This document shows, in pieces, positions 1 through 64,000 of a stretch of 64,000 bases of DNA. Location: contig JAJEKV010000093.1 of the NCBI GenBank assembly GCA_021234155.1, forward strand, positions 3,098,398-3,162,397, given 5' to 3'. The first letter of the stretch is position 1, and every line of letters begins with the position of its first letter. A program made the position numbers and the translations under genes. The stretch is from Isoetes taiwanensis (lineage: Eukaryota > Streptophyta > Lycopodiopsida > Isoetales > Isoetaceae). The notes under the pieces are model-generated. The model ran no database searches and had not been told where the DNA came from. It was given only the letters and a program-made list of their open reading frames with translations.

Positions 1-3000
1 CGCTTCGGCCAACTTGGTCACTGACCATCGCAAGTAAAACAACATTTCACAGTTGATTTAAAGAACATGTAGCCTTGAATTTGCCACGGCGCACCAGCCG
101 CCAGTAATGGTCGAAGTTCAGTGGCGTTAAAGATTCGTTCAATCATTGTCAGCCAATAATTATGTCATTGCATTAGGCTATGTTCAAAGAACAAGTTTCT
201 TAACAAGATTAGCGTTTGTGGTCATCAGCTCGAGCTCGGTGTCGCTCATCTTAGATCACGTTGTAGAGGTCTTCATTGTTCTGTGATACGATGTTGCAGT
301 TTAGTTTCGTTTCTATGACAGGTCGTCCGGTCAAATAAAGTTTGGTCTGTCGCATACCATTTCAGCTAATACAGCGGAGCAACCTTTTCTACTAATGCTC
401 GCCAGATGGTTTTGCATCTTGCAGATTCTCACGTTTTCGTTCTTTGCATTACCCATTTGTACCATTGGCTCTTCATGTCTCCACCTTGTTCATTTGCTCA
501 TAGACATCTTTATCTATCGCGAGTCAGAGCAAGCATTATTCATCCTCATTCCCTTCCGCAGTTCGTATTCGTTCTTCGACCGCAGACACGCGACGCTTAC
601 GCATTATTGCCATGTGCTGACAGATGCCGCATAGCACCCCGTAGCCAGTAATACGATTAAATTATACCAAAGCGCCGATTCATGCCGCTATCACCGGAAG
701 TATTTGGACACGGAGTACCGAAAGGACCGACACCATGTCTTGTGAGCATGATCGCCAACAGTAGTAAGACACCAAGATTTTATCAAAGCATGGTCGGAGA
801 TTATGGTCTTTGATATTCGTAAATGCAGCTGAGTGCTGAGCTGGTAACAGATTCAGTATTCAAAGCTCTTCCTTCCTCAGGTTTGGATAGTACTCAAAGC
901 GTCTGTGAGCTTGCCAATGCTTCCACCACGCCGGGTCTGGCAGAGTTTATCTCTGGTCAATGGCGTATTTAGGCAATATACAGGTGTTCACGATCATTGA
1001 TTGGCTGGGCCCCGGTCTTCGGTCAAACAAGATAGAGAAGAGAGTTAACATGTGTTCGCTTCTTTACCTAACAATTGTTCATGCTAAACCTTCCATTAAA
1101 TTCGTAGTTGGGGAGTCCTCAAATAAAGATTGCTCAGTACCATTTGCCGTCCAAAGACAGCACACTATTTTTGTTTAGCGATGACCTCGCATTACAAACG
1201 TCCCGGTCCATCGCCTTAGGTGCCTGGAAGAAACCCCCAAGAAAAACAACAGTTGCATTAGGGAGAAGGCGGATCGTCGAAGCCGCGCATTACCATGTCT
1301 CTCAGCCCCATACGTCACTTGGCATCATACTCGAAAAGGTATGGTTAGGGCATCCTCTCAGCCAATTCGAAATTTGTCGTTACTAGGTCATCGGGTAAGA
1401 TGAAATACGGTACCGTTATCGGCATGCAATATTTCGCAGAGCTAACCTCGCGACTATCAGCCTTTCTGTAATCGTCAACTGGTAAACATATGCCGCTGAA
1501 AGTTCAGCGAGACGAGCGCCGCACGACAAAGAATGAATATTCGCATGCCAACAAATATCAAGAATAGTTCTTCAAGGTAAGAAAGTATCGCTCGGTTAAA
1601 GCGCTAATCGTTAAATAAGATTTTGCCGCCAATCAGCAAAGCTGGTATGAAATAATCTTCACCGCGTGTTTTCATTTCTGGGACAGTGGTATATTCCCGC
1701 GATGTCGGTAGCCACATGCCCCCATAACAGAATAAAATCTTCCTTTCATCAAACTCACCATGTAGAACCGTCGCATTCATCATGTCGACTCTTTCGATCG
1801 AGTTCTCAATCTTTTCTTCAGAAAGATACCTTCCTCTTACTTGTTCTTTCTAAAGAACTCATTCATTTCTCGCTCCAGCGCGCCGTAGTTAAATAAACAA
1901 ATACGGTTATTGCTGGTGAATGTCACCATCCGCTTCGAATAAAGAAAGGTATTCTTATCCAATACTTCAATATACTGTTGATTTACTTTCTGACAACTTC
2001 TGCTCGTATCGACTTTTTGATTCCACCAAACTGTTCTTATTCAGCGCCGATATCTTTTCTTTCCTTTTTTCACCTGTTTACCATGTTTGACTGTTAACTT
2101 GGTCGGCCGACCATAATCAGATAGCAATTTCGGTATTCCGCCAGTAGAACTGCAATATTGCGCCCGCAAAATAGTTCAGTTGTTAATTTAATGGATGTTG
2201 TTCGATGGTGCCATGTCTTCCGGTGACGCTTCACGTCATTACGAGCCGTAATTGTCTCCATCAACGTTCAAAATAAAATCAAACCAGTTATATAACAGGT
2301 TTCGATCTCCTTTCAGCATTGTTGCTGAGGATGGAGTGAAAGGTACAAAGCTTGTCATCAAAGACTCACGCCTTCGATTATATTTAACCTTTTCCAAAGT
2401 TCGTTAGCGTATTGTTGCATCTTCGCCAAATAAATTACTCACTTGGTGACTCTCAGATTCACCGATAATCTACCATCGTAGCCCGCGGGAGGTCCAATAA
2501 TAATGTTCTTCCGCATCAGTCGCCATAAAATTAATGCCGGGTGACAATATTTTCTTCAAACAAAGACCGCCAGACTTTGTCTTCCGTCGCTAGCGGGATT
2601 GCATCGAAGTCTTCCATTTGCGCATGGACCATCGCTCAGTAGCTGTCGACCAAAAGGAATCGGGTGTTTCCGAGTAGATCAACGCTTCTTCGCATAGCGT
2701 TCTTTCCTGACCGAACAGCGCTATCAGCCCGTGTCTTCCTTCGACTCTCAGTTAAGAGTGCAGTTGGCTCGAATATACCGCATACCTTCTTTTCGATCGC
2801 ATCTGTTCTCATCTCTCGATCGGTTGGTCGCCATAAACATGCAGTACTTCCGTTATTGAAGTTCGCCAGTCTGCCTCCAGTTCGTCAATCACGTGCCACG
2901 ATTGTATGTTGAGTTTACAGCCGTCGCCAGCGCAACATTATCGAAGCTTCCGGGCAGTGCATAGAATGTCATCTCCGCTCACTTCCTGGTCGTTCTCTTC

Positions 3001-3900
3001 ATTCTAATTTCAGATAATGGCTATTAACGTTAGCTCACTGGCGTCATTCCAGCAGAATCTTCAATACGCTGAAAGTACAGAGCAATTATCGCCAGCAGCA
3101 GCATACCGCCGGTTGCATGAAAGCTTGCCGAGGTTATTAACCATACCTGGCCATTTGACTCGTTGTTATCGTTGCTGGCTCGCTGTGCCCACTCTTACCC
3201 TTCAGCTCTCTCAGCTCTTCTCTTCTCATAAACATGGGAGATGCGTACCGTTGCGCCATCGCAAAGAGCGACAAAATACTTACCACTTTTCTGCTTTCTC
3301 TAATCGCGAAAGAATATCATGCATCTTCTGATCGGTATCCGCCGGGTGCCACTAAGATGGAAGTCAATTTCGGCGTGTCGTCATCTTCGTCTGTAATTTC
3401 CCAATAAGTTTGTCCGCCGAGAATATCGAACAAGATTCGTGCAGGCATGGATAGATGAATTGTTCATATTTAAAAGCTTGTTACTTGCCGCGGTCGAAGA
3501 GGCCAATGCACTGAAATTCTGATTTCATCGAAGTCGACCAAGACTTTCGACTTTTTCAATATCTGTCATGTTGTTTTCCATTCTCGACAGCTGATTGTCT
3601 CCCCAGCTTCTGGCCACACTCTGGCTTTGTTTCACCAATAACGACCAAAGCTTCTGCGGGGATGATCCTTTTTCAAATCAGCCGCCATTTTTGATGGTCT
3701 CCATGCCTTACATCAGAAAGCATGGAATGGGGAGTTCATTCCACTTTGTTTTACCTCCTGCCGTTCATGATATTCTATTTCCTGTCATTCTGCTTCAATC
3801 AGATTCGCCGACGATTCCTCGTACCATCACTCCCAAATAAATTTTGCAATGTCGCCATGCCAGATATCGCCAGACCTGAACGAAAGATTAGCCTGCGAAT
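1..3900 (-). pseudogene. Degraded mirror copy of the 6.1-kb LINE (50,990-56,530 part)
   Basis: The first bases of the window mirror the 3' part of LINE ORF2. The stretch at 71-95 matches the reverse complement of 56,417-56,441, and the preceding run around 30-45 matches near 56,465-56,490. The left copy therefore begins within the element about 570 bp before its poly(A), and the mirror must continue upstream of the window or end at the contig edge. The inner boundary near 3,900 is interpolated from anchors, not seen. No LINE reading frame survives. Confidence 0.75.
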
Positions 3901-5769
3901 GTTACCAAATGCTGGCCGTACCCTGCCGAATGTCATGGTTTTGCTCAAGGAAAGAGCGTTTGAAACAGTTCACCGGCCACGCGGGTACCGTTTATGACTG
4001 CAGCTGGCGATGCGTACAGTCGTTAAACATAAAGACTGAGTTGTCAATTTAATGAGTGTCAGATAAATCAATACGCCATATTAGGTAAAGTTTTATGTGC
4101 TGGCGCACAGCTTGGTAATTTCATGTGCACAAGTTATTATTGTGCTTGGTTACCAGGAAGGTGCAATCCTCGCTGTGCAGCTCTTAGCATACTTAAGCGA
4201 TATCGATGTTTGCCTGTAACGCCAAACCGCTATAACCCGACGTCACCATCGTTAAAGCCGCTATCGGCAACGAACGGAAAGCAAAATTCGGTCGCATTGG
4301 AACCGAAGGTCATTCGTGTCCCTCATTATACCAAAGCCGCCGAAAGCCCGGGCACAACCTCGCCTTCGCTTCAGAATTGCCGACGCCAGTGTTTTATTCG
4401 TCCAGCGTTCGGTAAAGGCTCTGTTGCAGATGTTATCATCTCCGTAGCGACAACGTCAGTTTACAGAAAACTTAAGGATGGCAGGTCTCATATTTGAGGC
4501 ATGGTTTCCATTTGGACGCGATAGTTATCGCACAAAGAAAGTTAATGTCATGGATTGACAAAAACACCCAGCAATATTTGGGTCATTCTCACCGAGACAA
4601 AGGGTCCTCCCGCCGCACCATTTTCAGAAGATGGTTCTGCTATACAGCCGCACTTCATTCAAATGTTATTGCATTGGTTCGACTTCAAGTCCAAAATGCT
4701 GGTTGTTGTTGGCGGGAGCCAATCGAGACTTTAACCATCTAAAAATGCGCCCAGAAATGCCGTTGTTGTTGCCGCCACTTCATGCCGCCACTGCCTTCGT
4801 AGCACAAGGCCAAATAAATATTTGATGTCGGGCATTGTAAAGCAAAACCATGATTGCGCGCGACACGCCTTTACGCAATAAGTCCACAGGTTACGCTAAC
4901 ATTACGATAGCTGGACAGCATTGCGCGTCGGTTCATGCATAATTTTGCAGCCTTCGCCGCGGATCGTCGCTGACCGCCCCGAGTAATTATGGCATTCTGA
5001 CAGGCTCTTCCTCAGAATTGACAACAGGTCGCAATTTTCATGCAAGAGTTATCAACGGAGATTAACAACATATCATGAACATTATTTGGGATATAACACT
5101 AAAGCCCAGAAAACAATTTCTGCACGCTTCTAATGGTATGAACAGTAGCCTCTTAGGTTGGCGCAGCGCAGATTACATATTTAATGTCAATTGGTTGGCT
5201 GAAAGGGGTCAACATATTTTATACCACGGGTAAAAATACGCCGAAGACAATAAAATAATTTATATTAAACTGAGGAAAGGAGCATCACTTATCAGTGCTC
5301 ACCGCTTGAGATGCAATAATGCTGCAATTTTGGTACTTTCATGTTTAAAGTTACTTGTAAAGCTCTATGATTACGGGAATATCTTACGGTCAGTTTTAAG
5401 ACGCGTCACATGCAATTAAGGAGATACCATAATCACTTCAATGTATACCATAAAGCACATGTCAGCATCGATATAAGTTTACAGTTTGCGCCGAAAGTTG
5501 AACGCTGGAATTCGCAAGCGAATGTTGCCATCGTCAAATTCCTTATCATCGTACTGACCATCCATTCACTACGAATTTTTTCATGAAATTTCAGCGACAA
5601 ACATGCCGTACACCAAATCTGTCGATGACGCCACTGCGTTCTGGTATATCAACGGTACCACATGGCGAAGCTGCGATCATCAATATTTTGAGAAAATCGA
5701 AGCTTCGATAATTTTGCTTGAATGAGTGCATGATAACGCAAACATGTAACGCCATTTCACGTGGAGTGG

Positions 5770-7300
5770 AGAGTACCGTAATGTTCCGCAATGAGCAACA
5801 AGTTTTAAAATACTGAAACTTAGAGGCATGAAAGACCGCCCTTTCTCCATTTTATTCACGAATAACAGCTTCAATGCTACGTGGTGAAATGAAAGATTGA
5901 ACAAAATAATTACGCGGGCATCAACGGGCGAAAAACGTCGGTGATTGCATTGAAGTCGACGCGCTTATCTTCCTTTGAGAAGGATGTGTGCCTACGCTGC
6001 CGTTGGCAAACGCCGCATGAATTTTGGGGAGTCAGTGACACCGCCTTCCTCTCAACATTGGCAGCTAAAAAGCCGAGTCTTTGCATGATAAACGGCGTGA
6101 GGACGACGGCGGTGATGGACGCATTGGGAAATGCCGACGGCTCATTCGCCGCAGTGATGAGGCCAATCAAAGAATGGTCGGCGCCGCCTCTTTCAGCTGC
6201 CCGCCTTTATGACTGTCGGCGTCGGCATCGCTCGCCAGTCACATGCCTGCCTGCTCACGCAGTATACATGCTCTGCTGCACCGCTTGGCGGCTGATATGA
6301 CATTACACCGCGTCGCTATTCACCAGTGGCGTCGTTCACGTCGCAAAATACAAGGGCTGGGCTGTTTTTCACTCATGGCGGCCTTCAACATCCTCGGGCG
6401 CCTCTAAAGGCACCCGGTTCGTATCTGTATAATGAGATGATACCGGCGGAAGCGCCCGCTCTGCACGCGTGGTGGACGTTTTGATCGTCGTCGCATGGCA
6501 ACCTCGCCTGCGCATGGCTCGCAATGTTCATTCCGTTTTATACGCCACGCCTGGGCGCCAGAGTCAGCGCATGTCAGCCCGTTGAAGGCGCCAGCCGGCA
6601 GTCCGGCCCATTTCGATTGACAGCCATTTCAGCATCGCGACTTTCGGGCGTTCGCCGAAGGTAGCTTGATTGGTATGGGATGGGCAGCCATACCCCGGCA
6701 TTGCTTGCTATGATCGGCGACGCCACGCAACATCGCATCAGACGCGCAATTTGGGGATCTCGTGAGGTTCATAGAGCCGGGCGCCAGCTCGCGATGGGAT
6801 GGAGTCGCCGTGCTCACGAAAGGGAAGCGTTCGGTAGCTTCTGCCGCGCAGATTGCGCACGGTCACACGACGGCGATGCGGGTGGTCGCAGACGCAACAT
6901 CGCCGTTGCATTCACCGTACGGCAAGGTTCGCTTTCGACTGCCAGTCAAGAGCCCTGGGGTGTATTTCAGTAGTTCACCAGAATGCTTTCATTCGTAAAG
7001 CTCGGAAGAAGGGTCATCGTTTATCTATCTATTTAGTAGCCCAGAATGTAGGTACCGGGTCTCGCGAGTCGGTACGCCATAATTCATCGTGATCCGCATC
7101 CCCCGGAAGCGTGTCAGCAGTAAATGTAACTGAAAGAAATTCATTGTAGACACTCGGGAGATTTGCATGAGTTGCAGATAGTACACTTGGGTGAAGTCCT
7201 GGCAGAGTGTTTAATGTCGCCTTTCAGTCAATATAGTTAATCGAATCAAAACACTATTTCAGATATACAACACTTTCATGCCCCGATGTTTTCACGACCG
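5770..7300 (+). pseudogene. Degraded mirror copy of the 2.2-kb LINE (46,093-48,264)
   Basis: The GC-rich patch around 5.9-7.0 kb corresponds to the GC-rich minus-strand LINE. A 21-base stretch at 6,668-6,688 matches the reverse complement of 46,959-46,980 with one gap, and similarity continues on both sides. Because the insertion is present in both arms, the arms parted after this LINE inserted, as expected of a read artefact. The limits are interpolated. Confidence 0.75.
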
Positions 7301-9399
7301 TTTAAATTTATCATAGCAGACATGCAATGATATAAAGTGTCACCACTTTTGAATGTGAAACAAACAAGCTTCCAAAAACAATTTGCAAATGTCCCTCATG
7401 TATATGGATAGGTTAGGAGTGTTAGGGCTGCAGGGCATTCATAACAGTTCAAGGGACAGAAGAATGATTTACCAAAAATGGAGACATTCAAAATAACTTG
7501 ATTTAAACCGCTGGGTGCACCACCGTAACGCAAACACCATCGAAATGGAACAGCGGGGATAACTCAATCGCGAGCCAAAGTCGGTCAACGTGACTGATAA
7601 AACAATGCCGAATGAAATAAAGGGGCCACACTAAACCGACCGGGGAGAACGAAAAACTTCCGGCGACATTGCAGTTTGGGAATTTCATGTTTTTAAAGGC
7701 GCATTTTGTTAACCGCGTGACAATCTGCCTAAGGTCGAAATCATTACGAACACGCCATCTATGTTGGTCGCCGCTTCGCTGCGTTCAAATATTTGCAGCT
7801 TTGCAGCAGCCAACGACATGACCCGAAAGTTACAATCGCCACTGGCGAAGAAGACGTCAACGCCTATCATACTGCATTAATTATTCATTCACTATTTGTG
7901 CACCCTGTTAAGAGTTCGAAGCGCTGACAACATAGGGCGTCGTAAATCAGCAAGCCAGCCTGTGTTCATGGCGCGACAGCCAGAGCCATGTAACAACGAG
8001 ATGCGTTAAAGATGAGTGGGATACGTCTCAAAAAAAAAAAAGCTTTTAGCGAGATCCAATAAGACAAAGGTAATTGACAAGCAGTCTCTCAAAGAAAAGG
8101 AGTAATAGAAAATATTACAGCTGATGAGCACTTCAAAATGCGTTTAATGGTTACAGGCGATGTTAATATCTTCTACCACTTGCTTTTGAATGGTTTAATA
8201 ACGCCGTCGGGCGCTGATTCTGTTGGTCGCCTGAAATACGCCAGTAAACTATTTAATCAAGTTAGTCGAAAATGATACAGCTGGTCAGCACCGCGACCTC
8301 GCTTTTCGCCAACGCGAATTATATTGAGCACATAGCCGAAGCAGCATTTTGAAGCCATACTTCCAGGCTGAAAACGCGGTGCTCTTACGCCATAATATGC
8401 CGTATCTTCCTGTAATTTCCAAAGCCGAGAGCAAGAAATCAGCACTTCAGCCATAAACTCCGCCATTTAAACCGCCATAAATAAAACCCAAAGAACGTCT
8501 TTCGCTTCCGACGCTGTGAAGGAGTCGAGGTTGCGCAGTGTTGCCGCCGCGCATGTTCTACCGCCACAATCGTAATCTCCTCTTCCCCATTCCAATATCA
8601 CATGCCGTTAAAGATGTATACTGACAACATCGACTAGCGAGCCATCGGCACAGTCACAAAACACAAAGCAAAGAATTCAAACATAAAGGCGGTGCGTCAG
8701 CATACCCAAGAGCATCTTCGCCGTCAGCGCATCCACGCCTACTGCAATAAATTTTCCGATGACCGGACCGCCACCGCCAGAAATGTAGTGTTTTTTCTGG
8801 CAGATGAGATGTGCGTTTTCTATTATGAGATTTTCACCGCCACTCAGTTCACGCTTACTCGCGATGAGATATAGTTCGCCAAATTCTTCAAACATATCAT
8901 TTGCCCAGGATTACCAAAGAACTTTATTTACCCGCCGATACCGGTTGAGTTACCTGACAGTCAGCCGCTTCAATATGTAGTAAAGTCTTCGTAATATCGC
9001 ATTCTATTACTTTAGTGCCCGCAACCGACAAATCTTCATCTGGCCTCTATGCTTCACCAGCCTAACTCGGCAACAATTCCTGTTAAGAACGGTCAGTCTG
9101 ATCATCATCCCCAGAAACAATTAGAAATTGGTCAGAATCAAATAAACACGAACAAAGTCAAATAGACTATCGCTAATGTTCTGCTCATGCAAAAGTTGCA
9201 CTATTCTCGGCAAGCTGGGCAGGAGGAAGATATAGGTACCGGGAGATTTCCATCCATCTGTGTAGTGAGTTCAATAAAAGGAAGTCGAATTAATCATCTA
9301 AAGCCTGTTAAATACTTTTCAAAGGCTAGATTTCCGCCTTTTGCTTTTCACCGACATCATTCAATAAGAATTTATTCTACAATCATCGATTGGAAACTT

Positions 9400-11200
9400 T
9401 CATTCTTTATCGTTGAAAGATCAAGAACGGGTAGATTTCATCAATTCTTTGTTAAATCGCAGGGATCAACGTAGGCCTTTGTGAATGAAGATTACATTTA
9501 TCGGTTGGCCCAACACAAACGCCAGCCCTATTTCGTCATGTTTCATTTGTTTTACCATTCAAGACGCATGATTTCGCAGAACTGATTATGTGTGCCGTTC
9601 ACTCGAGAATGCCAGATTCTTCGGCAAACCACAAGTTCGACAGAAAGAAAATGTTATTCACGATTTACCGTTGGGTAAAATTTGTATTATCGTGATGAAG
9701 GAACTGTTTAAACGTATCATCCAGCAAACATCGGCAGTTCAAAATAGATTCAACAAGATGCTTGTTTGAAATAATCCTGATCAAATGCGGTACATCGACC
9801 AAAACGCTTCGATACAACATATCAATATAGGTAAATCGGGTACCCACACATCCGTTATATCCTATCAACTTCATTTGTACAAAATGATGACAGCCATCGG
9901 ACCAAATGTTTAATCAAAGTTTTGCCAAGCATCAACTAACAAAACGAAACGCTACTAAATCATTGCAGGACATCAGTAAAGTCACTTCTGGGATTGAGCC
10001 TGGTATATTACAACATTCAAATCTTCTGGACTATTAAAGGATGGTGGTGGCAGCATATTTCACATTCTTACTAATTTCCAAACCAAAACTTTTCACGAAA
10101 TTCAATTTGTAAAATGCGATCGTGAAAATAACGTTATCTTCGCCGAAAGTAGTCCTCGAAGATGGCCAGACTTTTCATGGGGTATCGGGCATTCTCGACT
10201 TCTCTACCAGATATTACAACCATTCATATCCTGGCCCGAGCTGCCACGCCCCGCGAGAAGGATTGAATGAATATGACAACGCCACGATGTCAGCGAACTC
10301 TGCTGTAAGTTACATTTGCGCTTCGACTATTTTCTGCCAAATAACGCCATGCCCACTTCAACGATCACCGAAGTGGTCAGCACGACAGCCGACAGCCCGG
10401 CGGGGCGCACGCCATTCTTTTCACCGCGAATGGCGAGCGCATTTTGCCTTAATAAAAGCCACAAAGGTATCGCCGCTCGCCATGGCCCGGGCGAGGATCA
10501 CCGTGCTATGGCCTATCGTGCCGAAATACGCCAGCGTCGCATATCGCGATATCGAAAATACCCATGGTTAGAAAACTATTAACATTCAGTTGCTTTTGCA
10601 AAATAAATGCGATGGGTATCGCAGTCAGCGGCGGAACTTTCGCGATGCAACACATGGTTACCTTTTGAAACATTGACCGGAAATATCGTTGGTCGAAGAT
10701 TCCATTGAGTTTGCTGAGCCAGCAATACGACAATCTAAGAGTACAAACGTCTTCATTGCCGATGCTGGCACAGGGTAATATCGTCGAGGGTATTTCATCA
10801 GACAGCGCCTTCAACACGATGACGAAGAGCAGACGTGAATTGCGTTTGCGATGTTCTCACGAATTAAAATCGGGTTTCACTGCAGATTGATATGCAATTT
10901 ATAGTCGGAGGGCAGGCGCAGCAGCAGCAGTAAGATACCGGCGTGGTTTTGATTTATGCCTACGTACTGCAGACGCGGTACCAAAGCCTGGCGATCCGCT
11001 TCAGCCACCCACGCAAGGCTTCGTCACCGAAAGGGGTAAGGAGTGAGCCGCCGAACAACAACAAACCTTCATGGATAAATAAAGAAATTATCGCTCAAAG
11101 GCGAACCGTTATTAGTTCGCGACCTGGTTGGTCGCTGCCTTTCGTCTCCGCCATTTCGCCTGCTTCAATACCTTCCGCGAATCATGGAAAGTCGTGATGC
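9400..11200 (+). pseudogene. Degraded mirror copy of the alpha-galactosidase gene
   Basis: At 10,261-10,312 the sequence mirrors the exon that carries the YLKYDNC nucleophile motif (42,013-42,071) plus its donor site, including a shared ATATGACAAC core. The coding frame is not kept. The limits are interpolated from neighbouring anchors. The 149-codon ORF at 10,122-10,571 is accidental. Confidence 0.75.
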
Positions 11201-13799
11201 CGATAACGTACCTTCATTATCACTGGCTGGGCGATAACCAATTTAGTTTTCTGGAACGTCATGAACACCGGAATTTGTTGGAGGTATTTGAAGCCATTTA
11301 AAGAGCTATTCACGCTGGTTACCTTAATAGTTCTGCGCCAGAAAGTTTGACAGCCAGTTCACTTGTTTCAGCATTATTCGGGTCGCTTTGTCATTTTTGA
11401 ATATATCACTCGTAGCCTGCTGCTCGCTGGGGAGTATGTACTGAATGCGTACACGTGAAGTGCCGCTCGGACGGCCAACGCAGCCATTCAAAGAAGATCC
11501 TTATTCTCTCCAAGAAAGAGATTGATTCATCGAAGCCTCTGGTCACGTTATCTCTTTCAGTTTACGCCAAGATCTCGAGCCGATCGCCGTTTCCGTGAAC
11601 ATTCCTGATGTCGTCATTATGCATTGCCAGCATTTCTGGCGGGAACATTCTCGACGTTTGGCCAGCGTCTCTCATTTATCCCCGAGTTGCTATCGCGACG
11701 CCAACACCGTATACTAGCCGCATTGAACGCAGAAGATTTGCTCGGTTATCTGTTCAGCCACACTGGTCTTTAAAGACGCCTCGCAGCCCGTAAATTCGAC
11801 CAAAGGGCCGACAACCGCAATACCAGTTTTTCGGGTGATCGGAAGCACACTACAATTGTTGCATGCCTCAGCATTTTTAATGGTTAAAGGGCCTTTCACC
11901 TCACCGATGCCCCTAGATTTTCCATCGTCTCCTTTACCTGTTACCTCACCATACCGTCATGACTTAAAGTCAGCATCATTCTTCATTAACATTAAAGAAA
12001 GACACATGCTGTCGCCGGAATGGGTTGTAACACGAAGACCGAAAATCGTAATATCCACCGGTGTCGAAAGCAAGGCCAGCATGATAAAGAATAGCAGTCA
12101 GCCCAGAGGCGCAGCTCAAATCTCGAGCATATGGTCAACGCCAATCCGAATTCCAGCGTTGGTCTGCATTATAGCGTAAACGTTTGAGATGACGGAAAAA
12201 TATGTAGATCCTGCCATCTAAAGACCGTGGAAGAACCATGCTCTTTAGCGCGCGACAATGCTTCCGCAGATGCGAATGATCGGCGACGCTGATTCATTTT
12301 CTCTTTAGTCGTCAGTTTCCAGGCCCACGCTGTTTGCCGATCAGACGTTCACGCTGATGCAGCAACATATGTCTGAAAAGTATTGCCGATGTTCACGAAG
12401 CTACGCGTTGCCAAGATCGCCTGCCAGCCCCATCGCACGGCGGCCGCTGATACCGCTTCATTTTCGCCATAACAGTCAGGTACCGCTTATTCGGTGCCAA
12501 GGGCACAAAATACGATGGAGAAGAAAAACGGCGATTTGAAGCTCAATTGCTGCGAGCCAAACGAAGATGTGAATCTTCCGGCACTGATTGGGGAGGCGCC
12601 GACGTTAAGATGCGGTAAGCCCGACAGCCGAATCCTCAGAATAGGCGCAACACTTTTCCGCCGATGTTGCCAGAACTGGTCATTCACCGAAATAGTAGTG
12701 TTGTTTCATTGGCTTACGCCGTTCACCACCACGTAAAATAATACAATGCCACACGAATTATCAGCTCAATGCGCCCATCCATACCACACCAAAATGGTTT
12801 GCAAATTCAGCATCACAGAAGCTCACGAATGCTCATTCAGAATTCGTTCACCAGTCCACTATTCGCTAAAGCCCGCTATTTAAACACATTCACGAAAGCT
12901 CCAAGAAGATGGCTGTCATTAAGTTCGTCTAATCACAATGTACTTGAAACCCACATTTCGCCATGGCTTAGTCATTTAAGTTCGCCGCTGGCCAAGCTCA
13001 ACACCTGCTTCGTAGCATTTGATGGTTTCATTATCATCAACTTTGGTCCGTCACTGTTCAATAGAAGACAAACAAATGAAAATGTCAAATTAAGGCACAG
13101 ATAACTGTTCAACATGTAAGATATCAACATCATTCACGAAAGATGTCTTCCGGCACAGTACGCGTAGATGTCATAACGGCAGGAGAATATTGTCATGAGC
13201 CAGAATTGTGTTCATTTAAATGCCTTAGAATGACGGGTTCACGTTTCCACCAACATATCAAATTACGTAGCCAACTTAAAAAGGCTCTGCGCCGCGGTCG
13301 TCGACCTAATTATCAACGATACACGCTTCATACGCAGCTTTATCATCAAGATGTTTGAGCAGTGTCATTTTCGTCGGTCTGCAATTGCTGCCATCTATGC
13401 GTCATCAAGCACGTATTGCCAACGAATAAAAGTCATATCATCACGCCACATCAGCCACCCGGGCAAGATAAGCAGTTTTCCTTATTGGTACCAATTTCGC
13501 CCTAAAAAAGAATAAAGGTTTCAATCTGCGGGTCGGCAATACGTCAACAAAAGTGACGTCATCATATCAAAGCATAGTCGAATATCAAAGATATACTGGG
13601 TCGAGTTTCGACAGTTTAAATAAATAACGACTGAGTTGTCACACGGGCCCAGCGTAAAGGTAGTAACAATATTATATTCAATGACAGTTATTCTGCAATG
13701 TTGTCGGACTTTCATGGTTCTATATCGTTAAAAGGTTTTTTCGCAAAGAGCCTTCCCTTAACCTCAGCAAGCCGCGGATACTGGTCTCATCACGACCAT

Positions 13800-16700
13800 T
13801 AATATTCGGTTCACTCTGGCAACGCAACAGCCTTCTAATAAACCTTCTACGCAACAACCTATCTTGTCTTCAAAGCTAACGGTCAATTGCCGAAAACGCA
13901 TTATTGCCTGCATCAGTCTTGAACAGGTCATCTCCACGAGCACAGTGTGAACAGTTTCGCAGCCTATCAGCCTAATAAACAGACCAGAAAGAACTCTCGA
14001 GGTTACCCCAAAACATGACTGGCGGAATAATATTATTTCGTTTCAAGATGCAATGTATGCCAATTTCATGCATGACGATGGAAACAAGAAAACCACCGCA
14101 CGGAATCTACCAAATGCAAGACGGATATCGCTAAAATACTTCAGAGTTCGTTACCCAAGCATGCAAGCCAAATCAGCTACTCATCATAGCACGCTCAGTC
14201 TCCACGCCAATGCCAACTCGGTAAGCTTTAGTTACCAAATGCTATAAGCAACACAAAAGGAAAAATTCAGCCAGTCGTTCACGCATTTTGCAATACCTCT
14301 ACCGTGCCAGCTTCGGGCGATGTATTTTGGGCCCGATTCATAAAGCAGCCTTACGTGGGTCACCTTCAGCTGTTGAGTCAACCAGACAGCCGGCACAAGC
14401 GCCAGAGGCTCAGGTGGACAAAACGACGTTCCTCGTTGATTATGCCCGCTTCATTGGTGAGCAACCAACAAAGTACTCAAACATTACTAACCACGAAGAA
14501 ATAAGTTGGCCTGGCACAGTGAATTAACGACGGTCGAGTTAACAGCCTTCGAAGGTTATTCGGAATGCATACAGTACTACAGACGAAGCGGCAACAGTAA
14601 ATAAACCGATAGCATGAACCGCTTTAGTCGCCTGGTTTCGTTTGCAGTCCTTTCATCGCGAACCTTAAGACAGCACCAGAAAAATAGAAGTTCAAAACCA
14701 GTCTCTGGTTTCGTTGTTATCAAGGGTTCGAATCCGCGACAGACGGACACGCCTTCGGTATCCCGTCATCGCCAACAATAACATCGAATCTCGTCATTTT
14801 CGGCACTCAGCCTGCCATCCACGAACTTAGCAAACGAGCATCAAAGAACCAACATGTCGACACGTTGCGCATCGGGTCAACAAACAGCAGAATAAACAAA
14901 ATGATCATTTCTCGCTCACTTCTTCTGCCGTATCACCCGCATTGCTGTCATGGGTCACTTCCGTCAGCATCGGTTCAGAAGCACTGTTTCGTGCCAGCAA
15001 AAATGTAAATGTGCATCGGGAACAAAGTTTTCCCGAGAACAACGATGCGCCAAAGATCCTGCCGTTGGCGTTATTAACCCGGCATCTTCACATCAAAGAG
15101 CTGGCAATAACGCTATCAGGCAACCACATCATTTGGAATCATAACATCCTATCGTTCACAAGCATTGCCCATATGACCATTTAGTAAAACAAGGCACCGA
15201 GTTGGGTTATTGTTCAGCATTTTCGTGCCATCAAAGACGGCACAGGCGGCTCCGTAGTCCGGTCATTCCATAAAGCGGCTGGCGAAAACTACGACGTCTT
15301 CAATAATACAGCCGTCGTCATAACAAAGAGTCATAAAGCAAAAATAATGCGCACGCCATGATTAAAATCGTCAATCATCATTTCGGACACGGCGGTACTG
15401 GTCATGGGTCAATGTGCCACACGAACAGATGATGCCGCAAATTTCATTTTGAAGAGATTGCTTAGTGTTTGTGTTGGTGCCACCTCTGCCCGAGCAATTT
15501 GATCAGTATCACATGGCCACAACAGAGCCGGTCACTGGTTTGCCGGAATAACATACAATACAGAAGACGTCGTGATTGACGCCGAAAATAACTACCATTA
15601 CGGCACAGTCCGTAGTTCCTTGAAAACTTTCAAATTTTCCGCCTCTTTCCTTCCGATCACAGGTGTTGAATTCAGTAACCTTCATTTTGTCTCTTTCAGT
15701 CTTCAGCAGCAGCGGGCAAGTCATTGTAGTTCAGTACGCCTGAGGTGTACTGCCAAAATGGTGCCACAATATCAGAATACTTTCATCCATATTACAAGTA
15801 AAGGAGTCATCACAGTTCGCCCTCTGCCGATGTTCGATATCTCTGTTGGCCTTCATTCCAAAGCCAAAGTTTTCTCTTTTCCGTTATTTACTACGTATAC
15901 CAAAATTTCATTGCATACCAGCATCAGCTGGTACGCCGCATTGAAACATTATCGTTACATCCATTTGTCTTCAGGATTTTCACGATCTCGCCACAATTGT
16001 CTCTTAAGAAATCATCACTGGCGCAGGCAATCGTTGGTCTCTTTGACATTCTTGTGAATATCATATTGGCCATATGCAGTTATGCTTCGATGTTTAACGC
16101 GAAACCCGCTATGCCTGAGTTAATGATAAACATCTAAATTCAAGATGAAAATACCCCACAAGACGGCTTTTGCGATGGAATAGCATAACGCCGCTACCTC
16201 GATCATAAACCAGCAGAAATGCTCATATATCTCGGAATAATGGTCAACGATTAGCAAGCGTATTTTCTCACTGGTCATCTGGCGATTGTGCCACTAATAA
16301 CGCTGGTTGGGGAAAACGCTTGTTCACTTTCTCACATTCACGCAACAAATGGGAATATTTCTGTTCACTTACCGCTGTAAATTTTCAACACCAAAATTAT
16401 CATACCATCATGTCACATTAGATCATGGAAGACAATAGCCTACCCAACAGTTTTCTGTTCGTACCTAGTATCAATTCGGGACGGAAAATGGTTTCACTGA
16501 ACAGGGCTACCACAACAGAGATGGTCAACTATGTTAAAACACTCAAAAGAGCAGAGCTCCTCGACTTCAGCAACAATGAGCGCACCGATATTTCATGACA
16601 GCATCTCCGTCATCTTCATATAATATTTATCATTCATCATTTTCTCAAATGCTTAATCAGATGACAAGCGTATTGCTCAACATAACATAGCCACCATGTT

Positions 16701-17430
16701 AAACAGTAATCTCGGTCAGATAATAACAATATTCAGCAGCATTGTAACAAAGCTCAAAGCTATCTTCATGAGCAGGAACATGACCATGGACGAATAACCA
16801 GGAAATTAATACGTTCAATAGTGGGTCTCGGTCTATTTCAACAGGGAAATTGTTGCCCGTTGGCGAAACAAAAGTTATCTGGGGTTAAAAGTCGTATGCA
16901 AACGATATTCGCATCAGGCCGTGCGCCAGTTCTAATATTGTGCCAGACGATTCAAGCCACCGCCGCAAAAGCAGCATATTCAGTCTTCAGCGCAAAGCGC
17001 CGCAGCACAGATCAGCATAGTACCGAAAACACAGAATGACAGTTCACCGCAGAAGCTCATCGGTGCCAAACACCATCACCGCAACACAGCTTCAGCCATA
17101 CCCATACCGTACACCAACGATCTATGTCAGAATAAGATTTATCCGTGCCAGAAAATGCAGAATATCAGCAGTCACCAACACGAGCCACGCCACGAATACA
17201 CCACAAAAATGAATGAAACAATAACATGGCGTATCGGCCTGACAGGCAGCGGTCCAAGCCGAGAAGGGCACAATGCCGGGTATTTGGGTCAGCAACCTTC
17301 ATCGGTGCTGCAAACGACGGCTGACACTACTGGCAATGCCGGTGAGCTCGCAGAAAGCAGCCAAGCTCAGCCGCACTTCTCTGAATGTTCGCGTCAGCGG
17401 GCCAGAATATTCTTCATGACCATGCCGGCG
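13800..17430 (-). pseudogene. Degraded mirror copy of the FAD synthase-like gene
   Basis: Two strong anchors lie here. Bases 14,310-14,420 mirror the exon at 35,898-36,050, with a 17-base exact run at 14,372-14,388. Bases 17,248-17,330 mirror the first exon, 31,848-31,948. Their 2.9-kb separation corresponds to 4.1 kb on the right, so about 29% is lost. There are no usable frames. The limits are interpolated. Confidence 0.8.
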
Positions 17431-20400
17431 AGGTGAGCGAGGAAAACAGCCTTTGGCGAATGTTAACGTACCGAAGTAAGCAGCAAGCTCGCAAAGACTT
17501 TACCACGCAAAATAAACCAGCCGTTAAATACGTTTAAGCAAACAACCGGTCAGCGCTCGGCAGTGGTACTTCAGTTCGGTTGATACAAACGAAGACAATC
17601 AGGTAGTATGGGGGGACAGAGAAGCATAACGCTTAGCGCTTATTTCATTATTCAAAGGAGCGTTGCCGTCGGGCCTCGCGATGGGAGAACGCCCGGACTT
17701 TCTATTCGTTGTTTTTGAATGCAGAAAAGAGCACGAATGCCTATACGTCAGAGTCAGCTGTCGGATGGATTCGCTTGAAGCCGCTAAGGAGCCGCAATGG
17801 TTTGTGAAGAGGAAAACGACGATGCGTGTTATACGAATGAATCCTCTCATCACCGCTGCGAGCCGCCGATGTTAAAGTGATGGGTGACACTGAATGCCGC
17901 TTGGTCGCTGAGTTTGCAAGTTCATGTATTATTTAGAGGTATATGCCATGTTTACCTGGTTTCGACATTACGTAAAGACACGCGATACGCGCCACTGGCG
18001 AAAGCGTTTTCAACGCTGAGCCAGCAAGTTGCCGGGTCGTTATTGCTGAATACTGACTCCAAAAATTTCATGACTTCATGGTAATCACGACATAGGCAAG
18101 ATGACATACCGTTATCGTCAGCAGCCTTCAAGTCAGCGTCAACAAAGCCTCCTTGCCCATTGCCATCGTCATTACAGTAATCGCCATTGCCCAGTAAATT
18201 TACGCGCTGTTGCACTTCGTTCTACTCCACATCAACTCAAAGACAACACAAAAAGCGAAAGCAGCCGAGCAGCCGGAAGCCGGTGAAAGTTTCAAAGTCG
18301 CACAATCGGTTTTCTAACAGAAAAACAATGGTCGTGTTTCTGATATGAAGAAAATTCAGTAACATGATAACCGTTTGCCAGCGAGGCGGACAATGTTAGG
18401 CCCTGCCGGTTACGCCAGTCAAAGAGAATCGAAATAACGAACAATACCATTACGGGATGGTCGATGTGCAAAGACATCAACCAGGGACAATACCTTTGCC
18501 CAAACGGGGATCAGGACGAGCGTGGTTGCTTTCAGACTAACAACTTCGCTGTAAACTTTCCTCTTCGACTACCTATCAAATCTAAAGCCAGTCCACGTAT
18601 GCGGCGTTATGGCAGCAGAAGCAGAGCGATTAACCCAGAGCAAAAATATCATTGTAATGCATAAGCGTTCCATCGCCTATTCCCAGGCACCTGGTAATGA
18701 AACCGTTTGATGATGGCTATTCATTTCAAAGTTTTTAAGATGTAATCAACGACAATAAAGAGTTTTTCGTCGCAACCGCATAAAAGTGAATATCTACTGA
18801 AGCTCAAAATCAGTAATGACGGATAAAGCCTGATATCTGAAGCAAGCAACCCTTCGGGTTGTTGAAGCCGCCGAAGGCAAAACAACACGCAGACGTGCAG
18901 TTGCAGTAAAAGAATTAAAAGCATTTATAAAGCCTATCAACAAAGCCTTTCGTAGCATCATCGTCAGATGAATGCGAGAAAGCTCGTCAAAAGATATTGA
19001 TCACGCCAGGTTATGAACATCAGTACCTTGGTTCACTCCTCACTTTCACAAATCGGTGATGCTCCAAATCTTTAGACCAACGGTTAATCAGTCTCCCGAT
19101 AAAGTTAGACCGTACAGCGTCGCAGTTAGCTGGGCGTGCCAAACATTCAAAATGTAACTTCCCATATTTTCACATAGCTCAGACACGAAAGCTACAGGGT
19201 TACGCACAAAAGTATTTTGCCAGTTTAAGGGCAACCCCGTCTTCATGCAAGTCATTAGCGCCAGAGCACCAAACATGCCGAACTGTCTCTCAGCAGCCAC
19301 GCTCGTTGTCAGCCGAAATGCGATCTAACGCTGGCGAGCCGTTTATCGAGCCTGATTGTCTACAGTTATACCAGCCACGATAGGTTTGTTCCTTAGTTCT
19401 TTCATTTTCCCAGCGTTAAGAACAGCAAAACAAAGAATATGCAAAACCCATCGATCAACTCAATAACATAACGCACCGGACAGTTTTCTTTGCCACCAAT
19501 CACGATTGCACCTTCAAATTGCTCGGTCAGACGCCGTACATTAGAGTTACGTCGGAAGTATTAAATGCGCATTGTGCGTAGTTTGCGTCGCCAGTTCGTT
19601 TTATTGTCACATTGCCTAGAGTTAATCATTTCTCATTTGACAAAAGTGCTGCTATACGTATACAGATAGTATCGTGATAAAGCACCCGGCGCATTTCCTA
19701 CGTCTACAAACCCAGAGCGCATTCTGGGATGCAATTGATTTTAAGTCTACTTAGAGTCTCGTTTATTGAGTTTTCAGCATTGGCGACGAAACCATAAGCC
19801 TTTTGGTATTGAAGACAGAATGCCGACGTAAACCTTTGATCGACATCTTACTCAACACAATTACTACCATTTCGCAGGTATTGCTGTTCACCGCGAATCT
19901 ATCATATGCTGGCTCATATCGAAGTTCGTCTTCATCTAGTTTAGCGTTCAAAGTCGGCCTGTCATCTTCTATCGCAACCTCGGCAACTGGCACAGAATTA
20001 CCAGCCATCTGTTTCAACAGCGTAGTCTCCGCTAGTGAGTTTATTAACTTCCCATACATTATACAACAATATCACGATAGTATCACGCATGGATTACTGA
20101 CCGGTTAATACTACATACACCTCGCCGAATTACCGTTCGCAACGGGGTCGGGATCTCCACATGCCAATGCCGCACCGCTTTTCGCTACGTTACTTTACCC
20201 TCGGTCAGATATGCTGCACTTCGGACAGTCGTTTGTTCAACCCAGCACTCGCTTAACCGACAGAATATTGTGCTGGGGTGGGGATACTTCTCCTCGGTGA
20301 AACATGCCCACTGGTCATATTGTATCATTTACACCTTCTGAGCCTTCGTTTCACTTCAACAATGCGACAACCTTGCAAGGCGCTTCAGCGATGACATTAT

Positions 20401-21759
20401 GGGATAAACAGGTCAACAGCCTTTCAACAGCCAGTATGCATGTCATTCCCGTCAGCATGTTACTGCTCTGCTGTTCGCGAGTCGGGCCTTTTTGGTGCCA
20501 CTTTCGCGGGCCTCTTTCAATGGTGTTGCAGATTATGGGACTGGCTGTTGTTATCAAATATGATGAAGGTGCTCAACACGCTAATAAAGTTAGCGCGCCA
20601 GGTCTCATGGATCATTAACTACGGAAATAATTTTCGAGCACAGCCATTCGCGATATAAGATTCGAGCGTAAAACTCGGTTTCACAGCTGTACTTTCATTC
20701 AGATCGTAGATACAGCAAGCATTACCAGTCTGGCGGCTGAATAAGTCAGTCGAAGTTGTTCGGGTCTCCAGCGCCCTTTAATGAACAGTCCTTCACTGCG
20801 GCGGAATTTGGCAATAGCGAAGCGACGCCACTGCCGTTATTTAGCGTCAAGCGTGTTTAAGATTGCCAGTAAAATGGCACCAATATCGCCAAAGCTAGCA
20901 TTCCAAGTTTAGTATATGTTCACAGATCAAAACCGCCCACATCTCTAATTCACGAGAAACCGGCACGCTAAATGTTTCGAAAATACGGTATATTGAGCCA
21001 CGAAATACCTTTCATAAGCGTATTAATGCAGATACTGCCATTACTTCCTCGATATGTTTCCGTCATTTTGGTCAGACAGCTAATGGCATTTTGTTCTAAA
21101 CTCGTTCTTCATCGCGACTTGAGCACGGCAGGGCAACGAAAACATAGCAACAGCAGACAACGAACTTCGAGTTTCACATAAACAATACAGCCCGATTCAC
21201 CAAACAGTTCAACTTCTGATGAGTCGCCGAAGATCGGTCGATGTCCGACTCAATTCCATTCGATTCCTCAAGTTAGAAACCGCACCAAAGCCTGCATACA
21301 ATGTCGATCACCACGTTGACGTTAAAGTTTGACTTCGAGTTTTCAAATATGCGAGAGGAAGTCGCGGCTGATCACCTTTGAAGTCGTGTTAGCTTTATAG
21401 AACGTAAAGCCCGCTGGTTACGCAACAATTTCCACCGGTTTCGCTGTCTCTACCCGCTTCACAACACGCGTCGCATATGGTTCAGCAACGCCAGTACGTA
21501 GAGCCGTGGTGCCTATCCGATAACGCGGTTTTCGCATTACGCCATGTGACCATTCATAAATATCTTCGAAGTTCAACATACCGGGAAGATCGACACTCAT
21601 CCCCACGGTCCCGACACCTGAAACGTTAACTATTGCGTATCGACATCTATTCGTATTCCAAGCTCCATAAGCATAGTTCGGTCGTCGAAAAAGAAAAAAA
21701 CATTCGCACAAGCAGCGTCTGCGCATAACCAATGCCAGCGCCCGACCGGAGACGCCGAT

Positions 21760-23200
21760 CAAGGGAGAAAGATTTACCGTGTCTTCTGGACGTCGCAGGA
21801 TGTAGGCAGCCTGGGGATCGCTGTTTTGAAGTCGTTTAAAAGCCAGAGCTGCCGAAGTCACGGCCAGCCGATGCATGCAGCCGACCGGGCCGCATGTTTG
21901 GCGCTCCAGCTCCCGACGCACCTTCCCGCTGTCTTTCATCGAATTGCGCCGGAGCAGTTGAGCTGTGCTCATTCAAATGATTCAGCCGAGTCGAATGACA
22001 GCAGCGGGGCGTTGTTCAGCAACAGGTAACGATTACGGGTCGGAGAGATGACGGCACAAAGGTCAACTTCTGCTGAAGAGTGCTCAACCCAGCAAAAATC
22101 GTGATTCAGAGTCGACGAAATGTTCACTAGCAAAGACTACGCGAGCAGTTATCCAGCCTAACGAGCCAGCCACTGCCCGCTGAGATCAGGATGGAATTAG
22201 CGGTATGACTAAAAGCCGACGGCGCTATAATGTCATTAACCTGAAGGTGCCGACGTAATAAGAAAGGCATTGGCGGCTGGTTACATCCGGACGACTTCCG
22301 GGTCGTGAGGTCGATTCACGAGTGCATTTGCCCTCAATCCAGCTGAGAAGCGATTAAGACAACTATTATGACGAAAGCATGATTCTCACATAGCAGCATT
22401 TGCCACATTCACCGTGAGAAACCGCCGGAGTTCACGCTGGTCTGGCGGTGAAGAGGCCCAAGCAAGGGACACGCGACAAAATCACTGGGTCGGTGTCATG
22501 ACAAAACATTTATAGATTAAGAACGGCACGCCCTTTCAATCCAGAAAAACGACCGTGATTCTTTCTGATAGCGGATGATGGCAACACGCGAAACTTCGCG
22601 CACATCCGCCTGCAGACAATAGCACTACGACCGCCAGCGTACTTTAAAAGTCAGCAGCGCACCTGGGTAACACGAAATTTTGAACATTAATGCCAGGATT
22701 CCTCAACTGTTAAAGTTCGCGCTGTTGGTTACCTGATGTCAGCGGCAAAATACCGTACGGGTTTCCGACTTCTAAGTCAGGAAGCAGAAGAAATGGCCAT
22801 TGGTCACCGCGCGAAACAACACACGTTAAACCACCGACAGCCTTCGTTACCGTGACGACATGTTTGAAATGCTGCCTGCAAGTTCCGCTCAACACCAGTC
22901 GCGGCACATTGTGAGAATTGCCGAAGATGCGAAGCCGGCGACATCAAAGACAGACTTCTTAGTGCAATATTGGAATTCGTCATCTGTGAAGGCTTGAAAG
23001 GATTCCTCCAGTTCGCTAAAACAAAGACACAAAGAAGATTATGTCCGCCAGACAAGATGTGACCAAAAACACTCTCGAGCCAGCCACCGCTTATTCACGC
23101 AAACCAAGAAATACCGAATGATAGCTCAATACGAAGTTATGTTGGTTGGAATCGCGAAAATACGTCATATGATGGTGGAAGCTTAAGAAGGGAGTTATTG
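21760..23200 (+). pseudogene. Degraded mirror copy of the transposase-like region (24.15-26.0 kb)
   Basis: Bases 22,973-23,025 mirror 24,390-24,445, sharing the core TCATCTG(T)GAAGGCTTG. The 184-codon ORF at 21,418-21,972 (minus) falls just beside and across this region and has no support as a gene. The limits are interpolated. Confidence 0.65.
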
Positions 23201-23559
23201 TCAGTTAAATTAGTTATTGGAGATTGGCGGTCGCTGGCATTTCGACGCAGAAGCCAGACGGTCGATAGTTAGCAGCACAACCTGGTAAGGGAGCCGGTAA
23301 CATACGATGGGATGAATCATAACGCCCCTGTTTCGGCAGCGGTTGCCAACGAATTGGTCGCCAGATCGCCTGTACAAACACTGAAGTCAGTAATTCGGCT
23401 CAACCGTTGCAGGCGGGCATTTTGCCTTCTTCGTCTTCATGTTGTGGTTAATCTCGAGAAATCCCCGGTTGAAATGGCCATTGAGGAAAGACGTTTGATA
23501 TGATGGGAATCACGGTATCTTTAGTGCGCAAGTCCATCAACTCAAACTGCTGCAGAGCA

Positions 23560-23690
23560 TAGAGTCATCTGGACATATCAGAACGTCGCAGCTCACGCCG
23601 GGGTGTATTTCCACCCGCCAAATCGGCCCCTGCACGCAGGCCACCGCAAACCTGTTCCATAGCGCAAAAAGACGGGCCCCACGCTTCCCG
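23560..23690. other. Turning point of the inverted duplication
   Basis: The innermost convincing arm match pairs 23,533-23,548 with 23,701-23,716, 16 bases that are exact reverse complements. Between them lie about 150 bases that contain the apex. A short hairpin (GGGTG at 23,601-23,605, CACCC at 23,612-23,616) and a small palindrome CCTGCACGCAGG at 23,639-23,650 sit in it. The exact switch base cannot be fixed because the left arm is so error-rich. Confidence 0.8.
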
Positions 23691-24150
23691 CAAAGAGCTT
23701 AGTTTGAGTTGATGGACCACTTTCTCATCAAGATCCCCCTCGCCATCATCCCCACTCAGGGATTCCCATCGTAAAATATCAAACGCCTTTCCTCAATACA
23801 GCCTGGTCCAGGGTTCTCGCTAGCGTCCACCACCTTGGAGAGCCTAAGAGGGTTCCACAAACCCCAAATGCCCTCCTCAGAAGTTGACAAAGATACGAAG
23901 AACCTTTGACTGGTGTTTACACATGTTACCCCGCTGACAGCCACAACATGACCACCTCGCTGGCAACCACTACCAAGTAAGGTAACCTGACATGTGTTCA
24001 TCCCATGCATCCATGTTCGCCCATACCTCTATTGTGCCTCGCCTTTATAATCCAGCCTATCTAACCTGCAGTTGTCGTGAATGCCACGCACACCAATAGT
24101 GGTCGCCTCTAACAATATGTTCTTGTTCATATGTTTGAAGCCATGTTCTT
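23640..24150. other. First ~0.5 kb right of the apex; no assignable gene
   Basis: This is clean-looking plant DNA and the first stretch of the right arm. A minus-strand open stretch of 84 codons (24,010-23,756) is present and could continue the transposase-like region to its right, but I recognise no motif in it. It has a recognisable but damaged mirror image at about 23,290-23,548. Confidence 0.4.
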
Positions 24151-25998
24151 CTTAAACCTATCATATATGTGGCTTTAACTGATTCGCTAACATGTAAAGT
24201 GCCCAATAAGCCGCTTCTCTTCTAAGGCATGCTTGAAAGTCCAAGCTTTTTTCTTCATGTGGAAATGGTAGGATTCTATCCCAAGATAGTTTCTTGGTTT
24301 GCATGAGGATAAACCTAGTGGTCAGAATCCTAAGGAGATGTTTTTGGTCCACATTCTGTCCATGGTATTATACCTTCAGATCTTTTATATTTTTGCTTGA
24401 ACTCGAGGGAGTTCCCCAAGCCTTCAGATGACAAGATTCCAAGTATGCCTCCCAAGTCTACCATCACCCCCACGTAGTGCCGCATATAATGTGCCCCAAC
24501 CACTTGGAACATCTTGGCCCTTTACTTCTTGTCCTTTCACTGCCACTAACATCTCAACCATTCACAAAGCACAGCACAAATTATCGTCAAGTGGGCTGCA
24601 CTTTCTCAGAAAAGCCTAATTTCAAAATTTTGCATCATCCACAATGAAGTGCTAGTTGGTGTCCATGGACCCAGAACTATGAATGTGTTGTTTTACAAAG
24701 AAGTGGAGCCATGGCTGCATCTCTTCTACTTCCTGACTAGAAGTCAAACCCATGCAATTGGCACACCATTTCCATGACCTGGCCAAACATACAGGCAGAG
24801 CAGAGACCTAGCAATGTACTTGGTCTTGAAGGTTGAATCCATAGTAACAAGATTATGCTTCATGTCTCCAAAAAGAATTTCATTTGAATGGAGTGATAAT
24901 AGCCTTAAAGTGAATGGCCCATTTTGATACAAGAATACACCTTGGTGTAGAGAACCCATAACCTAATGTCGAACATTTTGGATGTAGCAACCAAGTGTCT
25001 CTAGTAAAGTTTGGCGGTGAGATGTTGTATATACTTCATCCATATCAAGAATCGGGTCACCTGCTTTCCTCAAGCGAGGTTCATACATTCTCCTCCCAGC
25101 GCTCCAATCCTCCTCATGTTTTGTCATGACCCTGGAAAGTGTATTTTGATGCAAGAAATTCCTGCCCGCTGCTTCTTCACCTGATAGCCAGGCCACATGA
25201 ACTTGGTTTTCACACCAATTTTCACTTCCATGGCATGCCCGCTCTTTAATCAATATGTTTCATTCCCATAATAAGTTATCTTAATCCACTCGCCTCAAGT
25301 ATAATCATTAGTTGAAAGTGGTACATGCAACATGCTTGATGATGAGATCCTCGAACCTCTTACATTGAAGTTTCCATCCGACTTTAGCCACCAATGCCTT
25401 TATTCTCATTAAGCACTCTGATATGGGCCCTCGAGGTACTTTGACTATAAGCACACGCCAAGAGTCGCAATTCCATACCCTTAATTCCATCCACACCAAT
25501 CTCAAACAACAGGCATAAAAACGAATATTAACGGATAACACTCAATGTAGTGTCGCTAAGATGGGCATTTTCAATAATTTTCCTCTCGTATCCCCTCAAG
25601 TAGCTTTGAAGACCCTTGTAGAAGTGGTGCCAGGCCATCATAGTTCTCTTCCATTTATGAAATCATGTTCTGTTGCTTGAATGTGGCTGCGTGGAGAGAT
25701 TGGGTCACGCTTCCACCGCCATCGAATTATTTCATCATCAACTGGAGCCACATTTGGAATAGGCTTTAATAGCTTCTCACTTTCCAATTCGACGCTTTGG
25801 AGAAGGGACTAGTATGAGGATGTTAAATGCCCGTGAGCCGGAGCTCTAAACATGTTCGGTGATTCCATGCATTGCCAGGATCTTCAACTAGCTCTAACAA
25901 ACAAAGAGCTCAAACAAACGAATCCAAAGAACACCTACATCTATTACTTACATCCAAGAGGCTCCGTGAGAATGCTCCTCCATGATCGAAGCCGCCAC
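24150..25998 (-). pseudogene. Putative MULE/SWIM-type transposase-derived coding region, broken
   Basis: Read on minus, several open stretches in changing frames seem to form one coding region. A possible first exon begins with an ATG near 25,998 (MEEHSHGASW) followed by a GTAAGT donor. A middle stretch (24,959-24,744) contains VTMDSTFKTK followed by GVPIAWV. After a one-base frame change near 24,750 come LTSSQEVEEMQPWLHFF and then FIVDDAK near 24,640. In Mutator-like transposases and the plant SWIM zinc-finger proteins derived from them, a DSTFGT-type motif, a GIPVAW-type segment and a later IxDDA-type motif occur in this order and carry acidic residues of the DDE core. No SWIM zinc finger was found. 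The family call is inferred from short motifs, and stops remain in all frames. It could be a decayed transposon or a domesticated gene with consensus errors. Confidence 0.42.
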
Positions 25999-25999
25999 C

Positions 26000-28900
26000 A
26001 CGGTCCTGAGCCGAGCTGGGCGTAGCCTGACGCAGGGATTAATGTAACAAGATTTCCGCATAACCATCAATGGCGAATGTTTTTCTTTCTCAACGAATGG
26101 GACAGCCTGTGGACTTTAATGCTTACCGACGGAGTATTCCGTCGTGTCGCATTCGCATTACCGACAATCCACTCAGGTTATCCTGATAAACACGGATGAG
26201 GTCATCGATGTTCCACCGATGGCCATCACGGGCGCATGGATGGCCGTAGCAGCCAAGAGATGGTTATGGAATGGGGTCATGGCATGTCCGGGAAAACCAC
26301 CGAATTATGTTCTGATAAACCACATCCTGTGCAATTCAACAAGTTGGGGTTTAAAGCCGCTTTGCCGTAACCATATCCGCATCGCTGCCGAATCATTGTC
26401 TCATGAGTTATGGCAAAGAATCCAAACCTGCGTACGTTGCATGTAAGGCAACAAGGCTACATTCCTATATAAGCCCAACCCGACTTAAATTCAAAGGTGT
26501 CAACTGGGAATTAAATCACATTTTCTCGGAAAACTCAAAGTCAACTTTAAAGATTAACTTCGGGTAATAATTTGAAGTCAGCGACAACATGGGATGTAGT
26601 ATGCATATTTTTGTGGTGCCGTGGATCTCCATCATATATCAAGCAGACAGCGTAGTCCAAGGTCGCTATGGACCAACCGGGCCAGCCTTGTTCCGTACCA
26701 TGCTAAGAAGCTGAATTTTGGTTTTGAAATGGATCAAGACATATGACTTATTATTGGGAATGAAAAACTCAAGTTCATGCACTGCCGATTTGTTTTGTAA
26801 CAAGCCATTTATTATTACTATAAATTCTCTATCACGCATTGTAAAACAGTCCTCGGGGATTTTTCGCAACAAGGCAATGCAGTAGAGATTGCATCACAAT
26901 TAAAATATGTTAGAACGTGATAACATCTCAAGGAGTAAGTGGCCACTATTATCTACTACTAATACCATGAAAGGTATTTTCTCCGTAGCTCAATGCCTCC
27001 TCACTCTGTAGTATTTTCTAGCATTTGGCTATGACTTGCACCACGAGGTGGTATATGTAAAGCTCCACCGGGATTAAGGATGTAGACCACTTGGATCTAG
27101 CTAGGTTCACCTTATGCTCTACGTATTGTATAGAAATTTCCATTTCCTTTTGAAACTGTGGACTTTATTTTCTTAATCTAAACACATGACATGTGTCCAA
27201 TATTTAATTGGTATGTGATATAACCTTCCTTTCAAACTACTTAAATTCAATAACTCAAATGGAAGAGTGATCTGTTCATTAAAAGGGGACAAAAGACAAT
27301 ATAAATGTAACTTACCAGAAGCGGTTTTGTGAAGGATTTGAGGATTGGGCCCCGCTTTGACTTATTCTAACCATAATTTGGAAGTGTTTGGCAACGCTTT
27401 GCTATGCCATTCACAGCTTCCAGTGAAGGTGCACCTTAAGCATGAAATTGAGAGTTTCATGAAGTTCTTTGTGATGTTATGCACGAAAAGACATATTATG
27501 GGTACTATTTTATGGTTAATGATCCATGAGTTTTAAGCAGCAAAGAACAACCTGTGGTAAGAAGACACTGTGGTGTTATGACCTTCATCATAATTGGTGC
27601 TCTTGTATAGTGTCCCTATGATATTGCAAACATCATTGAGTAAAGAGTTGCAAAGTATGGCACAAGATTGAATGCCTTGAATAGGCCAAAGACCTAAGCA
27701 GCGCCACCGCTGTGGTTTTAAAAGGATGACATGCATGTCATGTTGGGAACTCATGATAGATGCTATCCATATAATAATCTAGAATCCATCAATGAAGCAT
27801 ACTTGGGGAATTAGCCAGTTGTTGTCAATTTGTTGGAGAACAAGGAACAAGAAATCGAGGGTTGTAGATGATCTAGTATGTTAGTGGACATGATTCCTCG
27901 AGGAGGAGCTATCCCACCTTAACAAATGATCCGTCGGGTTAAAACCGGCATCGCTAGGTTAGATAAACTCTGAAAGAAACTTATCAAAGCCGGGTAACAT
28001 TATCTAATTGAGGATTGGCAGCATGCTAAAAGGCATGATTACCCCAACATTTAAGCTTATGTATGAGGATCCATTATAAGATATTTGTTTGCAAAAAGAC
28101 TTGTGTTGGCCGTAGGTTGTATAGTACCGGTATGGGACTAAGCTCAGTGTAGTCCAATAATCCATACACATTTGATAATTAACCGCGATAATTGATTGCA
28201 TGAAGTAATAGAGTATGGGAGTTCCAATCGCCACTAAAGAAAGCTAGGGATTCTCAAGGCACTTGTTGAAACAAGTGGCCTCGAATTCAATTCCTATTAC
28301 GGTTACGGAGGTTACTTGGTAGAATCGTGGATAGTTGACAAGGTGACCCGAAGGACCTTAAACAAGATCGAAGATGAGATATGCCTTATATAAGTAGCAT
28401 ATATTCGATTCAAGGCCTGTGATTGGACAAAGATGAAGTTGTAATTGCCTTCCTCGGGAAGGTGAATTATTAATTCATACAATGATTTAGTCGCAGATCA
28501 AGGTTTGGCCTTGAAGCCTTTTTGTCAAGAAAAATTGACATTCCCCTATGCTATTACCTAAAGAGTACTTATGGGACCATTATGGCTTATCGCCTAATCA
28601 TAGTGCACAAGCATGCAACAAAAACGTAACTCTTCTAGAACAAGGCTTGCAAGTAGTTTAAGAGCTACATTCATCCGTCGTTATCCCCCCGAATACCGCC
28701 CAAGTTTTATAGACATGAAATACATAGCATACATTACTATGCATACATCGCTAACTAAATGCCTTTTGTCAAATGAAATGGTTCGGTAAAAGCTCTAAGA
28801 GCAAATGCCGAAAGTAAATTTATTTAAGGCTTTTGACAAACCTACTTGTGCATGCCCTCGTGATTTAGACCATGGTTATTTCAGCATGCTCTATAGCCCT

Positions 28901-29240
28901 ATTTTTGTTACTGAATCTGACAGAATAATTTGAGAGAGTTCTGAAGGCAATCGAGACTGAAGGATATTGATTGAGATTGTAACAAACAAAGCAATCGGGT
29001 CTGTTCATGATTGTATTGGAGATTGAATCGATAGGTTTTGCACTATTCCTGTTTGCCCTGTTCTTAACACTCGGAAGTAAAAAAGAAACTAAAGACTAAC
29101 CTATCTATGCAAGAAAGAACTAACCTGGGGAACCAACTTGTAGATTGAATTGAGCTGTAGATCGAATCGAGCATCACTTAGCCGGTTAGATCATTTCCAG
29201 AGCGGATATCCAACAATAGGGGCGACCGATAGCTTATAGG
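26000..29240. other. Spacer without a recognisable gene
   Basis: AT-rich plant-like sequence. A 100-codon plus ORF (26,144-26,446) and a few shorter ones show no known motif or splice pattern. Bases 26,073-26,090 serve as an anchor to the left arm. I see no tRNA, rRNA or clear transposon ends here. Confidence 0.4.
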
Positions 29241-29249
29241 GATAGTGGG

Positions 29250-29345
29250 TTTGGAGCAGTTTTCGGCATATTTGGGGTATATACTAGCATATGCCAAAAC
29301 CCACATGAACGAGGGTTTGCCCCCTTAGAGGCAACCCAAAAATAG
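29250..29345 (+). repeat. Dispersed repeat, copy 1 (partner at 50,578-50,690)
   Basis: About 95 bases from a TTTGGAGCAGTTTTCGG-like start to a GGTTTGCCCCCTTAGAGG-like end recur at 50,578-50,690 in the same orientation, with small gaps in the middle. The shared 3' part (GAGGGTTTGCC, then TAGAG.CAACCCAAAAA) is the best conserved. Flanks beyond about 100 bp differ. It is probably the conserved end of a non-coding mobile element; the family is not recognised. Confidence 0.6.
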
Positions 29346-29349
29346 ACTT

Positions 29350-31847
29350 TTTGTTGCATGCTTATTTTTTTCTTAACTTTCATTATGCAAGGCTATGTGA
29401 AATATAGAGTTATTTTTGAATGTTTATTTTTAGCACACCAGCCCAACTAAGCCTACAGCCTTTCTTGCAATTCTAGCCTATCCACGAAATTTGAAGTGGC
29501 ACTTAAATTTGCCGTTGATCTAAAGATTTCAGCATCTAACTCAAGCTATGGAAATTAGAAATTGAACCAAGATGTATATGGAGATGCAATGGGTCATGGC
29601 CTTCAAGCACATCAATTCTTCTCCTCGGGTCCAATCGAACCCATTCTCCGCATTCATCCCGACGATGAACCTTCTCTAGAAAGACTTTATTGATCCGCTT
29701 TTATGGAAATGCTTTAGTTCTTTTGCTTCTGTCCCGATGATGTAGGGCTTTGCCTTGCTGTTTCAGAAGGATTCTTCCAAGCAAATTTGGATTTGCCTTG
29801 CTTCCAGATGCCTCAACTTCTTGATAAAGGCTATCAAATCATATTGATACCTCTCTGTTTTGGGCCCTTCTTCTAGTCCTGATATTCCTTTATCCGAAGT
29901 TTAAGGTGGTTAAAAGGAGCAAAAAGAGCTCTTATTTAATACGCTGGTCCATCATACTAAAACGAAAATGGATAAGCATTTCTGACCATCAACAAAACTT
30001 TAGGACTCGACTACACCCAACTGAGGTTGCTACCAGGATCGACGCCCAATTTGCTGCAGATGCTCTTGTAGTAACTGATCCGGTTTGAAGCCTGGGTAGT
30101 TTCTGAACCCTTATCACATTCAATAATATGGTATACAATGATTTTTGCAGTAATCTCAGATTTGGTACCTTTGCAGTTAGTATCTGCTTCTAAGCATCAG
30201 TTTTTCTATACCATATACCATACATGGACTAAGCTTAGATTTGATCGTCGTCGAAGGGAAAGTTTAGCAAAGTTTTGGTTATTGGATCTAAGAAGCAACC
30301 ATACTCTATAATATTGCTCCAGATCCCTGAATCCATTTCGACAAGGTATTTGGACTAAACCCTCACTTTCTTGGTTAGTGTAGATTCTAAATTTCCTTGT
30401 GTCAAATATAGTCTTGCACATATTCATCCATATGAAATATTGTTGTTCTGATATTTCAATGAATTTTCTCTTAGTTTCCTCTTTGACAACATGGCTTCAG
30501 GGGCATGAGGTTCTCAGAACAGATAGCATTGTGCATATCTATGCTCTATAAACCAGGTTAATATTTTCTCATTTTCTTCATAATAGAAACCAGAGCTTAT
30601 TTATTTTTCTATTCGAACGGTGGTACAAACTAAACTTGCAAACTTAACCTAGCTTCAACACTTTTATAGTCCTTTTGGTAATGCAGTTCAAGTATGGAAT
30701 CTGTGGGGTGAAGTTAACACCCGATCGATTTACTAGGTAAATAGCTTGCCCACTTTGTAATGACATTGGCTTTGTAGTGACAAGGAGGCTTTGTTGGCAC
30801 TGAGCTTAAAACTAAGAAGGCTATACTCAGAGCTTATTGGTCTTGAATTATGTATCTTACTATATATATGCAGTGGTTATATATGAAGTATAGAATTTTT
30901 TAGAGTCAAAACTTAAATCAAATTATTGTATGCTTTGTTGACTAACTAGCACTCATAATGCGTAAAGAACACTCATAAATTCTTTTTAACATGATAATCT
31001 TTAGTAATATCAAGTAATTAAACTTGCACACCTTTTTCCTATTGCGCCTCAAAATGTATAGACTACACAAACTCTAAGCGATAAGCAACATTCAATTTGT
31101 CCCTTATCACTTGTATCAATGTCACACTCTGAGGTGACAAAGAGGGAAAGGGATTCATTCATTATGCTTTACACATCGTCGAACCTCTTCTAAACCATTG
31201 CAACTCCATAAGCGCAGAAAACAAAACGAAATCCATCCAACAACCGTAAAACTGTACTAATACCAAGTAACTAAGTTAAATGTAAGCTCCAAACGTATAA
31301 ACATACATTCATTATGCTTTTTCTCACATTCAAAGACTCTTGGATAAAGTCCAGATAGCAAACATTTCATTATACAGGACCAACAACAACAGAAGCACAC
31401 CATCAAACTCCACTAGATAATCATGTCGAAATAAACTTCATGATTGTAACTTCTCTATCCCCACCCTATCCTTTACCCCCAGCCTGCATTTCTACTAGTT
31501 ATCTTGTTTATATGTGCAGCCTAAATCTACTACCAAGCCTTGACCAGTTTGGCCTTGCTAAAGCCTTATGGTGTGCCTTTTGCTAGTGTTTTAGACTTTA
31601 TTTTGCATGGTAAAAGGGGTCTTGCAAGGCCTGCTGCCTTCAATTTCCAACCCTGCATTCAACACATTCATAAGAAATTTATGTTTTCCTATCCTCATAA
31701 CATGGATCATAAGAGGAATATTCTATTGCTTGTACAGGGCATATTCTAGAGAAGACACGGCTATGGAGCTTAGCACCTTGCTCTTTCCTGCAGAGCTACC
31801 AACCCGAGTCCGGCGGTGCCCACATCTCTAGTAATCTCTGTTCGCCA
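29350..31847. other. Spacer and upstream region of the FAD synthase-like gene
   Basis: There is no recognisable gene. The last few hundred bases before 31,848 should hold the promoter and 5' UTR of the gene on plus, but I could not single out a TATA box with confidence. ORFs of 60-74 codons (29,906-30,088; 31,540-31,831) have no motifs. Confidence 0.35.
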
Positions 31848-34800
31848 ATGGAGATTCTCAAAGCCATCGATTCAAGCGCCGATGAGAGGTTGCGAGCCAA
31901 ATGCAAGCGTGCCCTTTACGTTATCGAGCGGACCCTTGCCCTCTATGGGTAATCTCACCTCTTCCTTTTATCATTCCATGTGTGTTTCTCGATATTAGAG
32001 CAAGAGTCGTGCCCATTTTTGTGGGTGGTATTCGAGCTAGCTGAATTCTGGCTTTATCAAAAGCTCATGTTGAAGTTTGCCTGATGCTGATGTCTGCATT
32101 TCTTTCTTTGGATCATCTATTCTGACCTTAAGATCTGTTTGTTAATTGTACAGTATAAGGTATAAGCTAAACTGATATTATGCTGCAGGTTTGATGGAGT
32201 AGCTTTTAGTTTCAATGGAGGAAAGGACTCTACGGTAATTGAAGATTTGGAAATCATTCCTGTTGTATTTTTCAATTGCCTGAAACCTTCTGTCCTATTA
32301 CTTTGCAGGCACTTTTGCATCTTCTGAGGGCTGGATATGCTGCTTTTGCAGCAGACAAACAAGATCAGTCACAACACAATATTAGAACTATTTACTTTGA
32401 GAGCCCTGATGCTTTTCCAGATATAGATTCGTTTACATACGACACAGCTAAATTGTAAGGACCGTGCTTTTTGTTTTCCTTCTTTCATAACGAGGCAACT
32501 AGTTTATAATTTGAGAAATAAGATTGAAAGTTACTATTGAACGCCAATGTTAATTTCCTGAACTATTCATTATGGTCCATGTTCCTTCTCATGAGGATAA
32601 AACTTTGAGCTGATTTTTACATCTCTAATGCTACTGGAATAGTATTTATTATCTATTGAAGGAGATTACTGTGCTGCTGGTAGTAATCGTCCAGCTCGTG
32701 GGATTTGCAACATGAGTATGTTGAAACTTAATGCACACTTATAATCATCCTGATTAAAGCATTTGGAGAAAATGATAAAGAATGTCATGTATATGAAAGG
32801 GAGATGAGTAGGAGGCAATTCAGGAGATCACTGCATCAAAAGCCATATATAAATCATAAATATCAGTGCCGCATCATTCCTGATTTAGCTGAGAAGTCAG
32901 GAGCCCCTTTATGCTTTTAAGGTGTTTGCTTTTATAGTTGACCATCTCTGGTATTAGTATTAGCCCTGTTCAATTGAGCTTACATGCCTACATTTTCCAT
33001 TTAGATATCATCTTGAGATTGAAGTACTACGCAGGATTTCAAGTCTGGAGTAGAAGCGCTTATTAAAGATTAAGCCTATTAAGGCCATCTTCCTTGGCAC
33101 ACGTATTGGGATCCAAATGCGGTATGTTAGTGATGGAATTTTGGATGTTGAAATTTGCAACGGAGTAGGAATAAGACAAATATTATTTGTTGTGGATGTG
33201 GGAAGGTGGGACAAGAGCAGTTTTCCCCAAGCTCAGCGGGGTGGCCACCATTTATGCGAGTGAACCCAATCTTGGACTGGTCATATAGGTATATAGATAT
33301 TATTAATTGGAGAAATATGTACTTTATAGATTCATCATTTATTGCCATTAATTCCAGGGATGTATGGGCATTTCTGCTGGACTGCAAAGTGCCATATTGC
33401 AAACTTTTATGATCAAGGGTAAACGACGCTCAATACTTATTCCATGTATACTTAAAGAAACCCATCTTTTGTAGAATTATTTTCATCTTGAATTTAGATG
33501 ATTTTATCGTGATAATAGACATAAACGAGGGTTTTTCGTGATTTTTAGATTCTTATCCAGGGCATAACTAGATATAGTTATGCCAGTATATGACTCTATT
33601 CTAAGGGGAGTATTCAAAAGAGGATTGACTTGATTGCCTGCATGAGAGAATTGTGGATTAATCCTGCTAGGGTTAATTGTATGTAATGAGATCATTGGGA
33701 AATCCTGGGAAGCCAAATGGATGTCTTTGAGACAATGTGTTTCAATGCAGCATACTGTATGTCTGTTATGCAATAGAACTTTGAAGTATACATGCAAATA
33801 AGAAATGCCATGCTGGAAAAGGAAAAGCTTTAAACTTGAGATAAGGAATTAATAGAGATATCAAAGACCTATCTCATGTTCAGCACACGAGAGTTTAGAC
33901 CCTTCTGTGATGACAACAATGTTCAAAGCAGGCTTCCTTTACATGCTTACTAAAGTTGATAAGAATTTGGCTTAAATATGCTGGATGTGGAAAATTGACT
34001 ATATTGGCTGTAGCTTTTTCATTTTGGCAGGTACACCTCCATAGGTAGCATACATGATACTGTTCCTAATGAAGCACTATGCTGCAAAAGTTTGACTCTC
34101 AAAGCGAGTGGGACTGAGAAGGATGCAAAAGAAAATGAAGGTTATAGACCAGCTTACCTCCTATGTGATGGAAGGCTTGAAAGAGCAGGAAGATTTAGAA
34201 AAGTTTCAAAGGACTCTAGTTTATGCCATGCGAGAATGGAGTAGTTGATGTTCAGGCTGATGGAGGCCCATTATTTTCAGCATCAATCCTGACAGTGGGA
34301 GACCATCTTCTGTGAGTAGCTTTAACTATCATTATTAGCAAAATATTGTTAAATCTGTTGTGGGCTACATATTGTCCTAATCCAAATTCTTTCAATTTCA
34401 TCAGAACTTAGAGGTTCTTCTTCATAAACCTCATAATCTAAAATAAAAGTTGTGACATCATCTGATCATGTTAACATTGATATTTTTTTATGATTAATTT
34501 TTATACATGTCCAAATGATGATTGTGACCTAATCAGCTAGAGTGAGAAGCGGTGCACATTTTATGGATTTTGGTGGCATGCACATAATGGTCCTGCAAGC
34601 TTATGTCTTTTTGTTATGACATTTTTTTTTGGCTATGTGTAGAAGAGGAGAGTCTGAAGACGTCATGGGGATTTTCTTGAGCAAGCATCTATACTTATTG
34701 GGATGGTCTGTAGCTTGTCGGATGATAGTTCCAAATGATGTAGGTTTACTTGATGTTTCTAGTTCTTATACATTGTACCATCTTTGATGCTGAAAAATCT

Positions 34801-36818
34801 GGGTTTAATAAACAATAACAACTCGGATCCTTAACATGTTATTCTCAGGAGAAAAACATTTCAGTCACACATGGAACCATGACTACCCATTTTCTTGCTA
34901 GTGATTGTGTTTTATACTCATGGTCTATACTCATTGGGATGGTCTGTGAATTGTCGGATGATAGTTCCAAATGATGTAGGTTTGCCTGATGCTTCTAGTT
35001 CTTATACATTGTACTATCTTTGATGCTGAAAGATCTGGGTTTAACAAACTATAACAACTCGGATCTGAACATGTTCTTCTCAGGAGAAAAACATTCCAGT
35101 CACACATGGAACCATGACTACCCCATTTTCTTGCTCGTGATTGTGTTTTATTAGATGCTACTTCTAGACCAGTCTGTTGGAGTGATTATGTTTGTAAATG
35201 CAGATTGATGCAATATGTGAAGAAGTGGAACGGAAATCAAGTACTAGTGACATTGTGAGTCATTTTGTTTATTCACCTTAGATTGTTTGTTGTTGAATAC
35301 TGCTATAAAAGCACTGTGTCGGCATATGGTTAGTTCTTTTTATTAAAGCTCATTTGCCTACGCTCATTAGTTTACAACTTTTGCCTGATGGCCATGAGCA
35401 TAAAGTGCAAAAAGAATGGCAGGTTGTTGTTACTGGTGGGGTGGGACCATTTCATTGTGACTTGACGATGGCAGGGATTGCAAAGGCTTTTTGGTGTCCG
35501 GCCTGGTGAGATTCATAAGTTCAGACCCTTGATAGTAACTTAGAAACCAGAAGACTGGTTTTGAACTTCTATTTTTCCTAATTGCACTTTCTTTTTTCTG
35601 CTCTTCTTCTTAAAGGTTTCTGATGAAGAGTTTGAGGAGTACCTTCGTAGCAAATTAGGCATTCCTTGCACAGGCGATGGGAATGAGGTTGGTTCATACC
35701 TATGAGTTTATTTTATTTTACCCTTCATCTGTAAGTACTGTATGCATTCCAGATGGCAAAACTACCAGAAGGTATTGCTCAATTACTGCACCGTAGAGAC
35801 CTGAATTTTCCTGTGGTAATTCCAACTTTATTTCCTTCAGTAGTTGTGTATCTGTTTGAATTACTTTGTTATGATTAAGGTTTGCTTCCTGTGGCAGATA
35901 AAATGTAGGAACGTGTTTGTCTTACCTGGGCCTACAATGAAGGATCTAGAAGCGCAATGCCAATGTCTGGTTGACTCAAGCAAACAAGGAGATTTGTTAC
36001 ATGTGCAAGAGCCCTTTACTCAGATCAGATTGCAAATACATCGCCCAGAAGTAAAAGGCTTGCGCTTTTTTGAGTAGAATTTGTATATTTTAAAATGCAG
36101 TAGTTGAGTCTGTAAACTGAACAATTTTTCCTTTTGTGTTGCTTATGCATTTAGATATGCAACTAAAGCAGGTTTACAATTGGCATTAATGCATGGGAGA
36201 AACTTAGGCAAACAATTGTATATGATATTCTTGGTTGGCTTGCATGCTTAGGTGGCGGTAGCAGGGCCTCTGGGGGTAATTGCTGCCGACTATCCAGATC
36301 TTACATTTGGTAAGATTCCATTTCTGGTGGTTTTTCTTGTTTCCATCATCATACTATGGAAGTAGCATGAAAGGATCTAGGGTTACATTTACATCTCTGC
36401 TTAGAAGAGCAGAAATAGTGGCTATATTATTCCACCAATCATGTTTTAGGATTAACCTCAAAGGAGTTCTTTTCTAGTCTGTTTATTCTAAGAGGGCTGA
36501 TAGAACACAGGAAACTGTTCTACTTCTAATTGCTCATTTCCAAGGATGATACCATTCAAAAGATTTAATTACAGATTGCATGGTTCGTTTTTCCCAACAG
36601 GTTGTTACCGTTGCTTAAAAGCAGAGGACTTAAAAGATCGGTTGATTTTAAGCATCATTGGAAAGGTTTGTCGAGGAGACAATTTGCGTTTTTAAGAGAG
36701 TGATAGATTGAATGTAAATGAGTCGTATTGGGTGTTACAGAATGCAGTTCGGGTGAAGTCTGCAGCTTGCAGGTTAAAGGAGGCTCTTGCTGCAGAAGAG
36801 CCTTTTGAGCTGATATAG
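31848..36818 (+). CDS. FAD synthase-like protein: PAPS-reductase-type domain plus molybdopterin-binding-like domain
   Basis: The protein matches the plant FAD synthetase / PAPS-reductase family (Arabidopsis At5g03430 type), which transfers AMP from ATP to FMN. Exons by GT-AG sites: 31,848-31,948; 32,189-32,234; 32,309-32,454; 33,005-33,121; 33,206-33,288; 33,358-33,418; 34,031-34,311; 34,643-34,739; 35,204-35,254; 35,423-35,505; 35,616-35,687; 35,753-35,815; 35,898-36,050; 36,252-36,309; 36,601-36,665; 36,741-36,818. The N-terminal half has the PP-loop SFNGGKDS spanning the exon 2/3 region, GTRIG, and [12 protein letters not shown]. The C-terminal half has TVGDHLL, VTGGVGP and DEEFEEYL, as in MoaB/CinA-like domains. 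The start ATG opens [15 protein letters not shown], as in relatives. Frames break in exons 4, 6, 7 and 10, mostly at homopolymers, so I favour consensus error over pseudogene. Exon boundaries in the frame-broken parts are approximate. Confidence 0.87.
34688..35153 (+). repeat. 236-bp tandem duplication inside the FAD synthase-like gene
   Basis: Copy 1 starts at 34,688 and copy 2 at 34,924; they are about 90% identical by eye. Copy 1 covers the last ~50 coding bases of exon 8, its GT donor, and intron sequence. Copy 2 repeats the same coding stretch and donor but lacks the upstream exon part and an obvious acceptor, so it probably lies within the intron and is not translated. Confidence 0.85.
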
Positions 36819-38079
36819 ATTCCATAAGAGGATCCATTGTATTTGCAGTACTTGTCATTGAATATAAATATTGATTACTACCTTTACATAGTTGTGTGAC
36901 AATAGTCGTTATTTATTTAAACTGTCAGTGTCTTCCAAGGAAGAACTGTTAGTACTATGCTGATGTGTATTAGAACTGTTAGAACTATGCTGACATGTAT
37001 GATGACATCACACTGCTGAATCACCATTTGTTGTTGACATGTTATTCTTATATGACCCATAGTCACGCTGCTTCACTAGTTAGAGCCTTTATTTGTTTTT
37101 TTTTAAAGACGAAAGACAATTTATATTAATAGGAAAACAAGATGCTAACGCATCTATGGGTTGCCCGTTGGAAAACCTGCAAGTGGCAAGAATTGATGTT
37201 ATGTATGACTTTTTATTCGTTGTAATACGTGCTTGATGGCACTATATAGATCACAACAAGGCATTACGAAAGGTCAACAAAATATGGCCCTGATACATAA
37301 AACATGCAATTGTTATAAAACACGTATAGAAACATGTATCATTTCAATAGTTGGATTCGATGATCGAGGTAGCCTAGGGCCCACCTCGTTTAGAGTATCT
37401 AGCACAACAATAGGTTTTTTGATATGGTAATTTAAGACCGTAGACCATATTTCTAAAACATTTAAATGGGTTTTTATTAATTCTAAATATGATCGCCATA
37501 TATCTCCTTTTTATTACCATTATATGACATCTACACATACCATGACACCGGAAAAGATATCTCATGTGAGATGATGTTAATGATATCTTATGTGAGATGG
37601 TGTTAATCACATGCCTTTAATTTGACATTTTTCTGTCTTTGATTTTGTCTTCTATTGAATAGTATTTGTGAATTGTTGGATGTAATGACTAGAAGTTAAA
37701 AGTTGATGTCGCAATATGAAGCCATAGAGAAGAATGCTACAAGCAAGATTATTGGAACTAGTAGCAACGAGAGAGAGCCTAAATACAATATAGCCATGGC
37801 AAAAATGTGGGTTTTTCAAATTATATTCTTGGTCATTTCCTTTTCAAGTGGAGCTTGTGGCAATGGCCATCTTCTTGGAACCCCTCATGGATGTGTTTTA
37901 AATGCTAGACTTTGTAGGTGGATAATGGATGGACTTGAGTAGACTTAGATTATAAAGATGAGCATTCATGGGCTCTATGTGCAAATTTGCAAACCATTTT
38001 TGAATATTGAATATGGATGTTTTATTGGGCTAATGGAATAGTTCGTTGTGCTTGGCATTGTAATTATTTTGTCGTATAT
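36819..38079. other. 3' region of the FAD synthase-like gene and spacer
   Basis: The 3' UTR and poly(A) signal of the gene should lie in the first few hundred bases. At 37,088-37,130 a T-rich run followed by a segment whose reverse complement reads ATTAATATAAATTGTCTTTC before an A-rich tract resembles the 3' end of a minus-strand LINE remnant. A 79-codon ORF (37,703-37,942) has a hydrophobic stretch but no recognised family. Confidence 0.35.
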
Positions 38080-38225
38080 TCCCTAGTGGAATTAGACAAC
38101 GTAAATATCTAATGGCCCATTAATTCTTTACTACTATTTCAGTGGGTAATGGTTCTAATAACCATCAATGGAAAAGTGAGCACCCCTAATTCCCTAGTGG
38201 AGTTCAACAATGTAAATATCTAAGG
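38080..38225 (+). repeat. Dispersed repeat with an internal duplication (partner at 59,351-59,434)
   Basis: Bases 38,111-38,193 recur at 59,351-59,434 in the same orientation with only a few differences (shared core TTAATTCTTTACTACTATTT, then GGTTCTAATAACCATC). Within this locus an element of about 33 bases (ATTCCCTAGTGGA..., ending GTAAATATCTAA) occurs at about 38,083 and again at 38,189, flanking the shared block. This looks like a short non-coding transposon remnant with duplicated ends. Confidence 0.65.
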
Positions 38226-38229
38226 GGAC

Positions 38230-40080
38230 GCCTCACATGTAACGCCTCCTACCCCCAATGTGAACGCCTCCCAAGAAGAATTTGGGGCGCTCACATGCCG
38301 GACATCACCATGGTCAATTTAACTTCAAGATCACCGGCTTTTGCTACTCCATCATCGCTTTTGTGCCACCAACTTCAAGATCGCTTCAAGATTTTACCTA
38401 TTGCCGCAGTGAAGACCAAAATGACCGAAACGGAGGTCAAGACGCCCAAACGCCGGGCCGGTTTGGCCAGAACCGGCTGAGGCGCTTTGACGCCCAACGG
38501 CTTGGACGCTTGAGCCGCCCGAAGAAAAAACATGAACATGTGAATACTTTTCAAGACATATATAACTATACATCAACGTGATATAGGAACACGTGTCTGA
38601 TCCAGCAACGCCGTAACGCTTGGTTTCCGGCTTCGTGAATGGGTCGTGAGCGATAAAAAAAAGAAAGGGAAAAAAAAATGAATCAAGAGCAGATGCCTCG
38701 GTTCCGATTCTAAAATCTCTGGAAATTTGGCCCGACCCTCCTAATCCGCCCAATCCACTGTCGGATCCTTGGCCCAGAGCTTCGTATGGAGCTTGCTGGC
38801 CTATATACGATCCAAAACTGCTCCATTCATGGTCACGAGCTAGGATGAATTTCTTCTTCCTGGGTTTGGCTCCCTAAGCTCCCGGAGGTGAAGATTTGCG
38901 TGCCTTGTGGGCTTAAACTAAACGGGGTGGTGCGATTCCGTGCTCGGAGGGAGAAAAATAATCTAGAAATCTTTGCTTCTCTTGCCAGTCCCCGAGATTA
39001 GGATCGCCCAAATGCGGATTTAGCATAAGAAATCGATCGAATTGAAGGGGCTATAGTAGAGCCGCAAATTTATTTTGAACAAGAATTTATTTTCGAGAAG
39101 AAGAATTGAAGAGAAGGGCAGCGTCCTGGAATGGACGGAGAAAATGCTCTACTTAAGCATAAAATTTGGTAATGGCTAAGCTAAGTCAGAGCGTAGCTCT
39201 TGCAAAAGAAACTTGAGAAAATCAGGCATCGAATGGCCGGACCAAATTTTGCCTCCACCAACCTCAGGCAAGGATTATATGGCATCACCAACCTCCCAAG
39301 ATGGCCCCCCGCCATAGCTCAGACCTCCATCCAAAGTTTTTCTGCTCTAAAAGGCATGAACCCTTCCATTTTTGAGCCTTTAGATTGCCGGATCTTTCTA
39401 CCCGTTATGATTTTTTTTTTTCCATTCATCTCCCACTTGCTTTGCCTGGCTGTGTAGTTGCTGCTAGATTTCTGGATTGGACTTGGCCATATGAAGGATT
39501 TGGGCCGCATAGGTCTGTTTCGAGCTTGCTTGTGCCTCCTTAACTGTACTTAAGTTCTTTCCATTTTCGAATTGTTAAGGACCATTGTTTTCGGATCTTT
39601 CGTGACACAACCGACATTGGCATGACCGCCGCGACAAATTCTTGTACTCTTTAATGTTAATAGAAGAATGTGGTGCTTTGACTAGGAATTGACAGACATG
39701 AGGGTTGACCTGGTTTGAGGAATCTAATGGAATCTTAAGGGGACATTAGGAAATCTAGGGGCATCCAGGGTTCGAAATTAGAATTTGCCCTAACCATTAA
39801 AAAATGCCTCGCTACATTTAAGGTCATGAAATACATGAAATTATAGTGTACTTTCCCGTAAATCCTTAGAAATTTCTCCAAAATAGTCCTAAAAACGCTG
39901 AATATTTTTTTGGTTATCGGAAATTTTTTGGAATGGCCGGATTTTTAAGGGTCGAACCCCCCCAATTTTGAACCCTGGGGGCATCTTAAGTGAATGTAGT
40001 AAGTGAATGTAGGTAAATCTTCTACGTTGGGTACAGAAGCTAAAGGATATTTAAGGGGTTCTATACAGAATATTGAAGAA
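38230..40080. other. Spacer without a recognisable gene
   Basis: The first part (38,280-38,580) is relatively GC-rich and overlaps ORFs on both strands (119 codons on minus at 38,753-38,394; 99 on plus at 38,282-38,581), but neither shows a domain. From about 39,650 the sequence becomes a loose succession of short GGAATCTT-like words. I see no RNA gene. Confidence 0.35.
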
Positions 40081-40325
40081 TATTCACAGTATAATGGGGG
40101 ATCTAAATGGGACCTTAGTAAACATCAAGGAATCTTATAGAATCTTGCGAAAAGCTTCATAAAATATTGGGCAATCCAAGGGAATGTTTCTGGAATTGTA
40201 ATGAATCTTGACGAATCAATCAAAGGATCTTGGAAAATATAAAGGAATATTGATAGAGCCTCGTAGAATCTAATCGAATCTTTTCAGAGTCTTGGAGAAT
40301 CTTTATAGGATCTTCTTTGAATGGC
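40080..40325 (+). repeat. Degenerate array of GAATCTT-like words
   Basis: About a dozen variants of GGAATCTT, GGATCTT, GAATCTTG and similar occur at irregular 12-30 base spacing (for example near 40,129, 40,138, 40,203, 40,226, 40,266, 40,276, 40,299, 40,310). The spacing is too irregular for a simple satellite. It may be an old, decayed minisatellite. Confidence 0.5.
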
Positions 40326-40382
40326 TCTGCATTTGGCTTCGATTCGAATTTGTACACTTCACATTGTACATACATTCAATTT

Positions 40383-40594
40383 TATACTCCCCAACTGAAT
40401 TGTAGACTCTGAAAGGTAAACAAGAACCAATGAAATGATATATATTAAAGAATGACAAAAGCATTGAATAATGCTTTAGAGTAAATTGTAGACTTGCTTT
40501 GTGTAAATTGTAAACTCTCGAAGGTAAACAAGAACCAATAGAATGATATATATTAAAGAATGACAAAAGCATTGAATAATGCTTTAGAGTAAAT
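40383..40594 (+). repeat. 108-bp tandem duplication downstream of the alpha-galactosidase gene
   Basis: Two copies, about 40,383-40,486 and 40,491-40,594, share a perfect core running from ATGATATATATTAAAGAATG to GCTTTAGAGTAAAT. The repeated peptide in the 125-codon minus ORF across it (40,680-40,303) merely reflects the duplication; I do not treat it as a gene. It lies in or beyond the gene's 3' UTR. Confidence 0.8.
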
Positions 40595-40676
40595 GCAAAA
40601 TCTGCCTCAATAAATTTCAGATTGACCATGACGACCAGAAAATAGAGGTCACTTGGTTTATCACTTAGCCAAGTGG

Positions 40677-43249
40677 TCATAGAGGTTTGATTATCAGCAT
40701 CCTACAAGCATGGGCATTCAAGAGAGCTCCATAGCCATGGATAAAGCTGCCGCACTTTAAGGTGGTATGCCGCAAAAAGAAGCAAATTGGAAAAGTAATA
40801 TTGAGACTTAAAAGAAAAGGAAAGGCACCCACCAACCAAAGGTCACTTAATAATAACAGGAGTTCCTTGCTTGAGACCGATATCATGCTAGTGTACATTT
40901 ATCCATGAAGGTTTGTTGTTTCGCTCAACATCACTACAAAGAATCCTACCTCCGTGAGAGGGTCCAAAATTTCAAACCTTGCATTCGATTCAACAAACAG
41001 ATCATATTAAGATCGGTACCACACCGCAATTGCATGTAGAACATTCATCTAAAACCCCTACCTCCCCGACAGAGGCAATCACCTTGCTCGCTTTTTTCCC
41101 GCCTCGCACTCCCCAAAGCTATCCGTTGCATAATCAAGTCTCCGAAGTTAATTAGAATGCATAATTTCATTTGTTAAAAGAACCTTTGAATGCAAACACC
41201 TTGATTCACGCCTATCACTTCTTTGTTTGCAAGTATGTCATAATAATCCTTCGTTAGATTTCTCAAATCACATCCCATGATAAGGGGCGCCGTGATTGTC
41301 CTAAGACTGTTAGATACATAGTGATATTACCCTATTGCAAGCAATAAAGAAACAACAAACTAAGCAACCTTAATGAGGGCCCATAGACTGAAGTGCGACT
41401 TGTACTCTTCGATTGTCATATTGCCATTTCCAACCTCAAGCATGTCCGGATCTATTGATTAATGTAGTAATGAGTAAGAAGTTAGTGATCACAGAATTCC
41501 ATCTAACTACATATATTTCAGGTCAATATGGTTTCAAAAAAGTAGCTTGAAATTATGTATTTATGTACCGTTCCACCCGCCTGGCCTTGCATACGATGCC
41601 CATCTGTTATTCTGATCGGCATTGGTCAGCATGCTGCAAAGCCAACTAGGATGTTAATACATCAGTTTTCCTAACCCTTAAGCAGCAGTATATAGATTGG
41701 ACCTTTCCCAGCTATCACGAATGTCACTTGTTGTACGCCAACTATTTCCAATTTTGTCAGCCCATATAGCAGGATGATCATCACCCCTAGTTGTAACGCA
41801 GACAGAAATTTCAAGATACCTTGTAAACTTTGTCACAGCAAAAAATGCACTCACCATTCACAGAGTGAAAAGAATATCGGTCTGCCCATAGACATCAAAG
41901 CATCATGCATAACTTGGTATCTGCAACCATTCAGACAATCATTTTAAATTGACTATGTATTGTCAAGGCGTAAATAAGGCCAAACATCAGTTGAGGAAAT
42001 ACAAGTACTAACCTAGCTTCAGGTTCACTGTTATCATTAAAGCAGTTGTCATATTTCAGATAATCTATTTCCTGCAGACGTGAAAAAACCTCAACGTTTA
42101 GGATTCTATAGATCGTTTATAATATCTCTAAAATCTGAAGAGATCAAGAATGCAATACCCATGAAGCAAAAGTCCTGGCATCTTGGAGTTCATGTAAGAG
42201 ATCCCGGTTGTTTTGAGCATGTTAACCACACGATGCAAGACAAAGATTAAGATTTCATTAAGTTTTGGTTTGGAAATAAATTAAATAAGAATGTAAATAT
42301 GTACCTCATCACCAGAAATTCCAAGCTTTAGACCTTTGGAATGAACATAATCTGCAAGAGCTTCGAATCCCCTCAAGGGAATGTTAACTTTCTTGGTATC
42401 GATTACCCCCGCAAAACAATGATTTAGTATTGTTAATCAAGTTATGTTTGTTTTGTTAAGTTGATTGCTAACCGCTTGGTCGCTACTGGTTCGCCCAACA
42501 ATCATCCGCATTTTAACAAATGAGTTGATAGGATGTAGATTGATAAGAGGATGTGATAAGGTTTTCAGATTTACCTATATTGATATATTTGTAGCCAAGA
42601 GCAGCAAGTCCAGTGTACACCATCAGCTGCCAATCTATATGCATCAGTAGAGTTCTTCCAAACAAACGCATCTTAAATTTGAATCTAAGCCTGTTTCTCG
42701 AATGATTTGCTCGTTGATGTTCCCGGCAAAATGGTTCCTAGCTATTCCATCTGATAAAAATATACTTCAAAATTTTACCCAACAGAACTAAATCCGTAGA
42801 TAACATTTTCTTTTCTATTCAGACTTGTGGACACAGAAAGGAAGATCTAAAAACAGACAGATTCTCAAGTGAACAACACACATAAGTAGTTCTCTGCAAA
42901 TCGAAAATGCATCCTGGATGGTAAAACCCAAATGAGAAATATGGCTTAAGACCAAATAAAGAATTTAACGTTTGATATTGATAGCCAATAATTTTCATCA
43001 CCAATCACAAACTTCAGTTCTAAAGTACAATACAGTACAGTTTTCGATGATCCCTACAGTTCTTATGTAAAGGAATTGGCCTAGAATCTACCCCATTTGC
43101 GGTGTTCTTCCCAATCCATTGCCCAATAAAGATGCAGAAAAGTTTCCAATCCGATGAGTTACATTTGAAAACCGACCTTGGACATTGTCGAATCGAACAA
43201 AGACTCCAATTATGAAAAAAAGGAATGATAACTGAAATGGGTGATCCAT
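40677..43249 (-). CDS. Alpha-galactosidase, glycoside hydrolase family 27
   Basis: The enzyme hydrolyses terminal alpha-1,6-galactosyl residues of raffinose sugars and galactomannans, usually in vacuole or cell wall. Exons (descending, ends approximate): 43,249-43,092; 42,751-42,693; 42,626-42,575; 42,422-42,305; about 42,217-42,159; 42,071-42,013; 41,920-41,855; 41,786-41,703; 41,634-41,569; 41,451-41,369; 41,300-41,200; then C-terminal exons to the stop at 40,677. The start codon gives a hydrophobic signal peptide, then [11 protein letters not shown]. Family landmarks in order: [50 protein letters not shown] (nucleophile Asp), [50 protein letters not shown] (acid/base Asp), [10 protein letters not shown], and a C-terminal NAHACRMLI. 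Frames break in several exons, for example WNSW by one extra base near 42,741, and some splice sites are poor. It is either active with consensus errors or a recent pseudogene. The Gly to Glu change before IDYLKYDNC is notable. Confidence 0.85.
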
Positions 43250-44090
43250 TCTCGATGAGAAAAAAAAAAAAAACAAACAGGGAAATCTAAGAAGGCACAA
43301 CTCCACACTGAAAGGACGATTTGGCCTTTTTAATTATTTAACAAGCTTTTCGTGGTGGATTCGACTTTTCCACTTTTGTTTCAGAACTCTAGATTTTTTT
43401 TTATTTTTAGATGGATTAAAATCTCAATTACTATATATCTTCCTATATATAAGATTACTAGCTACCTAATAGTGCAACTTTTACAAAGATGGGCAATCAA
43501 TTTTATTATGAATGGAATCTATTTGGCTTTGTTCAGTTTTGAACAAAGCAAGTTCTTCCTGATTTGTTATTGGGTTCTTAATTAGTGTTTCTAGAGGTTA
43601 AGTAGATCAAGATTTCTCGATCGATTTCTAGCTTCTAAGGGCAAATTGTTGCCGATTTCTTGTTGGGTCCTTGAGTTTTGATTGGAAATAGAATTAGATT
43701 GAGAGATTTGATCAGTTTTGAAGCTTCGAATAAAGAAACCGCGCCTCGGATGCATTATTACAAAGACTACTACATTATTATTGGGCTTAAACGAAATTTG
43801 ACAAATCGTCGATGGCTTCAAACCCGGATATGATCAATCCATTCCGCAGATGCATCCGTTCTTTGTAGATGTAATCCTCCGGCCCATCTCGAGAATATGT
43901 TTGAAGGAAAAATTTTGGCGGGCCTTATGTATCCAAGGAAATCTAAGAACGTGAAGCCGCTTACGCCAAGAAGGACTAAATTCTGACCGAATCGCGCTCA
44001 TTATCCTTTTAGAAAAAAAACCCTTTGCCTCTCATCCTCTTAGAAAAAACCTCTATTTCTCTCGCTTTGGTGGGGCGCGATCCATTCATC
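43250..44090. other. Upstream region of the alpha-galactosidase gene
   Basis: This should contain the 5' UTR and promoter of the gene on minus. An A13 run sits at 43,261-43,273. No clear TATA box could be chosen in this AT-rich stretch. A 50-base dispersed repeat lies at 43,389-43,437. Confidence 0.35.
43389..43437 (-). repeat. Short dispersed repeat (partner at 49,885-49,935)
   Basis: About 50 bases, TCTAGAT followed by a T-run and ATTTTTAGATGGATTAAAAT, occur at both places in the same orientation and nearly unchanged. Each is followed by a TATATA-rich stretch. The T-run makes a minus-strand retroposon 3' end plausible. Confidence 0.6.
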
Positions 44091-44429
44091 GAGGGAATTT
44101 ATTGCAACAAAAGGCGGTGGATCTGAGAAGAAGCGCAGAAGCGCAGGTCTTTGTGCCGATTTATTGCAGTTAATCGCCCACGTGTTTTGATTCTTTTTGC
44201 TGTGGCAATGACAAGTGCCAATGAAACCGCCTCCTTGAATCGATGTTGGTGAGCCACCCGCTTATCGGTGCTCACATCTTTACCGTATGTGATGTGGAAT
44301 GGGAAGGGAGGATTCCGTAGCAGGCGGTGCTGGCTTATGCCGCCAAAGAGCCCGCCGCTACACCGGATCCACGGAATCCCACCCATTCCACAACGCCAAG
44401 GTAAGAAAAAAATTTTGATTCTTCGCTTT

Positions 44430-44690
44430 GGCTATGGCGGTTTTAGGCTATGGCGAAGTTTATGGCTTGGAGTTTATGGCTTGGAGTTTATGGCGAAGTT
44501 TTTTGCTATGGCGAAGTTTATGGCTTGGAGTTCTCGCGGAGATCCGCTATATGGGTCGCACCGGCCGACATCCCGAGAGCTCTGCCGCTTTCACGCCAAG
44601 AAAAAGCAAAAGGTATGGCTTCAAAATCACCTCGAAGCTCGCTATGGCTATGGCTTGGAGTCTCGCTTGGCATTTCCTCGACCAGAGAGG
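44430..44690 (+). repeat. Minisatellite-like cluster of TATGGCTTGGAGTT / TATGGCGAAGTT units
   Basis: Between 44,430 and 44,535 the words CTATGGCGAAGT and TATGGCTTGGAGTT alternate about six times, and a CTATGGCTATGGCTTGGAG variant returns at 44,642-44,662. All three frames stay open, giving overlapping ORFs of 90-141 codons that are products of the repetition. No protein family is recognised. A related GCTATGGCTATGG run occurs at 59,696-59,722. Confidence 0.65.
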
Positions 44691-45050
44691 TAAAACAGAG
44701 GTCACCGGTTGTAACAGGTTAGCCAAGAATGCTACATCGATTTTCCATTCTTGATTAGAATGGTTGCAACGTGGCAAGATATCATTGGCCAAAAAACAAG
44801 AATCAACACCAACTTACCTTGACGTTATTTAAACCATTCAAAGCTAAATTAGTCTTTAAGGGAAGATGTGCCTATACATATCACCTCTTAACCATTAAAA
44901 CTTATTGTTTACGATATATTCACTCACATCAATGGCCTGTGAAATAATTTTCCATTTACTTTCCTTTGAGACACAACGTAATTCCACCTTTGCGCTTACA
45001 ATTAAACGTCTCTTAAGACTATTTTTTCCTTTTTTTTAGACACAATAAGA

Positions 45051-46092
45051 TCCCACCTTCCTCAGTACTGAACGTATGTGGAACTTTTATACGTTGTTAC
45101 ATAGCTCTCTAGCACAAACATCTGCCCATCCATTGGTGACCCATTTTCAACAACATATAGGTTTGGTGCCTTAGCTATGTTGTCATCACTGCTTCAAGAA
45201 TTTCATAAACTTAAGGAGTCTTCATGGGTAAGTGGATGAATTAATACGATATGATAAGAATTCGTTGACCGTATAACATTCACTTGCCAAATTCAAACAG
45301 GTTATAACTTTCAAGTCACATGTGTGGTTTGACTGCCCGCAAAAACACCATCTGAGTCAGACACATACCGAGAAAGCCATAACCGATAACGCTCATACTT
45401 GCAAAAAATGTTCATGTGGTTTGTTATTATTCGTAAGATTGTCCATATATGCAGAACCGAACAAAAGAATATGCCTTTAAAAACATAAGAATTCCCAAAC
45501 TTGCAATATTAACATCTCAAAGGAGATTTTTTCTAGGTTCATCTTCCGCAAGGTCGAGGACCAAATTGTAAGCCCCCTTTAAAATTTCTATTCAACATTG
45601 ATATGGCCCTTTATTCAAGTCACATTTGAGTTCGACTACCCGAGATTGTATGGGGCCCAGTTCACTTTGCCTTCACTTTTTACGATTGGGTTGCCGACCG
45701 GCTGTCCCCACTTGCCTATTCCATTGGTTCCAGATTCGATGGTGACACACCCGATTTACAGGTGGTCACCTTTTCTCAACGGTTTAAATAAGTTATTTTT
45801 TAAATGTCTCAACATATTTTTACACATGGTATAAAATATGTTCTTGCTTCTAATCCCTTAGACCTATTTATGAATGCCCTTACGCTTTCTCCCGCCTCTA
45901 GCACCTCCTAACCTAAGGAATCTCTCCATATACATGAGGGACATTGCAAATTGTTTTCTAGAGCTTAGATTTGTTCACATTCAAAAGTAAGTCGACACTA
46001 TATCTAATGCATATCTACTATGTCCTAGAGTTCATTTGGTCCGATAGAGAAAGCATCAGGGCATGAAAGAGGTGTTGTATATCTAAATAGTG
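45051..46092 (+). repeat. Segmental duplication, copy A (interrupted by a LINE; resumes at 48,265)
   Basis: From GATCCCACCTTCCTCAGTAC onward, about 1 kb is shared with 48,601-49,470 in the same orientation, roughly 85-90% identical with one extra block of about 200 bases in copy A (around 45,540-45,770). Copy A is cut at 46,092 by the minus-strand LINE and continues at 48,265 with TTGCATGGTGTATTTGTTAATC, which is the continuation seen in copy B at 49,440. It is non-coding. Confidence 0.85.
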
Positions 46093-48264
46093 TTTTTTTT
46101 TTTTTTGAAGGATCAGGTTAACTAATATTAATTCAGAGAAATACAAGAACGCGGTATTAGGGTACTCCTCACCCACACCGGGCAAGGACCCACCTAATAA
46201 GTGTACCTATCTACAACTCATGCCACAAATCTCCCCGTGAGTGTCTACAATGTGGAGGGTTCTTTCCCCGCATCACGCCTTTGACCTCGCTCTTTCCGAG
46301 GGGATAGATATAACTTGTACCTCACCGGGACCAAAGCCCGAGGTCGCATCTCGATTCCCCAACACCTTCATGCGTCGCCGCCGCTTCGGATGAGCCACAA
46401 CAACCGTGCTTTACACGATGAAAGGCCGGACTCAAGCCGGGACCACCTACTAGGGTACACACCCCAAAAGGACCTCTTGATCAAGGGAGTGAGGTATGAA
46501 AGAGGCGCCGAACCCACCGCCATGCCTTTGGATATCCGAAAGAGAAACATGCGGTGTTCCAAGGTCTCCACCACGCCCACCACACATGGGACATAAGTCG
46601 CCGATCCGAGGGTTGATCCTGTGAACCCATGTGTTCACCCTCGAGAAACGGTGCACAATGCCCACGGCAATACCGAATCTTGGGGCTCTAGATTGGGTTC
46701 CACACCCACCTCCGCACAACGCCCCACTCATCCCCTGCACACCAAGACTCCATCCATCCCAGGGAGGCAACTCATCTTGAACCGCCGTAAGCTCATAACA
46801 GGACCTCACAAACTTTGAGGGATCCGCTTTGGGTGGCACTTCCACACACGCCCCGATGCCCGTGGGGTGTAGTGGTAGAGCATTAGCCACCCGCGCCCGG
46901 ATAGTAACGATCCCGCCTCCTCGGCCGAAATCTATAACGAAACAATTGCCGGGTGCTAGCTGCCCATCCATATACCAATCCGCCACCGCCAAAAACCCCA
47001 CCCGCCCATATCCGCTACCGACTCGGGATCAACAGAGGCCGCCAACCACAGTGCGTGTGGTCCAAGGGGATCCACCACGGCCCGCTCCTCAACCGAAACG
47101 CAACTGATGGCATCAAGTGCAAACAATGGGCCGGACTGCCCGTGGCGCAGGAGCCCCTTCAAAAACGGGCGAGGCATGAGCATATGGCCCGATATCCACA
47201 AACAACGCTTCAAGGGAGCCGCTGGGCACGGGCTTGGAAAACTATGGAATGAGACAGCGGCCGACCGGTGAAGCAAGACCATGCCCGAGTCGAAGGCGTT
47301 CTCAAGAATAGCAAAAACAAACTTAGACGGAGGACCTTTGCCATGCAAAACCAGATCAAAAAAGCCGAGTCCACCAAGCAATACTTTAGGGACGGACGCG
47401 ACTTCCACCAAAGCCACTTTCACTACCGCCCCCTCCTCATTGCCTCCCCACACAAAGTTACGAACCATAGCGAGAGATTTCCTGCACCTTACTTTCAAAG
47501 TGCGGGGATGATAGAGGCCATATAAATATGAGTCGAGCAAAGGACGGATTTCACCGTGACCTGCCGGGCAAACATGGACGGCTTCCCCCTTTCCACCAAT
47601 TGAGATGCCGACGCAGCCCAACCGTAATGTCTTCCCACAATCCCGAGGTGAGATATCAATGCCAAACGGAATGCCCAAAGCCTAGAGCATGTGCCCTCAA
47701 GCGCGCTGCGTTAAGCCATGGAATTGGGACACCACCACGCAGGCATGGGCTCACCGCCGACCACGATCTTGAAGCACTTCGACCAATTCATAAGGCAGCC
47801 CGTAAGCAAGGGAAAATGTGTCCAAAGCAGCTCCTTTCAGATTCAACAGATTCGCCTCATCCGCTGCCGAGAAAGAGGAATGAATCGTCAAGATAATCGG
47901 GACTCCCAATCTGGCTGCGATCCATCCGCCATCCTCGGTCCCTCCACCACACCATCCTCCACCCAAAGTCAACAATCTGGCGGAGGGCCTCCGCTACAAT
48001 GGTGAAGAGGAAGGGCGCCAGAGGGCATCCCTGACGAACTCCACGCCCCACCCCAAAGATCGGAGAGGACTCACCGTGACACAGGAGGGTCGCTCTGGCG
48101 GACACTAGAAGCTTCATAACCACTGCCGTAAAGGCCTCCCCACATCCAAAAGCCAACATCATCTTTTTCAAGAACGTCCACCGCACACTATCATAGGCCT
48201 TTGCGAAATCCAGCTTCAAATACACAATCTGCTGACCAGTTTTACGTGCCCAGTGAATGCCCTC
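46093..48264 (-). mobile_element. 5'-truncated L1-type LINE with 8-bp target-site duplication
   Basis: The insertion is bounded by AAATAGTG at 46,085-46,092 and again at 48,265-48,272, and begins with a 14-base T run (46,093-46,106), the poly(A) tail of a minus-strand element. Copy B of the surrounding duplication (49,430-49,450) shows the empty site. At 2.17 kb only the reverse transcriptase onward remains, as expected for incomplete target-primed reverse transcription. It is GC-rich compared with its surroundings. Confidence 0.92.
46450..48225 (-). pseudogene. LINE ORF2 remnant: reverse transcriptase and C-terminal zinc-finger region
   Basis: The reading passes through three frames. Frame 1 (48,225-47,857) holds LKLDFAKAYDSVRW, GVRQGCPLAPFLF and the catalytic box as YLDD (about 47,884-47,895) instead of the usual YADD. 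Frame 2 (47,678-46,956) holds the post-RT region with NFVWGG and a GGLG segment. Frame 3 (47,001-46,450) carries a zf-RVT-like region with CPMCGG and a later His. The order is that of plant L1-clade ORF2, lacking the endonuclease. The frame changes make it non-functional as written. It differs in sequence and base composition from the LINE at 50,990-57,104, so it belongs to another subfamily. Confidence 0.88.
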
Positions 48265-48600
48265 AAATAGTGTTGCATGGTGTATTTGTTAATCTTTCAT
48301 TTCCTACTTTTACATAACAATAGAAATAATTTAATTCCATATTTGCCATGGAAGATCCTCCTAAATGGAGAAAAAGGGCTTGGGCTATAAGGGTCTTTCA
48401 GCTTCACCTCCTAGAAGTTTCAATTGTACTAAAGGCAATTTATGCAATGCAAGTTGACCCATACAAATTCCTCTCCACTCCATGCAAGATATTTAAGTAG
48501 TGTTACATGACACGATTATCACACTCTCAATTCCAAACAAAAAATTTGTAAATCATGTCATTATATACTTATCAAACTTCCAGTTTTTCTCAAATATTGA

Positions 48601-49470
48601 TGATCCCACCTTCCTCAGTACTCAACGCATGTGGAATTTTTTTTCGTTGTTATATACCTCTCGAGCACAAACATCTGCCCATCCATCAGTGATCTGTTTT
48701 CGAATATGTATAGATTTGGTGCCCTGGCTATGCTGTTATCACTGCTTCAAGAATTTCATAAACTTAAGGAGTCTTCATGGGTAAGTGGATGAATGAATAC
48801 GATATGATAAGAATTTGTTGACCGTGTAACATTCACTTGCCAGATTCAAACTGGTTATAACTTTCAAGTCACATGTGTGATCCGCAAAACCACCACCTTA
48901 GCCAAACACAATATCGAGTGCAGAAAATGTGCATGTGCTTTGTATAGACAAACACTATGCAAATTTAGGAACATTCAAAAGAGTGAGTTATGAGCATCTC
49001 AACCTTCCATTTGCATACAAAATTGTGACACACATTATGGACGTCTTATTTCATTATGCACAAACATGCATATTATTCGTAAGATTGTTCCATGTCTATA
49101 GAACTCTACAAAAGAATATGCCTTTAAAAACATAAAAATTACCAAATTGCAACATTAACATCTCAAAGCAGATATTTTCTCAATTCATCTCTTGATGGTG
49201 AGGCACTTGATATACGAGTGGTCTCCTTTCCTCAATGGTTTAAATAAATTATTTTTTTATTGTCTCAACATATTTTTACCCATGGTATAAAATATGTTAT
49301 TGCTTTCAATGCCTTAAACCTATTTATTAAATATACCATCCTGCACTAGCACCCCCTAGCCTAAGGAATCTGTTCATATACATTAGAAGCATTGCAAATT
49401 GTTTTCTAGGCCTTGGAGGTGTTGCATATCTAAATAATGTTGCATGATGTGTTTGTTAATCTTCCATTGG
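48601..49470 (+). repeat. Segmental duplication, copy B (LINE-free)
   Basis: Partner of 45,051-46,092 plus 48,265-48,310. It carries the same long exact runs (for example ATTTCATAAACTTAAGGAGT and the following TCTTCATGGGTAAGTGGATG) and the uninterrupted site where the LINE entered copy A. It is about 3.55 kb downstream of copy A; without the LINE the spacing would be about 1.4 kb, so the two began as a near-tandem duplication. Confidence 0.85.
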
Positions 49471-49884
49471 TCACTCTTACATAAAATTCTGACAATTTTC
49501 TCAGCTAAACTTGGTATCAATTTTGAATTCTAGGGAAGAGCCCACAATAAGAAATCACATAATTCTAATTCTACAGGACCCAGATCAAGAAACGACCGAA
49601 CAAATCCCCTGCATTTTGTGGCAGAACTTTTGCAAAAATTATACATAGATTGACACGCAAAAAATGACATCTCTAATCCACCGCTATCATCAATAATCAG
49701 TAACTTCCAAAATAATAATGGACTATTTAGAATTAAAGGCATGTACGCACAATCATAGGTTGATACGTACACTTTTACAAATGCCCAGCATCAAATCTTT
49801 ATTTGAGCCTTGAGCACTTGCAAAGTACAATTTCTGAAACTTACAAGGGTTGCCGGCGCCAAATTCTTGTATATAATAACATTT

Positions 49885-50002
49885 CTAGATTTTTTTTTAT
49901 TTTTAGATGGATTAAAATCTCAATTATTACTATATATAATAACATTTGGATAAGGGTCAAGATAATTATAATAACATTTGGATAAGGGTCAAGATAATTA
50001 TA
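49885..50002. repeat. Short dispersed repeat followed by a 32-bp tandem duplication
   Basis: Bases 49,885-49,935 match 43,389-43,437. Immediately after, TAATAACATTTGGATAAGGG with TCAAGATAATTA occurs twice in tandem (about 49,937-49,968 and 49,969-50,000). Confidence 0.7.
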
Positions 50003-50120
50003 CCCAAATTAGTATGTTCTAGAGAAAAAAAATAAGGTGCCGCGCACGGAGGGTTGCCCTCTTTGTCTCGAGGGTGAAGTGGCTTAAATCATACTTTAAG
50101 GTCATGTTTTTACAATCAAT

Positions 50121-50143
50121 CCATGACATTAACCTTTAGATCA
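50121..50143 (+). repeat. 23-bp direct repeat, upstream copy (partner at 57,105-57,127)
   Basis: These 23 bases, beginning CCATGACATTAACC, are repeated exactly right after the poly(A) tail of the 6.1-kb LINE. The first ten (plus preceding As) also occur at 50,980-50,989. This fits a nested insertion history rather than chance. Confidence 0.75.
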
Positions 50144-50979
50144 TGGGCCACGTGCTATGCGTCCAAAATTTGCAGAGCCATATGCCATGCCTCCAAAATC
50201 GCCACTACGATAAAAGGAATGGGACGAGAATTTGGGTCAAGCAAGTTTGCCCACATCCTTAGGATTTTTTTCCTGTAAAATTTGACGTTGGCCTCTCCCC
50301 CGATAAACACAAGGATGATGCCGCCCTGTCTGCGAACAAGCAGAGCCTAAGCACAGACACTCAGGCCGATCGAAAACCCTGCAGAAAATAAGGCTTAGTT
50401 CACAAGCAAAGAACAGGGTTGTTGCTTGGGCTCGGCTCGAGCTTTGAGGGATTATAATGGGGACCTGGAATGCAATTCTTGCAGACCAATGCATTAGATT
50501 TTGCTCCGGCTACCGGTTACACGGTAAGAAGAGCTTCGCCCACTAACGATGGTGACCGTCAGTTTAAGGACGCTAGCAGGTTTGAAGCAGTTTTCGGAAT
50601 ATACCAGGTACGTATCAGCATATCCTTAGAATATGCTAAGAACCCACCTGAGCGAGGGTTTGCCTCCCTAGAGACAACCCAAAAACTCAATAATAACTAT
50701 TTTTGTAAATTACACAAAAACATTGCACTAGCATACATAAAAACTTTCGTACACACAACACCCTAATATAGCATGTATTTATCAAGCCTCATTACTCATT
50801 GACAATAGTCTTTTATGGCAACGAACATCATATCTATAATGAACAATTGTTTTTACATCATAACAAACAATTAAGATTCTTACTCACATTAGGATTCAGT
50901 CACATATAAATGACAATTGCACGGCAATAGTCTGCCACAGAGTTGAATTTGAACAAACACTCTCTTCCTTGGGCAAAAA
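50144..50979 (+). mobile_element. Possible older insertion (~836 bp) of unknown type
   Basis: The segment lies between the 23-bp repeat at 50,121-50,143 and the CCATGACATT that starts at 50,980, and ends in a short A run (50,975-50,979). If the larger LINE is removed, the sequence after 50,979 would restore the same 23 bases, so the segment would be flanked by a perfect 23-bp target duplication. It contains the dispersed repeat at 50,578-50,690 but no coding motif. It could be a short retroposon or a truncated element. Confidence 0.45.
50578..50690 (+). repeat. Dispersed repeat, copy 2 (partner at 29,250-29,345)
   Basis: Same orientation as the first copy, with a shared GCAGTTTTCGG start and GAGGGTTTGCC...TAGAG.CAACCCAAAAA end. 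Here it is a few bases longer in the middle. It sits within the possible older insertion at 50,144-50,979. Confidence 0.6.
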
Positions 50980-51008
50980 CCATGACATTTCAATAGGAAT
51001 TGCACTGA

Positions 51009-52594
51009 CTGTGCATTGCCAAGTTTGATCCAAACGATTTGAAACAACTATTTCACCCGGCTTCATGCTCTGTTCAAGGTCTCAGCCCGGTATACTGGCA
51101 TGAAGATATTTTTAAGGAGTTATTTGCTGGGAGTGGGGAGTACATTGGCTGGGAATCCATCCCGGAAAGAGCACCCAGAATCTGGGTGCAATTGGATATC
51201 TTAAAAGATATTCCGAGAGAGGTCAGATATCATGACTATTTCGGGGAGAGTAAAACTCTGAAATTGACATGGAATGGACTCCCCATTCCATGCTCTATTT
51301 GTGGTCTAAGGCTACATGGAGGGGGTGTCTGTCGAGGAACTAGGGTACCTAAAGAAAACAAGCAGGAGAAACAACTACCTGATTTGGGAAAACAAGTTCA
51401 AATCATCCCCACAAAGACTGTCGAAGGATGGACCCCAGTGAAGTCAAAAAAGAAAAATAAAAATGGGAGTGCTTATAAAAAGGCAAGGAAGTTGAAGGCC
51501 AAGGAGAGGAAACAGATGGAAACCCAAAAGAGTAAGGAGGCTGTCAAGCTCAGATCAGAATGGAGGGAAAAACAAAAACATGACAAAATGGTGGAAAAAG
51601 TCAAAGTCTTGGTCAGCTCGATTGAAAATCAAAAGGATTCCAGGAAGGGGAAGGACCAGGTCCAGCCTGACTGTATGGTCATAACTCCAGCTCACTTATT
51701 AAGAAGTAACAAACTTGTCATAAGTGAGACAGACATTCCTCCTATCAATACTTACCCTGAATCTTCTGATTCTGATGTCTCAGCAGGGGGGACAAGGCTA
51801 TTTAAGGGAGAACCCTCATTCATTGGGGATGACCTTAAGACCCCTGCCAAGAAGATTGACTTTGCATCTCCAAAACTTAATGAGTGTACCCAGCAGGATA
51901 CCAGTCAAGAGATGCATGATATTCTTTTACAGTTAATGGAAAAGCAAGAAGAAATGGACAAGGAAGACAAAGTGGAGTACCTGAGACTCATGCTGCAATG
52001 GCAACCCAAGAGGAAATCCAGTATAAATTTTTTACTACATCTCCCATGAACTATGAAGGGGAAGCTGGGGATTCTGAGGGAGGAACTGAAGAATTAAAAT
52101 TCGGCTCAGAAATTGAGAGCTTAACCAATGATCTTGTAAGTCCAAATGGCCAAGATATGGTTAATAACTCTCAACCAAACTTCATGCAACCAGCAGGCCT
52201 GGTAACTGCCTTGAGCAGTAGACCAATAAGTCCTCTGGCCCAATTCTTCACTCCAGCCAAAGGGGAATCTGTGAGAAGATCATCTCATGATAGTCCACAA
52301 GAATGCCAACAAAGAGAGGATGATGGCCTGGTAGTTGGGCCTCCCAACAGGCCAATAAGCCCATTATCACCAAATTCGAATGAAGGGAACATTCAGGAGA
52401 ATGAGACAGAGGATGACAATTTCTATACACCACACCAGAGGAAAGCTCAGATAATTTTGGCTGCTGAAAACCCCACGGGCCGGGGGAGACATGCAAAACT
52501 CAACATACAAATCATGGCCCGCGGCAGGTTGACAATTTGGAACAGTCAACACCGACCAATAAGCCCGAGGTACCACACATGGATACCAACATAG
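51009..52594 (+). pseudogene. LINE ORF1: Gag-like nucleic-acid-binding protein with CCHC knuckle
   Basis: The frame is open from 51,009, after a stop at 51,006, with no ATG before the conserved part; the first in-frame TTG is at 51,039. A segment resembling the end of a DUF4283-type domain (RIWVQLDI...REVRYHDYFG) is followed by a zinc knuckle, CSICGLRLHGGGVC, of the form C-x2-C-x4-H-x4-C, at about residues 85-98. A highly basic Lys/Glu-rich region follows, then an acidic Ser/Pro-rich tail with repeats of RPISPL. A single frame change near 51,998-52,030 joins the two open parts (51,009-52,049 and 51,998-52,594). In plant L1 elements this protein binds the element RNA. The shortened N-terminus agrees with 5' truncation. 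Confidence 0.82.
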
Positions 52595-52737
52595 CAGCCA
52601 ACTCACCCGGGATGAAGGAATAGGTGAAAAATTCTACACCCCCGTCCAAGGAAAAAAGGTATCAGGAAGGTGCAATTCACTGAGAATAGCCCTGCTCTTA
52701 ACCTAAGGAGTCAAGGAAGGAAGAAGACCGAGGTACA

Positions 52738-55700
52738 ATGAAGATAGCCACATGGAATATGAGGGGAATCAAAGGCCTTCTCAAGAGGAAAAGAGCCTTA
52801 ATAGCTTTGAAAAGAAATGAAAGCGCACATTATTCTACTCCAAGAGCAATGTACTACACCGCTTTTGAGTCAAGAAACCTTGGACAAAGGGATTATGCCA
52901 AATGGAGACTCGGTCCGTCCATAGCGAGATGGGACCAAAGGGGAATCTGCATGGTTTGGCAGGATATGCCCGTTTGGAGAAATATTGTCACCCGGGGGCG
53001 TGGGATCAGAAAGTGATTGCGAAAGGGAAAGACACCATTGGTATTATTAATATATATGCCTCCACAGACTCTGATGAGAGGGAAGAACAATGGCTCCAAA
53101 TTAACAATTGGATCCAGGGTCACCAAGTCAAGAACTGGCTGCTGGCAGGAGATTTTAATAATACACCTACTTGGGAACAGAAACTTGGAAAACAGTTAAA
53201 TATGTCCAAAGGTGAGAGGAAGGCATGGGATCTTTTGATGACAAACTTTGTATACCTTCCTCCATCCTCAACAAGCAAATACTCATGGTCAAACAAAAGG
53301 AAAGGAGATCAAAGGACATATTGTCTATTGGACAGGTTTTATATATGGAACTCAGAGTTGGAGAATTGGGATAACCTAATTACATCATGTGACATTGGAA
53401 ACTCAATCTCAGACCATTTTCCTCAGTTCTTAAGTGACATGGCACCATCAAAGAAGGGAGGGGACAACATCCCATTTAAATTTAACACTGGACTGCTGCA
53501 TAATAAAGGATTTTGTGAGGCCTTCTCTGAGTTCTACAGGCAGTTACCGAAAATTCCTTTATCTGGTTCCATGAATCTGTTTGTCAATAGGATTAAACAG
53601 ATCAAAGGTTGGATTAAGGCATGGGGAAAAGATTGGAATTTGAAAAAAAGGAAAGAAAAACAAGAGGTATATGAAGCTATGAGAGAAGTTAGAAAAAGTC
53701 TTTTTCAAGATAAGGACAATATAGCCTGGCAAGAAAAGGAGTTTGAGTTGGAATCAAAAGTCAAATGTATTGAGGAGGCTGAGGCAAGAAGTCTTGCAAT
53801 TAGAAGTAAATGTAAATATATTAATGAGATGGATGATGCAGGGTCTGCCTTCTTTTTCAGAGTGGCTAAGAATAGGATTCTGAACAATGGAATTATTCAA
53901 GCTAAAAGGGATGATGGCGGTATTCTCCATAGCCAACTTGATATCCAGAATTTCTTTCTCAATGAGTACAAAAATTTGTTTAACAGCTACAGCGCATAGA
54001 TGAGAAAGAAATAGATGAGTTCTTTGCAGAAATTCCAAAAGGACCACAAATTAAGGAGGAAGACATGCTCATAGCTCCTGAGGAAAAAGAGATTAAGGAG
54101 ACTCTCCAGTCAATGACACATGGAAAGAGTCCAGGCCCGGATGGATTACAGCCAGAGTTCTACATGGAATTTTGGGATTTGATAAAGGAAGATTTTATTC
54201 TATTTATACAGGGAGCATGGAGAGCCAAGTACCTACACCCGGCAATAAATGCAGGTCATATTACTCTAATCCCAAAAGTAGAAAACCCTGCTAATTTTGG
54301 TGATTGGAGACCAATTTCTCTTACCAACACAACATACAAGTTGCTGGCAAAAATCTTGGCTAATGTGGGTTAAAGACTAGCCTAATGAAAGTTATCAATC
54401 CCCGCCACCGCTTTCTTGCCTCGTGAGGAATATTCTTGATAATTACATTGGCGATCCCGGTCTTCACCGGAACAAGCTGTCCCGGTCGTAATTGCATGCT
54501 TCTCAAGCTAGACTTCAAGCGAGCATATGACACAATTAGTTGGCAATTCCTAGAAAAGGCAATGGATCACTTGGGGTTATCTGCAAATGTATACCAGAAA
54601 GTGCTTGGATTTAATGCCATGGCCTCATCTGCAATTATTATAAATGGCAATCCTACTGAACAATTCCCATGTAGAAGAGGTGTGAGACAGGGATGCCCCC
54701 TAGCTCCATACCTTTTTCTAATTGTAGCAGAGGTGGTCACCAAATTGGTAATCCATATGCAGAACAAAGGGGATATAAATTGTTCAAGAACTCCCTCGGG
54801 TGATCAAGGTACCTTCTCCCTAATGCAATATGCTGATGACACCTTTGTTTTTCTTAAGCAGGGGGACAATAGCCTTCCAAACTTTCTCAAGATGATGGAT
54901 AGGTTTGGACACATGTCCGGGTCATGCTAAACAAAAAATAAGTGTGCAATAATACCGACACAGAAGAAACTCAGACTTCGTGGGATAAAGATCTTGAACA
55001 AGTGCTTTGGTACATCAATCCTTGGGATCCCCCTAGCTCTGAATTCTTCCCTCCGAGGTTTATGGGAGCCAATTGTTACTAGAATTAAAAAGAAGCTTGG
55101 TATGTACTCCTCCTCTCTATCTCCTGGGCGGGTAGAATTCAGATTGCTAATGCCGCCATTAGCAAAGACACATGTATATTTTTCATCCGCCATTGTTGGA
55201 GATAAAGCTTCCTATAACAAGATTGAGGCAGCAATTAGACAGTTTATTTGGCAAGGAATTCACAAGGTTGCTTGGGGAGACCTTATCAAACCTAGGAAGG
55301 AAGGAGGGCTTGGATGCAAAGATCTATTTACCCAAGCTCAAGCACTTGCTGCCAAAATGATTTGGAGGGCTATCCAAAATTCCTCATCATCTCCAGCCAT
55401 GAAACTGATAAGATACTGGATACAAGAGTCTTACCCTGTTGGCAGTCATACTCTAAGACATGAACTTCCAGATTCAGCATTCTTTCAATTTACTCCATGT
55501 CCAAATACTTCCATTGTGCTAAGGAGAATGTTTGAAGCATGGAATACAGCTGCTTTGTGTTATAGGCCCCCAATCATTGATACAAGATGCAAGGATATCC
55601 ACTTCTTCTGGCATCCTGAGATAATACATAGCAGCAATGACTGCCTGGCTCTTAAACATCCACAAAAGTACATGCAGTGGCATAAAGCAGGGATCAGGAA

Positions 55701-56616
55701 AATTGGAGATCTGAGGAAAGGAGACTCTGCTTGGAAGGAATGGGATGAGATATCCTTACTCACGAAAGGCTCACAATTAGATAAAGATATCTATGAGCTC
55801 ATCATGGATAAAGTGGGAGGACATGAAGAATTATGTGAAAGTACAAATCAGTGGCATCTAAAGGGCAAGGAAATATACTCTGTAAGGGAGATCTACAAAG
55901 GTCTGGTCAAGCACAAACCATCTAAAGCTACACAACTGTGGAACTGCAGAGAAAAAAGGTTAGCTTCCATATGTGCTAAAGGGTGGAAGAATTATGCAGC
56001 AAACAAAGTTAAGACTTTTGGCTGGCTGATCCTGCATCAGAGTTTGACCACCAATCATAGAAGAGCAAAATTTGACAAAAACATTTCTGAAACATGTCCC
56101 CTAGGATGTGGACAAGTAGAGACCTCTAACCATGTTTTCCTGAGTCCTAAGATCCAGGAATTCTGGAGTTGGATGGCTCAGATAAACAAAGGAGTCCCTG
56201 GAGAATCGAATATGCTGGTATTCCTAAACTCTGGTAACAGGTTACTAAATACTGTTAGAACCTTGTGTTGCTGGGCCATATGGAAACACAGAAATAGGAC
56301 TGCTATAGACAAGAAGAATCCAAATTTGATATGGTTGAAGCAAGTCTTTTTAAGCACACTTATAGACTCAGCCATTGCACACAAAGCAGCAAGAGGACAG
56401 GGTTATGACAACGAATGGCACGCCATTGGCAAATTCCAAGGAACACATGATTTCTTTGTGCTAAATCTAATCAGAATGATGTTGTTTTGCACAAAGTGCA
56501 AATTAGGGTCGAATAGAGTTGGGGCAGCCAGAAAAGACAGATGGGGTGGCGATGACTCGATGATGAGTTCTCCACTCTCTAGGAGTGAGCAAGAAGACAT
56601 GATCATTCAAATTTGA
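52738..56616 (+). pseudogene. LINE ORF2: endonuclease, reverse transcriptase and zinc-finger region, frame-broken
   Basis: It begins MKIATWNMRGIKG, as L1 AP-type endonucleases do. Endonuclease motifs follow: HIILLQEQ in an alternative frame near 52,830, then AGDFNN (about 53,148), LDRF (about 53,330) and SDHFP (about 53,409). The reverse transcriptase has GKSPGPDG, ITLIPK, WRPISL, KLDFKRAYDTISW, RRGVRQGCPLAPY and YADD (54,829-54,840). The last, long open part (54,994-56,616, 540 codons) covers the thumb/post-RT region and a zf-RVT-like segment (KTFGWLILHQSL, CPLGCGQVETSNHVF). Frame changes occur near 52,820, 52,900-53,000, 53,997, 54,370 and 54,935. The length of the intact parts points to a young copy. 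Mobilises element RNA by target-primed reverse transcription; inactive as written unless the breaks are consensus errors. Confidence 0.92.
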
Positions 56617-57072
56617 AACAGAAATGGTCCATGCATCCGCCATCGAAAGGTACTCAAGAGGCCGAGGGGGTGAGACATAACAATTTGAGACAAAAGATTT
56701 TGAATCTATACCATAAGTGGGAACAAAACGTGAGGCACATGTACTAGTTCTCATTGACTTTACCAATTACCAAAGATACAAACTTGATGAGTCAACATTC
56801 TTGGAAGAAGATGTGGGCGATCTCACAATGCAAGATCCGTTGATGCTCAAGAAATTATGGATACCACTACTTTATCCAAAATCTAATATTAGTTTATGAT
56901 GCATTTTGATAATATTAACTATACAGGGCTTTAGTTTCCCTGAATTTTCTACTTACATACTTCATTATATAAGAAGTATGGTGCTGATTTATACTATCTG
57001 CATTAAGTATACCTCGGAGGTGTACTATCTGATGTATTTTTAAGATATGAATACTAAGCTTCACCTTGCCTT

Positions 57073-57073
<1 letters not shown>

Positions 57074-57104
<31 letters not shown>
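57074..57104 (+). other. Poly(A) tail of the LINE
   Basis: 31 consecutive A, immediately followed by the target-site duplication. The length suggests a recent insertion, since such tracts shorten with age. Confidence 0.93.
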
Positions 57105-57106
<2 letters not shown>

Positions 57107-57127
57107 ATGACATTAACCTTTAGATCA

Positions 57128-58229
57128 CGGGGTTAAATTAAGATAAATTTTACCAATTGCTTGTTATGCTAAACTAAAAGTTCTTTTTTATGGAGTTCAC
57201 ACCACCTATTGGTCTCCTCGTGGACTATATATTCTATTCTATATTAACTAACAAATGTAATGTACTATTTTACACAAACATAATGCACTATTCTACAAGC
57301 TTGTTGTCAATTATTAACATAACAATATCCGTTAAAATATAACAATATCTGGTAATGGTCATTTTGGGAAGGCAAATGTAAAGCTAAAACTTGATCTACT
57401 AATGCTCATTTTGAAAATCAAGAAGTACAATGTATGCAAACCACAAAGCCGTCCTGGCAATCTAACTATTTTTACAAGCAGTCATCTTCACTAATGGCTC
57501 ATTACCAAAACCTTTTACACACAGCTCTGTAGAACCTAAAATGTTTAAACATCAGGTATGTAGCCAAGTACCATAATTATCACAAGCTCCCAAGCACAAC
57601 AGTTATGATAAGCTACCATTCACTTCTGCCATCATCTTTAGTTCCACATGCATAGTCTACAGTCCACACAACATGAGCTCGTTCATTATTTTTTGTCTGC
57701 TCACAGGCTTCAAACCTAGAACAAATTCATACACAACAAATATGGGCATCAAAATGTTATCATGTTGCAATGCTGTCCACAACCACCTTCTATAAAATCA
57801 GAGAAACAGGGCTTGCATCTCTGATGGTTTGTCAAAGGGAAAATATTATTTCGTCCACTCTATCAATTCTATTCTTGAAGTATACAAAAATGCCATTGTA
57901 TATGTGCTTAGATAGTTTGCCAAAATATATTTCCTCCATCGCATTAGAGAATAGGATAGAATAGAGCGATAAAGTTTGCACAATCTCTGTGTATTCTCGG
58001 AGGGCATTCAGGCATTGGTTGGGCATAATATTTTTGGGTAATATTGTATTCCTGGTCGTCTAATATTAAAATTGAGGTGCTTATTGCCAATTTTAGAGCT
58101 GCTTAAAATCCTGAGTTTTTTAGAGTTGTTTTTGTGTAAATGGTCAAGAGCAAGGATTTGATCCAGCCAGAAGTAGAAACAGAAGTAGAAAGTAGGCTGG
58201 TCTTAAAACGGACTTCCAGGCATGCCGAA
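57128..58229. other. Spacer without a recognisable gene
   Basis: AT-rich sequence. Short overlapping ORFs of about 64 codons on both strands near 57,770-58,026 have no motif. I see no repeat partner within the window. Confidence 0.35.
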
Positions 58230-58549
58230 TCTTCTGTGCCCGTCATTGTTGCCCGCTAGACCCTTTTTTGGGGCGTAGCTACATCTGTGTTTCATCTATG
58301 TTGCACGATTTGTTTCTTTAGCTAGAAGTGGATCCACAATGCGAGTCAGTAAGCATACCATCGAGCAACAGCGCAAGAATCCCATATCTTCTCGGCCGTC
58401 ATTGTTGCCCGCTAGACCCTTTTTTGGGGCGTAGCTACATCTGTGTTTCATCTATGTTGCACGATTTGTTTCTTTAGCTAGAAGTGGATCCACAATGCAG
58501 AGCCGCGTGTGCAAGCATACCACCGGACAACAGGCGCAAGAATCCCATA
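58230..58549 (+). repeat. 157-bp tandem duplication
   Basis: Copy 1 is 58,230-58,386 and copy 2 is 58,387-58,549. From GTCATTGTTGCCCGCTAGAC through GAAGTGGATCCACAATGC they are essentially identical. The last ~50 bases (GCATACCA.C..., ending CGCAAGAATCCCATA) differ by several changes and small insertions. It is non-coding. The nearly perfect 5' part against a diverged 3' part is unusual for a simple duplication. Confidence 0.88.
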
Positions 58550-59340
58550 GCCAGCGCTACCTTTTTCATTTCATGCATGGTTGTGGTGAAGGCATCTCTT
58601 ATTTACGCTTAGATGCAAGCCAAAAGGAACTCAAAGGAGGCAAAACTCCCGGACGGTGAAACCAGGCCATGGCAAAAGATTCGGGACCACCATCGCCTTT
58701 GGGTGTGTCAACTTCTCCCCTCGCGAACAAAATGTAAGGAAGATTGATGTATTCGTGCTCTTCTTCATATAAGCTTGTCAACAAAAATGAAGCCCAAATG
58801 CGTAAGAAAAACAGGAGGCTTCAAATATTTAAACCACGTTGACAAAGAGATCCCTTTCATATGGCCTTTAAAAATGTCAAGGGATATCAAAGAGACATTG
58901 GAGCAAACGACAACAAACCCACAAACAAGTAGTTACCTAATAAAATGCGACAACATACCCTCCAAACTTAATTGCTAGCAAGTGTACCGTGTTCATGCAA
59001 ATATACTTTGCCCAATTCGTTTTGGGTTGGGGAAAGGGTATTCCGCAAAGGTTAGGACTATGATTTCAGTATCGTGTTGTATAAAAAATGGTATAATTTG
59101 CCATGTGGGAGGAGCTTGAATGGTTATTGCTATTTTGGGTGCTTGGCAACTCCCTTTTTTCATGGATGTTTTCCCCGGCTCGACGCCAATTGCGCATAAG
59201 GAAGGCCAACTAAATTTGGAAGGAAAATGTTTCTAATTTGGAACCCACAATGCCTGGGTAAAGCGGACCCGAAGTTCATTCATATCGATTTTGGCATGGA
59301 GACTTGTATAAGACGTAAATTTCTTGTAGTATTACATGTG
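58550..59340. other. Spacer without a recognisable gene
   Basis: Two ORFs of 61 and 67 codons overlap head to head near 58,780 without motifs. I see nothing else that can be supported. Confidence 0.35.
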
Positions 59341-59350
59341 AAGCGTCCCT

Positions 59351-59434
59351 AATGGGCCATTAATTCTTTACTACTATTTCAATGGGCAATGGTTCTAATA
59401 ACCATCGATGGAAAAAATGAGCACCCCTAATTCG
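59351..59434 (+). repeat. Dispersed repeat (partner at 38,111-38,193)
   Basis: Same orientation as the partner, sharing TTAATTCTTTACTACTATTT and the GGTTCTAATAACCATC block, ending GAGCACCCCTAATTC. The flanks differ, so this is a dispersed element rather than part of a larger duplication. Confidence 0.65.
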
Positions 59435-59699
59435 GTGGTGGCTCACCAACGGCGGGCAATAGCCAACGGGTTGCGTGCAATGAGCCGCCGGCTTTGCAAA
59501 CCATTTAGGCTACCGGATTGGTTTCGGGACAAAATCACCGCCAGATATTTTTGTGCCACGTGGCTTTGCCACGGTGGCAAAAGCTTTAATTTTGTGTCGA
59601 CGGCTTTTCTACGTTCTCGCAATTTCGCGTAATGGGAAGTTCGTGAAAATAACGCAGCTTCCGCCTCCGATTCATGGGTTTTAAAGCCCTTGAGAGCTA

Positions 59700-60209
59700 T
59701 GGCTATGGCTATGGCTATGGCGGTGATGTCAACCAACGTAGTCTTGGAAGATGGAAAACTAATCGGGATGCATGTTCGGGGAATAAGCGGATTACTACAC
59801 AAAAATAACGGGCTTGCAAATCCGTAAACCGGGGTCGAAGTTTTTCATGGATTTTGCTTTGTGGATTTGTAAATCTTAATATAGCCATCCACTGCCACTC
59901 CATCCACATGCCATCCGCCACATCGATCCAACTCATCAATCCAAATCATCTCCACCTCATCGATCCATTAATTGGGATCAAACGCAGCCCAAAAGGCGTG
60001 ACGCTTTAGTCCCGTAACCTATATATTCCATCCGCTTCCATCTCGATCATTCAATTCCAGTAGAAGCACAAGATTAAGGGGAGATCAATCAGCAAAGAAT
60101 CGATATGTATTTTCAATTCTATTATGAATATATATGATGATTCCTTCTTCTTCCTCATGTTCTTGTGTTAAGTGCTTTATGTGCTTTGTTGTTCTCGGAT
60201 TTATATTCA
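59700..60209 (+). mobile_element. Presumed 5' LTR of the copia element (start not determined)
   Basis: The end is set by the primer-binding site that follows at 60,215; the last bases before it, TTATATTCA, give a CA terminus. A TATATATTCC stretch at 60,021-60,030 could serve as a TATA-type element. The 3' LTR lies beyond the window, so the left limit cannot be fixed and 59,700 is only a guess. Confidence 0.45.
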
Positions 60210-60214
60210 TGATA

Positions 60215-60228
60215 TGGTATCGAGCTCC
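60215..60228 (+). other. Copia primer-binding site
   Basis: TGGTATCGAGCTCC resembles the TGGTATCAGAGC site complementary to initiator-Met tRNA that starts the internal region of most plant copia elements. One base differs in length within the core, in line with the many indels of this copy. Confidence 0.8.
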
Positions 60229-60463
60229 ATGCTCTTAGATCCCTAACACCTCTAAAGGCCCACAATCGATCATGGCAAAATCTAGACTCCCGGGTAATCT
60301 CTCATATAAACAAGAGAATTGCCCATCGTAGAGAATCTAGAATCAAGAAAGCCATTATGAGAGTAAATCTGAAATTATCACAACGCAAAGCCATAAGAAG
60401 AGCCACTTTATATTCCGTGACTTGACTTTGATTGTCCAGATTAACGCCTTCCAAAAATTAGTC

Positions 60464-63400
60464 ATGGCTGCAACACTAATCGAAACTCACCGCCTCATTG
60501 AGCGGTTTGATGGATCCGTTTTCATAATTGGAAACCAAGATGAAAATGCCACCGCTAGAGAAGGATCTTTTGAAACTTGTAGATGGAACCGATCATAAAC
60601 CAACAAACCTTTAAGAAAAATCAAAATGGGAAATTAAAGATGGTAGAGCATTGGCACGCCATCATCCTAAACCTTAAGGACAAAAAGCAGTTACACATGT
60701 AAGCAATGCTAAAACGCCCAAGGATGCCCGATTCACTTGTTTGGATTTATGAGCCTCAAGATGTTTGTACTAAACTATTCTTGAGAAGAAAATTCTATAA
60801 AGATCTACAAATGACAGAAAAATCAGCCAATGGCTGAGTATATCAATTCCTTCAAATTATTACTTGAGCAACTAGCAAAGCAATGGATCACCTATTGAAG
60901 AATCCGATGCGCTTATGGCCTTATTAGGGAGTCTACCTCCCTCTTATGAGAACTTTGTTCGCCCCATAGGAGCACAAATCATGGGAACTGCTCAACCTCG
61001 ATCATCCACTCAACATATTCTAAAGTTACAACCTACAATATCAATGTTGTTACAAGAGGAGACCGTAAGAAAATCAATGAACTCTCCCAATGAAGAGGTT
61101 GTGGCTCGTTTCAATAATAGACGGCCCAATTATGGACGCAAGTTCAAAAAATAATAAATTCAATGCATCATCAACTAAAGAAGATTCCTTCAATAATGGT
61201 ACTAATTATGGTGGCAAGCCTCGCTAACCGCAAAACCAAGAAAAGTGCACTTATTGCAACAAAGATGGTCATACTTATCCATTCTCGTCGAAAACGCAAG
61301 TATGATGAAAGGAAAAGAAACCTGAAGCCAACATTATTATAAGCGACAAACAACACAAAAGTTGTGTCTTACTCAATACCAAGCTCTTAATTCTTCTTAT
61401 GATAAAAATGGTTGGTCGCTTGATTCTTGCTTTTGCTCACATATGACCCAACCGTAGAATATTTTACCACTTATCATACAATACCACCGGACAAACAAAT
61501 TTTTTGGGTGATGATAGTGCACTCAATGTAGCTGGTCAAGGCATTGTCACCGCATAATTGCTCAATCGGAGAACGCAAGGCCATCCATGATGTCTTGCAT
61601 GTCCCTCGCTTAACTAAAAACTTGCTCTCGCTAGCAAGATATTTGATGCTGGTTTCAAAGTATATTTTGCTCCCTAATCATGCCAACTTGTAGATCCAAA
61701 TGATCACAAAGTTGCTGATGGCGCATTTAGATGGTAGTCTTTATAGACTTGATACAAATGGACCGAAGACCTCAAGTGGCTTATACAGCCAATACCAAGC
61801 GAGTTGAAACACCGAAGGGTATCTACGCTTTGGACATGTCGGCAAGCATGTACTCCAGAAATCAAGGCACAACAAATGGTCCCAATCAATGACATAGATT
61901 GCAATATGATGCCCATATGTGAAGGTCGCTGTCTCGCAAGCAACATCGCCTTCCTTTTCCAAAAGCAAGTGATACTGCCTCCCATCAAGTCTTGGAATTA
62001 ATTCACACCGATATTGAGTTTCCCGACTATTCGACAATGGAGCTAAGTATTTCATCACTTTCATTGACGATTTCTCACGATTTACCTTTGTGTATTTCCT
62101 CAAGAAGAAATCAAGAGCTTGAAGCATTTCAAAGAAGATAAAGTATATGTTGAGAATCAAACATCTCGCACCATTCAAAAATCTTAGATCCGATAATGGA
62201 GGCTAATATACTTCTCAACGCTTCAATAACTATTGTGCTGCACATGGGATTGGAAGACGCTTAATCGCACCACATACCCAGAAAGGTAATGGTGTTGGAG
62301 CGCAAGAATCGGACCTTAGCAGAAAGTACAAGAAGTATGCTCAAAATTAGTGGCTCGCCTAATTCTTTTTGGCTGAAGCACTTGCTACAAAGAACAGATA
62401 TTCAGAATCGCCTTCCTATACAAAATTTTACACATGGCCAATCTCCATATGAAGTATGGTACAACAAAACCCAATTTATCTCATTTACGATCTTTGGTTG
62501 TACAGGCTATGTTCATGTTCCAAAGGCTCAACGCAAGAAATGGGATGATAAAAGCACTAAATGCATATTTGTCTGGTTAGCCTAATCGCTAAAAGCCTAT
62601 CGCCTTTATCATCCCGAGCTAAAGAAGGTGATTATTTCCCGAGATGTACTTTTGATGAAGCCACATTTCCAGCATTAAGTATACCAAACGCCAATCATCA
62701 AACTCTTTGGGAGATTAAGTATCCTCCAGCCACGATCAAGAAGATACTCAAGACGAGCCCTCTACCTCAACTCCGCTCTTTGAACCTATATCTCCTACAC
62801 CCACTAATGAGGAGATTCTAGAAGACCCTCTTTATCAAAGAACTCCCCGATAGTCCCGAGCATCCATTGTCTCAAGACTCAAGAGGAAGACGCCAAGAAT
62901 CTGATCCAGCTTCTTCCAATAGTTTCCCAAAGCACCAAATGCTTTGGACGTAGTTTTACTCCCTCCCTCAAGACTTTGGAAACCACCATGAAGTCTATGC
63001 AAAAGTATTTCGCCATGTCGGTACTTGCTGAACCCCTAACAGCTAAAGATGCATTACAAGGTGGTGAAGCAACACTTTGGCGCGCTGCTATGGACTCTGA
63101 ATATAATTCTCTCATGCAAAATCAGACTTGGTCCTTACATAAATTTCCTCCAAAGCCGCAAGGCCATTGGTTGCAAGTGGATTTTCAAGCTAGTTAAAAG
63201 CCGATGGCTCTATTGACCGCTACAAAGCTTCGACTAGTAGCCAAAGGCTACTCACAAATAGAAGGCATTGATTATACGTATACCTTTAGTCCAGCTTGTA
63301 AAAATGACTTCTATTCGAAGTTTTGCTAACACTTGCTGCAGCTTATCGATATGCATGTCCATCAAATGGACGCCAAAACCGCCTTTTCTTCATGGACAAT

Positions 63401-64000
63401 TAGAAGAAGATATTTATATGCGCCAACCTGAGGGTTATATTCAACCAGTGGCAAGAACAACTAGTTTGTAAGTCGCACAAGTCCTTGTATGGCCTCAAAC
63501 AATCTCCTCGAGTATGGTATCAACACATTGATGCATTTTTCAAATCAAATGGTTATGTATCCGAGGAGCCGATTCCAATATTTATGTCAAAAGTCGACAA
63601 CATTCTTTTGTCTTTATCGCATTATATGTTGACGATGCTATCATAGTAAGTCATGATCTTGCCTTTACTTCAAGAATGCAAGTCTCAATTGGTCAGCCGA
63701 TATCATATGACAGATCATGGTGAGATCTCTTAATCGCTTGGGTCTTCAAGTAATTAGAGATCGGCCCGCCAAGACCATACACTTGAGTCAACGTAAATAT
63801 ATTGAAGACATTCTCAAGAAGTTTGACATGACTAATTGCAAGCCCATAAGCACTCCTTTGACATCAATGTTCATTTGTCCACGATCAAAGTCCCTCAAAC
63901 TCCGTGAGGAAAAGGCTGCAATGTCCCGAAGTTCCTTATCGAGTGCTATTGGTAGCCTCATGTATGTCGCCATTTGTACCCGATATATCTCATGCAAGAG
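60464..64000 (+). pseudogene. Ty1/copia gag-pol, frame-broken, running past the window edge
   Basis: It starts MAATLIETHRLIERF at 60,464. Gag: ALLGSLPPSYENFV (60,915 on), as in UBN2-type Gag, then a zinc knuckle CTYCNKDGHTYPF at 61,246-61,287 whose last Cys is replaced by Ser. Protease: WSLDSC.CSHMT from 61,413, where relatives have D-S-G. Integrase: HTDIEFPDYST and, in 62,289-62,585, RTLAESTRSMLK, SFWLKHLLQR and SPYEVWYNKT, followed by the FGCTGYVHVP segment. Reverse transcriptase: WRAAMDSEYNSLMQNQTW, DAKTAFLHGQLEEDIYM, KSLYGLKQSPRVWYQ, and LYVDD at 63,622-63,636. RNase H would follow outside the window. Stops and frame changes every 100-400 bases and altered catalytic motifs show an old, inactive copy. 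The domain order PR-IN-RT identifies copia rather than gypsy. Confidence 0.9.

Follow-up and report, generated by a model that had tools for sequence, protein, structure and literature searches.

Positions 1-28,862 of the Isoetes taiwanensis DNA analysed here (the window, 64,000 nucleotides in all) very probably represent an unpolished nanopore fold-back read, an artefact by whichever route it reached the assembly. The apparent 33-kb mirror duplication that results is, judged from its sequence, most likely such an artefact and not plant biology. The window displays the mirror itself, a run of N directly before its first base, raw quality at 23.7-25.5 kb, an abrupt step at 28,862 and an error bias confined to one strand; the direction of the bias agrees on both halves, and close to the hinge the errors of the two readings are independent. 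About 23.6 kb of the scaffold is thus probably not genome sequence, and this is easily missed. Exact matches between the arms all fall short of 28 bases, so the mirror would escape searches seeded on long exact words, whereas sensitive blastn finds it.

A noisy mirror of the right arm

A preliminary description, made from the letters of the window, had held that its first 23.6 kb mirror the rest. Our comparisons confirm this: positions 1-23,615 run collinear with the reverse complement of about 23,627-56,490, though with a great deal of noise. Sensitive blastn between the arms returned 48 matches at E ≤ 1, all of them inverted, and a single mirrored path from 470/55,829 to 23,480/23,797 accommodates 45, with the coordinate sum dropping steadily from 56,299 to 47,277. 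Three matches lie off the path: those of 5211-5280 and 7669-7710, both of which fall on the other copy of a repeat in the right arm, and that of 10586-10630. The gap-tolerant alignment of the reverse-complemented left arm that the same description had proposed as a check also yielded a collinear mirror. With a pair-HMM, the reverse complement of 1-23,626 scored +3,684 nats over independence against 23,627-56,487, versus -168 nats for the left arm in flipped order; after 7 and 5 rounds, respectively, the two fits were still rising slightly. Exact 19-mers shared between the arms numbered 36, all no more than 1,500 bases from the mirrored line; the control had none.

The left arm is shortened and error-ridden. 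Its span is 0.719 of that of the right arm, in agreement with the loss of about 28% claimed earlier, although this figure, like the right-hand limit near 56,490, is extrapolated past the last anchor. Its GC content is 0.458, versus 0.402. In the pair-HMM alignment, 11,801 of the 32,860 right-arm bases are missing from it and 22% of matched columns are mismatches. Clean deletions are mostly short (1-3 bases in 168 of 184), and 30 of 41 placed homopolymers are shortened. The left arm has 13 stop-to-stop frames of at least 110 amino acids, and a Pfam scan found no family at E ≤ 0.01 in 12 of them. That the destruction is uniform, as had been stated, holds in part: left/right identity is 0.79-0.83 in all seven features and spacers compared, but mirroring is weak at 46.6-47.8 kb and nearly absent at 38.8-39.4 kb, where the left counterpart comes to 173 bases (-60 nats).

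Table 1. Features of the window, with strand and supporting evidence
Feature	Position	Strand	Evidence or remark
Probable second (complement) half of fold-back read	1..23615	-	Mirrored matches, pair-HMM, A/G bias, GC, span ratio
Hinge, probable turning point of the read	23599..23627	.	Placed to within some tens of bases; no visible spacer
Probable first (template) half of read, raw quality, heavy read error	23627..28862	-	Family copies; C1046 comparison
Assembled contig mirrored by left arm	28863..56487	+	C1046 near-identity; two more copies of the locus lie on C1046
LINE-type retrotransposon, frame breaks, zf-RVT domain	51009..56616	+	Mirrored without its 3' end; frames, Pfam
Second LINE reverse transcriptase remnant, weakly mirrored	46450..48288	-	Pfam
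Mutator-like transposase family member, in raw stretch	23696..25500	-	Family copies; MULE domain in copy L041

Read errors on one strand and the limit of raw sequence

Expressed in the sense of the right-arm strand, the left-arm substitutions comprise 1,387 A/G changes, 292 C/T changes and 247 transversions. The A/G excess is lopsided in each of six blocks, and the A/G changes occur in both directions on one strand. The rate of A>G depends on the triplet, from 0.65 in CAG down to 0.06 in AAA. Clean LINE copies (L022-L025), compared in six pairs as the control for natural divergence, gave 32:58 to 55:53; they replaced a comparison of the right arm with a related scaffold, C1046 (536:506; 244:285), which was abandoned since neither of the two is polished throughout. 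A bias of nanopore reads on the read strand has been described in which A/G errors are 3-5 times as frequent as transversions, C/T errors are slightly raised and deletions are commonest (PMC8486125). The left-arm bias is of this kind, which argues that the read ran leftwards and that the left arm is its second half. In the raw zone of the right arm, the plus strand has an excess of C/T changes (112:50), and thus both halves look as if read on the minus strand.

A step in quality had been placed at the hinge at 23.62 kb. We found the passage from raw to polished sequence at 28,862 instead, where the differences between the right arm and C1046, which carries two direct copies of the locus, end abruptly. 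Within the raw zone, gaps open 50-66 times per kb relative to C1046; positions 28,863-29,500 show zero differences from its copy 1, and 31-38 kb match C1046 at 99.4-100% per 500-base bin. Farther along, the LINE has 8.3-8.7 small indels per kb relative to L022, L023 and L025. Set against seven family copies, two of them imperfect yardsticks that themselves carry 64 and 77 unique substitutions over some 1,400 columns, positions 23,696-25,500 carry 307 unique substitutions, 83 deleted and 27 inserted bases, as opposed to 16, 6 and 1 for C1046. The error of the first half is therefore about 23% in 23.7-25.5 kb (417 of 1,815 columns), the remainder of the raw zone being judged solely by comparison with C1046. 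An error of about 23% is high for an ordinary R9.4.1 read.

The hinge can be placed to within some tens of bases. The left arm matches C1046 up to position 23,599 (C1046:2,883,634) and the right arm from 23,627 (C1046:2,883,619), with looser right-side alignments extending to 23,605 and 23,567; an opposite-strand segment of the same locus thus turns within 200 bases. In all 8 segments of the raw zone, C1046 fits the left arm better than the right arm does (565 versus 256 nats), and a separate comparison gave the same sign in 8 of 8 segments. A better fit of the left arm to C1046 near the hinge is to be expected of two independent bad readings. Beyond the raw zone, the right arm fits the left arm no better than the C1046 copies do. 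The left arm scored 1,129 nats with the right arm and 1,165 with copy 1 at 28.9-38 kb (14 segments); 1,329 with the right arm, 1,375 with copy 1 and 1,322 with copy 2 at 38-52 kb (23 segments); and 361 with the right arm and 349 and 368 with the copies at 52.4-56.6 kb (7 segments), sums that leave out 2 of 54 segments straddling zone borders. The letters therefore cannot tie the molecule to this copy of the locus, and the only structural tie is a 7.8-kb insert of C1046 that is absent in both arms. A triangulation of the arms with C1046 (posterior ≥ 0.9) counted 113 sites with left equal to right, 19 with left equal to C1046 and 8 others for copy 1, and 65, 4 and 1 for copy 2. It was set aside because its sites came from the right-arm alignment and so lean right; the likelihood comparison did not confirm it.

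Probable entry into the assembly and rival explanations

The assembly analysed comprises 1,658,258,908 bases in 1,110 contigs; its published description gives 1,658.30 Mb in 204 scaffolds and 909 contigs, sequenced with LSK109/R9.4.1 and Guppy 3.1 and built with miniasm, racon, pilon, Bionano and LR_Gapcloser (PMC8566536). Directly before window base 1 stand 30,167 N (C1104:3,068,231-3,098,397), most likely an assembly gap that the gap closer had treated. The preliminary description had proposed that a nanopore fold-back read, unpolished and with its poorer second half on the left, adjoins the end of a contig, and this is supported by the N run, the assembly technology, the A/G bias, the raw-like right zone and the fit to C1046. 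It had also joined the read to a contig end; there is indeed an edge, but one next to an N run, 3.1 Mb from the start of a scaffold of 4.07 Mb. On the far side of the N run, the last 1.9 kb look raw as well: they carry 37-44 small indels per kb, whereas seven related copies, compared in 21 pairs, differ by 10-24. Their C/T excess of 506:216 (7 comparisons summed) is only moderately higher than the 322:208 among those copies (21 pairs). No fold-back was seen at two other edges, where 10 and 20 kb were read.

We suggest that one raw Oxford Nanopore read was inserted leftwards into the scaffold gap, so that the sequence would be a single read and base 1 its end. The read would begin in the locus on the right, follow the window minus strand leftwards at raw quality, turn near 23,615, continue on the complementary strand of the same molecule and end at base 1. 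Its second half may have passed the pore too fast, with about a third of the bases missing and A and G confused. LR_Gapcloser would then have chosen this read because it spanned the largest part of the gap and pasted it as far as its end, leaving the remaining 30,167 bases as N. The fold presumably formed while the library was prepared or during passage through the pore, not in the plant.

LR_Gapcloser prefers the read that covers most of a gap and, in a partial fill, pastes it from the gap boundary to its end and leaves the rest as N (Xu et al. 2018, PMC6324547). Raw-like sequence over 1-28,862 with N before base 1 has just this anatomy, for which a partial fill accounts; the difference is that the read pasted here folds back, and 23.6 of the 28.9 kb added are misplaced. 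Such a preference would favour fold-backs whose second half is unalignable. Fold-backs make up 0.55-0.6% of nanopore genomic DNA reads and are virtually absent from the HiFi data examined (Heinz, Meyerson and Li 2026, PMC12870357). As here, their second segment covers the locus of the first again in opposite orientation, and the two segments abut or nearly so; those were single reads found by alignment, whereas ours is embedded in an assembly, with a second half so noisy that ordinary alignment fails. In eight artefact reads of that study, the signal was unchanged at the breakpoints, which counts against a fold-back with a fast second half. Fast and shortened second halves have been reported for nanopore reads of inverted duplications, with a quality drop at the junction and missed and wrong bases (Spealman, Burrell and Gresham 2020, PMC7229812). 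The second half here is likewise shorter and more error-rich, but theirs were real duplications with slight shortening, while here the shortening is 28% and a biological duplication is not indicated. The caution that this work raises about noisy arms of real inverted duplications was missing from the preliminary description.

Noise alone is therefore no proof of an artefact, since real inverted duplications, in yeast, show the same fast, error-rich second arm (PMC7229812). A real, very recent, near-perfect and spacerless inverted duplication of about 33 kb in Isoetes taiwanensis, of which a badly read nanopore copy was pasted in, is nevertheless improbable. The two direct copies on C1046 make a rearrangement of the locus not far-fetched, but copy 1 has no mirror within 3.6 kb past the hinge, and the hinge has no visible spacer. 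Reads starting in a genuine left arm should render it accurately and carry the assembly onward, whereas the assembly stops at N; the left arm is nowhere accurate and lacks a genomic flank. Moreover, artefactual fold-backs are common enough in nanopore data, and the gap closer prefers whichever read fills most of a gap. An ancient palindrome whose left arm decayed by mutation would leave a collinear, diverged mirror too, yet the sequence as it stands contradicts it and we give it hardly any credence. Its substitutions are A/G both ways on one strand, not C/T, in place of a double-stranded mutation spectrum. The left arm shows no consistent CpG decay: C>T is raised at CpG (3.0% of 200 sites versus 1.6% of 1,984 others) and G>A is lowered (3.9% of 207 versus 12.9% of 1,751 others). 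The short deletions and shortened homopolymers, an identity that is alike in features and spacers with neither coding constraint nor patchy loss, the closeness of the left arm to C1046 by the hinge, and the abrupt step at 28,862 all speak against decay.

The remaining alternative concerns the route only. The same fold-back read might have entered as the untrimmed end of a miniasm contig. Miniasm contigs are stitched raw reads, and miniasm belonged to the pipeline described above. We consider this route unlikely, because raw gives way sharply to clean sequence at 28.9 kb from the edge, and the sequence across the same N run looks raw too, both of which are expected from gap filling after polishing. 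Placement of the fold-back read by LR_Gapcloser is thus the probable course. Other assemblies gap-filled in this way may contain further such stretches, for which the one-strand A/G bias offers a simple screen; genes or ages derived from them would be spurious.

Mobile elements in the right arm

The preliminary description had counted a young LINE, with a 31-base poly(A) common to both arms, against an ancient palindrome. Neither point survives. The poly(A) lies at 57,074-57,104, outside the mirrored part, and the LINE is present in both C1046 copies, so its youth is no argument. Pfam placed a zf-RVT domain (6.6e-10) in 54,931-56,616 of this element, of which the genome holds further copies, and an RVT_1 domain (2.2e-12) in 47,857-48,288 of the second LINE. 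Matches to PapG_N and Med15_fungi fell under the Pfam cut-offs and were taken as chance, and scans for tRNAs and Rfam families found nothing. With 40 of 322 candidates scored, the Mutator-like family represented in the raw stretch was recovered at 24 or more other sites, in alignments longer than 1,000 bases at 69-76%, and its copy L041 encodes the MULE domain at 6.7e-17.

The mirrored arms and related copies on scaffold C1046

Ordinary blastn of the window returned ten inverted matches at E<=1e-5, each pairing the first 23.6 kb with the remainder, and the gap-tolerant alignment of the arms proposed in the preliminary description placed 45 of 48 matches (E<=1) on a single mirrored path running from 470/55,829 to 23,480/23,797. 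In a banded pair-HMM, whose band was set from anchors and whose right-hand end is extrapolated, the reverse complement of the left arm gained 3,684 nats over independence against 23,627-56,487, whereas a left arm in flipped order scored -168 nats. The alignment comprises 21,059 matched columns, of which 16,429 (78%) are identical, with 11,801 right-arm bases absent from the left arm and 2,567 inserted. The arms have 36 exact 19-mers in common, all of them collinear (control, 0), and shared-word comparison detected no exact 28-base block between them. The mirror, as originally observed, is therefore real and well hidden. The left arm has a local dropout opposite 38,800-39,400, where almost no sequence is present (173 bases, -60 nats).

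Had the left arm arisen from the right arm by decay, the right arm would be expected to be its closest match. We compared 600-base segments under identical parameters with the right arm and with C1046, another scaffold that carries two copies of the right-arm locus; the sums omit two segments across zone borders. Near the hinge (23,627-28,862), C1046 fitted the left arm better than the right arm did in 8/8 segments (565 versus 256 nats), and again in 8/8 with a slightly different set of segments. Beyond, in the polished zones, the right arm and the C1046 copies fit about equally: 1,129 and 1,165 nats (right arm, copy 1) at 28.9-38 kb in 14 segments; 1,329, 1,375 and 1,322 (right arm, copy 1, copy 2) at 38-52 kb in 23; and 361, 349 and 368, in the same order, at 52.4-56.6 kb in seven. 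This equality argues against tracing the left arm to the right-arm copy by its letters. The tie is structural: the 7.8-kb insert of C1046 (see table) is absent from left and right arms alike. No mirror about the hinge was found on C1046 in the 3.6 kb past it, where the sole match to the window is a 155-base repeat at 26,176-26,330. At 40,600-41,200 and 46,000-46,600 a C1046 copy fits the left arm better than the right arm does, with gains of 25 and 36 nats; this hints that the right arm has a faulty consensus or a mixture of copies at these places.

Coordinates of the arms and of related features on scaffold C1046
Feature	Coordinates	Observation
Left arm	window 1-23,615	
Hinge	window ~23,599-23,627	
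Right arm	window ~23,627-56,490	
Right-arm locus, two direct tandem copies on C1046	window 26,175-57,700 vs C1046:2,894,080-2,957,000	
Raw-looking stretch, C1046 copy 1 at the LINE	C1046:2,922,748-2,926,231	43-51 small indels/kb vs LINE copies compared
7.8-kb insert relative to window	C1046:2,886,268-2,894,079	contains long imperfect palindrome, 2,890,356-2,890,894

Probable read errors on both sides of the hinge

Exchanges in the left arm, read in the right-arm sense at posterior >=0.5, comprise 1,387 A/G, 292 C/T and 247 transversions, and the A/G excess is present in 6/6 blocks along the arm. Clean LINE copies of this genome, compared in six pairs, gave A/G:C/T between 32:58 and 55:53. The A>G frequency varies with the triplet, from 0.65 in CAG down to 0.06 in AAA, and consistent deamination at CpG sites was not found in the left arm. 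Clean deletions are short, 96/184 removing a single base and none more than 7, and of the 41 homopolymers that were placed the left arm shortens 30. In nanopore reads, A and G are reportedly mistaken for each other on the sequenced strand, C/T being only slightly raised and deletions the most frequent errors (PMC8486125). The strand read was therefore the minus strand of the window, the read running leftwards with the left arm second. Spealman et al. describe a second arm that is fast, faulty and shorter, with which the left arm agrees, though with less shortening in their reads than here (PMC7229812).

The right arm close to the hinge also appears to be raw, up to 28,862. At 23,696-25,500, which belongs to a Mutator-like transposase family, we scored the 1,815 columns supported by a consensus of at least six of the seven other copies. 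The window departs from it by 307 unique substitutions, with 83 bases deleted and 27 inserted, versus 16, 6 and 1 in C1046; the yardstick is imperfect, since similar scoring of the seven copies themselves gave between 13 and 77 unique substitutions per copy, over 1,296 to 1,406 columns. The excess in the window is of C/T when read on the plus strand (112:50), equivalent to an A/G excess on the minus strand such as the left arm shows. From 25,500 to 28,862 the raw call draws on the C1046 comparison, with 50 gap openings/kb at 26.1-28.5 kb; the differences stop at 28,862, and none follow up to 29,500.

Probable gap filling and the origin of the left arm

The published Isoetes taiwanensis assembly (1,658.30 Mb; 204 scaffolds, 909 contigs) was built from nanopore data (LSK109/R9.4.1, basecalling by Guppy 3.1), with minimap2/miniasm, racon, pilon, Bionano scaffolding and purge_haplotigs, with two rounds of LR_Gapcloser and pilon between them (PMC8566536). 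The assembly analysed here comprises 1,658,258,908 bases in 1,110 contigs, and C1104, the scaffold in which the window occupies 3,098,398-3,162,397, has 4,071,646 bases. Directly before the window stand 30,167 N (C1104:3,068,231-3,098,397). N in this assembly may denote a gap or withheld sequence; we take this run as a gap because the sequence on both flanks looks raw. The last 1.9 kb on its far side has 37-44 indels/kb of 1-2 bases against seven related copies, which among themselves show 10-24 (21 pairs), and its C/T:A/G ratio is 506:216 (background, 322:208). A further N region of C1104 spans 2,798,398-2,936,042 (N in 18/18 probes from 2,798,398 to 2,935,998, the last partly).

The left arm was probably introduced by LR_Gapcloser. 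In this program reads are split into tags of 300 bases, which are mapped, and tags in the minority orientation are discarded; where no single read bridges a gap, the read that spans the largest part of it is chosen at each tagged boundary and inserted from its nearest tag through to the read end, the remainder staying N (PMC6324547). A fold-back read, which runs along one strand and then its complement, would appear to cover most of a gap if its second half were unmappable, so this rule should favour such reads. Among nanopore gDNA reads 0.55-0.6% are fold-backs, which were all but absent from the HiFi data inspected (PMC12870357). Two edges other than that of the window gave no fold-back in 10 and 20 kb, detectable tails being only ~4 and ~8 kb; the 20 kb are those from 2,936,043, where sequence resumes after the second N region. 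A probable fold-back is present at 1/3 edges inspected, window included, a sample too small for a rate.

Noise alone does not decide against a real palindrome, because genuine ones yield an equally bad second arm (PMC7229812). We withdraw the arguments that the preliminary description drew from the young LINE and its poly(A). The comparisons of sequence support a fold-back read artefact as the source of the mirrored left arm, and our verdict is that the mirror is very probably no biological feature. The artefact reading of the preliminary description is upheld as to the fold-back and amended as to its extent, the raw part seemingly reaching beyond the left arm to 28,862, where differences from C1046 stop.

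Between the window and C1046 copy 1, identity is 99.4-100% per 500-base bin at 31-38 kb and lower to either side; incomplete polishing accounts for part of the decrease, and true divergence or conversion may account for another part. The tabulated stretch at the LINE of copy 1 looks like another piece of raw read; the cleanest pairs among the LINE copies used there differ by <1 small indel/kb, and against L022, a LINE copy elsewhere in the genome, the copy 1 LINE has A/G:C/T of 112:56. Inverted repeats of ~155 bases (2,881,010-2,881,163 and 2,894,081-2,894,238) flank the 7.8-kb insert.
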